64,000 nt of DNA, taken from Clavelina lepadiformis (lineage: Eukaryota; Chordata; Ascidiacea; Aplousobranchia; Clavelinidae). Of this stretch, positions 1-64,000 are shown in pieces; position 1 is the stretch's first letter, and each line of letters begins with the position of its first letter. The notes beneath the pieces were generated by a model that was not told the DNA's origin, made no database searches, and was given only the letters and a program-made list of their open reading frames with translations. The stretch lies in assembly GCF_947623445.1 (NCBI RefSeq), contig NC_135246.1, positions 16,351,856 to 16,415,855 on the forward strand. The letters run 5' to 3'. The position numbers and the translations under genes were made by a program.

Positions 1-75
1 TGTAAACTGAACAATCTAACATGACAGACATAGTATAAAAGGGTGGTATTGACGAATGTCATTTGACACACTTAC

Positions 76-3000
76 CCGAATCAGTGTCGGAATAATAACC
101 GCCTGGGTCACTAGCAGGCTTTCGAGGCACTGAACGAGTGTGTGAAATAACTGGGAGCACTGGCTGACCAGCACGATACTTACTGGATGGAAAATTTATG
201 TGGCTATCGGAACCATGATGTGCTTTTCCGTTTAAGCAGCGAGAAAAAATTTTTTTCTTTACAGAATGGTGAAATATTATGATTTGTTTTTACTACTTGA
301 ATAGTACACATCTAGATGATAGCTTACCCACGGTACCATATCCTGATTTCATTGCCTTCATTTTGGAACGTTTTACAGCTGCAGGATCGATATCTGAACG
401 AGAGCGAAGAAAGCGCGTGTTTCCATTCTCTACTCCTGCTGCTCTTAATCCAGAGCTTGGAGGAGCTATAATATATTTCACAGCTTAAGCTTCACAACAA
501 AATTATTATACAAAGGGACTTAATGACTTGTGCAACATAGTGTTAGAGATGCAAAATAATATACCTTTCGGTATATGCCTTCGTGGACCCACTGTTGTTG
601 TGGCTATAGAAGATCGTGGCTTTCTGGTAACAAAGTAAAACAATGAAGTAATTATTTCATCGGCACATGATTAATCCACTGTACAAGTTAAGTTATAATT
701 CTTGTGACAATACTTTGTTTAATATCGTTGGAGCAAAAATTGGTTAGACGATGGACAAGCATACATTTAGTTTTCAACTAAATCTAATAGCTACTGGTAC
801 TTGAGCAAAAACTCACAACTTATATACAGTATAATACAATTTTTTTCCACTCAAGGAATACTGCTCCAGAAACCAAGAAAAACATTTGCCTGAAATTATA
901 GCTACACTATATGGCACATGCAACAAAACATGTTGTATATATTAGGTATGTTCAGGTACACATACTTTACAGCGGTATCCCCTTTGGAAAGGTTATCAAT
1001 AGATGAAGATCCTGAAATCTGGCCTATAAAAATCAGGAAGAGAGAGTTTGAGTCCGTATTTTGTTCACAAATTGGAAGTTCAAAGCACATACTAATACTG
1101 CAGAATACATGTCAATAAAACAGTTGATCCACAACTTAATTCAACACGTCATTTTCTGACAAAAATCGTTTTCGTTGGCTTTTATCGAAAAAAAGCAGAT
1201 TGGCTTCCACTGATAGTAACAGCAATGTCTAATATTGATTACTGCCGATTAGTTTGCCGCAATTCTACAAGGAAATTACCAATCGCTGAGAGAAACACAA
1301 AATCCCAAGTGATAAAAAAGAAAATGATGAAAGTTGTTAGTAGATGACCGTACCGTAATTACAAAAAATATTTTTCTTAATTTTGGCTCACATAATTGGG
1401 CTACATGGCCATTTGACCTTACAACAATCAACGTCTTCAAATTGTATTGACGGCAGAATGAAATTTCAAAAGATTACACGTGGCTGTGAATCTTACCTTT
1501 AATCAGTTTCTGTTGACTTGCATTTAAACTGTTAAAAACTTGGTCAGCTTCAACCGGAAAATGCTGGTTTAAACCATGCCAAGCTCTGAGAAAGAGGGAA
1601 AAAAATAATTGCACTTTGGTACAAAAAATGTTAACTAATGGCTGATAAAAAAGCAGCAGTGGTAGAATAACTAAAATTATGATAAAAAGCAAAGCAGCAA
1701 AAATTTTGCATCGAAAAAAACAAAATAAAATGGCTGCTACTGTTGGTATGCTTCAGAATAGCAACAACTGAGATGTGGTCAATATTGTTAGCAATTAATT
1801 TTTTGCCAAATCTTACCGCCGTGCTTCTTCCCTGGCTTCGCTGTCAGCATCGTTGATGCCACGCTGGACTGAGTCTTTTAGTGCAACGACGTGTCTGCCG
1901 GGAAACAATTGATTTAATAACTCCTCCATTTAAATTTATACCAACGATATCGAAATTATTTTCCACTAAATCTAGAACATTCAACACAGGCTATTGCACC
2001 GTTTACGACATAACATGTAAGACATGACAGTCAAAAGCACCTTGTAACCCTAACCTAAACCAAATATATTGATCGAAATGTTAGCAAAAAAAATTGGGCA
2101 TTTGCAATTAAATTTTGGCCTAAGCAAAGCCAAACCAAAATATCATTTGCTGCTAAAGCGTAGAAAGTAGGCTAAAAATTTTAACAAACATTTTAGGCAT
2201 TTAACATACAAGTTAACACAATATACATTTCATTTAATAAAACTTCTAAAAATGAATGAATAAATTCTTAAAACATTTCTAAATTAAAATCCAAGAGAAC
2301 TGACTCCTTTTTTAGTATTAAACTAAAGGTCAGAAACTAAACACATATATTCTGGACCTCAATTACTTCAACTGCTGTTTAGTGGTTATGACATTCTGCC
2401 AACTTATAAAGATCTTTTGACAGATTTAAAGAGCATGTCCTAGCATCTTATCAGTGACTTGTAACAAAAGAGATACAAGATTATTATGTTACGGTAATCT
2501 GCCGCAAAAGCAAAGCACAATACGCTTCAACCACTTAAACAATGATAGTAGAGGTGAAATGATACGATCAAGCCTTTGTGACCTATGCTTAGTAAGCACG
2601 TTGTATTATTAGTCCATACAAAAGTATTGAATGTATTGTTTTGTTATGACAAAAAAGCGGGATCAAAATGCCAAAGATGTTACAAAATTATATGACACTG
2701 ACAATGGGTTGAGTGGGTGTTCATGTAACATACTGACTGCACTTAAATGAGACAGACTAGGCATATTATTTACTAATTTTAACAAAAATACAAGTTTGAT
2801 TTGTTAATTCATCAATCACACCAAAAATATCTGAAACGCATTTATTTCTGACAGAAAAACATGCAAAGTCATGCTTATTGCTCAGCATATATTTACCAAC
2901 CTTCAAAAACTTGCTCAAATTAACGATACTCAATTATGCTACATTACAGTAAACGTCAAGCTACTGCAAGAACACATACTCTCTTGTTGACATAACAGCT

Positions 3001-6000
3001 CTGGTCACTATTTACCTAACACACTAACATTGGTACAGTCCACTACATTCCGCCCTATATTTTTCAACCAACATCAATGCTGTTAATATTAAATCCATGC
3101 TAAGTTTATAAAACTTTGCAACAAATCTGAGATTATCCAAGCAGTAATAGAGAATTTACTGAAGCACTATTATCTTAATTGCCCGTGGCACATACTTCTA
3201 CCCACTTGGCCAATGGCGTTTTAATCTACAAATCACAAGCAGGCAGGCATGTTTTACAAAATGTAAAAAACAGATAGATTTGATATCTTCCCATAACGGA
3301 GGAAAAAGTTAATATAAGGACAAAATACACATATCAGCGGACATGAGATTTAACTTCTTTATAACTTTAGAGCATAATCTATCAACGAAAAGAATTCTTC
3401 TGCTTTCCTATTTGTCAGACTTGATTCAGAAATAAAAACGCCACTGAAATGCCAATGAGATAAAAAACCTAACACTAACAGGCTATCTGGAACCACTTTA
3501 TCCTGGGGGTTGTACAGATAAAGACGGATCAATGACATAGCAAAACCACATTTCACAAAAATCTGATGGGCTCAGGGACAAGCTATTCTTAGTTTGTTGG
3601 ACAATGCATTCATCTTTCTCAAGACATTCGAAGTACCACTTCCCTTTGTGGAGATTAATGCTAGGTCAATAGCATTTTTATTTTTTTCATATTCTACAAA
3701 TCCATTTTGATGACCACATTTTAAAGGATATATTTTTTATGTAAGGCCGAACGTTTAAGGTAATACCAATAAATCTTAAGCTTGTGTTGACCACAATTAG
3801 GTGATCATACAGTAAGGATAATGCAATATTGTAATTTGTTTTAATTTTGTAATCCACAGAAGTGTTTTTAACACTTCGTCCATTTAGTTTTAATTATACC
3901 AAGCTTAAATGATGATTAAATAAAGGAATCAAAGCAAAGAAATTTAGTAAGGCAATCATAAAATGCAAAGTAAGACTCCATATAAGAGCACATTGCAAGG
4001 GTCTGAGAAACATCATCAAGCACGAGTTTGTTTACATTGAGACATGACATTATCTGTATCAGCATGAATAGATAATGATGAACTCATACACTGTCTACAA
4101 ACTGTGACACTGACATATTGTAAACTTTTATTGAGAACTTTCTGCATTACGGGACACTTCATTCTTGTAAAACTGTTGGGACAACTCTAGTACTGACACC
4201 TAGCCACTTACTGACCAACGCAATCGAATATTTCAAACCAATTCTTTTGAAATGTTTTAAATACATTTGCAAAATAGGCTATTTTCTTATAGTAAACACC
4301 TTCCGCTTTAAGAAACCAATAAAAGAAAGTGAAAATGTCTTACTTATCAAACAATTGCGTGACCCAGTTTTGAAACATGACATCTAGAAAAGTAAAAGTA
4401 TGACGACGAATTGAAGTAGTTTTTGAAGTGCAATAACCAGTAACAACAGGAATAAGGCGCGGACAGTGGGTATGCTGAAACAAAAGAGAATCTATTTATG
4501 CGGCAACACTTGTAATTGAATGTCAGTGTGACAGATCAAAGAGCAATAGTATTATTACATGCACAGGTCTGTGTACTTTCAGTCTAATGTGAAAAATTGA
4601 ACTTACTTTTAAAATAGTACGAATGCAAAGAACACCAGAGGTTGACATCACCTTTGCTGAGTTTGGTATCAGCATAAATAAATTCGGTAAAAGAGCACAC
4701 GCTGAATGTTCAAACCGATTTTTAATGGATGACGAGAGAAAGCTGTAAAGGAAAAAATACTTTGTTGATCACTTACTTAGTATTTTATTTTAAAAATTTC
4801 AGGCAGAAACCAGCGAGGAGGTTTCATTTACTAAATATGAAAAACACAGACAAAAATCGACGAAGACATGACCCTAGGTAGTCAAGAATGCATAATGAAG
4901 ACAACAAGTGAAGGATTCACCCACCCGATAGTGACACAGGTCTCCCTGACAACTTGTGAGCGCAAATCTTTCGCACTCTTTTGGAGAGCGGGTTCCAAAT
5001 TACGTAGGTGCTGATAAAAAGCTTCATAGTCCGTGCCACCAGCTAATATAATTGCTCGCAAAACTTTTAGCTGGAAACAGTAAAAGGTATTTATTTAGCA
5101 TAGAAAACAGCATCAACTATATACACGTCTAACTTTTAAGTTTTTTCTTGTAAAAATCTTTTTTAACTGTTAAGTTTATTATAAAAAATCAATGCTATTA
5201 TACCTAAAATGATTAGAGAGAAAATTTTTATTTTCCCTCTTTAAATTAAACAATACGATGGCGCTTACAGTTTTTGTTCTCTCTTCCCAGTCTTTCTTGT
5301 CGCCAGCAAGAGTGGTATGGACACGGTTGAGCTGGTCTTCGAGATCTCGGGCGCTGTGGAGTCGAATCGGAGGAAGATTTTGATCAAAATCTCGAATGAA
5401 AGATTCTTCATCGACAGCGCCTATGTTGAAAACAGTTGTCAAAAAAAGCACAGGTTTATCTTAGCACTCGAAATCAGTTTTGTGGAGGTTATGTATGATC
5501 CTAGTTGAAACAAGAATCAGAAAGACCAATCTACAAAATACTTCACAATAATACAAAAAAAACTAATAAAATTGTAATAATTACATGTTTGAAGAAATTA
5601 GTTAAACTAGTCTGTACATTGTTACTACACATGGGCTGTGAATCTTATCAATGAATCAATATCAAACCTGCATTGGATCTGGATGACGCCAAAGACGATC
5701 TTGGAGGCTGCACTGACTTCCGTGCTTGTCCTGTAGAAGGGCGTGCAGGACCTTGACATAACAAGCAACAAGTTGAAAACAATAGATATAAACATTGACT
5801 ATTTTAACTCTGTTTCCTCACAAAAATTTATATCTAGCATTCAGATTTTTAAAACTACGAAGTAAAAGCAATCTGCAAAAAAACAATTAAACTATAAACC
5901 GTCAAATAAACTGAGTTTCATTTAAAATAACTGATAAGATTGTCTGAAAATTTATGACATGCTGTCATGCAAAATATTGTTATATAGACCACAGTAAGTG

Positions 6001-9000
6001 CAGGCTTATAGCAAACATACCGTCTACAGATGTGAAGTGAGACAGTGTGCTGCGGCTGTTGTTATTGTTGGCAACCACATTTGAAAGTGGAGGGAGCATC
6101 ATCCCGGCTGAAGAAATAGAGTCTACGGAGTCAAAGCTTCCTATTGAGCTAGCTATAGAACCTGGATGAGAAGTGTAAAGAAATCACTGGGAGATAAAAC
6201 CCCTGTCTACTGTAAATGATGCTGTATGTATAGAATTAGCAAAAAACTCAACTTTAGTTTAACTCTGAGCAGGGTTGAAATAGTATTATAAAGTTAATAT
6301 AAGAAATGAAGAAAATTTCAAAGCATGCTCGTTGCCGTATTTTTCTGAACTACAAAAATGCTATTCCGTTTTAACACATGATTTTTTTGAAACACAACGA
6401 ATATTTGATAAGATGTATTCTGAACTAAAGACTACTCTCTGATGGGTAATATACTGTCATTCCTTGAAAGTCATAAACCTGTTACTATTGTAAATATAAG
6501 ATGACTATTGCAAAACAATTCCAGAGTACCACAATTTATATTATGTAACCAGAATTTTTAATAACTAAGTTTTGAAGTAATACTTCTTGTGGTAATAATT
6601 TACATTCTACGCTTGTCAATAGAAATCAAATTGCATAATACAAAACAAATTTTGAGTGTTAATAAGTTGCCATTCATAAATACCGGTGTCGGATGCAATA
6701 ACCATATCACCCGATTGTAAGACAACGTCAAACTTCTCATACAACATATGCAATCTGAAATAAAAACAAAATCATGATACACACAGACTTCCTGTGAGCA
6801 CTATAATAAGTTCAGAGATAAGTTCTGCAAACGGATGTTATTCATGGTGAGTTATTATTTTACACAGATGTGACTAAACCAATCATATAAAACGTGAGAT
6901 AATTAGTTGTCTATTGTCGCACTCAAGTGTAGACTTTATAAACCTACTTTGATGCAGGGACACCTTTCTTTGACAGATCTTGTCTCACTTTATCGCCAAC
7001 GTGACGATAAATCTCTACAATTGTTGTAACTGCAGTGTCACGTACCTAAACAGAAAAGTAATCACGATAAAGTTTCACAAATGAAGCGTAAGGTGTGAAT
7101 GCCACGGATTTTGTATTTGGGGACAATAATTTCTTTGATGTCAGAAACCCCTACTGAAAACTGTAGAGGCCTCTTTCTGCAAAGCTAAGAATTTCAATAC
7201 TGGAAGGCGGTCAAAGTTAAGACATTTTATCATTTATTACTTGCACATGCTAATTTTTAACATGCAGGTTTTAACTGTGAAATGCATAAGAATACAGAGG
7301 ATTACGCAGTATAGTATAGTTTCACTTTATAACTGAAAATATTAATTTGATCCTACTACTAATAATACAATTATATTCCTACTAATCATACAATGTACAC
7401 AAACTAATACTTTTAAATTAAATTAGTATTTATGTTGGTCAAGAAACTTTTAATACAATATTTTTGTCTAAAGTGCATTGGCCAATAGCTCCAACCCAAA
7501 ATTGCTTGCATTGATTTGCCATTTCAAAAGAGTTTGACATGAGTAATTAATGTCACTGAGTGATAAATTAATACACATATACAGGTTTTTTTTTAAGGTT
7601 TGGTTTGGGTGACCGCTAAATAGTTTTAAGAGACCACAAGTGTTTCATTTAAATACCAAAAAATAGCCATATTTGCAAGTCCAAATTTTGGGAAACCGCT
7701 GGAGAAATTTGGGGGACCGAAACGGTCCCCCAAAACACCTTAAAAAAAACACTGCACATATATGCCTGTTATGCCTTATTATCACATGCATTAGATTTTT
7801 TTGATCTCAAGAGTTGTACTCTTCAAACTTCAAGATCACTTAATGAGGGCAAGTTCATCTCTATGTAGTGCTTTGGCAATAATGTGTGAGCCAATGGATT
7901 ATGCCAAATTATAGCGTATATTGATTAGTAACATTGCATGTAATGGTTGATATGAAGTAATAAACAAGTTCAATAAATTGTGCAAGCCTGATTTGTCTTG
8001 AGTCCCAAACTAATTCTGCTGCATATAGATCACTGTATTAGGCAGGAACAAAAGGAAACCAACTTCCAAAGACGTAGATAAACAACAAAGCCTAATATAA
8101 ATTTATGTTAACAAAATTTACCCGCCTTTATGCTGAAGTTCATTTATGTGCATCTTTTTGCATTTTTCTGTGCTATTGTATGTTTATTGCTTTATACTTG
8201 TAACTAAAAGTTACGTTCAAATTTACACTTGAGAAAGTAAAGAGCAACAATCCTTTGCACTTTTCTTTAAACTTATTGTTAATATAATGCAATGCTGGAA
8301 GGTACCTCGTGCTTTTGACAGGCGTAACATACCACACCTTGCATGGACATAAAAACAATGATTTCTTTGCAAGGGTTGGAGAATTAAAAAAACAAAGTAA
8401 ATAACAACACGCTTTATTTTGTCAATAGCAAGCTGTTGGTTATGATTGCTCAGTAACATGAAAACAAGTGGACTGACATTAAAATTATTGTTGAAGGGAT
8501 CACAAAACTTTATTGTTGAAGTGACCACAAATACTCTGTCTAGTCACTTTCTGTGCGACATATGTGTGTGCTCTGTAAACAGCAAACATAGAATGGAAAG
8601 CTGCATAACTGTCTAATACAACAAAAAAGGCTTCTAATATTTGCCAGGTAATAAAGCATTAAATTCCGAAAAGCGTTGTAATACCCTACCTGATTAAACC
8701 ACATAAATATTGACACAGCATAAAAAACAAATTTTTCAAAAGTTCAGAGCAGCCTACTTGAATTGATAATAATATGTCAAATCGGTATGATGAACATGCA
8801 CATAAACCATGATAATAAATTGTGAAAATCGTCTTCACTTGGTCAGGCTACAAATCTATCAAACTTACATGAATTTTATTTATGAAAAATATAAGCCAAG
8901 AGTTTGTAGTGTAGTTGCATAATGTAGGAGTCACTTTTGACAAATAAGAAATATTCGAGAGCTATAAAAATCCCAAGACAAACAATAAGCATAAAAACGA

Positions 9001-12000
9001 TTATTTTTTTGAATATAAAATGACAAGCGGTGCTACATTTATTTCACAAGTGTGATGATGTATGATGCAACAATAGGTTTAAGATGCTATGCTGATACCA
9101 AATCTTCACATGGAAATAGTTGATATTTGGATGGTGTATGGAAATACAAGTTTTTATAAAAACATTTCAGTCATAAAGGCATCAACATCGGTTTTGCATG
9201 AAAAGTGTATCTGTTTACTGCTTTAAAAGCTGGAAATAAATGTCCATTAAGCTGCATGAATGCAACTCAAGAGCGTTAGCTTAGCTGCCTTTGATATAGA
9301 ATGTTAAATATTAAACACTGGTTCAATGTTACCATTGTTGTATTGGGCTGTGTATATTAGAGGTCATTCACTGAATTTGTTTTGTGGTTTATCATAATTT
9401 AACTTAATTAGGATAAAGATATTTTTATAGCATCATTTAAATGAATACCTCAAGCTACAGCCAATTATAATTAGCGTACTATGAACGATTGAGGGCTGCA
9501 ACCACAAAAGAGCACTTGAATTTACAACATGAAACTAAAAAGTACATTGAAATCATTAAGTTTAACAATAAACACGAACAAAAAGTGAAGCGAATTGTGC
9601 GAAATTGAATTATATTGAATGGACAAGCACCAAAGTCGCTTTGAATGTTTTCCCAATAGGAAAAAATTTCATCACAACACGATTTAAAGACCATAATCCA
9701 TCTTGAAGTATTGTTGTAATATTGTTAGACTACAGGACAGGAAAGATTATACAGGGGTTGAGGACATGCCAATGTCTAATAAAGATAAAATCACCATTTC
9801 TGACAAAGAAATTCAAAACGACGACAACAATAACCCAGAAAGAATTCTTATGCACGCTCTCAACAAAACGTATTATCAAAATAGATTAGCTATGTTCAGG
9901 CAATGGTCAATGGGTACATCTCCAGTTCTTATTCTCTTTCAATCAAGCAAACTTTGCTAGAAAGCAATTGTGACCATGTCAATAGAAGGATGGCGTTTTT
10001 GCCATTGTGCTGGTTTGTTAATAAGAATTTAAATACCTCTGATAACAAAACAGAGTTTTGTAGTAAGTGGCCGGAAAGTGAAAACACAAATAAATCGATG
10101 TTAACCTTCTGTGAAGATTCTTTAATACAGTAATTCCAGTCATCTTTGGCAAAACAGACTAAAAGGCTACAAACTTAAACAGAAAATCAGTTGTAAAATA
10201 GTTTTTTTGAATAAACGATATAAAAATTTGTATATTTATGTCATTATACCTTGAATGAAACAAAACTTGTCATATTTTTATAATTTTACTTCACATTGTA
10301 GTGATATTTTCTGCAAAATGTTTTTAAATCATTAGCTAAATACAACCAAAGGCCTGCCTGAATAATTAATAGGGTATCACACCAACCACTGATGCATTAC
10401 TTACACTGGATTTGGCCTGCATTGCATTGAATTCCAAAGCTGTTACAAGACATAACAACTTTAAAGACTTTCACTTTATCGTACTAACAAACATAAATGC
10501 GGCAAGAGAGGATGATCATTTCAGTTTCGCTGGGGAGGCATTTATGAATTTCATTTCATACAAAGTTTAATTGAAAGCTATAATTAGCACCACTGGAAAA
10601 GAAACTAGCGATATTCGTTTTGGAAAATCAAATCAAATATGAACAGTTTTCTTTACTCCATAAATATGCAAAATTTTAATACCCTGTTGCTTTTCTGGCA
10701 AAAAGCGGTAGTTAAGATATAAATTGGTTTGATTGTTAACATAAAATTCTGAGCAGTTTACAAAAAAAAACACTTCACTTGTTTGCAACATACAGGCAAA
10801 CAACAATAACCACCCATTTTAGTTTTATCAAGACTTGGTCTATATGCGGTTGCTTGACAGTCAAGCATGTTCATAAAAATCATAATATCGACGGCATTAT
10901 GTACTTAGAAATTAAATAAGATCTAGATTAATCTGATGAAATCCGAAAATATTCGGATAATGACATTCCAACCAGTAGCATTGCAATACGCTATACAAGA
11001 GGCTCATCAAACAACTGTTCAATTGCCAGGACCTGATCAATTTTGACAACATCGCTTACATTTACTAATACATTTATTTGCAGATTGCATTGATTCTGAA
11101 ATTGCTATATGCCAGTGTAATGGGTTTAGATAAGAGACTTAAAAAATTTGGTCAGCATAATGAGCTGGATCATCGTCGTCTCATTCCTTTCTTTCACAGT
11201 TAACGCTACTGTGTTGTTCCATGCAAACTCTACTGGTGATATATTGAAGATACGAGTGGAATCAGAATAATTAGTAGCTACACCATAAAACATGTCAATG
11301 GCATAGTAAAATGTGTCACACAGTATTTAATCACCAAAAGCTAAAAGATGGAGTTCGCACTCAACAAAGGTTTTTTTAAACCAGCTAATGGCAACACAAA
11401 TCACACATCAAAGTAGAACATAAATTCAAATATTACGAATATACTTTCGAGAAAGAAAATTAGAAGCCTAGTGTGGATAATTACCTGTGCGTTAGCGTCA
11501 GAGAGAAGTTTGCAGACATGCGGTAACAACTTGCTTAAGTAGAGGGATTTTGCTCCGAAGCGATTAATTGTTGCAACTAATAGACGACACACACCTTCTC
11601 GAACTCTCCATACTTTATGGGAGAAAGCAGACGTCAACCGTTCAAAAAGATACTGCAAAAATAAAAGGCATATATTACATTTTAAAAAAACAGGAACTTC
11701 GATACTAAAGAGTTGAGCGCGAAGTCGCAGACAATGTACTGGCCTATGTTAAAAATAAGCCATTTACAACAAAGTATGATTATGTACTGGTACTGCTTTT
11801 GTTCCCAATACAACACGATTAATAAAAGACTTGAGTAACACGCCACTAACTGATGTGATGTGCTAACCATTTTAATAAAAAGCTTTAACTCCAAGCGTAC
11901 AGAAATCAGTCAACCATCACGTTCAAACCAAATCAATGTGTAGTATACCTGGGGAGAAGCAGCAACATCCATGATGTTAGTGAGAAGTGTGATGCTTGCA

Positions 12001-14348
12001 TCTCGGACCTGGTCTTTCTGGTCTCCAAGTCGATCAATCAATGGATTTTGAACTAAAAATGAAAACATTTTTAACTCAGTGGAAAAGCAAGTCAAATGAA
12101 ATATTAGCAGATGCTTAAACGCACTTGAAAGTCACTGCATTGAGCACAATGAGCATTGGTAGACAGACAAACAACACAGTAGTAAGCAGCATTCACCAAT
12201 CCACACCAAACATCATAATTTTTTAATTACACTTAGCGAACGAGGATGTTTGGCTTGTGCTTGTGTATGTTTTACTACTGATACAGCAATAAATTCTACA
12301 TCTTGAGTGACACGCAACTCCGAAACAAGAAGTAAGTTTTAAAGCACGCTTCAGTTAGGGAGATAAGTGTACATCTTACTAAGGTTATAATGAGGTTGGA
12401 ATTCTTGTTGTAACCTTTCAACGAGGAGGCTGAGGATGTCCAATCCAAGAAGGGCAACCTTTAACATACACACAGCGTCGCCATTGAAATCATATGTTAA
12501 GACTTTCAAGACATAACAAGCTAAATGTTTGACATTTAAATGGATAGAACTCACAGAGAAGATAATACCTAAAGGCATTTTCAAATATATATAAATCATA
12601 CTTTACTGTATAAACATAATCCTGTATATATATATAATATTATAGTATTGTATATTCAAATAAGATTACATCTTTATGTCTGCTGTTATAGGCAAAATGT
12701 TTGGAATGTTAGGATAGATATGGGCATAATACCTGGTACATAATAGGGCAAAGGCTAATATTATTAATGCAATATTTAAGAAACTTTATTTTTGTTCATC
12801 AGGCTATAATTAACGTATGTTTGTTTGAAGTTTTCAAAATCAATTATATTGTACCACAACTTGACAATATACAAATGTATATCGAAGTCAAGGACTTTGA
12901 TTGGCTAGGACGCTAGGTCGCAGACAAAGCACTAGAGTAGATTCACAAGTTTGCAAACCAAATGACTGATTCTGAATGATTTACTTGTCTGCGCCGTAAA
13001 TTCCAGTTCATACATAATTTATTTTTTACTGACTTCTGTATGGCGTGGAATTCGACAAGTTTCTAAAAGGCCAGTTATTAGCAGTATCATTCAATGAAGA
13101 AAGCCTTGAGTGCATAGATTTCTCACATAACTATATACACCATTTATATACTAAAATATTTTTAAATGGTGCTAAACTTAGTCTACTTAGATGTTAGTCT
13201 ATGCTGTCTTAAACATCATACACTAAGAAATATATACTTCAGGAGAAACAAACAATTATATATATATACAATTTCCTATTTGCTTTTCATTGCAAGTGCA
13301 TTACTGTACATAGCAACATTGAAATACTTAAAGAACTGAATTAATACAATTGATTTCATACAAGTGATTTCGGTTTATTGTAACAAGAATCTTTTATAAT
13401 TGCTGATAAGGTAAACTTCAAACCTGTTAACACATATACAGCTCCCACAAAGATTTAACGTTAGCCCTGAGAGACGTTGTATTCAAAAAATAAATTTTAT
13501 TTAGGTCAGTAGTAAAAACTTCCTGTAACTGTCATGTATATACAAGTTATGCTGACCGTATTAATGAAACTTTGGAAGAAAATTGTATAATATAATTGTT
13601 TGTATATATCCTGCGCGTGGAGTGTTTATCAACAAAGATTAGCAATAATTTTTGCCCAAGGGGTGAAACTCATAAAGTGGCTTAATTGTTAAAGGAATTG
13701 AAAGTCGTGCTGCATTTACAAAACCAGCACAAATTGCTGGAATAGTACCATAGCATTTAAGGTGTAAAGTTAACTTAACTTGTATATCATACAGTTTCAA
13801 TTCAATTTGAATTTAAGCAAAATTAGCCAGGCAGTCTTTCAATAAAAAATCTGACGTATACTTTTCACATGAATTTAAAGCAAAAATGTCGTACGATTTA
13901 AAGTATCACTCTTTATACAATGGCAAAAACTAACCAAGATGAAAGCCTGTGATCTCACACGAACAAGTTTGGGAATAAATTCATTTAAATGTAACACTGT
14001 GTTAGTGGTAGTTATCTATCTATAACTCGTTCACTAGCGTTTCATTGCACGTGCTTGATGATTGGTATGGAACACTTACCTTAAAATTGCTTGAGCTAAC
14101 CCAGTAAGTGGCAAGAGCATCAACAATTTTATCAATATTAGTCCAGAATGTTATGTCAGCGGCAGGTGAAGCAAGATACTCAATTAACTCTTCACCACCA
14201 TTCATTCTTCTTTTCATATCCTAATAATTCCACGACGATCATAAAGGCAAGCAGAATTTCACGACACTGATGTCCCATTCATAAAACTTTATTGTGTTCT
14301 TACCTGTTCCCGTACCAACAGTAAAGCATTGTCTTCATCAACTTTCAT
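76..14348 (-). CDS. CLASP: CLASP (CLIP-associating protein), 3' part beyond the window
   Basis: CLASPs bind microtubule plus ends and promote rescue and stabilisation through TOG domains and an SxIP/serine-rich linker. Exons read by phase: 14348-14304, 14220-14080, 12458-12380, 12052-11949, 11652-11485, 7045-6948, 6754-6684, 6161-6021, 5751-5668, 5420-5269, 5070-4925, 4742-4607, 4474-4344, 1894-1817, 1585-1497, 1023-966, 623-565, 465-328 and 222-76. All phases join without a break. The first six exons give TOG1 (REGVCRLLVATINRFGA, EIYRHVGDKVR). The exons from 5420 to 1497 give TOG2 (GAVDEESFIRDFD, LRSQVVRETC, INDADSEA). The 465-328 exon carries the family hallmark RSRSDID. The start ATG at 14348 opens a 15-residue first exon. 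Splice sites are mostly GTAAG-type. The C-terminal TOG3 and CLIP-binding domain lie left of position 1. The 222-76 acceptor (after AAAAG) is the weakest junction. Introns of 4.4 kb, 2.4 kb and 1.6 kb hold most of the length. Confidence 0.92.
1895..4343. other. CLASP intron of 2.4 kb
   Basis: AT-rich, with no exon that fits the CLASP frame. On the minus strand around 3740-3359 three partly overlapping open stretches follow each other (one encodes KVVPDSLLVLGFLSHWHFSG, ending at a stop near 3359). They lack an ATG start or clear splice sites. I see no named repeat in it. Confidence 0.4.
7046..11484. other. CLASP intron of 4.4 kb with a MITE and a nested plus-strand open stretch
   Basis: This intron separates the exon ending ANAQ from the one starting VRDT in TOG1. 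It contains the hAT-type MITE at 7582-7754. Plus-strand ORFs at 9766-9960 (64 aa, ATG) and 9903-10133 (76 aa, ATG) overlap in different frames. I do not recognise either product. The rest is AT-rich without visible genes. Confidence 0.5.
7574..7762. mobile_element. hAT-type MITE, 173 bp, with 8-bp target duplication
   Basis: The element runs from 7582 to 7754 and is bracketed by a perfect 8-bp direct repeat CACATATA (7574-7581 and 7755-7762). The left end reads CAGG followed by a T-run and AAGG. The right end, reverse-complemented, reads CAGTG followed by a T-run and AAGG. The terminal inverted repeats continue for about 30 bp imperfectly to GGTGACCG / GGGGGACCG. An extra copy of the right-end motif makes a perfect inner palindrome (GGGGGACCG-AAA-CGGTCCCCC, about 7713-7733). 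A CAG...CTG end with an 8-bp target duplication is typical of the hAT superfamily. There is no coding capacity, so it is non-autonomous. It sits in a CLASP intron. Confidence 0.85.
12600..14079. other. CLASP intron sequence, AT-rich
   Basis: This is the upstream part of the 1.6-kb intron between the second and third coding exons (12459-14079). Short TA runs lie near 12625-12645 and 13256-13270. No gene or repeat unit is recognised. Confidence 0.5.
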
Positions 14349-16519
14349 TGTGGATTATAATGTGTTTACTAATAATGTCAAATAAATTCCATTCAGAGTT
14401 CACAGACAATTAAAATTCACACTTGTAGCAGAATGATGAGCTCCAAGGTATGTTATAACAATTTTCATTTAAAAAAGCTGACAGTTTACTTGGTTATTTT
14501 TATTTTACAGTACCACTTCTCTAAAAAACAAATGAGGTATCAGCATTTTGTATGAAACTTAACCGTTCAAACTATCAAGTATATGATATATACATTTAGT
14601 TCATAAAAGCAAGACTCAAAAAATAGTGTATTATGTATGTAAAGAAACAGTATGGCAAGGTGTGCTAAAGTTCCATGCCAAAGTTCATGCAAATAATGCA
14701 CAAATAGATTTTTAACTAATATACTTATGGCTGCATCAATCTTTCATTGCACAATAAATCATCACAGAAACTTTCATAATACTGGCAAACATGGCTAGGA
14801 CTTTGGAATAAATGAGGTAGGGTTGTGTCACACGGAGATAAAGTAGACAAAAATTTGGTATGTGTGGCAAATTTTTGAACAATAAATCATCAAACTGTCA
14901 ATATCCAAAGTGGGTGATGAACAGTTGAACCAAATAAACATGTAGTATAAAAATTGTTGTTTATTTTATGTAAGCAGTTGGTTTTGCTCATCATCTGCTT
15001 CTTTTAGATTCGACCAGAATACTTGGGGCTGGGAGATCTAAGTACACTTTAGGCTGTATACGCACTGAGAACTGAACCATTTTAAAACCAAGTGAATTAT
15101 AAGAACTATATCGACAACCCACAGCTTTGGAGCCAGATGTTGCTCTTTCATCTCTCTACTCTGGCTCTCATGAGTCGTGATTAAATAATGGACATTCAGT
15201 TTAAACTTCTTGTTAAAATAATATTGTCCATATGTGTTAATTGGCCATGTGCTATTCTCCAGGTGAATCTAATGCTTATCTTGCAAAACTTTCATGATTA
15301 TAACGTTGAAGAAAATTCGCAATGTGACGTCACTTTCATTTTTAGTGGTCAAATGGCTCTGTTAACGCTAAAGGTTATCGACACCCGATTTAAAATTAAA
15401 AATTGCTGCGCAGTGGATATAAAAAAAGCAAACCATTACACATTGACTACAGGAATAAAGAATTTTTTTCAGTTTTTCCAAATATTAGGTTAACACTTTT
15501 GGTTCAGTGATGCTAACGACTAATGTAATTGAACAACCATCACTAATGGTACGTCAATTTCCTTGCAAACGTTTTTGTTGCATCATTTTCATTGCAATTA
15601 GTTTTGCAATAATACCAATATGGATGTGGTTATAAATATATGCAAAGACGATTTGACTACTTTCCCACCAATATAAAGAAATAAAAATGGTATCATTTGA
15701 AGACTTTTTTTACATAGAATATATTTTTAATAAATTTTAATACGAATGTCAATGCACAGTTTTGTTTTGCATGACTATGTTTCGGGGTAATGTAGAAATG
15801 GTTTTGCAAATTCATTAGTAAAATTGATCATTTTTCAATTACATCACAAAAATTTGGTTTTATCATAAAACATATTCACCACAAATTGCAAGCAAACCAA
15901 ACACTTTAGGGTTAATATGCAAATGTGCATACTTTTGAAGATCACTAATCTATGTAAGTGGAGAACTAACAACACTAAATTACTTTTAAATTAGTCCCCA
16001 CCGACCCCAATTCTAAGTTTAGATAACTAAATTGCCCTAAAACTTCCTTACTTCCACACATTAATGTTGCTACTTCCTCACTTATGTAAAGTGTCTTTAC
16101 CTTCACACTTCCATAGATTAGCATGCTCCATATTACTGCGGAATTTCATTTTTTAGAAAATATCTAAGTAAGACTGTTGTAATATTATTCATAGAGCAGT
16201 TTGATCACTTTCCAACCACACCAGCATGAAATGAATTTCAGAATTTGGTACTGATATCATTAACAAGGATTTTTCAAAAAGCCTAGAACACAAGGAAATT
16301 ACAAAGTATTACTAGCCTAGGACTGTTGCCTTTTTTGTTTATTTCACAATAATATTAGTACGAATATTGAAAATATTAATCTCTTAGTAATGAAAATTTA
16401 AGGAATTTTGCAAAGAATCTGATACCGTTAGACTATGGTATGATAACAATCTTTATCTTCAGAAGAAAATTTTCACGGTTTTAACTCGGCGATGATTACG
16501 CATCGCTCAAGCTCCTGTT
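14349..16519. other. Intergenic sequence upstream of CLASP
   Basis: This should contain the CLASP promoter and any 5' untranslated exon, but I cannot place a TATA box or a start site. A 101-codon plus ORF with an ATG at 15188 (to 15493) is AT-driven, has no recognisable motif and is probably chance. A perfect palindromic TGACGTCA (CRE-like) lies inside it near 15326. Confidence 0.4.
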
Positions 16520-16879
16520 ATGGCTCTATGGTTTGATACTCAAACCATTGCATTACAGCATTTAGACTTCGATGATTTTAACACTAAGCTAATAATCTAT
16601 CAAGGACGGACTACAAGTAGAGGATCCGGTATACAAGTGTACAACCACAGGATGTATTTGTTGGCCTATGCTATTGACCCCAGCTACTCAAAATGTGACG
16701 TCATTGAGTTGAGCAGTTATATACCAGACCCCCAGGTAGAATCCCTGGCAGTCATATATATTAGCTTGGCTACGGGTAAATGTCTTCAATTAGGCCTACG
16801 CATACTTAAAAACGAAGAAGCCAGACAACTCATGAACGTAAGCTTGGCCTGCCTGCCTCATAACTTGATCAAAGCATGA
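16520..16879 (+). CDS. Unrecognised 119-aa ORF
   Basis: ATG at 16520, stop at 16879, one exon. The composition is normal for protein, with mixed charged and aromatic residues and motifs such as DFDDFNTKLIIYQGR and YSKCDVIELSSYIPDPQ. That is unlike the AT-driven chance ORFs nearby. I do not recognise a family. There is no signal peptide and no transmembrane helix. It lies between the CLASP 5' end and the tetraspanin 3' end, both on the other strand. A GT donor follows DPQ near 16734 (CAG|GTAGAA), so it may be one exon of a spliced gene or a decayed one. Whether it is expressed is unknown. Confidence 0.3.
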   Translation: MALWFDTQTIALQHLDFDDFNTKLIIYQGRTTSRGSGIQVYNHRMYLLAYAIDPSYSKCDVIELSSYIPDPQVESLAVIYISLATGKCLQLGLRILKNEEARQLMNVSLACLPHNLIKA

Positions 16880-17320
16880 TCAATTTCGGCATTTAACTTA
16901 AACGGATCTTTCTGTAGGAGTTTGTTTAACTACGGAAAAATACGGGATAAAAGCAAGGCCGAAGGAAAACAAAACCAAATATAGTACAGTGTTAAATTAA
17001 TATTTTGATGTAGATTGCAGAATACATCATATAGGTTCTTGAAACTTACTATTATCAGAGTTTTTATATACCGTGTGTAAAGACTCTGTTATGATTGAAG
17101 ATACTGTATTATGTTTTATACCTACAAATCATGGCTATATGCTTCTTCCAATCTTTTTCTTTCTTATTGTCGGGATATGACACTTTTAACTTTATTAACC
17201 ATTCTTATCAATGATATAATTAATAATTAACTATCAATGCAGACTGCAACATAAAATGTCAGAATGTAAAATCAATTCTGCAAATATATGGGTCCGCAAG
17301 GCATTTTACGGACGGAGAAG

Positions 17321-17326
17321 TTTATT
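17321..17326 (-). terminator. Poly(A) signal of the tetraspanin gene
   Basis: AATAAA on the minus strand, 26 nt beyond the tetraspanin stop codon. Such a short 3' UTR is common in compact invertebrate chordate genes. Confidence 0.6.
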
Positions 17327-17351
17327 TAGCATATATAAAGCAGGCATTTAA

Positions 17352-20194
17352 TCAAATCACAAAATCACCGCTTTCGTCAACGTAATTGATAACAAAACAC
17401 GTGAAAACTATGCTACACAGCAAAATAGCAGCAACCACCAATCCTGAAATTCCAATTGTGTCTCCATTTGCTGAAAGGTAATTCCAAAATTTTCCAGCAC
17501 AACCATCTGTATATATACCGGTGCTTACATCTTCTGCGCTGTTAGCTAATCCACAACCAGCCTCGATATCGATACAGCAACTATCCGGCACCGGACTTGT
17601 GCCCAGAATCAGATTACTATAATGGAAACATCATACATGTTGAACTTAGGCAACGAAAAATACTCGCTTGAGGCCAGTGAATACAAATATCAAACATAAT
17701 TTTTTTGAAAAAATTAGACACAATAGCCTACTTTTCTGAAATGTTTATTTTACTAATTCTGTAACGAGCATTTTTCAATGCTTTCTCTATTACTGTACTA
17801 AGTTTATAAGCCATTTATATCATATGCTATTATAAGCCAGGTTTTCGCCTATTGGTACGAAAAACATACTCTCTGTCAGAAATTTCTTGCGCTCTTTCCT
17901 TCCAAATATCATTGTAATTCCAATCGAGACTTGAATTAACTCCGCAGCAATCAATATTGGTTTGTATTAAATCCATCACTTCTCTGGTGTTATTATAAGT
18001 GTGAAAAAAATCTAGAACAGAGATAAATAATAGGCCACTAGACTAAAAATACAAATAAACTAGTAGTATTCCCTAGTGGATAATCTATTGTATTTTCATC
18101 TATTAAGTTTATAAATTGATGTAATTTTTGGAAAAAAAACGGTTCGCATATGCTTAAACGTTTTTTGGACTTTGTGACTAAAAATGTTTCACTCACTTGT
18201 TAAGGCAATAAAGAGTGCTTGCTGAACTGAAGATTTAAAAGTGAAGGTCAACGCAGCCGTCACTGCCAACGCCGATAATACAAGAAGTAGAGTGACTTTG
18301 TAAACCTACAAATTATTTACAATGCGATAAATTACATAGACCATTTTTCAATAAACAAAAAACTATATTTTCTCGATTTAAAACATCCGTAGGGTGGAGC
18401 TAAGTAATTATATGAGAAAGTAATTTTCAACTGTCTCAATAATTTAATCAATTAAAGTTCGAAAATACTCGCGTATCAGTCTGGAGGATAATTTATTTAA
18501 CTAAACATAAATCACAGCATACACATTTTCATATCGACCTATTTAGATAAGTGCTGATTTTGTAGAAGTTTTCCAACGCTGGCCGGTAATTAATTAATTA
18601 ATACAAAGCGCCAACGTTGTGTTTATTAAACTAGAAACTGCAGCAAAACGTAACTTTTAAACGTTCAAATTATGGTTATTTGTCTTACCTTAAGTAAAAA
18701 TAGGTTTTCTAGATGTGCGCCACAACAACCGAGCAAGGATATTACTGTGATGAAACATCCTAAAATAATGAAAACAATAGGAGCGGTAGCAAGAAATTCC
18801 GTCGCTGTCTTTAAGTTTCCTGAAAAAGTATAAAACGCTCTGCTTTAGAAAAGTTGCCAATAGCGCAACATTACGTAACAAGTAAGAAGATTAATTAATC
18901 TTTTAAACCAAAACCTATTACGTTGGGGCTTTTGTTGCTAAATCGATATGGCTAATTTTTCTTATAACCGTTTCAGTTGCAAGAACTCTTAACGTGATTT
19001 TTCTCAATTAGCTTGAGGCTTCTACGGAAAGTAAACAATAATTTTAATGATGCAAAGTTGCGTTTACTATCCTAGTAATCCACGCAGTTCTAAAAATATC
19101 ACTTCATGAACGGTGAACTCATCCTTATTATTTCTTTCTAAATACTCCTTCAACTATTTTAAGCAGATAACCATGTTTGGAAAACAACTGTGCCAGGAAA
19201 AGCCCGAATATCGTTATTGAAACTTCAAGGCAATTATAAGCCAGTGAACTAAATGTGGAAATGGAAAACGTGATCATATTGCAATAAAGTAACATGTTTG
19301 AGAGATCTCTTTGCTCTTGGTATTTTTTTTATCCGAAAGACATTTAGTTAAAAGCAACAAATATTTTTACGTAGCGCTTGTCCAACAGATTGCATGTGAG
19401 TCTACAACCACTTTTTAATGTATCGCTTTCATTGGGTGAAAAGTCCGCAATCCTATAAATGTTTACAACACATTCGGGGAAAATACCGCCGCTAGGTATT
19501 TTTATTATTAACGTGGTTGAGAAGGCATTTTTGCGATTGTGTATTGTACGATTGTACAACAACTCGTATTAGGCCTAAACTTAGCATAGGTTCATGTCGT
19601 GAGAAAAACAAAAGCTATTTATTACTGGCGACACGTTTTTGTAAAAGAAATAGACTAACATAATTACCGAGAAAAGTACAAAATGGCCTAGATAATTTCG
19701 CTGTAAGTTCCCCAAGCAATACTTAACGTATTTGGGCTTCGTCTTATTCCATCCGGTGATGGCCTTATTCCATTATTATTGATTTTGTTTCCTTGGTAAA
19801 GTTATATTTTTTTGTTAAATTATTAAGATTAATAAATATTATTATTATTAAGAAAATAACTCATCAGAAGACATAAACAATGATACCTTCGGCAGTGATT
19901 ACAAGCAAAACCCATAAAAACCAACAAGGCAATCACAGTGATGCAGTTGTGTTATACAATGTAGAAATGTATTGAAATTGTTAAAAATTTTACCAAGAAC
20001 AAGTAGGTATCACTAAGCGTAAGATACATCTTACCTACAGCAAGATGGTTTAAGTATGAACCGAGATTAATCTTGACTACAACTCCTCCGATGATAGCGA
20101 TCAAAGCAGACAACATGCAAATGCTGTTGAGGGCAATTAAACTTCTTTTCGATAATTTTTCGCAGCAATTCATCTTCTGCTTATCAACAGGCAT
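17352..20194 (-). CDS. Tetraspanin, complete five-exon gene
   Basis: A four-pass membrane organiser that partners with integrins and other receptors. Exons 20194-20035, 18819-18689, 18305-18197, 18011-17870 and 17616-17352 join in phase to 268 aa. Exon 1 carries MNCCEKLSKRS and TM1 (ALNSICMLSALIAIIGGVVV). Exon 2 carries TM2 and the family motif LLGCCGAHLEN. Exon 3 carries TM3 (VTLLLVLSALAVTAAL). Exon 4 starts the large extracellular loop with the diagnostic CCG (NIDCCGVNSS). Exon 5 holds PDSCC, a further GC pair, TM4 and a short tail ending SGDFVI. The start is taken as the ATG at 20194 (MPVDKQ); an ATG at 20173 is equally possible, since palmitoylable cysteines follow it. The type (CD9-, CD63- or CD151-like) is not resolved. 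The loop has the PxSCC arrangement of six-cysteine tetraspanins. Confidence 0.93.
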
Positions 20195-21535
20195 CACTTT
20201 TAAACTTGAAAACTGTCGATGTATATAGTTTGTTAACAAGGCAGTTCGTCTTTGACTGACTGACTTAACTCAGAAGTCAGAACATACTCTTGATATATTG
20301 TTTAACAACGTGGTGATAATTTTCAAAACCAATGTAGGCCTAGTCAGAGATCAGTTAGCAGAATGGAGCAATTGAGATTTGTTTTTTGCGAGACCAAACA
20401 TAGGTTTTCTGCATGCAGTTTGTGGTTACTTCACGTCTAACTTACCACCTTCACTTATGTTTTTCAAATATAATTAGTACATTTAGCTAAATTCTTCCCC
20501 ATAAGATAGCAGCAATTATCGACCACCAAAAACCGCAGACATGTACAAAACAACGTGGTACAAGTGGTTAGGTTAGGAGAATGAGTATGCAAAAAGTTGA
20601 TTTTAGCTACTTAGGGTCTACTCTAAGTTAGACAAAGATTTGAAAGAAAATTTAGGTTAAGTTTATATTACAGCAAATTAACTTCGGTTTACAAGAAACT
20701 TTCGAAATTAACTTGGTAGCCTAGCCTACATTCGATTTTTTCCTGTAAGATACCGTAGACTAGCCCGCAGATATTAAGCTAAGTCGTGGCTGCCTTCAAA
20801 CAAATTCAAATGTTATCAAATATACCGATACTTTTTAAATAGGGCCGCTAACCACAATAGAATAAAGCTAAAACGTGGGTACTGTAGCACTTTTGTCCTG
20901 TTAACAAACAGATTTGCAGCAAGCTAATAGGCCTAACTGCTTTAGAACTGAAACAACACAACTTTCAAACTTAGGCCAACGCAAAATGAAAGGCGAAAAG
21001 TTTTCCTCTTTCGGTTTAGGACTATCTATGACGTCACAGAACAAAACAAAACTTTTACTTATTGCCAATTTAATTTATATATATTTTTTAAAGGCGTTAT
21101 AAATTTGAGACACAAATTTAGTTTTTGTTTTTGACTAACCGTTCTAGCTTGTTTTTAGAATAAAATTCGTATTACAACCTTGCAATTTGATTTGCACAAA
21201 TACTTTTGAGTATAAATGTTACATTTAGTGGGTAAAATTATAAAAATAAAATTCAAAGTAAAATGGTTTATACTGAGCAATTTACTTAAAAATGACATGA
21301 TAAAATGACATGCTTAAAATAGAAGCTTACAGACCTCCTTTTAGATTACGAGATATTAAAGAGATGGCTTACTTGTCGTGGCAAAATCAAAAGCGAGCGC
21401 ATGACCCGCAGGTGTAGTAATTAAAATAGCGACTTGGTAGAATGCCTTTCTCATTTCGCAGAACTCTTCACTGTTGAGAAGAAAGCTTATTGATGACGAC
21501 GTTGATACTACGTTACATCACTTACATTTTTCGCT
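20195..21535. other. Shared upstream region of two divergent genes
   Basis: About 1.4 kb lies between the tetraspanin start (minus) and the carboxypeptidase start (plus), so both promoters lie here. A TGACGTCA CRE-like site is near 21029. A 62-codon plus reading frame around 20914-21102 lacks recognisable content. I see no repeat. Confidence 0.5.
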
Positions 21536-21544
21536 TATATATAG
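21536..21544 (+). promoter_or_regulatory. TATA box of the carboxypeptidase gene
   Basis: TATATATAG lies 78-86 nt before the ATG at 21622, which would put transcription start near 21566 and leave a 5' leader of roughly 55 nt. Placement is inferred from motif and spacing only. Confidence 0.5.
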
Positions 21545-21621
21545 ACTAAGATGAGAAGTTAATTCATATACAGTACTTGCTAGTTAAGTTTCCAGTCGTG
21601 ACAAAGTCCGAGAAAAAAGTG

Positions 21622-24111
21622 ATGCGCAGACCCTTGATTTTCTTGCTTTTTTCTGGCGTCTGCTTCTGCGCGCCACGTTTAGAACAGCAAAAAGATTTTT
21701 CGTCTGGCTTCTATGATTATGAAGAACCTGACAATACCATACATTGCCCGGACAATGGTTTTAAAGACGAACGTCAACGTTTAGTTCCAGTGTATCAAGA
21801 GGTTGATACTTCCTACAAAAAGCTCCTAACAGAAAAAGTTTCGCCGTGGTTGTACAAAGAAGCTTCAGGTGGCTCACAAAACATCCGGAGGAAATCAAAT
21901 TTCCATCAGGACAAAAGTGGTCGTCTTAATCATCTTCGTGGTCTCAAATTATTAAACATGGACGACTTAACTCATCATGATGCTTCACAACTCCATCAAG
22001 CTTTAATAAACATCACAAAGGCTTGCCCTACAATAACACGCTTGTATAGCATTGGGGTTTCGGAAAACAAGCAGCCTCTGTGGGTAATAGAAATCAGCGA
22101 CAATCCTGGCAAACATGAAGTAAAGGAGCCCGAATTTCGTTATATCGCAAATATTCACGGAAATGAGGTAAATATAAAGCCTAGGCTTATAGAAGTTTAT
22201 ATAACACTTGTCTACATAGGCCTACGTAAATAAACGTTAGCTTTCTTTTGTCTAATTAGCTCATCATTGGTTAATTTTAAATCAGTTTAAATTTTACTTT
22301 ATATGTTGTCATGGTACAACCTGATAGTTATGAAACTCATCAGATCCTGTTAAACAAAAATATGCTACTTCACGTAAAACATTGCAGCAAACATGAAAAC
22401 TTCAGGTCATCTTTTTATCACATGTATGCAACGTTTAAATTGATTATACGTTGAGCTTTAGAAACCAACATGCAAAATGTTAAACGTCACAGTAATTTAA
22501 GATGTATTTACTTTTCCTTAGTGCCAATTTGCCAAAGCTTAGTGCCAATTTGAGAGCTAAATGGCAATCTTTTTCTTTTATTATCTTTAAAATCAAAATT
22601 TTAAAGAATGTCTGCCACTGGCTACAGTGGCTAGGTATATATGTCACAACAAGATGCGTTAACGTTCGCAACATACGCATGGTGAAGTTTATGTGGTCGC
22701 AGCGTTCCATTGCTCTTAGATTTAGAATCAAACTAGTATATTCATTGTCTTCGATATATTTGTTCTCTGTTACAGGTTACTGGTCGAGAGTTATCTCTGC
22801 AATTCGCCAAACACTTGTGCAGCGGTTATTTGCGCAACGAGCAGCGCATTGTTCATTTAATTACTTCGACCAGAATCCATATAATGCCGTCGATGAATCC
22901 TGACGGCTACGAAATAGCAAAAAGGTGGGCAGGACGGCATTGGAGCATCGGTAGATATAATTGGAACGGGCGGGATCTTAACCGAGATTTTCCCGATCTC
23001 ACAGATTTTGTGAAGCCATACTTGCTTAAGCAGCAAAATAATGTAAAGAAAGCACCTGATGATGCAATTTTGCCTGTGAATAATAACAATGTGTCCACCA
23101 AATCTCAGAAAGAATGGGGATGGACGCAAGAGTGCAATCGAATAACATTGAAAAATGCCAACTTCCTACAAGCTGAAACTAAAGTAAGTGTCGTATAGGC
23201 GATCTTCGAATTCCATCGCTATTAATGTGATTACAAAAACACAATGTTCAAGCCTAAGCCCTAAGGGGAGACTTATCTTGACTAAAGTTTTGTAACCTAG
23301 GCTATTTTCGTATTCCACCTTGAATAAAGGTACACAAGAAAACAAACTTTAAAGAGTTCAAGACTACTGACTAGACCTATATCTCCATTGGATTTTACCG
23401 TAAATATTACAATTATTTTTACAGGCTGTTATGAGATGGATATTTTCTCTACCGTTTGTTCTTTCAATTACTTTTCACGATGGTGGTTTCGGTGCTGTGT
23501 ATCCCTTCGACAAGAGATTTACTTCGAGGTGGTACACGCCGACACCAGATAACGAGATTTTTTTGCATCTCGCTAAAACATACTCGACTACACATGGAGA
23601 CATGAGCGAACGTACCAAGTCTGGAACAGACAGAAACTGCTTCCGCTTGGACGGAGATTTTCGTTGGCTGGGCGGGATTGTAAACGGAGCGACGTGGTTC
23701 TCGTTTGCTGGCGGTTTGGAAGACTTTTCCTATATCGCCACCGATTGCTTTGGGTTCGTTGTTGAACTCAGCTGCACAAAGTGGTTATCAATCACTAGGC
23801 TACGAGTAGAATGGGAGAAAAACAGAGAAGCGATGCTTACGGCCGTTGAACAAACACACATTGGTTTCAAAGGCGTCATTCGGCACAGCCGGACAAATCA
23901 ACCGCTAAAAGGAGCTGTCGTGCACGTTGTAGGGTATCCGAAAGATGTCACGACCTACAAAGACGGTGATTATTGGCGACCAATGCAGCCGGGTACTTAC
24001 CAAGTATATGCCAGGCACGGCACAGCTACGTCTGGAGTAAAAACAATTCACGTTCACAATAATCGCACTGTGTTACAAGGTGCGCTACAGGTAGATTTTT
24101 ATCTATATTGA
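21622..24111 (+). CDS. Secreted metallocarboxypeptidase, M14 N/E (regulatory) subfamily
   Basis: This enzyme should cleave C-terminal basic residues from peptides in the secretory pathway or outside the cell. Exons 21622-22167, 22776-23183 and 23425-24111 are all phase 0 and give 546 aa. A signal peptide (PLIFLLFSGVCFC) opens the protein, followed by a propeptide-like stretch of about 90 aa. The catalytic domain shows the zinc motif HGNE at the end of exon 1 continuing VTGRE, then MNPDGYE, GRDLNRDFPD (substrate-binding Asn-Arg), a third zinc ligand His in TFHDGG, GGIVNGATW and the catalytic Glu in VVELSC. A transthyretin-like domain follows (GFKGVI to the end, with DYWRPMQPGTYQVYARHG), which marks the N/E subfamily. 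An Asn-rich insert of about 40 aa follows NRDFPD. The start is the ATG at 21622; upstream in-frame codons lack an ATG. It could be a CPE-, CPN-, CPM- or CPZ-like gene; I cannot choose. Confidence 0.93.
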
Positions 24112-24413
24112 ATTTAGAATTCTCTTCTTTCAAACGTTCTACGTTACCATGGAATAGCCTATCTCGCCACGCATGTAGAATGTTGCACCTGATGCGTTAT
24201 TGTATGCTGCTTACGTATAAAATCACAAACTTCAATACTGCATTTTGATAGTAAACACGAATGAAACAAAGTTTAGAAGCAAAAAAAACGATGATTACGC
24301 ATTAGCTCTTGTGAAATTTCTGGTGTTTTTTAATATAGCGAACGTTTTTTGTTGCCGTTTCTTTATTTTCACTGTGAACAATTGTTTGGATCAATTGTGG
24401 CTTTGATTGCTTT

Positions 24414-24419
24414 AATAAA
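24414..24419 (+). terminator. Poly(A) signal of the carboxypeptidase gene
   Basis: AATAAA about 300 nt after the stop codon, followed by a T/GT-rich stretch of the kind found at cleavage sites. Confidence 0.6.
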
Positions 24420-24625
24420 ATGTTTCTCAGTTTTTGTTTTATTGGTATCCATTAACTCAAACGTATACAACCGCATACTTTTTTAACAAGAAACCCCCGC
24501 ATAAACTATTCTAGAAATTACGGCTAAAGTGTCTCTTGTAAGCTTCTCACGTATGTAGTGTAGTGGTTAGGCTACTAACTACTAAATGCACAAATCAGTA
24601 AAAATTGTCGACAAAACCTACTAAT

Positions 24626-25048
24626 CGTAAAGGCAGAGGTAGGCAGTCGGTACTTTGAAAGTACTGACAGTTCCAGTATTCGGTACTATTTTAAAAAAGT
24701 TGTTTGTTACTTTTTGCGTAAAATATGCTGCAGCAAATGTTTGCCGTTAACTTATTATGCCCTCGGTAAAGGTTACTCCAGGTCAAAACATATGTGATCT
24801 TAATCATTTGCAATTTTACTTACCATTTCTAGAGTACAAAGGATAAACAGATCAATTTAGTATTAAGGATTATTTAACATCTATTTTTGAAAACAAACTT
24901 GTTAAAATTTTAATATAATCGCGTTTAAAGTACAAGTAACGGGACCGACTGAAATTTCTTAAAAACAGTAATTGGGTATTAAGATTCGGTGCTTTTTTCA
25001 AAAGTATCGACGGTACCGGTCTCGGTACTGCCCATCTATGCGTAAAGG
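24626..25048. mobile_element. Non-autonomous hAT-type element, 407 bp, with 8-bp target duplication
   Basis: The element body is 24634-25040, flanked by perfect 8-bp direct repeats CGTAAAGG (24626-24633 and 25041-25048). The left end reads CAGAGGTAGGCAGTCGGTAC. The right end, reverse-complemented, reads CATAGATGGGCAGTACCGAG. The terminal inverted repeats are therefore imperfect but clear, and the CAGAGGTGGGCAGT-like terminus is characteristic of hAT elements. There is no transposase frame inside. GGTACT motifs recur next to both ends, giving subterminal repeats. It lies between the carboxypeptidase and the NDUFV3-like gene. Confidence 0.85.
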
Positions 25049-26168
25049 AGTTCATCGATATCCGCTACAAATTGTGCATATTTAGTTACTCTAGCTACGC
25101 TGAAGATTATTTTCGATTGTTCTAATTTGCAGCATTTTGGTCTCTTTTGCGTAGGTTATACAGTATGCGCTGGTCTTTTAGTCTAAAGCGGGTAGGTAAC
25201 TCATACAGCCACCAATCTGCATGAGTTGGTCGCAAACCCCAAAACTCGTAAAAACATGATCTGATTATTCATGGCATCAAACGGCTATACTACATTGTGG
25301 TAAACAAACAGTGTCAGTAAATGGAACTTATTTCATTCTGGAATTGACGTTCGTGTTACCATAAGCTCAAGAAGTGTAGTGTTACTTTGTTGCAACACTT
25401 ACACGATGTACATGTGCATCTCTCAAGTTACATTGGTGAAAAAGCGCTTTTTTGTCGCTACAAAAATACCGTGTTGCGCAAAACACTGCATACGCCACTC
25501 GATTGACCTAATAATAATACGTAGCAAAAACGTTCCTCATGTACAATTATGTAAAGGTGAAAGGAATACGGTATGTCCAGCATTGTGATAAAAGCCCATG
25601 CTTTGTGCACTAACAATTAAAAATTATTCCTTTAACCAGAAACGCGTGGGTTCTGCACGGTGCTCCTGTTAAATGGTTGTGGTCCGGCAAACAGTGTTCT
25701 AACAAAGCAATACAAAAAACCGTCCTAACAAACAGACATAAAGATTTCGCTCAGTAAAGGGGGCTCCAGTGGTACATATACTTTTATAAGCATACCGAAC
25801 AGCGTACATAATACCGTTTGCCTTGGAACGCCAACTTATATCTTGCGGAATTGTTTTGGAAACACTGCTCTAACAGTTATTGTGTGTGCCCCAATGTATG
25901 AAACAGTACACATTCATGCAAATTACAATTACTAAACTTGATTGGGCCAAAATCTCTATTTCTTCCTCCTAAACCTATTCCATGCCATAAAATAATATTC
26001 CACATTGCATGAAAATTTAAAGCAAGAAAAAGCTGGGAAAGCTAACTTGTCAAACTTAAAACTCAATACAAACATATTATGTAGTACAATAAAGGTCTTC
26101 TATTAACCAAATCCTTAATATAACAATCAGGAAACTTTAGAAGCAAGACAAAAAATGAGTAAATGCGG
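25049..26168. other. Intergenic sequence
   Basis: No gene, named repeat or RNA is recognised. A 69-codon plus reading frame around 25379-25588 shows no motif. The 3' UTR of the minus-strand NDUFV3-like gene should end here, but I see no clear AATAAA for it. Confidence 0.4.
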
Positions 26169-26465
26169 TCATGGTTTAAAACTAGCCGATGGTTGTGGAA
26201 TGCGACTTTCCACACAAACAGCGTCTATGTCATAGTATGAAAACTGAGTGTACGTATAATATTCGGTGGAATTGTATTTGCTTGGGTCTGTTGCAGACTT
26301 TTCAACTTTCGTTGGCAACTTTGTTTCAGGTTGAGATGTAGCTGAATCTGCAGCCTTGTCTGAAAAGTTGTTGGTCGACACAATGACTGATTGGTTCACG
26401 TACAACTTGGTAATTGCCTTGGGTGTTTTAAGGAAAGCATTCAATCTCCACGCTAAGTTTGCCAT
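26169..26465 (-). CDS. NDUFV3: NDUFV3-like complex I subunit (mitochondrial, about 10 kDa)
   Basis: NDUFV3 is a small accessory subunit on the flavoprotein arm of NADH:ubiquinone oxidoreductase in the mitochondrial matrix. This 98-aa, single-exon ORF (ATG at 26465) starts with an amphipathic basic sequence (ANLAWRLNAFLKTPKAITK) suited to mitochondrial import. A Ser/Thr/Lys-rich linker follows, then a conserved-looking tail: YNSTEYYTYTQFSYYDID and RIPQPSASF. From memory the human short isoform ends in an equivalent order, with a tyrosine-rich NTTY segment, an FLDL-like segment and RMPQPSSGR. Only this tail supports the assignment. The lack of introns is unusual but does not suggest a dead retrocopy, since the frame is open and there is no A-tract. 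An additional 5' exon cannot be excluded. Confidence 0.6.
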   Translation of the reverse strand: MANLAWRLNAFLKTPKAITKLYVNQSVIVSTNNFSDKAADSATSQPETKLPTKVEKSATDPSKYNSTEYYTYTQFSYYDIDAVCVESRIPQPSASFKP

Positions 26466-27158
26466 GGTATATATAATATTTAACAGTTTGTTTAATTAAC
26501 CTGCAGAAATTTTGTAGCACAAATATGAAGCAATATCACAATAATATTGTAAATAATAGCAACAATATTTAAGTTTATAACGCACCTGTACAAACTCTAA
26601 AATGTTTAAAAACGGAGTCAAGTTGGTGTAACAGTAGATGAAAAAAATTAAACTTGTTTGTAGAGTCTTAGTAATATATATTTCTTTATTAATTTCATTT
26701 ATGAATGAATAGGCTTTTCCAACTTTTGTTTCCGATTGTATCTTTTTTGTTTTGTTCAAATAGCTCTGAACCTAAAAATAGAGCTAAGTAGTTTCCAAAC
26801 AGCCGCACTTAAGTGCAGCACTAAACCAATTCCAGCTTCGGTTACCATGCACATCAGTCATGCTTTGACCACGATTCAGTAGTGCACTCAGGTACATTAG
26901 TCTAATATGTAATTATGAATAAATATGCACTTAGCTCCCTACTGGAAAGTTAACTTTCAGTGCTCAGGATAAATGTGTCAATAAATGTAATGCTAAAATT
27001 TTTGCCACACCAGCGTAATACTTATGCTATAGAATATGGGCAAAATGAAATTTCTGTGCCAGAAAGTTTCTCTGGCACATCATACATACTTTCCAGCAGG
27101 AGTTTTATGTGCATTGAAAACTGCGCAATAAAATTAATCATTTACAGATTTATTTTAT
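26466..27158. other. Intergenic sequence upstream of the NDUFV3-like gene
   Basis: AT-rich. It should include the promoter of the minus-strand gene; TATATATAA-like sequence lies just above the ATG near 26468-26478, too close to act as a normal TATA box. A long AT-driven minus reading frame (26759-26496) shows no motif. Confidence 0.35.
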
Positions 27159-27540
27159 GCTCAGTAGCCGAGTGGTTCGAGCACTGGCCTCGCAACAAAT
27201 GTGGCTTGCGTTCCATGTTTAATGCCCAGTCACAACTGGGTACCGTACCGTTATCAGGTTGTAATGAACTTGGGCAAGGCATTTGAGACACTTGCATCTG
27301 TTCAGTGAACCTGGTGGACAGTTCTAAATTTAGGCAATACTATGTAAAAAATCAAAAAAAATAAGAAAATGTGTGAAAATCGGAACTGGCACAAAGGTTA
27401 GCTCGGTGACTGGGGCTCGAGCGATGAAGAATCACCGCCAGGTTTAAGTGATGTAGAGGCTTTCCTCTGAGGATAAAGAATATCATACCATGCAATTTTA
27501 CTTGAGCTACGCCTGTACATGTTTTTATAGCAGACAAGCT
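27159..27540 (+). repeat. tRNA-derived SINE
   Basis: The head resembles a tRNA with the long D-loop of Leu/Ser type. The A box TAGCCGAGTGG (27165-27175) is followed by GGTTCGAGCACTGGCCTCGC, then a decayed B box around 27207. Next comes a tRNA-unrelated body containing a GGGCAAGGCATTTGAGACAC segment, which is common in deuterostome tRNA-SINE bodies. The 3' end is not sharp and no target duplication was found, so the end coordinate is approximate. It is an old copy with several changes in the promoter boxes. Confidence 0.6.
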
Positions 27541-29290
27541 CTGCAGGGGCTTGTTAATTATTAAAACCGGCCCTTGACAGCCTATGAGTGCGTACTTAAA
27601 ATGTGCCCTTTGATCATTTGCGTTCCCAAGACCTTATCGAAGAAAGCCAAATAATGCAGTCCGCACTGAGTATAAAGGTACTAAGACTGTAGGTTACGTT
27701 AGGTTACAGTAGTAACTGCTCCTTTAAGTCACATTCAATGTTATTGCATGTAGGCAACATTTAGTAATACTATAACAGTTATTATGTTGACATGTAGGTT
27801 TCACAGAATTTTCAATACACTTTCACTTGCTATATCTTTCTTTCAACTTGAGAATAGTTAATGCTTTCCTCAACCACCTGATTAAAGACTGGAACCAGTT
27901 ACTGGACTGAAACGTCACCACCAGCGCCACTGGAGTTTTCAGCTTCGGAATGTGAGGGGTTTCTTTTCAGTACTACCATATATTGGACAGCATTGGCATC
28001 TTTCTCCGTACATAACTCTCGATGTACCAGAGAAAACACCATCTTGCAATGAGCAGTATTGTCATCACATCTTCTAAAGATCTAAAAATGATCATTGGTG
28101 TACATTTTTGCTGTACAAAGTCGGGCTCATCAAAAACGCCCTTCATTAGTATTATGACCAACAGAAACCGGGCTCATGCTCGGGATGGGGTTTCTTTTAC
28201 GATAAGTTTTCTATTCCCATTCACTGATATACAGCATTGAAGCGATTTTCTATCATCTGTTGCTTGAACAGACCACCAGCTTGTCTGCTTAATTTCGCTT
28301 TTTTCAACTTACTTTTTATGGCTTTAACTAATTTGGGTTGAGTGGCCATGTTAGTTGTTACCAGTAATTATTACCTTAATTAATTTTGAGCACGTTTTAA
28401 GCTTTTGTCACATTTTCCCGTTCATTGGCGCGTGCTAGTAGCAACTGGCTTGATTTTTCGTCCCTACATCGCGCTTTTGACGAAAGATAAAACGATTGAT
28501 TGATTGGTTTTCCCAAAGGTATGTAGGCCTATCATACCACACCATACCAAAGACGTTTTCCGACATGCTAAAATCTTAAATTAAAATAACCTGACTGCTT
28601 TCACAATTTCAAACAAGTCCATACAGCATAGCACAAAGTTTATAGCCTAATGTATTGAGAGACATGTATTGCTACATTCGGGACTGGGTCAGTGGAATAT
28701 TATCAGTGAAGGAAATTTGTTGTGGAAAAAGGTCAACACTAATCCATAGACACTAATCTGCTTTCGCACTGAGGAAGAAATAAAGCGGATTAACGGAAGT
28801 AAGAAAATACTGTGAAGTGGGTTAATAACTTAATATTGATGTAGTGAAATACTGGAAGTAAGGTTAACAATATAATAATGCTAAACACATTCCTTGTGGC
28901 TGGTCAAATACTCTTCTTCTTACTTTATCCGCTGTTGTGTTACTTTATGCTTTGCCATCTGTTGCGCACTTAACATATTCATTATCATCTTAATTAAACC
29001 ATGTCACTTTATCACTTTATATATCTATTTTGGCCGTTAATATCCAATGTAGTTGTTTCGTTATTTGTGTTAATTTGGCTTTAAACTGGTTAAACTTAAG
29101 AATTATTTTTTGGGTTTGGTGGCCATACTAATCCACAACCCAGATAGCACGTAGTTGTCGGCCCGACGGCTTCAACGAGCTGTAGGATTGTAGCTCCTCT
29201 GCTGCTGACCAGTAGCAAGCTCGACATCGCGTTTTTACGCCGTTTAAAGCTCTTTGTCGGACCAACGGAGGTCCATTAATGAAGTTAGAT
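27541..29290. other. Intergenic sequence
   Basis: About 1.7 kb without a supported gene. Two short reading frames on opposite strands around 27973-28240 overlap each other and show no motif. No transposon ends are seen until the hAT terminus at 29291. Confidence 0.4.
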
Positions 29291-30258
29291 CAGGGGTGGG
29301 CAAGCTTTTTAGATCGGGCGCCAAAAAATATTTAAACTTAGACAAGCGGGCCATGCGAGTGCATGAAACGGACAAGAGTGATAAAACTACAGTTTATTAA
29401 CAACATTGTTTGCAATAATAAGCTTGGTTAAGATGAACTGATAAACAAAACTTGCACGAAAATTATTTACATTTATTTACAGTCTGAACAAGGTCCTCAA
29501 GCTACATTTTTTGCCAAAGTAACAAAATTTGGAGTTAGTTTGGTTGTGGCGATTGTCAGAACAGATTTTAGGTGAGCATCAGTCAATTGAGATCTGTGCT
29601 TCGATTTGTTGAAATTCATCAAGCTGAAAGTCTGTTCACAAATATAAGTGGAGCCAAACAGCACCAACATACTCTGTGCCACCTTTCGAATTTTCGGAAA
29701 TCTGGCATTAAATAATGAAGTGTAGAAGTCATTCAGCTTCAAGGCTTCGAATTTCTCTTTTAAAAGGTAGTCACTCTGAAGATCGATTAACTCCAATTGT
29801 AACTCCTTCGGTGCGGTCACAGCAACTTGAGACAAGGGAGGTGAGACGATTTGAAACGATTTTTCGAAATCAAGAAATCTACGGCAGAATTCATGATGCA
29901 GATCAACTAGTAATTTGCTGTAGGCCTATTTATTCGTATGTTTACGGGCTTCTTTTATCGTCAATAGAGTGGGAAAATGGACAAAAGATTTGTTTAGCAT
30001 TTGCTCTGAAAATAAATTCAATTTACATTTGAAAGCTTTTACATTTGTATACATTTCGTGAGCGAAAAGGTTTTTCCCTTGAAGTTTCGCATTTAACTCA
30101 TTCATGTGCGTTAGTATGTCCACAGCAAACGCAAAATTACAAAGCCAATTTTCGTCTTCCAGCTCAGGAAAATCATCAGCTTTATCGATTGCCTTCAAAA
30201 ATAAGCTAATGGCCTCCTTAAGTTCCCATACGCGTTTACATGCTTTCCAGAAAAACAT
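29291..30258 (-). mobile_element. hAT transposon remnant with transposase fragments
   Basis: The left edge at 29291 starts CAGGGGTGGGCAAGC, a classic hAT terminal inverted repeat. Inside, on the minus strand, 29835-29497 encodes the hAT C-terminal dimerisation region (FGSTYICEQTFSLMNFNKSKHRSQLT, then IATTKLTPNF). 30258-29926 encodes an upstream part (RVWELKEAISLFLKA, ENWLCNFAFAVDILTHMNELNAKLQGKN). The relatives are the ZBED5/GTF2IRD2-type hAT transposases. The two blocks lie in the same reading order but in different frames with about 90 bases between them, so at least one frameshift has occurred. The N-terminal half and the other inverted repeat are missing. Beyond 30258 the sequence switches to a different repeat (30247-30500), which suggests truncation by, or insertion next to, that repeat. 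Confidence 0.85.
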
Positions 30259-30500
30259 GATTCAAACTTTTTTAACAGAGGCGCAAAATCGATACCAGAA
30301 TTTTTTGCCTAAAAAATAATTTCAGCTACTTTCATTTTTAGCCTAATTCTGCACGCGACCTGGGACATTGAAGCGCGCCAACTGCTAGGGCAATTCCCAG
30401 GCTAGAAAACAGCATCAACCATGCTGCTTTCTGATTGGTCTAAATAGATTTCTTAAAGCCCTACGTAGGACGACCAACGAAATCTTAGTTTTAAGTCTTT
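30247..30500. repeat. Unnamed interspersed repeat, copy 1
   Basis: It shares AACATGATTCAAAC, TAGCCTAATTCTGCACGCGACCTG, a GACATTGAAGC segment, AATTCCCAGGCTAGAAAAC, TCTGATTGGTCTAAAT and CTACGTAGGACG in the same order with the sequence at 30742-31100. It lacks the first 100 bp or so of that copy, where the hAT remnant abuts it. Nature unknown: no terminal repeats or coding frame are seen. Confidence 0.7.
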
Positions 30501-30741
30501 GACGCCTCCTAAACATTCGACTCAGTAGCAACAAGCTTGCAACGCAAGGTTGTGAAGGGCAAGGGCTGAGTAGGACGACCGTAACGTTAACTTTGAGAGC
30601 GGGTGGATTTCCCGTTTGTTGAAATGGAAGACTGTGGCAGTGGCGTTACCATTCTAAGTTTCAGTCGGCAGCCACCCAATTAAGGAGGCGTCAAACATCA
30701 AAAAATGCCATAAAATATTTGTTATTTACTAAAAGACTGAT
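30501..30741. other. Spacer between two repeat copies
   Basis: Unique sequence, moderately GC-richer than its surroundings. No gene was recognised. Confidence 0.4.
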
Positions 30742-31100
30742 TACTCGGAAAAATCCTCCTTGGGGTTCATCTCTGAAATTTTGCATTTCTGTTTAGTATG
30801 CTTTGATCTACCATTCCATAAAATGCCATCACAAAACCATGATTTAAACTTCTTTAACAGTAGTACAAAATAGACATTAGAACTTTTGGCCTAAAAACCT
30901 AATTTTAGCTACTTTCATGCCAATTTTTAGCCTAATTCTGCACGCGACCTGTGACATTGAAGCACGTCAATTGCTAGGGTAATTCCCAGGCTAGAAAACA
31001 ACATCAATTATGCTGCCTTCTGATTGGTCTAAATACGATTTTAAAGCTCTACGTAGGACGTCCAACAAAGTCATAACGATCTTAGTCTTAGGTGTTTGAC
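30742..31100. repeat. Unnamed interspersed repeat, copy 2 (longest)
   Basis: It begins at ACTCGGAAAAATCC and carries CTCTGAAATTTTGCAT, CTACCATTCC and AAAATGCCAT, shared with copy 3 at 37963-38095, then the segment shared with copy 1. It is a direct repeat of copy 1 about 600 bp away. By eye copies 1 and 2 are roughly 85-90 percent alike. Confidence 0.7.
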
Positions 31101-33126
31101 ACCCAATTATTAACCGAGTGTGTGGATGTCGGTGGAAAGGTCTTTTTTACTTTGTTCCACCTGGTGTATCAGTGAAGAACGCCGCTGATGTAGATGCTGA
31201 AGAGCACATAGGTGCCATGAATGTCATAACGTAATTCTTGGCACGTTTATATCGAAGCGTCGCAAAGCCCAAAAGTTTGTACAATCATGATTTTCTTACT
31301 TTTGCAATCACAGGCTTTGCAATGTATTGTAACGGATACGCAGCAGCAGGCAAACGATGAGAAGCCATTGATTTTGTGTTTTCCACAGTTGTTTGGAAAA
31401 AATATTTTATGGCGTTGAAATATCACAGGAGATTTTTTATAATAAGCCTATAATTAACGCTTTTTGTGTGAAGTGGCGCTGCCAGTCAATCAATCGAAAT
31501 CTAATCATGTTGTTGGATTGTCTGTAGCGTCATCATCTCGTGAGATGCTTTTTTTGTACAAAGATATGAACCGATCGATCGAAGTAACAACCGACAATAG
31601 ACCAGGACAAATGGTTGTCAGTTGCTGAAGACATTTATGCAGCCAGGTCGCCAGATATACGTCGTTCCACGCAGCTGTTCGTCATGTCCCTACCTCAGGT
31701 AGGTTTGTTGTTATTTACTTGTTTAGCTTATTCCGTTAACTATAAAGTTGACTAATATTAAACCAACCTTAGTTCTTGGTCCACAATAGAATTTTCGTAA
31801 GTGCAAAATTTGCAGTTAACACAATGACTAATAATTCTCACTTCAATATTTGAAAACTTTCGTCAGCTTCTAAAAAAGTATTCAATAGAAAGTTTTGCAA
31901 AATCTCATATGTTAGAAAATAACGTGTGAGATGGGTTACTTTGATTTTGCGCCTCTTCGTATCTTTTTGCAATCTTTACGATAAAACACGGGTTCAAAAG
32001 TTTTTGCGAAAGGTGCGTAGAGATATTTTATACGAGGGAATATTTCTTCTCGCAAATGTTGGAATCACATAATAACAGCTTAACACGCTCCCTATGACGA
32101 CTTAAAATGAATTTTAAACACTGCTACAACTAAGGAGTGCGCCTAATTAACTTATAACGAATCGTTCAATAACGTTGGCGTCTTTCCAATTCGATTCATG
32201 CTTCGTCGTTATTGTTATAACCATTTGCCTTCGAACTGCGCCTTCATATTTGTGAATTAAACCGTCTCGCCTGGAATGGAAGATGCTGGGATTTCCCCAT
32301 GATTCATCGTTTTATGACGTCATAAATCTTGATAAAATCATTCCCAAAACACATCTTGTTAACATCCGCATAATAATTACAGGACGAAACACACCGCGCG
32401 TTGTAATTCAAGCCAAAGTCGAATAAAAAAGAAAATAGTCTTTTGTCAATTCTTTCTGTGGTTGAGTTAAAATTATCAAAGCGAGACGTGGAAAGAATAT
32501 TGGGCGAGGTCGTTGCAAAAGCAGCGCCGAGTGAAAACAGCTGCAAGAGTTTGTTCTGCACTGAAACGTTCTCACAAAAGTCTTTCTTAAAATGGACCAA
32601 TCGCATTATCCCAGAAACACTTGCTGGTCAAACCAAGAGCTCCATCTGCCGGCTGTATAGAAACTAGCTCTGTACATTTTGCTCTGCTCCTGTTTGCAAA
32701 AATAAAATCGTCTAAATGTCGGTGACTTTGATGATATACGACAACAATTTGCATCGATTTGTAAGTTCCAATGCGTTGTTCTACTGTTTGATAACTCGGC
32801 TGATCAAAATCAAAGTTAAAATGTAGACAACGGCTTGTTTTATTACATAATAATACGGAATTATTTAACTTTATAATAATTGTTGCTTTTATACAGTTTA
32901 CTCTCAATATAGTTCTCGTATATTATGCATGATTTATATTTGTTACAATCTATTTTATTAAAGTGCTAACAATTCTAAGCGTTATCGAAAAGTTCATGGA
33001 AATCCTCATGCGATGACTTTTGCAGCTTCCACTCGTGTTCACTCTGTGCGCGCTGTTCATAATTATCGTCGATCCTCGTGTTTCAAGATATTCCTCTGAT
33101 ATAATCGTCTTCCCATTCACTTGCAG
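31101..33126. other. Region that should hold the 5' end of the PTH-receptor-like gene
   Basis: No repeat or separate gene is seen. An ATG at 31684 opens five codons that end in CAG|GTAGGT in phase 0, the phase needed by the exon at 33127. This is a possible first exon but it encodes no signal peptide. A TGACGTCA CRE-like palindrome lies at 32315-32322. Overlapping frames on both strands at 32304-32667 show no motif. Confidence 0.35.
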
Positions 33127-36100
33127 ATCAGACCGAGGGCTCTTCTAGAAATGGTTTGCAAAATATTGCGATACGAAGAATCCTGTGATGAGATCTTGAG
33201 CATCACAAAACACGACCCTGTGAACGGTAGAGTGTTGCTGCTGTGGTGGAAGACGTTGAATTTTAGAAACTTAAGTTGGGCTTTTTAAAATAACTTTATG
33301 TAGGTTTGTACTGCCCGGGACACTTTGACGGAATGGTGTGTTGGAAACATACTAAGCCGGGGACCCAGGCTTCTGAGCCATGTCCCGAGTACTTTGGCTT
33401 GAACGATGGTAAATAGTAATTTTAATAAATATCATCTAGATGGCGCAGTAGACCAATGGTCGGTAAATGTGTCATCTTAATTCTAAATCTATTTTGTTTG
33501 GACCAATATGGTTTGAAACGTTACCTGAAATACTATCTATGTTCAAGTTGTCTGATTTTTGATTGATCTGATTTATCTATGTCTGATTTCAAAACTAGGC
33601 ATCAAATTAGTTTCAAGTTGAGCATCCTCCAGAATTTTCAGGTTGCTTCAACAGCACTCAGAGTAAAAATTATTTTCTGTGAAGATTCTCTCTCCGCATA
33701 CCGGTTCTGCAATGATGACGGCACATGGCTACAGACGAATGACAGCGGGATTTTCACGATTTGGACAAACAGAGACGAATGTTGGCCTGAAACAAGAAAC
33801 TCCACTTTGGAGGCTGATATCAGCAGCAATAAAGCCAACCACGAGGTATTGAACTTGCTCAAGTTCAGCTCTATACAAAATGTAGATCATTAGCGACGTT
33901 ACAATGTTCCTTTTTACATCATAACCGCCATTGTACTTACGATACACGGAGATTTATTTACAAATCCTGAAAAACTGGTTTCCTTATACAAAGTATTAAT
34001 CTTGGGCACGCCGCGTGTTACGACCTCTAACGGCCGCTAAAGTCCACTGGAGTGGGATACGTGAGGTTTCAGTTGCTAAGTAACCGAAACCTACACGTGG
34101 AATAACTGAGTTTAAACTTCTATGGCTTTGAGCATTGCTGCGTGATGCTGATGTCGTGAAGCGCACACTTTGTGTGAACATGTGTGACATTTTGCACAGA
34201 CATGTTTTATTTATGATATTTCAACAGGCTACTTTTTAACAGTGCGGTATGGTAAATTTTAGAAGAAGTTTTGATACAAATCTATCAATAATCTCATGAA
34301 ATACATGACCAAGTTTTGTGAAATTCGCACAGCTTAGCTGAATAACCAGAAAAGGTAATAGAAGTTAAAAAATCAGTTTTCATAATTAGGAAATGACAGT
34401 TTTAAATTTTAATCATTATTTTTTATCACAATTTTGTGTATTCTGATTGTTAAAAGGCTAAAAAAGTTGTAACATGGATTCATGAAATATTTCTTTTTAC
34501 AAATAATGCAAAAATTTTTTTTATTTGTTTAAATCTTTTTGCTTTCACATCGCTATCCAAAGACATAAAACTGGAATGGTTGAAGGGGTTTGGAGTAATA
34601 GACGAAATATGCGTAAATTCAAACAGAATAATTCACATAACTCCCTTTTGTGCCATAAAATAACGTATTTCGTGTATAGCACCTTTCATAGGCTTGATGC
34701 AATCAACGATATATTCACTTCAGGAGGCCATGCTTTCAACCTGGTATGCAACATTTACGACAGGATATGTGATGTCTCTGTGCAGCTTATTTATCGCGAT
34801 TTGCCTATTGACATTTTTCAAGTAAGTTCTTAATTAAGAAGAATTGTAGTTGGCGATTGTAAGATAAAAATTGCTGCATTTCTTTAAGCATTACATGAAA
34901 GCGTGAAAGAAAAATATTAGTAGAAGCAATTACATTGTTGAAATATTTTATTTTGTGCTTTGATGATTGTCCGCGGCAGGAAGCTTCATTGCACTCGTAA
35001 TTTTATTCACATGAACTTGATGATTTCCTTCATGATTCGTTATATCGCGATGATGGTCAAGGACAAAGTTTTGGACTCGCAATATTCGATTCACTCGGAC
35101 TCGTTAAATCAAACAAACTTGGATGAAAGCTTGCAAGCGATCTGTGACGAGTTCGACGAGTTGGTCGCGAAAATGGTGAGAAAGAAAACTTGAAGTCGTT
35201 TTTTGCTGTGAACGTGCATTCGATGCTCGATCACATTTAACCAAATTCCCTTTAACGAGATTTACAAAGATTAGCTACAAGATTAACTGAAAAGTGGCCT
35301 AAATATTGAACAACAATGACAAATACTCTCAGTACGTCCTCGACTTGATCAGCAAATATGTTTCGAAATGTCGTCACAATTTCTGATTTCTTATAAATAC
35401 TGTTTTGTTACAATGTAACTCAGATTGACCCAACTAATGAAATCTTCGTTACTTATGAAATCACACCAATTGACCCACCTTATAAAATGTCCGCATAATT
35501 ATAGATTCTATCACCAAACACTAAACAGATCAACTGAAATTGAACCTCACTTAATTATGGATTTATTAAGTTGGGCTCTAGCGTTTGATGAAGTCAATAC
35601 AAATATTGCAATTTATTTTGTAACCAAGTTATAAATAGACCTTTGCATAACCTAAAATTGGAACACATGAACACAAAATTTATGAAAACCAAATTACCTT
35701 AAAAGCAAATAAACGCCACATTTCTTGCTACACCACCGACCAATCCAAATTGAGTTCACTTTGCTATTTCCAGATATTATTTATTTAATTATTTTATCAC
35801 TAATTCAACAATAGAATTTCTAAAGGTAGATATTTTTTTGATGGTTCGTCGTCATGTTTAGGATTAAATGTATTTAGTTGGGACATGTCTATGTCTGGTC
35901 GTTATTTTGTTGCAGTTATACGCATAAAGTGACTTCCATCAACTTCTACTTTCAGATCACCTGCAGAGTCTCTTTGACTTTAATGAGCTACGCAATCGTA
36001 GCCAACTACTTTTGGCTCCTTGCTGAAGGCGCTTATCTGCAGCTTCTGTTGCTATTCTCGGTGCCAGAGTACAAATACTTTTCAGTGTTCTTGGTCTTAT

Positions 36101-37074
36101 GCTGGGGTAAGACCTTAATAACCGACGGCACTTAATTAAAACACGGATGACAAGTTCAAAATTTACCATCAGGAGCGCCTTGGATCCCGGTCTGTGTTTG
36201 GGTCGCATTGAAGATGACGCTCGATGATGACGATTGTTGGGATCGTTTCGACGAGTTTCACATCCATTGGGCGCTGGACGTCCCTATTATAATATCGATC
36301 GCTGTAAGCTTGATAGTAGAATGCTGTTTATAGGCGTATTCCACATATTAATGTAACTTGGTGTTTCTGCAGATAAACTTTGTAATCTTTGTAAATATCG
36401 TCCGAATCCTCGTTTCCAAGTTGCGAGCGAAGCACATGGAGCGCACTGACTACAAATACAGGCTGGCTAAATCCACGCTTGCGCTGATACCACTGTTAGG
36501 AATGCATTACATTGTTTTCCTGGCGATCGACAACGAGACAGTGGCCAGTGACAGCGTCACCCTTCGAGTGAAAGTGGCATTTGAGATGATTTTCACCTCA
36601 TTCCAGGTACAAGTTACAAGGTCTGACATAGAGATGTCCCTAAGACTTTGATTGACGGCTATAAAACTGTTTTATCATAGCGTCGATAACTTATTAATTA
36701 TTTCATGAAATGTCCATCGCTACCAGATGCCGAATAATCTACCAAGTTGTCTCTTCTCTGCCATTTAATTGATTGTTACGCAGGGCTGTCTGATCTCGAT
36801 CCTTTACTGCTTCCTTAACGGGGAAGTCCAGGGAGAAATCATCAAGATCTGGAGCACATGGAGGAGGAGGAATGGAGTCCCTGCTGCAGGTTCAAGAAAT
36901 TGTTCGTCGTTTTACAGTAACGGCATCCAGCTGACGTCAATCACGAGCTCTCATGCTGCAGCGAGCGCAACCAGCAATTACGATCACAGTCGGAGAGAGT
37001 CTGCTTTCAGTAGTCGCCGCTCTACCGCCTGTGACCAAAGCAGCTCCAGTAACTTCAACGCATCTCACGATTGA
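33127..37074 (+). CDS. PTH/PTHrP-receptor-like class B GPCR, 5' end missing
   Basis: This is a peptide hormone receptor of the secretin family, expected to signal through Gs and cAMP. Exons 33127-33226, 33304-33408, 33685-33845, 34724-34821, 34980-35175, 35956-36106, 36173-36303, 36373-36606 and 36784-37074 join in phase, about 488 aa. The first three give the hormone-binding domain with its six cysteines ([52 protein letters not shown]). TM1 is in 34724-34821. TM2 carries [14 protein letters not shown]3 starts ITCRVSL and continues [12 protein letters not shown]. The second loop has the conserved DDCWD. TM5 is [14 protein letters not shown]6 is [12 protein letters not shown], closer to PTH receptors than to secretin or CRF receptors. 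TM7 ends [11 protein letters not shown]. The tail is Ser-rich, as expected for arrestin binding. The signal-peptide exon was not found. The 33685 acceptor was chosen because it alone keeps the frame. Confidence 0.88.
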
Positions 37075-37962
37075 AATCTGTTGTGGAAAGAGTCAACCAC
37101 AGACCGTCATCAATGAAAAGTGTGACGTTTGTCTTCAGTGGCCTGAAGTTTATCTGAATTTTCTACTTCGACTTCTAGTAAACTCGAACTATGCGAACTT
37201 CGCGATAAGGCTTAAATTAAATTCTCTGTTGTGTACATCAGGCTATTATACAACAATCTATTTCTTTGATCGTGCATTGACTGTATTTTATTTCTTTGCT
37301 TGAGTCCCGTATCTTATAAATCGCGTGTCTTGCGCCATTATTTGTTAAATGCGTCCAAAAATTAATTCGAAAAATTTTGTGAGAATTATTGCGACATCTA
37401 CATCGCTTAAAGAAAATCAATCAATCATTTTATTTTTCGCGAAAAGCGCGATGGGAAAAGAAACCCCTGAACCCTAAGAAATGAGATCAACACACGCTTT
37501 GTTCAATATTCATTGACGTCACACCGACATATTTCTGCCTCGTCTATCAATACCTTGTTGCCGAGTCAAATCAGACTGTTTTGAAGAAACCTCGCGGAAA
37601 AGAGCAATTACATCACAATATTGTTCATCAGGACATTACATTACTTTCCACAGGAAAGCCCGCAATTAATAAACTGGTTGATTGTTTAAGCTTCATTTCA
37701 AAACTTGGGAAAATTTTGATTTGTCATAGTTCGAAAATTGGAAGATTTCTATTAAGTCAGATTGCTTGAATATTTTTTATATTTGCTCAATTGATTTTGC
37801 ACTTGACTAAGTTTAATCGATAAAAAAATCAAGAAAATATTTTAAAACTTTCACACCCACAAAAAGTCCAACAGAAGCGCTTTTATACATGGACAAAAAA
37901 GCAGCAGTAAAGGAGGGGACAAACCCAAAAAAATGCCAAAAATCTTTGTTTTTTTTATTATA
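37075..37962. other. Intergenic region between convergent genes
   Basis: It follows the GPCR stop; the gene A 3' UTR comes from the other side. No clear AATAAA was found for the GPCR (ATTAAA occurs near 37213). No gene is recognised. Confidence 0.4.
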
Positions 37963-38095
37963 GAGTGACTCGAAAAATCTTCCATGAGGTCTCTGAAATT
38001 TTGCATGTCAATTCAGTATGCCTTGAACTACCATTCCCTAAAATGCCATTAAAAAACCATGATTCAAAGTTTTTTACAGAAGCTCTTGTATATTT
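37963..38095. repeat. Unnamed interspersed repeat, copy 3 (5' part only)
   Basis: It matches the start of the 30742-31100 copy: GACTCGAAAAATCTTCC, then CTCTGAAATTTTGCAT, CAGTATGCCTTGAACTACC, AAAATGCCAT and AACCATGATTCAAA. It then diverges at about 38095. Same strand as the other copies. Confidence 0.65.
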
Positions 38096-38334
38096 TTGGT
38101 CTTGTTTATTTATAGATGGTCCCTTGTATATTTTTAAACATTTGATGAAAAACAACGCTGATCTGTAGACGATATTGGACTGAATTATGCCCTGGAAGAA
38201 ACACAATATATTCCGCTACATCAGGTTCTTCAGTTATTGTAAATATACATTTCTCAATAATTTGTACAAGATTAGCTTTCATGTTTCTACTGCTTTGGCA
38301 ATTAGAGGTTTACACATTCAGTAGACAGTATTTG

Positions 38335-41300
38335 TTAAAGCGAGTCCTCGGCTGTGATTGGTGCAAGCGTGTCATTTTCGTAGATATTCGCTTCTACCTT
38401 CGGGACTGGTTTCACGGGCTTAGTAAGGTGACCAACGATGTTGTAAAGTTTCCCTTTACGTCTTTTGTAAATCTGAATATATTTATAGATATGATTTCAG
38501 ATGCAATGCGAGGAAATGGACTACATGTGTAGACCACTTACCAACACGGCGATCAGAACCACCAGTAAAACACCAACCACTCCAGCTGCGATATAAGCCA
38601 CGAGTTTGGGAATATCAAGTGCAGACTGTGAAAAATTCTGCTGCCCAGCTCTTGGCACTGCATCACCCGTTGTCGGAATTTCTAAAAACACCTTTTTAGT
38701 TGATAACTTCGGCTTGCCCGGTGAAAATATTGGTTTTTTAACATATCAGTGTAAACTATATCGACTATATAAGACTTACTTTATTTCTTAAAGTTTTTTA
38801 AAACATGGCAACTTTTCAAAAAACGATATGCTTTATACTTTGTTAGCATTCACCAACATCTTTAACAAATAACGACAATTTAATTTTCTATTAAGAAATG
38901 TGGAAACCGCCTTCGTGCTTATACTCACTTTTGCATTGTGTTCCGTTTCCAAAATATCCCTGAACACAAGTACATGTAAAACTACCTTCTGTGTTCCAAC
39001 ATTTAGCGTTTAGATGACAGGTGTGAGCTCCATCAGCGCATTCATCAAAATCTGCGTGAACAGAGCAGCTAAACGTGACATTATAGTCTTTAATTGTTCT
39101 CATGAATTTTCCCAAGATACGGTAAACATTTAAAATTTTACAATAAGAAAAATTTTTCATAAAATACTGAACCTTGACAATAATATCCATCACCAGAATA
39201 ACCATCTTTACAAGAGCAGCTGTAACTTCCATAGTGGTCGATGCATGTTGCATTTGTATGACATTCATGATTTGTTTCATTGCATTCGTTGACATCTTTA
39301 CAAACAGGACGTCATTGTACAGTACTTAAAGTATGACATTGCTGTATATGCTGCTAAGGGGTATTCTGGTATCAATATATTACCACTATCTGACACAATT
39401 CACAGTATAGAAAACTGCAGTTGATCTAAATACTTACTTGCGCATTGCAGACCATCTCCTACGAAGCCAATCTTGCAACCACATTCAAAAGAACCAATAC
39501 TGTTTATGCAAATCGCTTCTTCATGACAATTTTGTAATAAAGTCGAACATTCGTCAACATCTAAAAAACAACACACGCAAAACAAGGTTTAAGCGATAAC
39601 CTACTCACTTTTCACAAGGTTAGGCTGCTATCAAATAGACGTGAATATCAGGCTATTATACCGTTACAAACTGTTCCATTTCCAGAGTAGCCATTTAAAC
39701 ATTGGCAGATGAAACTTCCTTTTGTGTCTACACACATTGCTGCTTGGTGGCAACTATGATTCTCCATTTCACATTCATTCACATCTAAACTCAAATTGCA
39801 TTTTCATTTATTGTGTTCTGTTAAATTTTGGTGCTTTCTGTCTAGCAACTTAATAATTAACGAAAATTTGATTTTTTTTACTTTGACAAGTGTTTCCGTC
39901 TCCAGTAAAGCCAGCATTACACGAACATTCAAACAATCCAACAATATTTTTGCAGGTAGCGTTGTCGTCACAGTCGTGGATTGGATTGTTACATTCGTCA
40001 ACGTCTGCAAAAAGATTTTGTATTTATTAACGGCTCAAAGTATCCACTAACCATCGCCTGTTAAAAACGTAAAGTTTATAATGCTTTTACCTTTACAAAC
40101 CGTTCCATTTCCAGTGTAACCCTTCCAACACTGACAAGTGAAACCTCCCTCAGTGTCCACACAGTTTGCCGTTTGATGGCAGTTGTGAGTGCTGGTGTTA
40201 CATTCATCTACGTCTAAATGACGACGTTATTAAATAATATTCTGCGAAGTGTACTTCAGTTTTATACAAACGTTACAATTTGTTTAAACAGTTTAAAGCA
40301 TAAAAACCTTGCTCATATCGAATTTACTTAAACACATTCTGCCATCTCCGGTAAATCCATTATTGCATGAACATTGAAATGTACCAACGGTGTTTGTGCA
40401 TTTAGCGTTTTTATCACAATCGTGCAATTCCTTTGAACATTCGTTCACATCTGTAAAAATGTTTTGCTTATAGTAACTAACGTCATAAAACTTTTCAGTT
40501 CAAAGTTCTGGTTACAGGCCGACAGCAAATTTATCTTTTTTACCTTTACAAACTGTTCCATTTCCAATGTAACCATTCAAACACCGACAAACAAAACTTC
40601 CTGCAGAGTCTATACAATCTGCCGCTTGATGGCAATTGTGAGTTTTTGCTTCACATTCATTGATATCTTAAGTTGCAATTTTATTTAAACTTAAAGTTTC
40701 TTGACTACCACATTTCACTTCAATATAAATATGTTTTCTGCAGAAAGTTCGAATAAAATAGCTAAAACCAATTTTACTTGAACAAATTCTGCCATCCCCT
40801 GTAAAACCAGTATTGCATGAACATTGAAATGTACCCATCGTGTTTGTACACAAAGCGTTTTCGTCACAATTGTGCAATTCACTCAGACATTCGTCCACAT
40901 CTTTAAACGTAATTGGTTTGAAAGTGACGGTATGGATTAGGTTACCTTTAACTTCTAACTGTAAAAGTAATAATGTATTTTTTTTCTATACCATCACAAA
41001 TTTTTCCATTTCCAGAATGACCGCTGAAGCATTGACAAGTAAAACTCCCTTGAACGTCAGTACAGGTTGCTGCTTGATGGCAGCTGTGAATCTCCATTTC
41101 GCATTCGTTAATGTCTAAAATTATCAAATTCATTCATATATCATTTGTAATTTTTGCTTTACTTTTAAAGAAATGTTAATGTGGTTAAAACATATGCTTA
41201 AAAAAGTTTACAAAAGCCAAATATACTTGCACAAATCCTGCCATCGCCAGTGAACCCATTATTGCATGAACATTTAAATGAACCAATCGTGTTTATACAC

Positions 41301-44014
41301 GTGGCGTTTTCGTCACAATCGTGTAGCTTAGTGTTGCATTCGTTTACATCTGCGAAAATATTTTGTTTAAAATTATCGACCAAAATGTGTTCTGTTTCCT
41401 TTGGTTTTACCATTGCAATCCCTTCCATTTCCAATGAATCCATCCAAACATTGACAGCTAAAACTTCCTTCTGCATCAGTGCAAATTGCCGCTTGATGGC
41501 AGTTATGAACGTCCATTTCACATTCATTCACATCTAAATTGCAACTGAATTAAAAACTAGTGAATATAATTTCACCTTTATAGAAATTCAACTAGTTTCC
41601 AAAAATTATACAAACAAAACTTGCAAATATTGAATTTTACTTGAACAAATCCTGCCATTTCCTGTAAATCCATTGTTGCATGAACATTGAAATGTACCAA
41701 TCGTATTTGTGCATTTAGCGTTATCGTCACAATTGTGTAATCCACTTAAACATTCGTCCACGTCTATAAGATTGTAACAGATTAAATGCTTATTTAAAAT
41801 CTTGTTTAAGCAACTTGGTTTCTCACCCAATTTACAGCATTTTCCCAACCAGCCAGAACTACAAGAGCACTGGTTCGATATCAGGATACCGCCATTGTAA
41901 CATTCCCGATTGCATGGACGATTCTGGATAAGATCGGTAGGACAGCTTGCACCACCACACTTTGAAGTTTGAAGGATTTCTCGAGTCCTCGTGGAAATGC
42001 CATCCGGACCACATTGTGCTGAGCAGTTTGTCCACGGAGACCACGATGACATTTCACAATCAACTGCCAGCCAAAACAGGCACTTACTTGTGAAGTCGGT
42101 TTTAATATTATTTATCAGAAGTAAGTTCTGCTTAAAATATTTCTTACATGCACTACTACATCCCTTTTTATTTCTGTGCCAACGCTTGATGACATATCAT
42201 ATTTGACATTATAAAATGTAAAAATTAAGATTTCAAACGCGGAAATAAACAACAGTATATACCTGGACAACAATGCTCGTTGCAAGGCTGAATCTGATTG
42301 GTTGGACCATTGCAAGATGTTCCACCACAAGAGTTTTCAGTTGAAATGCTTCTCGCTCTCGTCTGCGTGCCCCTTCCACATTCACGCGTGCAACTAGGTC
42401 AAAAAAACCTTTTATAGAACTTTAAATTAAATAAAAAATTTACGTTTATATACATTAATAACACACAAGCATTTGTAACACAATCACAATTTCTTATCCA
42501 ATATTAATCACTACATTCACTTGAAAATTGTACCAAATTGCCACAATAAGCAAAATAAAAGCAGATTTGTTCATAATGTTTAATCAGAGATTAATATATT
42601 TCGGACTTTGCTTAAGTCCTTTATCAGAGTACATAACACAATCCATAAATAGGGCCTACACGCTATTTAGGAAAAGTATACAAATCACTTAAACCTGTTG
42701 ACAACACCAATTTCTTAATTTCCTGAAGTTTTGTTAAATTCTAGAAGTTTTTAAATCTATTTTAACTGTTTACCGATTCCAGTCTGTCCACTTGGACCAG
42801 ATACAGTTAACTGGACAACAATGCGTGTTGCAATTCCGAATATCTGTTGACAATCCAGAACAACCTAAGCCACCGCAGCTGGTAAAAGTTCCAATCGACC
42901 TCGACCGAGTTTGAGTTCCGGTTCCGCATGTTGTTGAGCAGGAACCGTATGATGTCCATGCTCCCCACGCACAGTTGACTGGACAGCATCTTGTGTTGCA
43001 AGATCTTGATTTGGATGAAGATCCAGAGCATTTACTTCCTCCACAACTGACGGAAACAGCGGGAGATCTGTATCTGTATTGAGTTCCACCATCACAGGAA
43101 CGCGAACAGCTTCCATAACTTTCCCACGATCCCCAACGACAATCAACAGGACAACATCCTGTGTTACATCTTCTGGGGCTTGGAAGATTGCAAGATCCGC
43201 AAGCCCCTTTTGTCCGTGTAATTGTCGGACTTTGCATTCCTCCACCGCAAGTTCTGGAGCACGCTCCCCAAATCCATTGACAAGGTGTGGTATTACATCT
43301 GTATCTTCGTCTCCGCCTGTCGAAATAAAATTTATAGTAAGGAGCAAGTCCAAAAACAAGTTGGCCCTAAATAAAAGAGTGAGAGCACATGGATTGGTAA
43401 AGCATTCTTGTTTTTACGCAGCTACCGGTACCGGACTAAGCTAGAACCAACAACCAAAACTGAACTGCAATGTAGGTTTGCATCTAAATTAACCAGTACA
43501 AATATCCCAATTGTAAACTATAGTTCAGGTTTATTTAACACGAAATGTGTTTGTTACACAATTAAGTACGCTTTTGTTATATGCATATTAGTAATTACTA
43601 TTTACTTGTCGGCCGCTCAAAACATTCTATTTATACTTGATTCAACTACCGGAATCATCCCAATGGTTTCTGTTATGATGACGTAATTAGAACCATCAAC
43701 TTTATCATAATTAAGAATGACTTTTCGTTTTTTGCCACTTGTTTATGGCAATAGCTGCTTAACCACTACATATTAGTACAAGTCCTTTCTCCAGTGTATT
43801 TGATGACAACTACTCTTTGATTTAAGACCAACTTGCTTTTGGACTTGACTCTTACTTTAAAGAGATTAATAACGTTAACGTATGAATTGGTGGGATTTCT
43901 CATAAGGTTTTTAATATTTCGTCCGTTCGTGTCTCGATACACTTACCAAGGCCTTGAAATGTGGAACTGGCTATAAAATAGCAGTAACACCAAAAGGATT
44001 TTGAGGTTTCGCAT
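38335..44014 (-). CDS. Gene A: transmembrane protein with 5 TSR and 13 EGF modules, complete
   Basis: A type I surface protein. Exons: 44014-43947 (signal peptide, [14 protein letters not shown]), 43316-42774 (TSR 1-3 and the start of 4), 42393-42263, 42063-41827 (TSR 5), then thirteen EGF exons of exactly 123 nt each: 41763-41641, 41533-41411, 41349-41227, 41114-40992, 40900-40778, 40666-40544, 40450-40328, 40213-40091, 40004-39882, 39784-39662, 39560-39438, 39295-39173 and 39051-38929. Last come 38681-38542 (linker and [21 protein letters not shown]) and 38472-38335. The total of 2,856 nt is exactly 952 codons. The TSRs show WGAW and WSPW motifs with CSxxCGxG. The EGFs start D-[VIF]-[DN]-E-C and carry the C-x-[DN]-x4-[FY]-x-C-x-C hydroxylation motif, so they are calcium-binding type. 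The mature N-terminus starts WRRRR, a possible furin-type site. The 45-aa tail has a KRRK anchor, KPVKPVPK and YEND. Role unknown; adhesion or recognition is an inference. Confidence 0.88.
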
Positions 44015-44945
44015 TTTCCCTTCAAGTTTGACAATGCCAACTGCTGTAACGCTTGTTCAAGTCTAATAAAAAAATTCTTTCTTTGATCCTGTTATGGAAA
44101 ATAAGGCTACCTGGTTTATCTTTCCAAAGAGCTTTTAGACAATTAAATCAGCACGATTTTGTAAAATTGTTTACTTCTTTTATTCGTTGGTTTATATATG
44201 CTGCCGTACACGTTTCCAAAACACGATTTTCGTGTTTTTTGATAGTCATCTGTAAAGTTCGCATTCGTGACAAACTTATCTCTCCGTCTAGCCAAAAGAC
44301 TTCCTGGTGTATTGGTCTTCGTTGACCACCTAAGGTGGAGAATTTTTAGCATCAGTATTCGCATTTGAGCCATCTGTGATGATCAAATGCTGCGTTTCAC
44401 TACTCTGATCACAAACATGCCTCCACGTTTATTAGAAAGGTGACGTATCACATCTTTGGTTCTGTTTACGAGTTTGCAAAAAATGTAATAACTTATGGGT
44501 GCGTTACAGAAAGTATCATTTACATTATCATATGCACTCATTTATTGTGCTTACCAAGACGCTGAAAAATAAAACAAACAAAAGAAATTTTTACGATATT
44601 TTTTCTCAGCCGTTTTCCTTTCCCATCTTATTTGATATCCAGTAACAGTTAAAAAGGCAACATTTGGGATTACCAGCTGTTGTGTTGAACGGGACAGAAG
44701 TAATATCTGAAAAGGAATTATTGTCGACAGTTGTCAATGAACATCAATACTGTTACGACCAACTTAAATACAGGAAAATTTGTATAATACACACTGAATG
44801 TAAGGCCGATATGTTTTATATGAGATTCTAATGTTTACTGTATTATATATATTATTAGAAGGCCTACTGATATTTTTGGATTATCATTAAATAGTATTAA
44901 TATTCATTGTTGGCCCAATAATTTTATGCACACACTTCGACTTAC
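44015..44945. other. Spacer between genes A and B
   Basis: This is the promoter side of gene A. On the minus strand near 44610-44557 a hydrophobic stretch (KFLLFVLFFSVL) ends at TTG|GTAAGC. It resembles the end of the signal exons of A and B but has no ATG, and may be a dead signal exon. On the minus strand near 44717-44640, an acceptor followed by ITSVPFNTTAGNP resembles the linker at the start of gene A's TM exon but runs to a stop without a membrane segment. Confidence 0.35.
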
Positions 44946-47900
44946 TACGACAACTGCCCTCTCAGTATTCAAGGAGCTCGTGGCAATCACACTGATATCC
45001 TCCGACTGTGTTCCTGCACACACTGCCACCACCACAAACACTTTCATTTAATGAGCATTCATCGACGTCTACATAAGTCAAGGATAAGGAAAATGAGCTG
45101 AACATACAATATCAACCTGAAGAGTACTTTAGTTTTAATACTGTAAATAAGAATAGGAGTCAAGTGTGGACTATATGTATCGGCTATACATTAAATCGTT
45201 ATGTCGCCAAAAACTTAATTACTTTACCAGGAGCAAGTAGTTAAGAATGACTAGAAATTACCATTAAAAGTTATTAAAACACTGTTAGCTGTTTTTTTTA
45301 CAAATACTATTCAAGATTTTGTTGTATATTTGATAATTTATTTCGGATCATTTCATAATACCTGGGTTGCATACACAATCGAATAAATCAACATCTTCGA
45401 AAGCAACTGGCATTCACGTGACAGTCAATAAATGGGGTCGAGTATAAGTTTAATGCTACAAAGAGAAGAAGTTTTTCGTGAATTAATGTAGCATATTTTT
45501 GAAGTATACTACTTGTTGTAATCGACTAATTTGGTTGATTTAAATATATATGGATTGCTTGTAACAAGGTTTTTTCAATGTTTATCATTTCTACTGTAAA
45601 AAGCTTCGTTTAGTTTTCACATCTAAATAATAAACTAAAATATTAAAAGAATGCAGAAAATACAAATATGGAAACCGATTAATTGATTTTACTTAATAAT
45701 TGTGCGAACACTGCCTAAGGCTAAAAAATGAAATAATTTATAGGTTACACGAACAGTATAATACCTCTGCATGCTGTACCGTCTCCAACGTAGCCAGGAA
45801 AGCATTCGCAAACGTAACTTCCATCGGTATCAGAGCAAATTGCTTTTTCTAGGTCGCAGTTGTGGACTCCACTTGAGCATTTGTCAATATCTGTGATTGT
45901 ATAAGTTTGCTTAATTACTTCAGAAAAATCTGCTTGCATAGGTCAGATCTGATCCGGCAATAATATTGCAATAATGAAACTGTTGCTTTTGCCGTGGTTG
46001 GTGAAAATGTCACCATACAAATAGAAATTACCTGAACAGTGAGTTCCATTTCCTGTATATCCTTCAAGACAAGAGCAGAAAAAACTTCCGGCAACGTTAA
46101 CGCACAGTGCGTTTAGATCACAGTTGTGTTCGTTTTCTTGACATTCGTCGATATCTGCGCGCAATTATTCATAACAGTATTTACAAGTTAAACTTAAGAG
46201 TTCCTTTGTTTTCAAATCACTAAAATAGGTAAATATTTATATTTATATAAAGTTTACTATACAGACTATATTACCTTCGCACACTACCTCAGTTCCTATG
46301 TCGCCTTTCAAGCATTCACAAAGAAAATTTTCACCGATGTCAACACACCTCGCTAACTGTGGATCGCAATTGGCACATCGGTCTATATTAACAGTCGGAG
46401 ATATTTCATGACCTATTTCTGAATTCAGTTTATAACACTGCTCTGAAACCTTTGCTAAATTAGCGATGCTAAAAAGATAATAAACAAATTACTTGTGCAT
46501 TGACTCCCGTCTCCAGTGAAACCAATGGTGCAAAAACAAATGAAACTTCCTGGCAAATTTACGCAATATGCATTGGGATCACAAACGTCGCTTTCTTGGA
46601 GGCATTCATCAACATCTGTACGTATGTTACGTGTTTTGTGCTCGTTTGACGTGTCTTGTGTTTCTGCCTTCCCCCGGAGGCGCTGATGTTTGTAATTGCG
46701 CCTTGCTAGTTGGCGAACGTGTCACTCTACCGTTGCCTGAGCTGTGAGCAAACGTGCCTGTTTTTAGTTTTTACCCTTTATTTTATCAAATACAATGCTA
46801 TAGTTTAACTGCAGGTCTATTCGAACCAGCATAAGAAAAGGCCGGTAACACGTATAACAACTGTTGTATAATTTGAAAAAACGTAACGCAAAACGTATTA
46901 ATTTTGTAAACGTTTTGAATTATTTATATAACTTTACACAACACAGTACAACTTTATATAACTACAATAATATTTTTTTGTTGAAAACTTGGGGTATAGT
47001 GTTTTTACCTTTACAATTCACCCCATTTCCTGTATAGCCACTCAAACATTCACAGAGAAAACTTCCATTGATGTCAATACAAATCGCCATTTGTCTTTTC
47101 GCAGTTGTCATTTGCAGTTGCGCATTCGTCAATGTCTGTGTTAGGTGAACAAGAATTTATGTTTGATAATAAAGTATGCAGTGATAGCATTTTATGTGAA
47201 ATAACAGAAATCAAGTTTGTTTCCTGGTAAGCAGACTATTTTATTACAGCCATCGCCACAACAGTAAGCTTGTCAGTAGGAAGTAAAATAACGCTTCAGA
47301 TTACTTGAACACTGGGTCAGATCCCCAGTGTATCCTTCAGTACAAACGCATTCGAAACTTCCTGGAATATTGATGCATAATGTGTTGTTACTGCTACAGT
47401 TATTGCCTCCGGGATTCATCAATATCTAAAAGAGTTTAAGATCGGGAATCAAAACCTTGCTTGTTATGCTTGTATATCACATACCTATAGAACTAAGCAC
47501 ACAAAAACGTTTAAAAAATTAAGAGGTGATTTTTGCATCCAATTGCAGCAATCTATATAAATTCAGCGATAAATTGAACATCGAACGCCATCACTCATAC
47601 CTTTGCACTCTACTCCATCTCCAGTGTATCCACTCAAGCACTCACAAAGAAAGTAACCCTCAATATCAATACATTGTGCCCTTTCCGGATCACAGTTGTT
47701 GAATCAATCGGAACATTCGTTGATATCTGAACCAATTAAATAGTGCGTTTAGATTTTAAACTTTGTGTAAGTTGCTTCTTTGCTTGTCTTGACAAAAAAT
47801 TGCGAAAGGATCTTTTTTCATACCACTATACGGTTAAACATGGTGTAAAAAATTCAATTTTACTTGAGCAAATCCTGCCATTCCCAGTGAAACCGGATTT

Positions 47901-49546
47901 ACAAAAACATGTAAATGAGCCATATGTGTTTGCGCACACGGCACTTGCTTCACAATCGTGCAATCCACTCGAACATTCGTTCACATCTAGAAAAGTTATC
48001 CTGTGTGTATACCGCCACCACTCAAAATATTTATATCAAAATTTAATCACGCAAGATAATAATTTTACTAACCAACACACTTCATTCCAATTTCAATGAA
48101 ACCAGACTTGCATGAACATTCAAATGAACCCATTATGTTGACGCACGCAGCGTTGCGGTCGCAATCGTACAATTCGTTTGCGCACTCATCCACATCTGCA
48201 AGTAGCGTTATCACAGAAGTTGTTACTTGTGCATCACACACGATATGATGAATTTCAGAATGAATTTTTCATTTTGAAAAGCTTCAACTTTTTACTTTCT
48301 TCACAACATCTGCCGGACCAACCTTCATTACAAGAGCACTGGCTGGACATCAGAATATCGTCATTGTAACATTCCCGATTGCATGGACGATTCTGGATAA
48401 GATCGGTAGGACAGCTTGTACCAACACACTTTGAAGTTTGAAGGATTTCTCGAGTCCTCGTGGAAATGCCATCCGGACCACATTGTGCTGAGCAGTTTGT
48501 CCACGGAGACCACGGTGACATTCTACAATCAACTTTTAAAACATGGATGATTTCCAGTTTTTACAGCATATTCTCATGAAGAGAATAAGGTTGCTTAACA
48601 CGTTAAGCATGCTTGTCGTTTACAGCTACATATGAATACTGTAATAACTTGCACTTTCTGAAAACAAATAAGGACTAGTAACCTGGACAACATTGATGGT
48701 TACACGACTGCTGTTCAATGGCTATACAAGGTTTCCCGCCACAAGATTCTTGAACCAAAACTTTTCTTTGTCTCGCTTGTGTTCCGCTTCCGCTTCCGCA
48801 TTCATGCGTGCAACTACGACATACAAAGAATGTGTGTTCGTTTAAAAAGAAATTTGAATCGTTTTTAGCATTAACTTTTTACGATAGGTATATACGTCTC
48901 TGTCTTACAACGTATGTCTTACAACCACGTGTATCGAACACCATATTAATTTTAGACATTACAATTGCCTATAACAGTTACATGTAGATTGATATTTTTT
49001 ATTAATCATGTAAAATCTTTTCCTTAAAGTTTTTACCTGTCCCAGTCTGTCCACTCGGACCAAAGGCAATCAACAGGGCAGCAATGAGTATTGCCAGATC
49101 TTGAATCGGATGAAGATCCAGAGCAACCACTACCTCCACAACTGCTGGAAATGGCAGGAGATCTGTATCTATAATGAGTTCCACCACCACAGAAACGCGA
49201 ACAGCTTCCATAACTTCTCCACGATCCCCAACGACAATCAACAGGACAACATCCGGTGTTACATCTTCTAGGAGCACGCAAGCACCTTTTGTCTGTGTAA
49301 TTCTCAGACTTTGCATTCCCCCTCCACATGATTGGGAACATGAACCCCAATTCCACTGACAAGGTGATGTATCACATCTTCTTCGTCTACGCCTAAACCT
49401 GTAAATTATTATCAAATATGAGATCCAGAAGGTTTTGTCCAAATGTGCTGTTCCTGGTTTATGCGTTGCACTTACCATAAAGACGTTGAAATGTGACACA
49501 AGCTACAGAACAGGAATAGCAGAAGAAGCGTTTTGACACTGTGCAT
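44946..49546 (-). pseudogene. Gene B: decaying TSR/EGF paralogue
   Basis: The order matches gene A. Signal exon 49546-49476 (VKTLLLLFLFCSLC) is followed by TSR exon 49392-49037, TSR exons 48813-48683 and 48532-48296, then EGF exons. The 49392-49037 exon lacks one whole TSR relative to A (171 nt) plus a further 16 nt between TKGAC and RRCNTGCC, which shifts the frame. EGF exons with open frames are 48195-48073, 47986-47864, 46615-46493, 46418-46275, 46154-46032 and 45890-45765. Broken ones are 47726-47601 (TGA after ECSD), 47425-47305 (121 nt, frameshift), 47135-47009 (127 nt, frameshift) and 45068-44946 (TGA where paralogues have AGA). The 5' half is like gene A, while the 3' EGFs are like genes C and D. 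No transmembrane exon was found. Splice sites are mostly intact, so decay seems recent. Confidence 0.75.
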
Positions 49547-52231
49547 TGTTATCTTTGAGCTATTCAAGATAACTCTGTTGATAAATGTTTTTCACCTTAA
49601 AATCGCTAAAACAAACATCTTGGTCATTTCTCTTTTTCAGCATTTTTTGAAGCTTAGTCCAAAAAAGTAATAATTTTGAAACTTGGTTGATGCTTTGATT
49701 TAAATTCGATACAGCTTTCTGGCCCATTCGTTTTTAATATTGTTTATTTTCGTTCACTCATTTATAAAGTACCTTTATTTGCTGTTCAGTGCTCAACCTA
49801 ATAAAACAGTATTTGCTCACATTTTTGCTTCTCATAAACTAATTCCTGAACTTGAACTTGCCAATCGGCTTTGTACTAAATGCTCATACTTATACAAGCA
49901 TGAGCTAGTTCTTAATTTTTAGTTGCAACGTTTGATTTGCTGTTTTGGTCCAACAGATTCAGCAGAATGCGAAGATTTATTAATACATCAAGTATGAATG
50001 CTCTGTACGGTGGTCGGTCACTTCAAGCCACGGAAGATTCAACCAGCAGATGCTGGTTGGGTTGTCTTGGGTTTAGTCTTTCTGTGTTCACCCGTGGGTT
50101 GAATACACTTGAAACCGCTGATTACATCAAGTGCACTTAAATATGCCAAGTGGAAATAGTTACTCATGTGTGGATGTTAATTTGCCAAATATACTTTTTC
50201 TAGTTGTCATGTGAATAATAGTGTCGCATTATCACATGCAACGATGCCATACGGAGTTGTTTAGCAGATTATTAAAGTCTATGCCGTTACATGTTTCACT
50301 GCGTACAATGTTTCCGTGTATACAAGTAAAAAGAAATAGACTCAAGTTATTTTATGAGGATGACTAATATACCGCAGCTTACTTCCTGGTTCATAATTAA
50401 TGCTCGTCTCATCCAAACGTATCTTGGCAAGAAAGTTTCCAAGAAATTAATCACGTAAGTGTCTGGAAAACTAAAAACGACTCACGTTAATGTGCAGATA
50501 TATTTAGACAATTGTATTGTAAAAATCTTCAGAAAATGTGATTTTTGTTTTCTTACTTTTCTTTCGTTTTTTTGTTTCTTGTTCTGCTCATATGTCATAT
50601 AAGCTTTCGAAACTGTCACTTTTAGAAAAGCTGTTCATGTTTCTTTTCTGGCCGGCCTATTCACACATTTGTGTTGAACCAAGACATCAGTTTTAACAGC
50701 AGCAGTCAACAAGGGACCAAACCAAACATACTTCACAAAACAATACTGAATAGCTTTTTTACCAATCAAAGGGTGTAATTAAGCGACGCTATACTGATAG
50801 AATGAGATGAAAGGAAACCTAAAGCTAAAACGACATGGAGCAATTATCATATAAGACATGGTTAAATATATTAGAGTCTTACGTAATAATTAAATAACAC
50901 GCGACGTCATTTCGTAACATTCACTCGGATATCATTTAATATTACAGGAAAATGTACTTTCCCTTACTCCACATCGATGCAGGGCTATTAGGCTTAAACA
51001 ATGAGATGGAAGTCATAAGTTTTATCAATAAATTGGATTTTGGCAATCTCTATTTTTAGTGTGCGTCAGATATATACTGTAGTTCTGTGGCCTTGGAAAT
51101 TACCTACAAGTATTAAAACTTCATATTTCATATTCACTCTTAAAGAATTTTCAATTAAGAAAGACGTAATTGAAATTATACAGCCAACTATATTTTGTGC
51201 CTTTACACATTTTTGTCAGGAATTTTTTAACGGTTTCGTTCTAGTTAAAGTTGTGTAAAAATGCAAACAGTCTTGGTAATTCGTGGTTAAAAATCATGAC
51301 TCGCAGTCTATGTCGTAAATTTTTCTTGGAAGTCACTTTTTACGTATGATTAAATGCCAGGAAAAATTTCTTAAGCAAATAATTTTAATTTTGTATAAGA
51401 TTAAAATTATTTTTTAACTTATTCATGCAAAGAAACGTATAGCACGAAATACATTTAAAGCAATTATATAAGTGCGTCATCGTTTTTACACGCAAATTTG
51501 AGTGTAGATTTGTGGCACGCACTGTTCTCTGGTTAACTTCTTCTATCAACTTCTAAAAATCGTTTGAAAATTTTAAAGTTTCTCTGGCTTGCTTTCAAAG
51601 TTTCAGTGTCAGAATTACAATCTACTGCTTGCTAGTTGGCCTGTATGTGATTTTTATTGACATTCTTCTATCTTGGTTAAATAAGTTATTTGGTTTATAG
51701 ATGCAACAATTTAAGACATAGATTGTTTTAGAGTGTCGAAACTTGGGATTTTATGTTTTACTTAAGAAAGCATATATATTAAAATTTGTAAGTAGAATGA
51801 GAAAACTTTTACGGTTGTTCAACTTTCACGACAAAATCATGATGATGATTAAACAAATAAGATAAAAGTATATTATGTCCTCTTGCGTTTTGAAATTGAA
51901 TTTTTCTTCCAGTTAAACTTAGATGGAGGTGCAATTAAGCCTTTTCGCTGTTAAAAATCGTGATCAGGAAACTTTTGGCAGCAAAATATTTTCAGATGAC
52001 ACAATTTGTGTCTAGCCGATCGATGCTGGGTCAGGAACGATTTCTGAAAACAAAATTCGCTTGATAAATAATTGAAAGGAAATGATTCCTTCTCGTCAAA
52101 GTAGGTCTAAGAAGGAAAAGGAATATTGCAAGCGCTACAATTGAGCGTCATCATTTTATATCTAAATTAATAAAGCGTTAAATTTTGCGTTGTTAAAATC
52201 AATTATTTCTACCATAATAACACATGCTTAC
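49547..52231. other. Long spacer between genes B and C
   Basis: This is the gene B promoter side and the gene C 3' side. I searched the minus strand for a transmembrane exon in phase 1 for gene C and did not find one. 51910-52110 is alike to 59650-59840 (shared TGCTGGGTCA, ACGATTTCTGAAAACAAAATTCGCTTGA), so it belongs to the C/D duplicated block. Otherwise AT-rich without genes. Confidence 0.45.
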
Positions 52232-55200
52232 CTCGACAATCTCCGTCTCTGTATTCAAGAGGCTCCACGCAAACACATGTGTGTCCTCCGATAGTATTTC
52301 TACAAACACTGCTGCCACCACAGACATTTACATTCAATGAGCATTCATCGATATCTAAAACAATTCACACAGAGTAGTGTAAGCATATGTCTTCGCATGT
52401 TAAGATAACAATGTGTTTGTGGCTTGTTTATATGCTTTTTCATCGAATCGGTTGATATACTGTAGATGGTCTCAAATATACCTGCGCAATCTCTACCGTC
52501 TCCAATAAAACCCGGGTTGCAAGCGCAGTCGAAAGAATCGAGAGCTTCAAAGCATGTAGCATTTACATTGCAATCAACTAACGGCGATGAACAACTGTTT
52601 GCTTCTAAAACGTAACATATTTCCTGTTTTAACTGTAGTTGGCACTAACACGCATGTTTCTTTAGGAAAGGCAATAACTCTTTCCTGTATTTTACACAAT
52701 ACTTTGTATGATGGAAAATGCAGTTGTACATGTCATATTTTAAATCCAAACCAGATTTAGAGATTTCAAAATAAGAAACCAGTGATACGCTTAAAATAAG
52801 AAAAAAATCTTCATAAATACTTCTACAGGTTTTTCCATCTCCAATGTATCCAGGAAAGCATTCGCAAACATAACTTCCGTCCGTATTAGTACAGCTTGCA
52901 CTTTGTAAATTACATTTGTGGACTCCACTCTCACATTCGTCAATATCTGTGAAATGAGGTTTTATTCGATATTAGGCTATAGTTAGTTAGATTACACGAT
53001 GGCATTTTATGTTTTTCACAAACACAATAGTTTCACAATGCTGCCACTCTTGCTGTCAAAAAAAGTTTGCCGTTACATCTAAAATTCGTTGGTGAATATT
53101 TGCTTGTGAACTAGTTTTATTAGAAGTATAGTTTATTGGCATTCCTTTTCAAAAATAATGTGTAAACATGACAGCATTTAGCACATTTCACACCACCTTC
53201 GCAATTCTCTCCATTCCTGGTGTAACCTGGCAAGCATTCCGAAAATGAATTGCCGTTACCATTGCATCTGGTTTTCTCTGGATCGCAGCTGGAAAACGGA
53301 TCAACTCCCACGTTTGGAGTTGGCGGTTGTCTTATTTCTGGGAATGGCAAAACCGTTTAGTCAAATACGTGGTAAACAATATTTTCTTCCAGGTACAGAT
53401 ATATCGCAATTAATATTTTTGAAAAGTACCTGTACATTGTGTGCCGTTACCAATATACCCATCAGGACAAACACAACCGAAACTTCCAGGAAAGTTAACG
53501 CATAATGCATTTGGATCGCAATTACTGGCACCTTCCAGACATTCGTCAAAGTCTGTTTGCATAATTCAAATAACATTAAGTTTTTCAATGTAATTAAAAA
53601 AGTATATAGAAAATTCATGTTAATCGATTTTGTATAATTTTTAAAAGATTGTGTACGTCTGTTTTTGATAACTTTGTCAACTGCACATACCACGGCAATC
53701 CGTCCCAACTCCGGTGTAACCATTCAGACACTGACACAGAAAATCTCCACCAATATCTATACACCTTGCTCTTTGTGGGTCGCAGTTGTGATTTCCAGGG
53801 GCACACACGTCAATGTCTGTATTCAAAATTATATGTTAGAGCAATCAGAAATTATGCTTAAAAGCAATTACAGTAAATCAGCTTTGCATCCTCAAATAAG
53901 CATTTTGACTTGTGCGAGATAACTTTCGAAAAAAAAATCATCTTTTTACTCAGTAATAAATTCTAATTTTGAAAAAATTCTTAAAACTTACTTGCGCACT
54001 GGGTCCCATCCCCAGTGTATCCTTCCAAACAAGCACACTCAAAGGTTCCCGGGAAATTACCACATACGGCGTTGGGGTGGCAAATAAGTCCCCCTGAGAT
54101 GCATTCATCAATATCTGCATATGAACACACGCGAAATGATGAGGGATCCGATTTCGTCCCGAAGACGGAAAACGAACAATTAAATATTAGTATTTTTGTA
54201 TAAAGCTTAAAAATCAGATTTCAATCATTCTTAACAGTTTTTAACTAATTAATTATTAATATTATTATTATAATAATAATAATATATTATACTATAATTA
54301 TTATTATTGATATTATTATAACAGATTTTTATCAATTAATATTATGAACAAGCAGCCTCCTTAAATTTATAAACAAATAATAAACACTCGCTAGAAAATT
54401 TACATCCTATACCTTCGCATTCAACCCCATCACCAGTGTAACCACTGAGACATTCACAGAAAAACGTTCCATTTGCATTAATGCATCTTGCTCTTTCTGG
54501 GTCACAGTTATGATTCCCACTGACACAGATATCGACATCTAAACAGCCAAAGATACCACAGAATAGCATTAGTTTGGCGAGGTAAATGAAATTAAGTTGA
54601 TTTTCAGTATGAGTACACACTGACAAAATGAATATTAATATTGTTCAACGGTGATAAAATCAACAAGTAGCCCAACTGGCGTACATATATTCCATGCAAT
54701 CCGTCACCAGTATATATCCGGAGACAATCCTTTAAAACTTCTCGTAATGCTATAATGCGATAAAAAAACGTGTAAGAAATCTATATCTTAAATTCTGTGG
54801 AACTTACTGTCGCAACTATATCCATCGCCTGTGTAACCGTCTGGGCATAAACATAAGAAACCTCCGTCAAAATTTTCGCAGAGCGCTTTTGGATCACAAG
54901 CCGCCGATCCTTCGGTGCATTCATCAACATCTAATATGTAATTATTTCTTGAGATTTAACACCGATTAATGAAGTTGTATAGACTATATGTAGATATAAT
55001 GTTATTAATGCACGCTTAATAAAAGTTCTATCGCCTTACACCTTGTGTCATGCTGGCAGCGCTCTTTGGTTTGAAATTATTCATACAAGAAACAAGCGCT
55101 AAGTACTACGGTATATTTACTCTGAAGAGGACAAATTAGCTGATAACCTTAACAAACCGACAAAGCCGCCAAAAACAAGACAATTTTACCTTCCGCGCAA

Positions 55201-57061
55201 CATGTCCCACGCCAACCCAACTCGCAAAAACATTCTGTTGATCTAATTTCTCCATTGAAACAAAATCGATTGCAAGGTCTGTTTTCAATCAAATCATCGG
55301 GACACGACAATCCTTCACATGAAGATTGCACTTGTATGAATCTTTCACGGGTGGAAGTTCCGCTTGGCCCACACTGTGTCGAGCAATTGCTCCAAGGTGT
55401 CCAAGGCGAAACCTGGCAGTCAACTACGAGATATAAGTGATTAATATTTAAACGCAAAAGCTAGGCAATATCGGTAAAAATTTAAAAGTCACGATTTGAG
55501 ATATGATGATCTGCATATTGTCAAGTCTTTATCTGCATATCGTGACCAATTTGGATAAATCTTTTCATAAAATTAAAAGCGGGATATGTATGAAAATTAT
55601 GATGTCCATACCGGGACAGCAACGTTGATTGCAAGATTCACTTTGCTCCGCTAAATCTTCGCAAGCAGTTCCACCACATGAGCCAACTACGTCTATCGTT
55701 CTGTTTCTCGTACGAGTACCGAGTCCGCATTCCCGATCGCAGCTATACGTAAAGATCTTGTTAACTTTACATTTAAATTAAATCAAACCAAAAAATCACG
55801 TGCTCAAAACTAAAACGTTTAAAATGTTGGTTAAAATGTGAACAGTAATCAGCAGTTTCAAATAAATTGCTCTACCTGGACCACATGGACCAGTCGGACA
55901 ATCGGCAATTTACCGGGCAACATACGTCATTGCATGTTTCTTCCTCCGCACTTTCACCAGTACATTCTTCACCACCACAAGTACTTACTTTTGCTATTGT
56001 TCTTGTCCGTGTTCGAAGCCCTAAAAGTTGCAATTATCTTGCTAAGAAAATCGGCTGATAACTTGTTTTGTAAAGACTTTCTATATAGAATATGTTTTAA
56101 AACGGATATTGTCGGCCTACATACTTGACAAGTTTTTTGGAAACACGTAAATCATACAGACTTCTGTTATTCCTTACCTGAATTACATGTTTTTGTACAC
56201 CCACTCCATTCTTGCCAACCACCCCAGATACAGTTAACAGCACAACATTGAGTATTGCATTCCCGAGATTCACTTAACGGTTCTGTGCAAATAGATCCTC
56301 CGCAACTCGATGTGGTCTGGATCGCTCTGGAACGCGTCTGCAGCCCACCATCACATGTTGCTGAGCAATAATCGAAGCTACTCCAAGGTCCCAACTTACA
56401 GTCTACGGGACAACAGCCCGTGTTGCAGGGTCGGAAATCACTCGTCGAGCCAATGCAAGATTGACCACCACAACTAGCTTCCGTTTTTATACTTCTAACC
56501 CGAACTCGCGTTCCACCGCCACAACGCTGTGAACATAATCCGAAGCTGCTCCATGGTCCCCAAACGCAGTCGACAGGGCCCGTAAAACAATGCTCTGACG
56601 ACAATGTCGAGCCATAGCAGGGTAAACCACCACAGCGAGCAGTGACAAAACCTCTTGACCTTGTTCGTTTTCCCCAACCGCAGGTCGCAGAGCAGCTGCC
56701 CCAGGCACCCCAAGATGCCCACATGCAATGTCTTGGGCAACAAAACCAGTTGCAACGTTTTGCTTGTGGAAGAATACAAATTCCACAACTGCCACTTGGT
56801 TTTACAAGTATTGGACTTTGAACTCCTCCACCGCACGATCGAGAACATTGACCCCACTTCCACAAGCAAGGAGACCTATCACAGAATGGAAAGCCGGGTG
56901 TCCTATTCAAAACACAAAAAAAGAAGATAGTAAATGTGTAAAAACGTTTTTTCAATTTCAGTATTAAAAACTTTTACTTACCTTGGAGCAGCCATGGAAA
57001 GGCTGAAAATGAAACAAAGTAATAAGCCTTGTGATGGTAGTAGCAGATGTAAGACTCTCAT
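52232..57061 (-). CDS. Gene C: secreted or membrane TSR/EGF protein, 3' end not found
   Basis: Signal exon 57061-56982 ([15 protein letters not shown]) is followed by TSR exon 56902-56178 (four tandem TSRs and the start of a fifth), then 56020-55876, 55742-55612 and 55423-55190. Nine EGF exons follow: 54930-54808, 54538-54413, 54114-53992, 53816-53691, 53552-53430, 53337-53197, 52946-52821, 52604-52482 and 52354-52232. All join in phase, and the visible coding part is about 800 aa. TSRs show [28 protein letters not shown] and [15 protein letters not shown]. The 131-nt TSR exon (55742-55612) has the same length as its counterparts in A and B. The EGF at 53337-53197 is atypical: it starts EIRQPPTPN and one cysteine is replaced (FSEC where gene D has FCEC), so it may not fold normally. 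The last EGF ends in phase 1, so at least one more exon must follow below 52232. Confidence 0.82.
54245..54320. repeat. ATT/AAT microsatellite forming an inverted repeat
   Basis: A run of ATT units is followed by AAT units and again ATT units in a gene C intron. It can fold into an almost pure A/T hairpin. Confidence 0.8.
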
Positions 57062-59957
57062 GTTATGATGTTACATAAACACTCACGTACTATAAAGTTG
57101 ACCTGTCAGTTAGATGCGCAACGTAAAACAAGCTTAAAACTCATATCAAACATGCTTTGTTTCATGGAGACTACCTTGTCGCAAGCTCGAACATGATCTA
57201 TAGTCAAAGAGCAACACAGTTTCCAAACCAGTTTGCTCAAGATAATACTTTCACTAAACTGAAACTTTAGATATACTCGACTTAAAACCGCTTCTTATGT
57301 TTATAATAAAGTTGAAAACGTTTAGAGTTTTCCTTTGTAATTTCTAGGAAATTTAGATATTTAATTTTACTTTAATAATGTTTGCTCAAGATGCCTGTGC
57401 TGATTTTTTCTTGCTTGAATGCAGTACACCATACTGCAATTGTTAGGTTTGAGTCTCTGTTTTGCTTTTACGTACTTGTCTTCCCATTTAAGCGTCATTA
57501 GTCTTCTTCATTGCACTCTGTAGGTTGCGACTTATGTTTCTAAACAGGACGCAAGTGAGGCAAATTATTATGAATTTTCACAAAGACATCATTTTCTTTT
57601 ATAAAGATCGCTAGACGTGCTCTTCTAAAACTTATGTGCTTCCATACTCCGAGCCAGGAATGTCAGCATAGTTACTGGTTGTCACAAATCTTCGACATTC
57701 CGTAAACGTCGAAAGCATTCTCACTTAGTTAATTAAGATAAAAATCCATTCTTTATTGCACGGCTAAGCTTTAAAATGAAGTAATGTCTGGCAGAACCGA
57801 CAGGAAGTGGACTTGCAACTAAAAACTTACAGAGACACGATCATTTATATTTGGAAGAAAGATGTCACGATGTTGAATGCTTCAAACACAATGCATGAGA
57901 CGACTGATCGTCTCAATTTGTAATAAATTCTTTGACAGTTTTGATGTATTATCAACTAACTAATGACATAATAGTGCTTAATCAGACAGGCTTTGTCGCA
58001 AAAAGTACAACGGGCTCCAAATGTCTTGCCCAACAACTTATCTGTAAAATCTGAACGTCGGTAGCGACGGCGGTTTGCGCTGGACTATTTTACAGAATTT
58101 ATAACCATGTCCAATATCGTGATACCCGACCTTAATTCGACGCTTTCCTATAATTTATACTCTCTCGCTGTAACGATTCTTCAGTGCAAAAGAAAATGGA
58201 TTTATATTTCGAAAGCGTCGAAGTGTAAGTGTAAAGCACAACGGTAAAAAGTGAAAGACAAAAGCCAAAGTTTCTTTCGAATCGTGGTTGCTCGCAGTCG
58301 TGATCAATCAAAACTGCGGTCTGCCCGAGACTTTTGACAAAACTAAAGAACACGAAAAAATGAACACGTCTAAAACGTTTACATTTCATATTTAATTACC
58401 GGCATTGTTTGACGTCAGTAGTGTAATGATGAGATGGTTATCACTGCAGTATACAAGCAACTTGCCGATAACAGACGGACACTTTTTCAATAACAGCACA
58501 AGTTTTTACTATTCACATGGTTCATAGCACGAACTAAAAAACGATGTTTGCTGATTTTGTAAACGACTTAATTCCGAAAAATCCGCTTTATTAGAATTTG
58601 GATAAATCCTTATCAGGTAAAACTCTATTGCTAATTCTATAATGATTAGCAACAAAATTCAACAGTGATTAAAAAATTTTTTAAAAAAGAGATTTTTAGA
58701 AAAGAAAAAGATTTTAAGGCCATTAAGTCTATTTTGCTCGCGTAGTTTGACCACTATCCAAGTCTTCCTGACACCGTTTGCGCATTTTGATCCACACCAC
58801 TACCGGTCAGTGTGCTCAGGTACTCAACTTTAGAGATTAATAATTCAAGTCTAGACCAAATGTTTTTATAACTTGCCATTGACGATGTAATCGGACAGTC
58901 GTTTTTTAAACCTGCCAAAGCACTATGGAGTATTAGTAGGCTATTCAATTTGACCAGAGAATTCTCTTCAAAAAAAACAGCCGTAATAGTATTAATTATA
59001 CCCTCGAAATTACATAAAATACTTAACTTGACTCGAAACAATATTTGAAATGACTCAACTTGACTCGAGTTGTTACATTTTTATTATACAATTCAGCAAT
59101 GAAGAAAAACAAATGTGCTATTGTGTTGCTCAACACAGTAAAATGAACCTTAAAATGATCTTACTTGTGTATACGCGTACAGTGCAGCAAAACGAAACAA
59201 AGTTTATGAAACTTCTTAACTTTTCTTGTTGATAGAAATGGTGTTTTTGCTTTCTGCATTGTTTGATCTCAGATATCGGTTGACTCAATATGACTTAGGT
59301 CATATTTATAAAAAGACTCGAATTGACCAGAGTCACTACTTTCAAATGACGCAATTTGACTTGAGTCTTAGAAGGTAAATGACTTGACATAACTTGTGAC
59401 TCGAGTTCGATGACCTGGTAAGGACACTGCGGCGTATTTGATTAAAATTTCCAAACTATATACAATATATGCTTTACAAAAGAAAGTGTACATCGAAGTG
59501 TGCGTATACATAATGTAAGGAATGAAATTTTTACGAGTGTTTGTTTTTAGGTTTATATCAAGATCATGTTCATCACTAAACTAAAGAAAAGTACCGTATG
59601 CTGTCATTCGTTTTGGACTTAAGTTTTCTAACAGTTTTTTAAAATTAGATCAAGGTGGAATTAAGCCAATTTGTGGTTAACAATTTGTGAAAAAAAACTC
59701 GTTGGCGGTAAAATATTGTTGGATGTGAATAAGGGTGTCTAATTGATTGGTGCTGGGTCAAGAACGATTTCTGAAAACAAAATTCGCTTGACAAATATTT
59801 TAAAGAAAATGATTCGTTTGTGTTAGGGTAAGTCTACCATTGAAGGGAAAATTTTAACTATACTGCAACTAAGCGCCATCAAATTATACAGAAATTAGCG
59901 TGTCCAACTATTGTGCTTTTAAAATCAATTATTTCTGCTATCGCTACGCATGCTTAC
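57062..59957. other. Spacer between genes C and D
   Basis: It contains the gene C promoter and the unseen 3' end of gene D. A minus ORF with an ATG at 58389 (85 codons, to 58132) has a basic start and hydrophobic patches but no recognisable domain. 59650-59840 matches 51910-52110. No transmembrane exon in the needed phase was identified. Confidence 0.4.
58985..59425. repeat. TGACTCGAGT-rich degenerate repeat
   Basis: Variants of TTGACTCGAGT, TGACTCAACTTGACTC and AATGACTTGACAT recur at least eight times (for example around 59032-59070, 59280-59300, 59318-59345 and 59385-59410). This resembles a decayed element with subterminal repeats, but no sharp ends or target duplication are visible. Confidence 0.5.
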
Positions 59958-62900
59958 CTTCACAATCTCCGTCTCTGTGTTCAAAAAGCTCCTCGCAAAC
60001 GCATCTATGTCCTCCGATAGTGTTTATACAAACACTGCTGCCACCACAAACACTTACATTCAATGAGCATTCATCGATATCTAAAGAAACCAAACAAAAG
60101 TTTTTAAGCATTTTTTGCTTGTAAATAAGATGCGTTTGAGGCATGTGACGTTTTTATTCTTCAAACTGCTTGCTATGGATGAGCTTAAATACCTGAGCAA
60201 TCTCTACCGTCTCCTACAAATCCGGGGTTGCAAACGCAGTCAAAGGAATCGAGAGCTTCAAAGCATGTAGCATTTACATGGCAATCAACCAACGGCGATG
60301 AACAACTGCTTGCTTCTAAAACGTAACATATTTCCTATTTTAACTGTAGTTGGCACTAACAGGCGTGTTTCTTTAGGGAAGGTAATAACTCTTTCCTGTA
60401 TTTTACACAATACTTTGTATGATGGAAAATGTAGTTGTACATGTCATATTTGAAATCCAAACCAGATTTAGAGATTTCAAAATCAAAAACCATTGATACG
60501 CTTAAAACAAGAAAAACATTCTTCATAAATACTTCTACAGGTTTTTCCATCTCCAATGTATCCAGGAAAGCATTCGCAAACATAACTTCCGTCCGTATTA
60601 GTACAGCTTGCACTTTGTAAATTACATTTGTGGACTCCACTCTCACATTCGTCAATATCTGTGAAATGAGGTTTTATTCGATATCAGTTAGTTAGATAAC
60701 GAGATGGTGTTTCATGTTTTCACAAACGTCATAGTATCATAAAGCTGTCTCTCTTATTGTCAAAGAAACTTTGTTGTTAAGTATCAAATTCACATATCAT
60801 TATTTGCTTAATTGCAAATAGTTTCACTTAAAGTTAAAATAATATAACTTATTTTCTTTTTCAGAAGTAAACGTGTAAAATTGACAGGATATCACAGAAT
60901 CACACCACCTTCGCAATTCTCTCCATTCCTGGTGTAACCTGGCAAGCATTCACAAAAAAAACCGCCATCATTGTCAACGCAGCTGGTTTTCTCTGGGTCA
61001 CAGTTTAAGCACGGATCGATTCCTGTGTTTGGAGTTGGCTGTTGTCTTATTTCTGTATATGGCAAAAGTTTTTAATTAATTAAGTTGTCTAGATTTTCTT
61101 TGCTGTAAGCTTACTGTACAGATATAACACAACTAATATTTGTGAAAACTTACTTGAACATTGTGTCCCGTTACTGATATACCCATCAAGACAAACACAC
61201 TCGAAACCTCCAGGAAAGTTAACGCATAATGAATTTGGATCGCAATTACTGGCACCTTCTAGACATTCGTCAAAATCTGTTTGCATAATTCAAATAACAT
61301 TAAGTGTTTTAATGTAATTAACAAAATATATCGAAAATTTGTTTAAACCGATTTTGTATAATTTTTAAGAGGTTGTGTACGTCTGTTTTTGATAACTTTG
61401 TCAACTGCACATACCACGGCAATCCGTCCCAACTACGGTATAACCATTCAGACACTGACACAGAAAATCTCCACCAATATCTATACACCTTGCTCTTTGT
61501 GGGTCGCAGTTGTGATTTCCAGGGGCACATACGTCAATGTCTGTAACCAAAGTCATGCTTAAAAACAATTACCATGAACCAAGACTGCGTCGTCAAATTC
61601 GGCATTTGGACTTGAGCGTGATAAGAATTTCCTTATTTTACTGAACAACAAATTTAAAAGTATAATAAAAAATGTTTTAAAGTTACCTAATACGCATTGG
61701 GTCCCATCCCCAGTGTATCCTTCCACACAAGCACACTCAAAAGTTCCCGGGAAATTGCCACATACGGCGTTGGGAGAACAATTATTTTCTCCTGAGATGC
61801 ACTCATCAATATCTGCATATATATATACATGGATAGAAGATAAATCGGTCCTGCAAAGGTTTCAAAATTATTCATAATATTTTGTCAGAGTTGTAAGTCA
61901 TGCCGGGACTTTCGGGTAGGGTTTGGGTTCGGGCAGAGTTCTGGCAGAGTTCGGGCTTAAGTTTGAAAAAAAGCTAGCCAAATTTGAGTCCGAATTTAAA
62001 CTTAAACTTTGCAGCAGCCACGACAGCTTTGCTTCATAATTTCGCTTTCTTTACGCAAATGGGCATGAGCGCAGAGTGCTAAACACCTATCGCAGTGACT
62101 CGCAGCAATTTAAAAAAAGAAGACAGTCAAAGAATGGCATCAAAAGATGACTTTTTCCATCTAGTAAATTTAAATTTCCGAGCAAATTCGAACTTTAAAT
62201 AAGTTATCGGGTAAGAACCGGGTTCGGGTTAGCAATATAAGACTCATATACAACTCTCTTTGGAATCAATTTTTTTACTATACTTCGATCATGGAACCTC
62301 TATTCACCACAAAAAAGCAAACCGTTTTACATTCACTCACCGTTGCACGAAATCCCATCCCCAGTATAGCCTTCAGCACAAGAACATACAAAACCTCCTG
62401 GAATATTGCTACATATGGCGTTGGAATCACAATTGCTAACATCTAGAATGCATTCGTCAATATCTGCAACGATAAAACAATAAGAAGTTAGCATTTTTGT
62501 ATAAAAAAGCAGTGTTTTTACAAAGGTAACAGAATTATTAAGCTATCTCTTTTGCTGTCAAAGAAAATTTGTTCTTACGTTTCAAATCCACATGTAATTA
62601 TTTGCTTAACTGCGAATAGTTTTACCTAAAATTAATATAACTTATTTTCTTTTTCAGAAGTAAACGTATAAAATTGACAGGATATCACAGAATCACACCA
62701 CCTTCGCAATTCTCTCCATTCCTGGTGTAACCTGGCAAGCATTCACAAACAAAATCGCCATCGTTGTCAACGCAGCTGGTTTTATCTGGGTCACAGTTTA
62801 AGCACGGACCGATTGCTGTGTTTGGAGTTGGCTGTTGTCTTATTTCTGTATATGGCAAAAGTTTTTAATTAATTAAGTTTTCAAGATTTTCTTTGCTGTA

Positions 62901-64000
62901 AGCTTACTGTACAGATATAACAGAATTAATATTTGTGAAAATTTACTTGAACATTGTGTCCCGTTACTGATATACCCATCAAGACAAACACACTCGAAAC
63001 CTCCAGGAAAGTTAACGCATAATGCATTTGGATCGCAATTACTGGTACCTTCCAGACATTCGTCAAAATCTGTTTGCATAATTCAAATAACATTAAGTGT
63101 TTTAAAGTAATTAAAAAATTATATAGAAAACTTGTGTAAACCGATTTTGTATAATTTTTAAAAGATTGTGTACGTCTGTTTTTGATAACTTTGTCAACTG
63201 CACATACCACGGCAATCCGTCCCAACTCCGGTGTAACCACTCAGACACTGACACAGAAATGCTGCACCGATATCTATACACCTTGCTCTTTGTGGGTCGC
63301 AGTTGTGATTTCCAGGGGCACATGCGTCAATGTCTGTAACCAAAGTCATGCTTAAAAACAATTACCATGAACCAAAACTGCGTCGTCAAATTCGGAATTT
63401 GGACTTGAGCGTGATAAGAATTTCATTTTTGTACTGAACAACAAACTTAAAAGTATAATAAAAATGTTTTAAAGTTACCTAGTACGCATTGGGTCCCATC
63501 CCCAGTGTATCCTTCTACACAAGCACACTCAAAAGTTCCCGGGAGATTGCCACATACAGCGTTGGGAGAACAATTATTTTCTCCTGAGATGCATTCATCA
63601 ATATCTACATATATATATACATGGATAGAAGATAAATCGGTCCTGCAAAGATTTCAAAATTATTCATAATAATTTTGAATTAGAGTTGTAAGTCATGCCG
63701 GGAGTTTCGGGTAGGGTTTGGGTTCGGGCAGAGTTCCGGCTTAATATTGAAAAAAAAGCGAGCCAAATTTGAGTCCGAATTTAAACTTAAACTTTGCAGC
63801 AGCCACGACAGTTTTGTGTCATCATTTCGCGTTCTTTACGCAAATAAGCATGCGCACGGAGTGCTAAACACCTATCGTAGAGAAGCGCAGCAACTTAAAA
63901 AAAGAAGACAGTCAAAGAATGGCATCAATTAAAAAGATGACTTTTTCATTTAGTAAATTTAAATTTCGAGTCTAATTCTAGTTTTAACTAAGTTATCGGG
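59958..64000 (-). CDS. Gene D: EGF-module part of a C-like gene, 5' end beyond the window
   Basis: Twelve EGF exons in transcription order: 63604-63479, 63333-63208, 63069-62947, 62845-62702, 62463-62341, 61812-61687, 61540-61415, 61276-61154, 61052-60909, 60658-60533, 60315-60193 and 60080-59958. All are 123, 126 or 144 nt and symmetric phase 1-1, so the frame stays open. Modules are near copies of gene C's ([28 protein letters not shown]). Both 144-nt exons keep all six cysteines ([18 protein letters not shown]), unlike their gene C counterpart. The first four exons are a copy of 61812-60909 at an offset of 1,793 bp, introns included. TSR and signal exons should lie to the right of the window if the family order holds. 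The exon after 59958 was not found. Whether the gene is functional is unknown, but every visible exon is open. Confidence 0.78.
60735..62230. repeat. Internal tandem duplication of gene D, unit 1
   Basis: This unit contains four EGF exons and their introns and is repeated at about 62535-64000 with a constant offset of 1,792-1,793 bp at every exon. Intron sequence is shared as well, including a GGGTAGGGTTTGGGTTCGGG stretch near 61912 and AAGAAGACAGTCAAAGAATGG near 62120. Copies look about 95 percent alike by eye in exons. Confidence 0.85.
62535..64000. repeat. Internal tandem duplication of gene D, unit 2
   Basis: Second copy of the four-EGF block, running past the right edge. The GGGTAGGGTTTGGGTTCGGG stretch recurs near 63707. 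One EGF exon unique to the gap between the units lies at 62463-62341. Confidence 0.85.

Follow-up and report, generated by a model that had tools for sequence, protein, structure and literature searches.

A locally expanded tandem family of TSR-EGF proteins in the ascidian Clavelina lepadiformis, probably for adhesion or recognition

In Clavelina lepadiformis we describe a tandem gene family that has expanded locally and encodes modular extracellular proteins, whose use is probably adhesion or recognition. Judged from their sequences, the proteins most likely carry heads resembling properdin and thrombospondin (TSP) on largely calcium-binding EGF stalks, either anchored or secreted. Our window, the whole stretch of DNA analysed, spans 64,000 nucleotides, and positions are given within it. 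A sequence-only reading had proposed four genes here; exon predictions confirmed these minus-strand paralogues (A, B, C and D) but not their number, as a genome search found the diagnostic linker exon at full length at 11 loci, nine within 136 kb of chromosome 7 and two on chromosome 4. The window is the left edge of the larger chromosome 7 cluster, in which a field of broken copies adjoins full loci and truncated duplicated fragments lie at 90-114 kb.

All exons are predictions from splice consensus and homology. The spliced models of A, C, D, E and G run from end to end with no internal stops, and each predicted full copy comprises a signal peptide, a head with several thrombospondin type 1 repeats (TSRs), a linker combining a TSR with a Cys-rich end, and 4-27 EGF modules; locus F is a copy with a lesion, and locus I has 32 EGF matches. 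Rfam and tRNA scans of the window gave no matches, and in the titles and abstract starts of the open-licence PMC papers that our searches returned we found no description of this family or of a TSR-EGF tandem family in Clavelina.

Exon plan, domains and protein ends

Gene A displays the plan from signal peptide (SP) to anchor:

38521-44014, minus strand: gene A, predicted with 18 exons and 912 aa: SP, TSRs, 13 EGFs and a hydrophobic, putatively transmembrane exon
43947-44014, minus strand: signal-peptide exon of A, phase 2 end, donor GTAAGT
42774-43316, minus strand: large TSR exon of A
42263-42393, minus strand: 131-nt half-TSR exon of A
41827-42063, minus strand: linker exon of A, 237 nt, with the last TSR and a small EGF-like Cys-rich end
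38929-41763, minus strand: the 13 EGF exons of A, all with calcium-binding and hydroxylation consensus
38521-38681, minus strand: terminal exon of A, with hydrophobic helix and stop

The earlier description of A as intact holds, its frame being open throughout, and with its signal exon and a terminal helix, judged by eye, A is a candidate single-pass membrane protein. A GTAAGT inside the terminal exon might lead to further 3' exons.

Much of this plan recurs across the family. A signal-peptide exon with a phase 2 end was found at all eight loci searched (A, B, C, D, F, G, H and I), and in E the signal reads directly into the TSR exon. The linker exon, with its last TSR and small Cys-rich end, has one of the two expected lengths at 10 of 10 loci searched: A, B, I and J have the 237-nt form, C-H the 234-nt form. 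The 131-nt half-TSR exon with AG/GT ends, thought to be common to all copies, is present at eight of the ten loci searched (A-H) but missing from the short searched stretch of J and from I, where a differently phased exon takes its place. A 145-nt exon stretch, the "extra TSR," occurs at six of nine loci (C, D, E, F, G and H, its intron gone in F) and not in A, B or I. EGF exons are phase 1-1, as had been claimed, in 60 of the 61 in A and C-G, and in these same 60 the AG precedes the first Cys by exactly 11 nt and the GT follows the last by 4 or 7 nt; the sole exception is a degenerate EGF of C. Together with the Pfam scores, this splice regularity leaves no real room for a chance origin.

We scanned two whole proteins, A and E, against Pfam. 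The A protein gave 13 EGF_CA stretches (E-value 2.5e-107) and the E protein seven TSP1_spondin stretches (E-value 7.4e-64). TSP1_spondin reached 112 bits in A and 212 bits in E against a curated cut-off of 41, placing both in the TSR superfamily, and EGF_CA reached 351 and 100 bits against a cut-off of 27, placing both in that superfamily too; individual exons from A, B and C likewise passed the TSP_1/TSP1_spondin cut-off. Matches in the two proteins were to TSR-class and EGF-class models with one exception, ADGRF3_N in A (34.6 bits, cut-off 31), which lies inside the EGF array with no single stretch passing. When EGFs were tested for the motif [DN]x[DNE]EC and the hydroxylation consensus, both calcium-binding and hydroxylation consensus appeared in 13/13 EGFs of A, 4/4 of E and 4/4 of G; the strict calcium consensus was found in only 5 EGFs of C, which has 8, and 17 of D, which has 27. 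The cysteine count of C is odd.

By sequence match, the closest solved structures to the TSRs of both E and G are properdin and TSP-1, which the cluster resembles in its tandem TSRs of the W-x-x-W / C-S-x-x-C-G kind, and those to the EGFs of E are NELL2, ADGRE5 and Notch. Unlike thrombospondin-1, the cluster joins its TSRs to a long EGF stalk, and neither A nor E has a TSP C-terminal region by Pfam. Many TSR junctions in our alignments read CCPxxCxW, with two extra cysteines relative to ACPINGGW in TSP-1; the corresponding DNA pattern has 29 matches in the 209-Mb genome, all 29 in the cluster. In hemicentin (fibulin-6), as in the cluster, a block of calcium-binding EGFs comes after a block of TSRs; hemicentin further contains Ig domains by the dozen and a G2F domain, neither of which Pfam reported in A or E.

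The far ends of the proteins differ. Tails were located by setting C against D and by direct reading in E, F and G; all five appear to end in short tails without a helix, and this group has probably lost the anchor. Open frames of moderate hydrophobicity (<=2.36) lie further 3' of some genes, so an extra anchor exon may exist beyond the short tails; a pairwise scan of open frames gave no convincing match for a homologous 3' exon across all genes. Locus I has a signal exon and, after an acceptor at C7:16514907, a candidate helix (hydropathy 3.28) that lies outside any full spliced model.

Duplication, internal growth and decay

The neighbour of A is a pseudogene:

44965-49546, minus strand: pseudogene B, comprising a signal exon, a TSR exon with a frameshift, the 131-nt half-TSR and 237-nt linker exons, and several broken EGF exons
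48683-48813, minus strand: 131-nt half-TSR exon of B
48296-48532, minus strand: linker exon of B, 237 nt, 90.6% identical to the linker of A

B had been described as breaking down, and its lesions bear this out: the first TSR has a frameshifting 16-nt deletion, one TSR is missing, in-frame TGAs interrupt the EGF at 47.7 kb and the last EGF, and further EGFs are broken at 47.4, 47.1 and 45.4 kb.

Genes C and D follow:

52012-57061, minus strand: gene C, open, predicted with 14 exons and 779 aa: SP, TSRs, 8 EGFs and short tail (the model omits a ninth, degenerate EGF at 53198-53305)
56178-56902, minus strand: large TSR exon of C
55876-56020, minus strand: 145-nt half-TSR exon of C (the extra TSR stretch)
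55612-55742, minus strand: 131-nt half-TSR exon of C
55190-55423, minus strand: linker exon of C, 234 nt
52012-52043, minus strand: terminal exon of C, about 10 residues and stop, no helix; that of D is similar
59739-64000, minus strand: 3' part of gene D, whose prediction runs past the window end to 71,050 and comprises 33 exons and 1553 aa, with 27 EGFs and a short tail
60909-62463, minus strand: five-EGF unit copy 4 of D (3'-most)
62702-64000, minus strand: five-EGF unit copy 3 of D, crossed by the window end, its first exon at 64,134-64,256
64,495-66,050 and 66,289-67,846, minus strand: unit copies 2 and 1 of D, beyond the window

Of the earlier picture of C as a divergent copy with extra TSRs, the 145-nt stretch remains, though it is common to C-H, and the divergence does not: C and D are a young pair, alignable over nearly the whole gene at 73-80% identity. 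An initial splice reading of C, with a phase-2 donor GG/GTGTAC, was dropped once the 145-nt exon was found. Over 731 codons the pair has a dS of 0.17 and a dN/dS of 0.32 (bootstrap range 0.23-0.45), and is under purifying selection. Only three of the first five introns of C and D matched on their own (over 39, 157 and 76 nt), so that intron divergence there seems to exceed that at synonymous sites.

Growth of D by internal duplication proved larger than had been noted, and the head of D is not within the window; its TSR and signal exons lie in the flank at window positions 69,146-71,050. Twenty of its 27 EGF exons belong to four copies of a five-EGF unit of about 1.79 kb, with unit starts spaced 1796, 1794 and 1793 bp apart and pairwise identities of 91.9-98.4%. 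Across the six pairs of units dN/dS was 0.31-0.57, and of four pairs tested none differed clearly from 1; positive selection in the units is not supported.

The locus changes by three routes: gene duplication, duplication of multi-exon EGF units within D, and decay (B, F and, at 90-114 kb, the truncated copies). Paralogues in tandem differ in age, and pseudogenes and constrained copies occur together. Birth-and-death evolution, as previously suggested, is well supported, because A, C, D, E and G are open, B is a pseudogene, F carries a lesion, the 90-114 kb fragments are truncated, C and D are young, and D has grown. Because neither the C/D pair nor the D units show a sign of positive selection in dN/dS, a receptor evolving in an arms race is mildly disfavoured.

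Proposed function and its alternatives

We suggest that the encoded proteins are rod-shaped molecules of the cell surface and extracellular space, and good candidates for adhesion or recognition; binding partner, tissue and role are here read from domain classes with a very wide range of functions. The TSR head would bind partners in the tunic or on other cells, whether glycosaminoglycans, glycans or proteins, and the EGF stalk would act as a calcium-stiffened spacer whose length differs among paralogues. A and I would display the head on cells, whereas the C-G group would release it as a matrix protein or soluble competitor. Most likely the proteins would serve in adhesion and recognition, either between cells or between cell and matrix, with the body surface, the blood cells or the larval attachment organ as possible sites.

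The proteins could instead be structural matrix of the tunic or basement membrane, a tentative but possible reading: secreted, calcium-stiffened rods (C-G) whose TSRs crosslink components of the matrix, with no recognition and with copy number neutral or dosage-driven. The helix-free short tails of C, D, E, F and G and the purifying selection on C/D agree with this, as does the proposal that the tunic-matrix module of Tuphoxin, a tunicate phenol oxidase, is TSP1 (PMC9395347). The hydrophobic terminal exon of A and its candidate counterpart in I do not fit, and 4-32 EGFs with heavy gene turnover exceed the needs of a conserved scaffold, although this is no proof against one. Tuphoxin is itself an ascidian protein with EGF_CA and TSP1 modules and a proposed role in the tunic, but its order, as given in the account cited, is EGF_CA-TSP1-tyrosinase (PMC9395347); in the cluster several TSRs precede the EGFs, and none of the nine genomic tyrosinase matches (PF00264, E <= 0.001) falls there in an intron-blind search that a domain in small exons could escape. 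Membership in the Tuphoxin family is not supported.

Polymorphic recognition, in allorecognition, self-sterility or immunity, is unlikely. Here anchored A and I would be receptors or ligands and the secreted paralogues soluble partners or decoys, and turnover with pseudogenes and segmental copies, internal repeat growth in D, and the adjoining of anchored and apparently secreted forms all speak for it. The fuhc locus of Botryllus offers a parallel, as there a gene for a membrane protein adjoins one for a secreted EGF protein (PMC3691228). According to the portion of that account cited, fuhc-sec is a two-EGF protein, fuhc-tm contains three Ig domains, the two genes share no common architecture, and TSRs go unmentioned (PMC3691228). 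Against polymorphic recognition, a nonsynonymous excess is absent from C/D and not clear in the D units, Pfam found no Ig domain in A or E, and the cluster contains no ZP match. The search for ZP (PF00100, E <= 0.001) returned 46 genome matches, none in the cluster, and was likewise blind to introns, so that a domain in small exons could escape it. An HrVC70-type egg-coat family, marked by a C-terminal ZP domain, is therefore not supported. HrVC70/HrVC120 of the Halocynthia vitelline coat and CiVC57 of Ciona resemble the cluster as ascidian proteins with many EGF repeats (12 and 24), and HaVC80 has 13, probably through duplication of one EGF domain; these proteins differ in having ZP domains, and TSRs are not mentioned in the part of the source cited (PMC9265791).

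A more elaborate proposal we consider doubtful: an undescribed ascidian complex for self/non-self or pathogen recognition, with A and I as TSR-headed receptors or ligands and the secreted C-G proteins, their anchor lost, as partners or decoys. EGF number, changing by duplication of multi-exon units, would tune reach and valency and may differ between alleles, and the CCPxxC junctions would rigidify the TSR rod.

Equally improbable, in our judgement, are signalling proteins of metamorphosis or larval settlement like Hemps or Ci-meta1, the secreted EGF-repeat proteins of the anterior larva. A secreted multi-EGF architecture is shared, and Ci-meta1 has six EGF-like and 13 calcium-binding EGF repeats (PMC3760835). 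Hemps, however, consists of four EGFs and three novel Cys-rich repeats; compared by description, TSRs are mentioned for neither protein in the cited portion of that source (PMC3760835), and no sequence feature of the cluster indicates larval expression. An assembly artefact, in which retained haplotypes or wrongly expanded repeats mimic the cluster and internal array, is very improbable: J and K on chromosome 4, which lie 23 kb apart and share 99.9% identity across 3231 bp, might represent a haplotypic duplication, but retained haplotypes are ruled out as the source of the chromosome 7 cluster by its divergence (C/D only 73-80% identical; E/G dS 0.84-1.01), the D units differ mutually by ~1.6-8%, and the PacBio assembly is reported at QV 67.4 (PMC10884593).

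Several modes of gene-family change meet at this locus: a form with an anchor stands next to a secreted group that is probably derived, a pair of young copies, an array of multi-exon units that has grown, a neighbour in decay and a debris field. The CCPxxCxW junction provides a simple marker for finding relatives in other tunicates. For C. lepadiformis a chromosome-level assembly is published, and long reads, RNA-seq and an alternate haplotype are deposited (PMC10884593). With these data it can be tested whether a colonial chordate varies in the length of its EGF stalks and in whether such proteins are anchored or secreted.

Exon plan and genomic spread

The window covers 16351856-16415855 of chromosome 7. 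All exons in the cluster are predictions from splice consensus and homology. A signal exon ending in phase 2 is present at each of the eight loci searched for it: A, B, C, D, F, G, H and I. E reads its signal peptide straight into the TSR exon. There follows a single large exon with several thrombospondin type 1 repeats (TSRs) and then, at six of nine loci searched (C-H), a half-TSR stretch whose length is always 145 nt, not found in A, B or I. Next come a half-TSR exon, invariably 131 nt long (A-H, eight of ten loci searched; not found in I or J); a linker exon, holding the last TSR and a small EGF-like cysteine-rich end, whose length is 237 nt (A, B, I, J) or 234 nt (C-H) over all ten loci searched; and EGF exons in phase 1-1. 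Across A and C-G, AG stands 11 nt ahead of the first cysteine and GT 4 or 7 nt past the last in 60 of 61 EGF exons. The final exon encodes either a hydrophobic helix or a tail of about ten residues followed by a stop. The sequence-only reading had described the 131-nt, 234-237-nt and phase 1-1 EGF exons, and all three hold; it had also assigned extra TSRs to C, where the 145-nt stretch is indeed present, but as a feature common to C-H rather than C's alone.

The D linker exon gave 27 matches in the genome searched (209.06 Mb, 95 contigs; PMC10884593 gives kaClaLepa1.1 as 210.1 Mb in 102 scaffolds). Eleven were full-length: nine on chromosome 7 (A-I, 16.394-16.525 Mb) and two, J and K, on chromosome 4. 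One was a fragment at 16,474,181, and 15 covered the TSR part only, eight of them at further TSRs in the cluster. J and K lie 23 kb apart:

Chromosome 4, 20131718-20131948: relative J
Chromosome 4, 20154665-20154895: relative K

Over 3231 bp they share 99.9% identity, which could reflect a very recent duplication or a haplotypic duplicate (retained haplotype). Among the genome-wide TSR matches listed, other dense groups, possibly other TSR gene clusters, lie at 26.17-26.25 Mb on chromosome 1, 9.08-9.28 Mb on chromosome 5 and 23.07-23.08 Mb on chromosome 4. A pattern search of the 58 kb left of A turned up no EGF or TSR exon. Left of the cluster are two other features (window coordinates, as below):

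21550-24111, plus strand: zinc carboxypeptidase exons, Peptidase_M14 in three successive ORFs
29497-29925, minus strand: hAT transposase C-terminal dimerisation remnant (20.5 bits, Pfam cut-off 21.4)

Open, broken and anchored copies

Predicted spliced models of five genes are continuous end to end, with a single terminal stop:

Gene A: 912 aa, 18 exons, 13 EGFs; predicted, open
Gene C: 779 aa, 14 exons, 8 EGFs; predicted, open, omitting a degenerate EGF at 53,198-53,305 that has no proper splice sites
Gene D: 1553 aa, 33 exons, 27 EGFs; predicted, open
Gene E: 669 aa, 9 exons, 4 EGFs; predicted, open
Gene G: 612 aa, 10 exons, 4 EGFs; predicted, open

A Pfam scan of whole proteins A and E returned TSR-class and EGF-class models; A also matches ADGRF3_N (34.6 bits, cut-off 31) inside its EGF array, with no single stretch passing. 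The earlier description of A as intact and membrane-anchored agrees with its open model and with the hydrophobic helix, judged by eye, in its predicted terminal exon (38,521-38,681), although a GTAAGT within that exon means that further 3' exons might follow. Locus I has a signal exon, an open TSR stretch, a linker and 32 EGF matches above 20 bits (separate pieces rather than one spliced model), with a candidate exon bearing a strong helix downstream. C and D have ten-residue tails that resemble each other, and the same is true of F and G; the candidate tail of E is equally long and has no close match. Farther downstream of some genes are open frames of moderate hydrophobicity (up to 2.36), so an anchor exon may have been missed. 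Because A and I, both without the 145-nt stretch, both have the helix (a candidate in I), we infer that it was probably lost in the C-G group, giving an apparent split into anchored and secreted forms within the cluster.

B is breaking down, as had been proposed: its first TSR has a 16-nt frameshifting deletion, one TSR is lost, two EGFs contain in-frame TGAs and three more are broken. It looks like a mosaic by sequence, because its linker (90.6% identical to that of A) and first EGFs match A, and two of its last EGF exons are 76-78% identical to C and D with no match in A. In F the intron before the 145-nt stretch is gone, and a duplicated stretch there shifts the frame into a stop; its remaining exons, found exon by exon, are individually open. 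H is open from signal peptide to linker, with all EGF matches degenerate. Pieces of G at 90.8-114 kb give nine matches at 84-93% identity. They lie among segmental repeats, whose two longest members span 5.2 kb (95%) and 5.1 kb (90%). These duplications, and a fragment near H, have the following positions:

90,000-114,000: tandem and inverted segmental duplications bearing truncated G copies
Chromosome 7, 16474181-16475029, minus strand: TSR-signature DNA in common with H, on the opposite strand and about 4 kb from H

Family history and the array of D

A tree of ten linker peptides (K left out) places A, B, I and J apart from C-H with support of 93/89, below the program's strong mark, and both the 145-nt stretch and linker length agree with this split. 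C/D is the only strongly supported grouping. The two genes align over nearly their whole length, the three main blocks being 78, 73 and 80% identical, so the earlier view of C as divergent fails: C and D are the young pair. Over 731 codons (signal and tail excluded) dN is 0.053, dS 0.167 and dN/dS 0.32 (bootstrap range 0.23-0.45; Fisher p 7.5e-12), so both genes are under constraint. Taken alone, their introns match in three of the first five pairs (signal to first EGF) despite a coding dS of 0.17, and seem more divergent than synonymous sites. E/G is much older (dS 0.84-1.01), and A versus C is saturated.

The internal duplication reported for D is borne out by four copies of a five-EGF unit, with starts 1796, 1794 and 1793 bp apart and 91.9-98.4% identity among the six pairs; copies 2 and 3 are closest (98.4%). 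Of the array, the window takes in only copy 4 and part of copy 3; the other two copies and the entire head of D lie beyond it. Coding differences are few: copies 1 and 2 differ by four nonsynonymous and two synonymous changes. Of the four pairs tested, none has a dN/dS clearly unlike 1 (p 0.62, 0.25, 0.12, 0.052). A GTTCGGGCAGA-type short repeat occupies the same intron of two D units (61927-61956 and 63662-63740).

With open copies, broken B and F, the constrained pair C/D, truncated copies and the array in D, the locus clearly evolves by birth and death, as first suggested.

TSR junctions and function

Many TSR junctions of the cluster read CCPxxCxW. A degenerate DNA pattern for this motif gave 29 matches in 209 Mb, all 29 within 16,394,652-16,525,664 of chromosome 7, and a reversed control gave none. 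Their carriers are A, B, E, F, G, H and I, together with broken copies. The same 209-Mb search gave none in C, D or the chromosome 4 loci; C and D each have four CCPxxC motifs in a variant form missed by the pattern. The pattern is absent from TSR matches on chromosomes 1, 2, 3, 4, 5, 6, 8 and 9, among the matches listed. In alignment with TSP-1 (...ACPINGGW...), two extra cysteines flank the inter-domain junction here; properdin has the first in one place and lacks the second. We hypothesize that these two cysteines could form a disulfide. The domain class is a known one, with a TSR-junction variant that the pattern finds in this cluster only.

TSR arrays and calcium-binding EGF rods serve as extracellular binding heads and spacers, and among solved structures properdin, TSP-1, NELL2, ADGRE5 and Notch are nearest to E. 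An egg-coat (ZP) type is not supported, with none of 46 genomic ZP matches in the cluster, nor is Tuphoxin, with none of nine tyrosinase matches there. Given these heads and spacers, we favor a predicted role in adhesion or recognition, with both anchored and secreted versions acting at the cell surface and in the matrix. Neither C/D nor the four pairs of D units tested gave a signal of positive selection; this and the purifying selection on C/D suit adhesion or matrix function no less than they suit an arms race.
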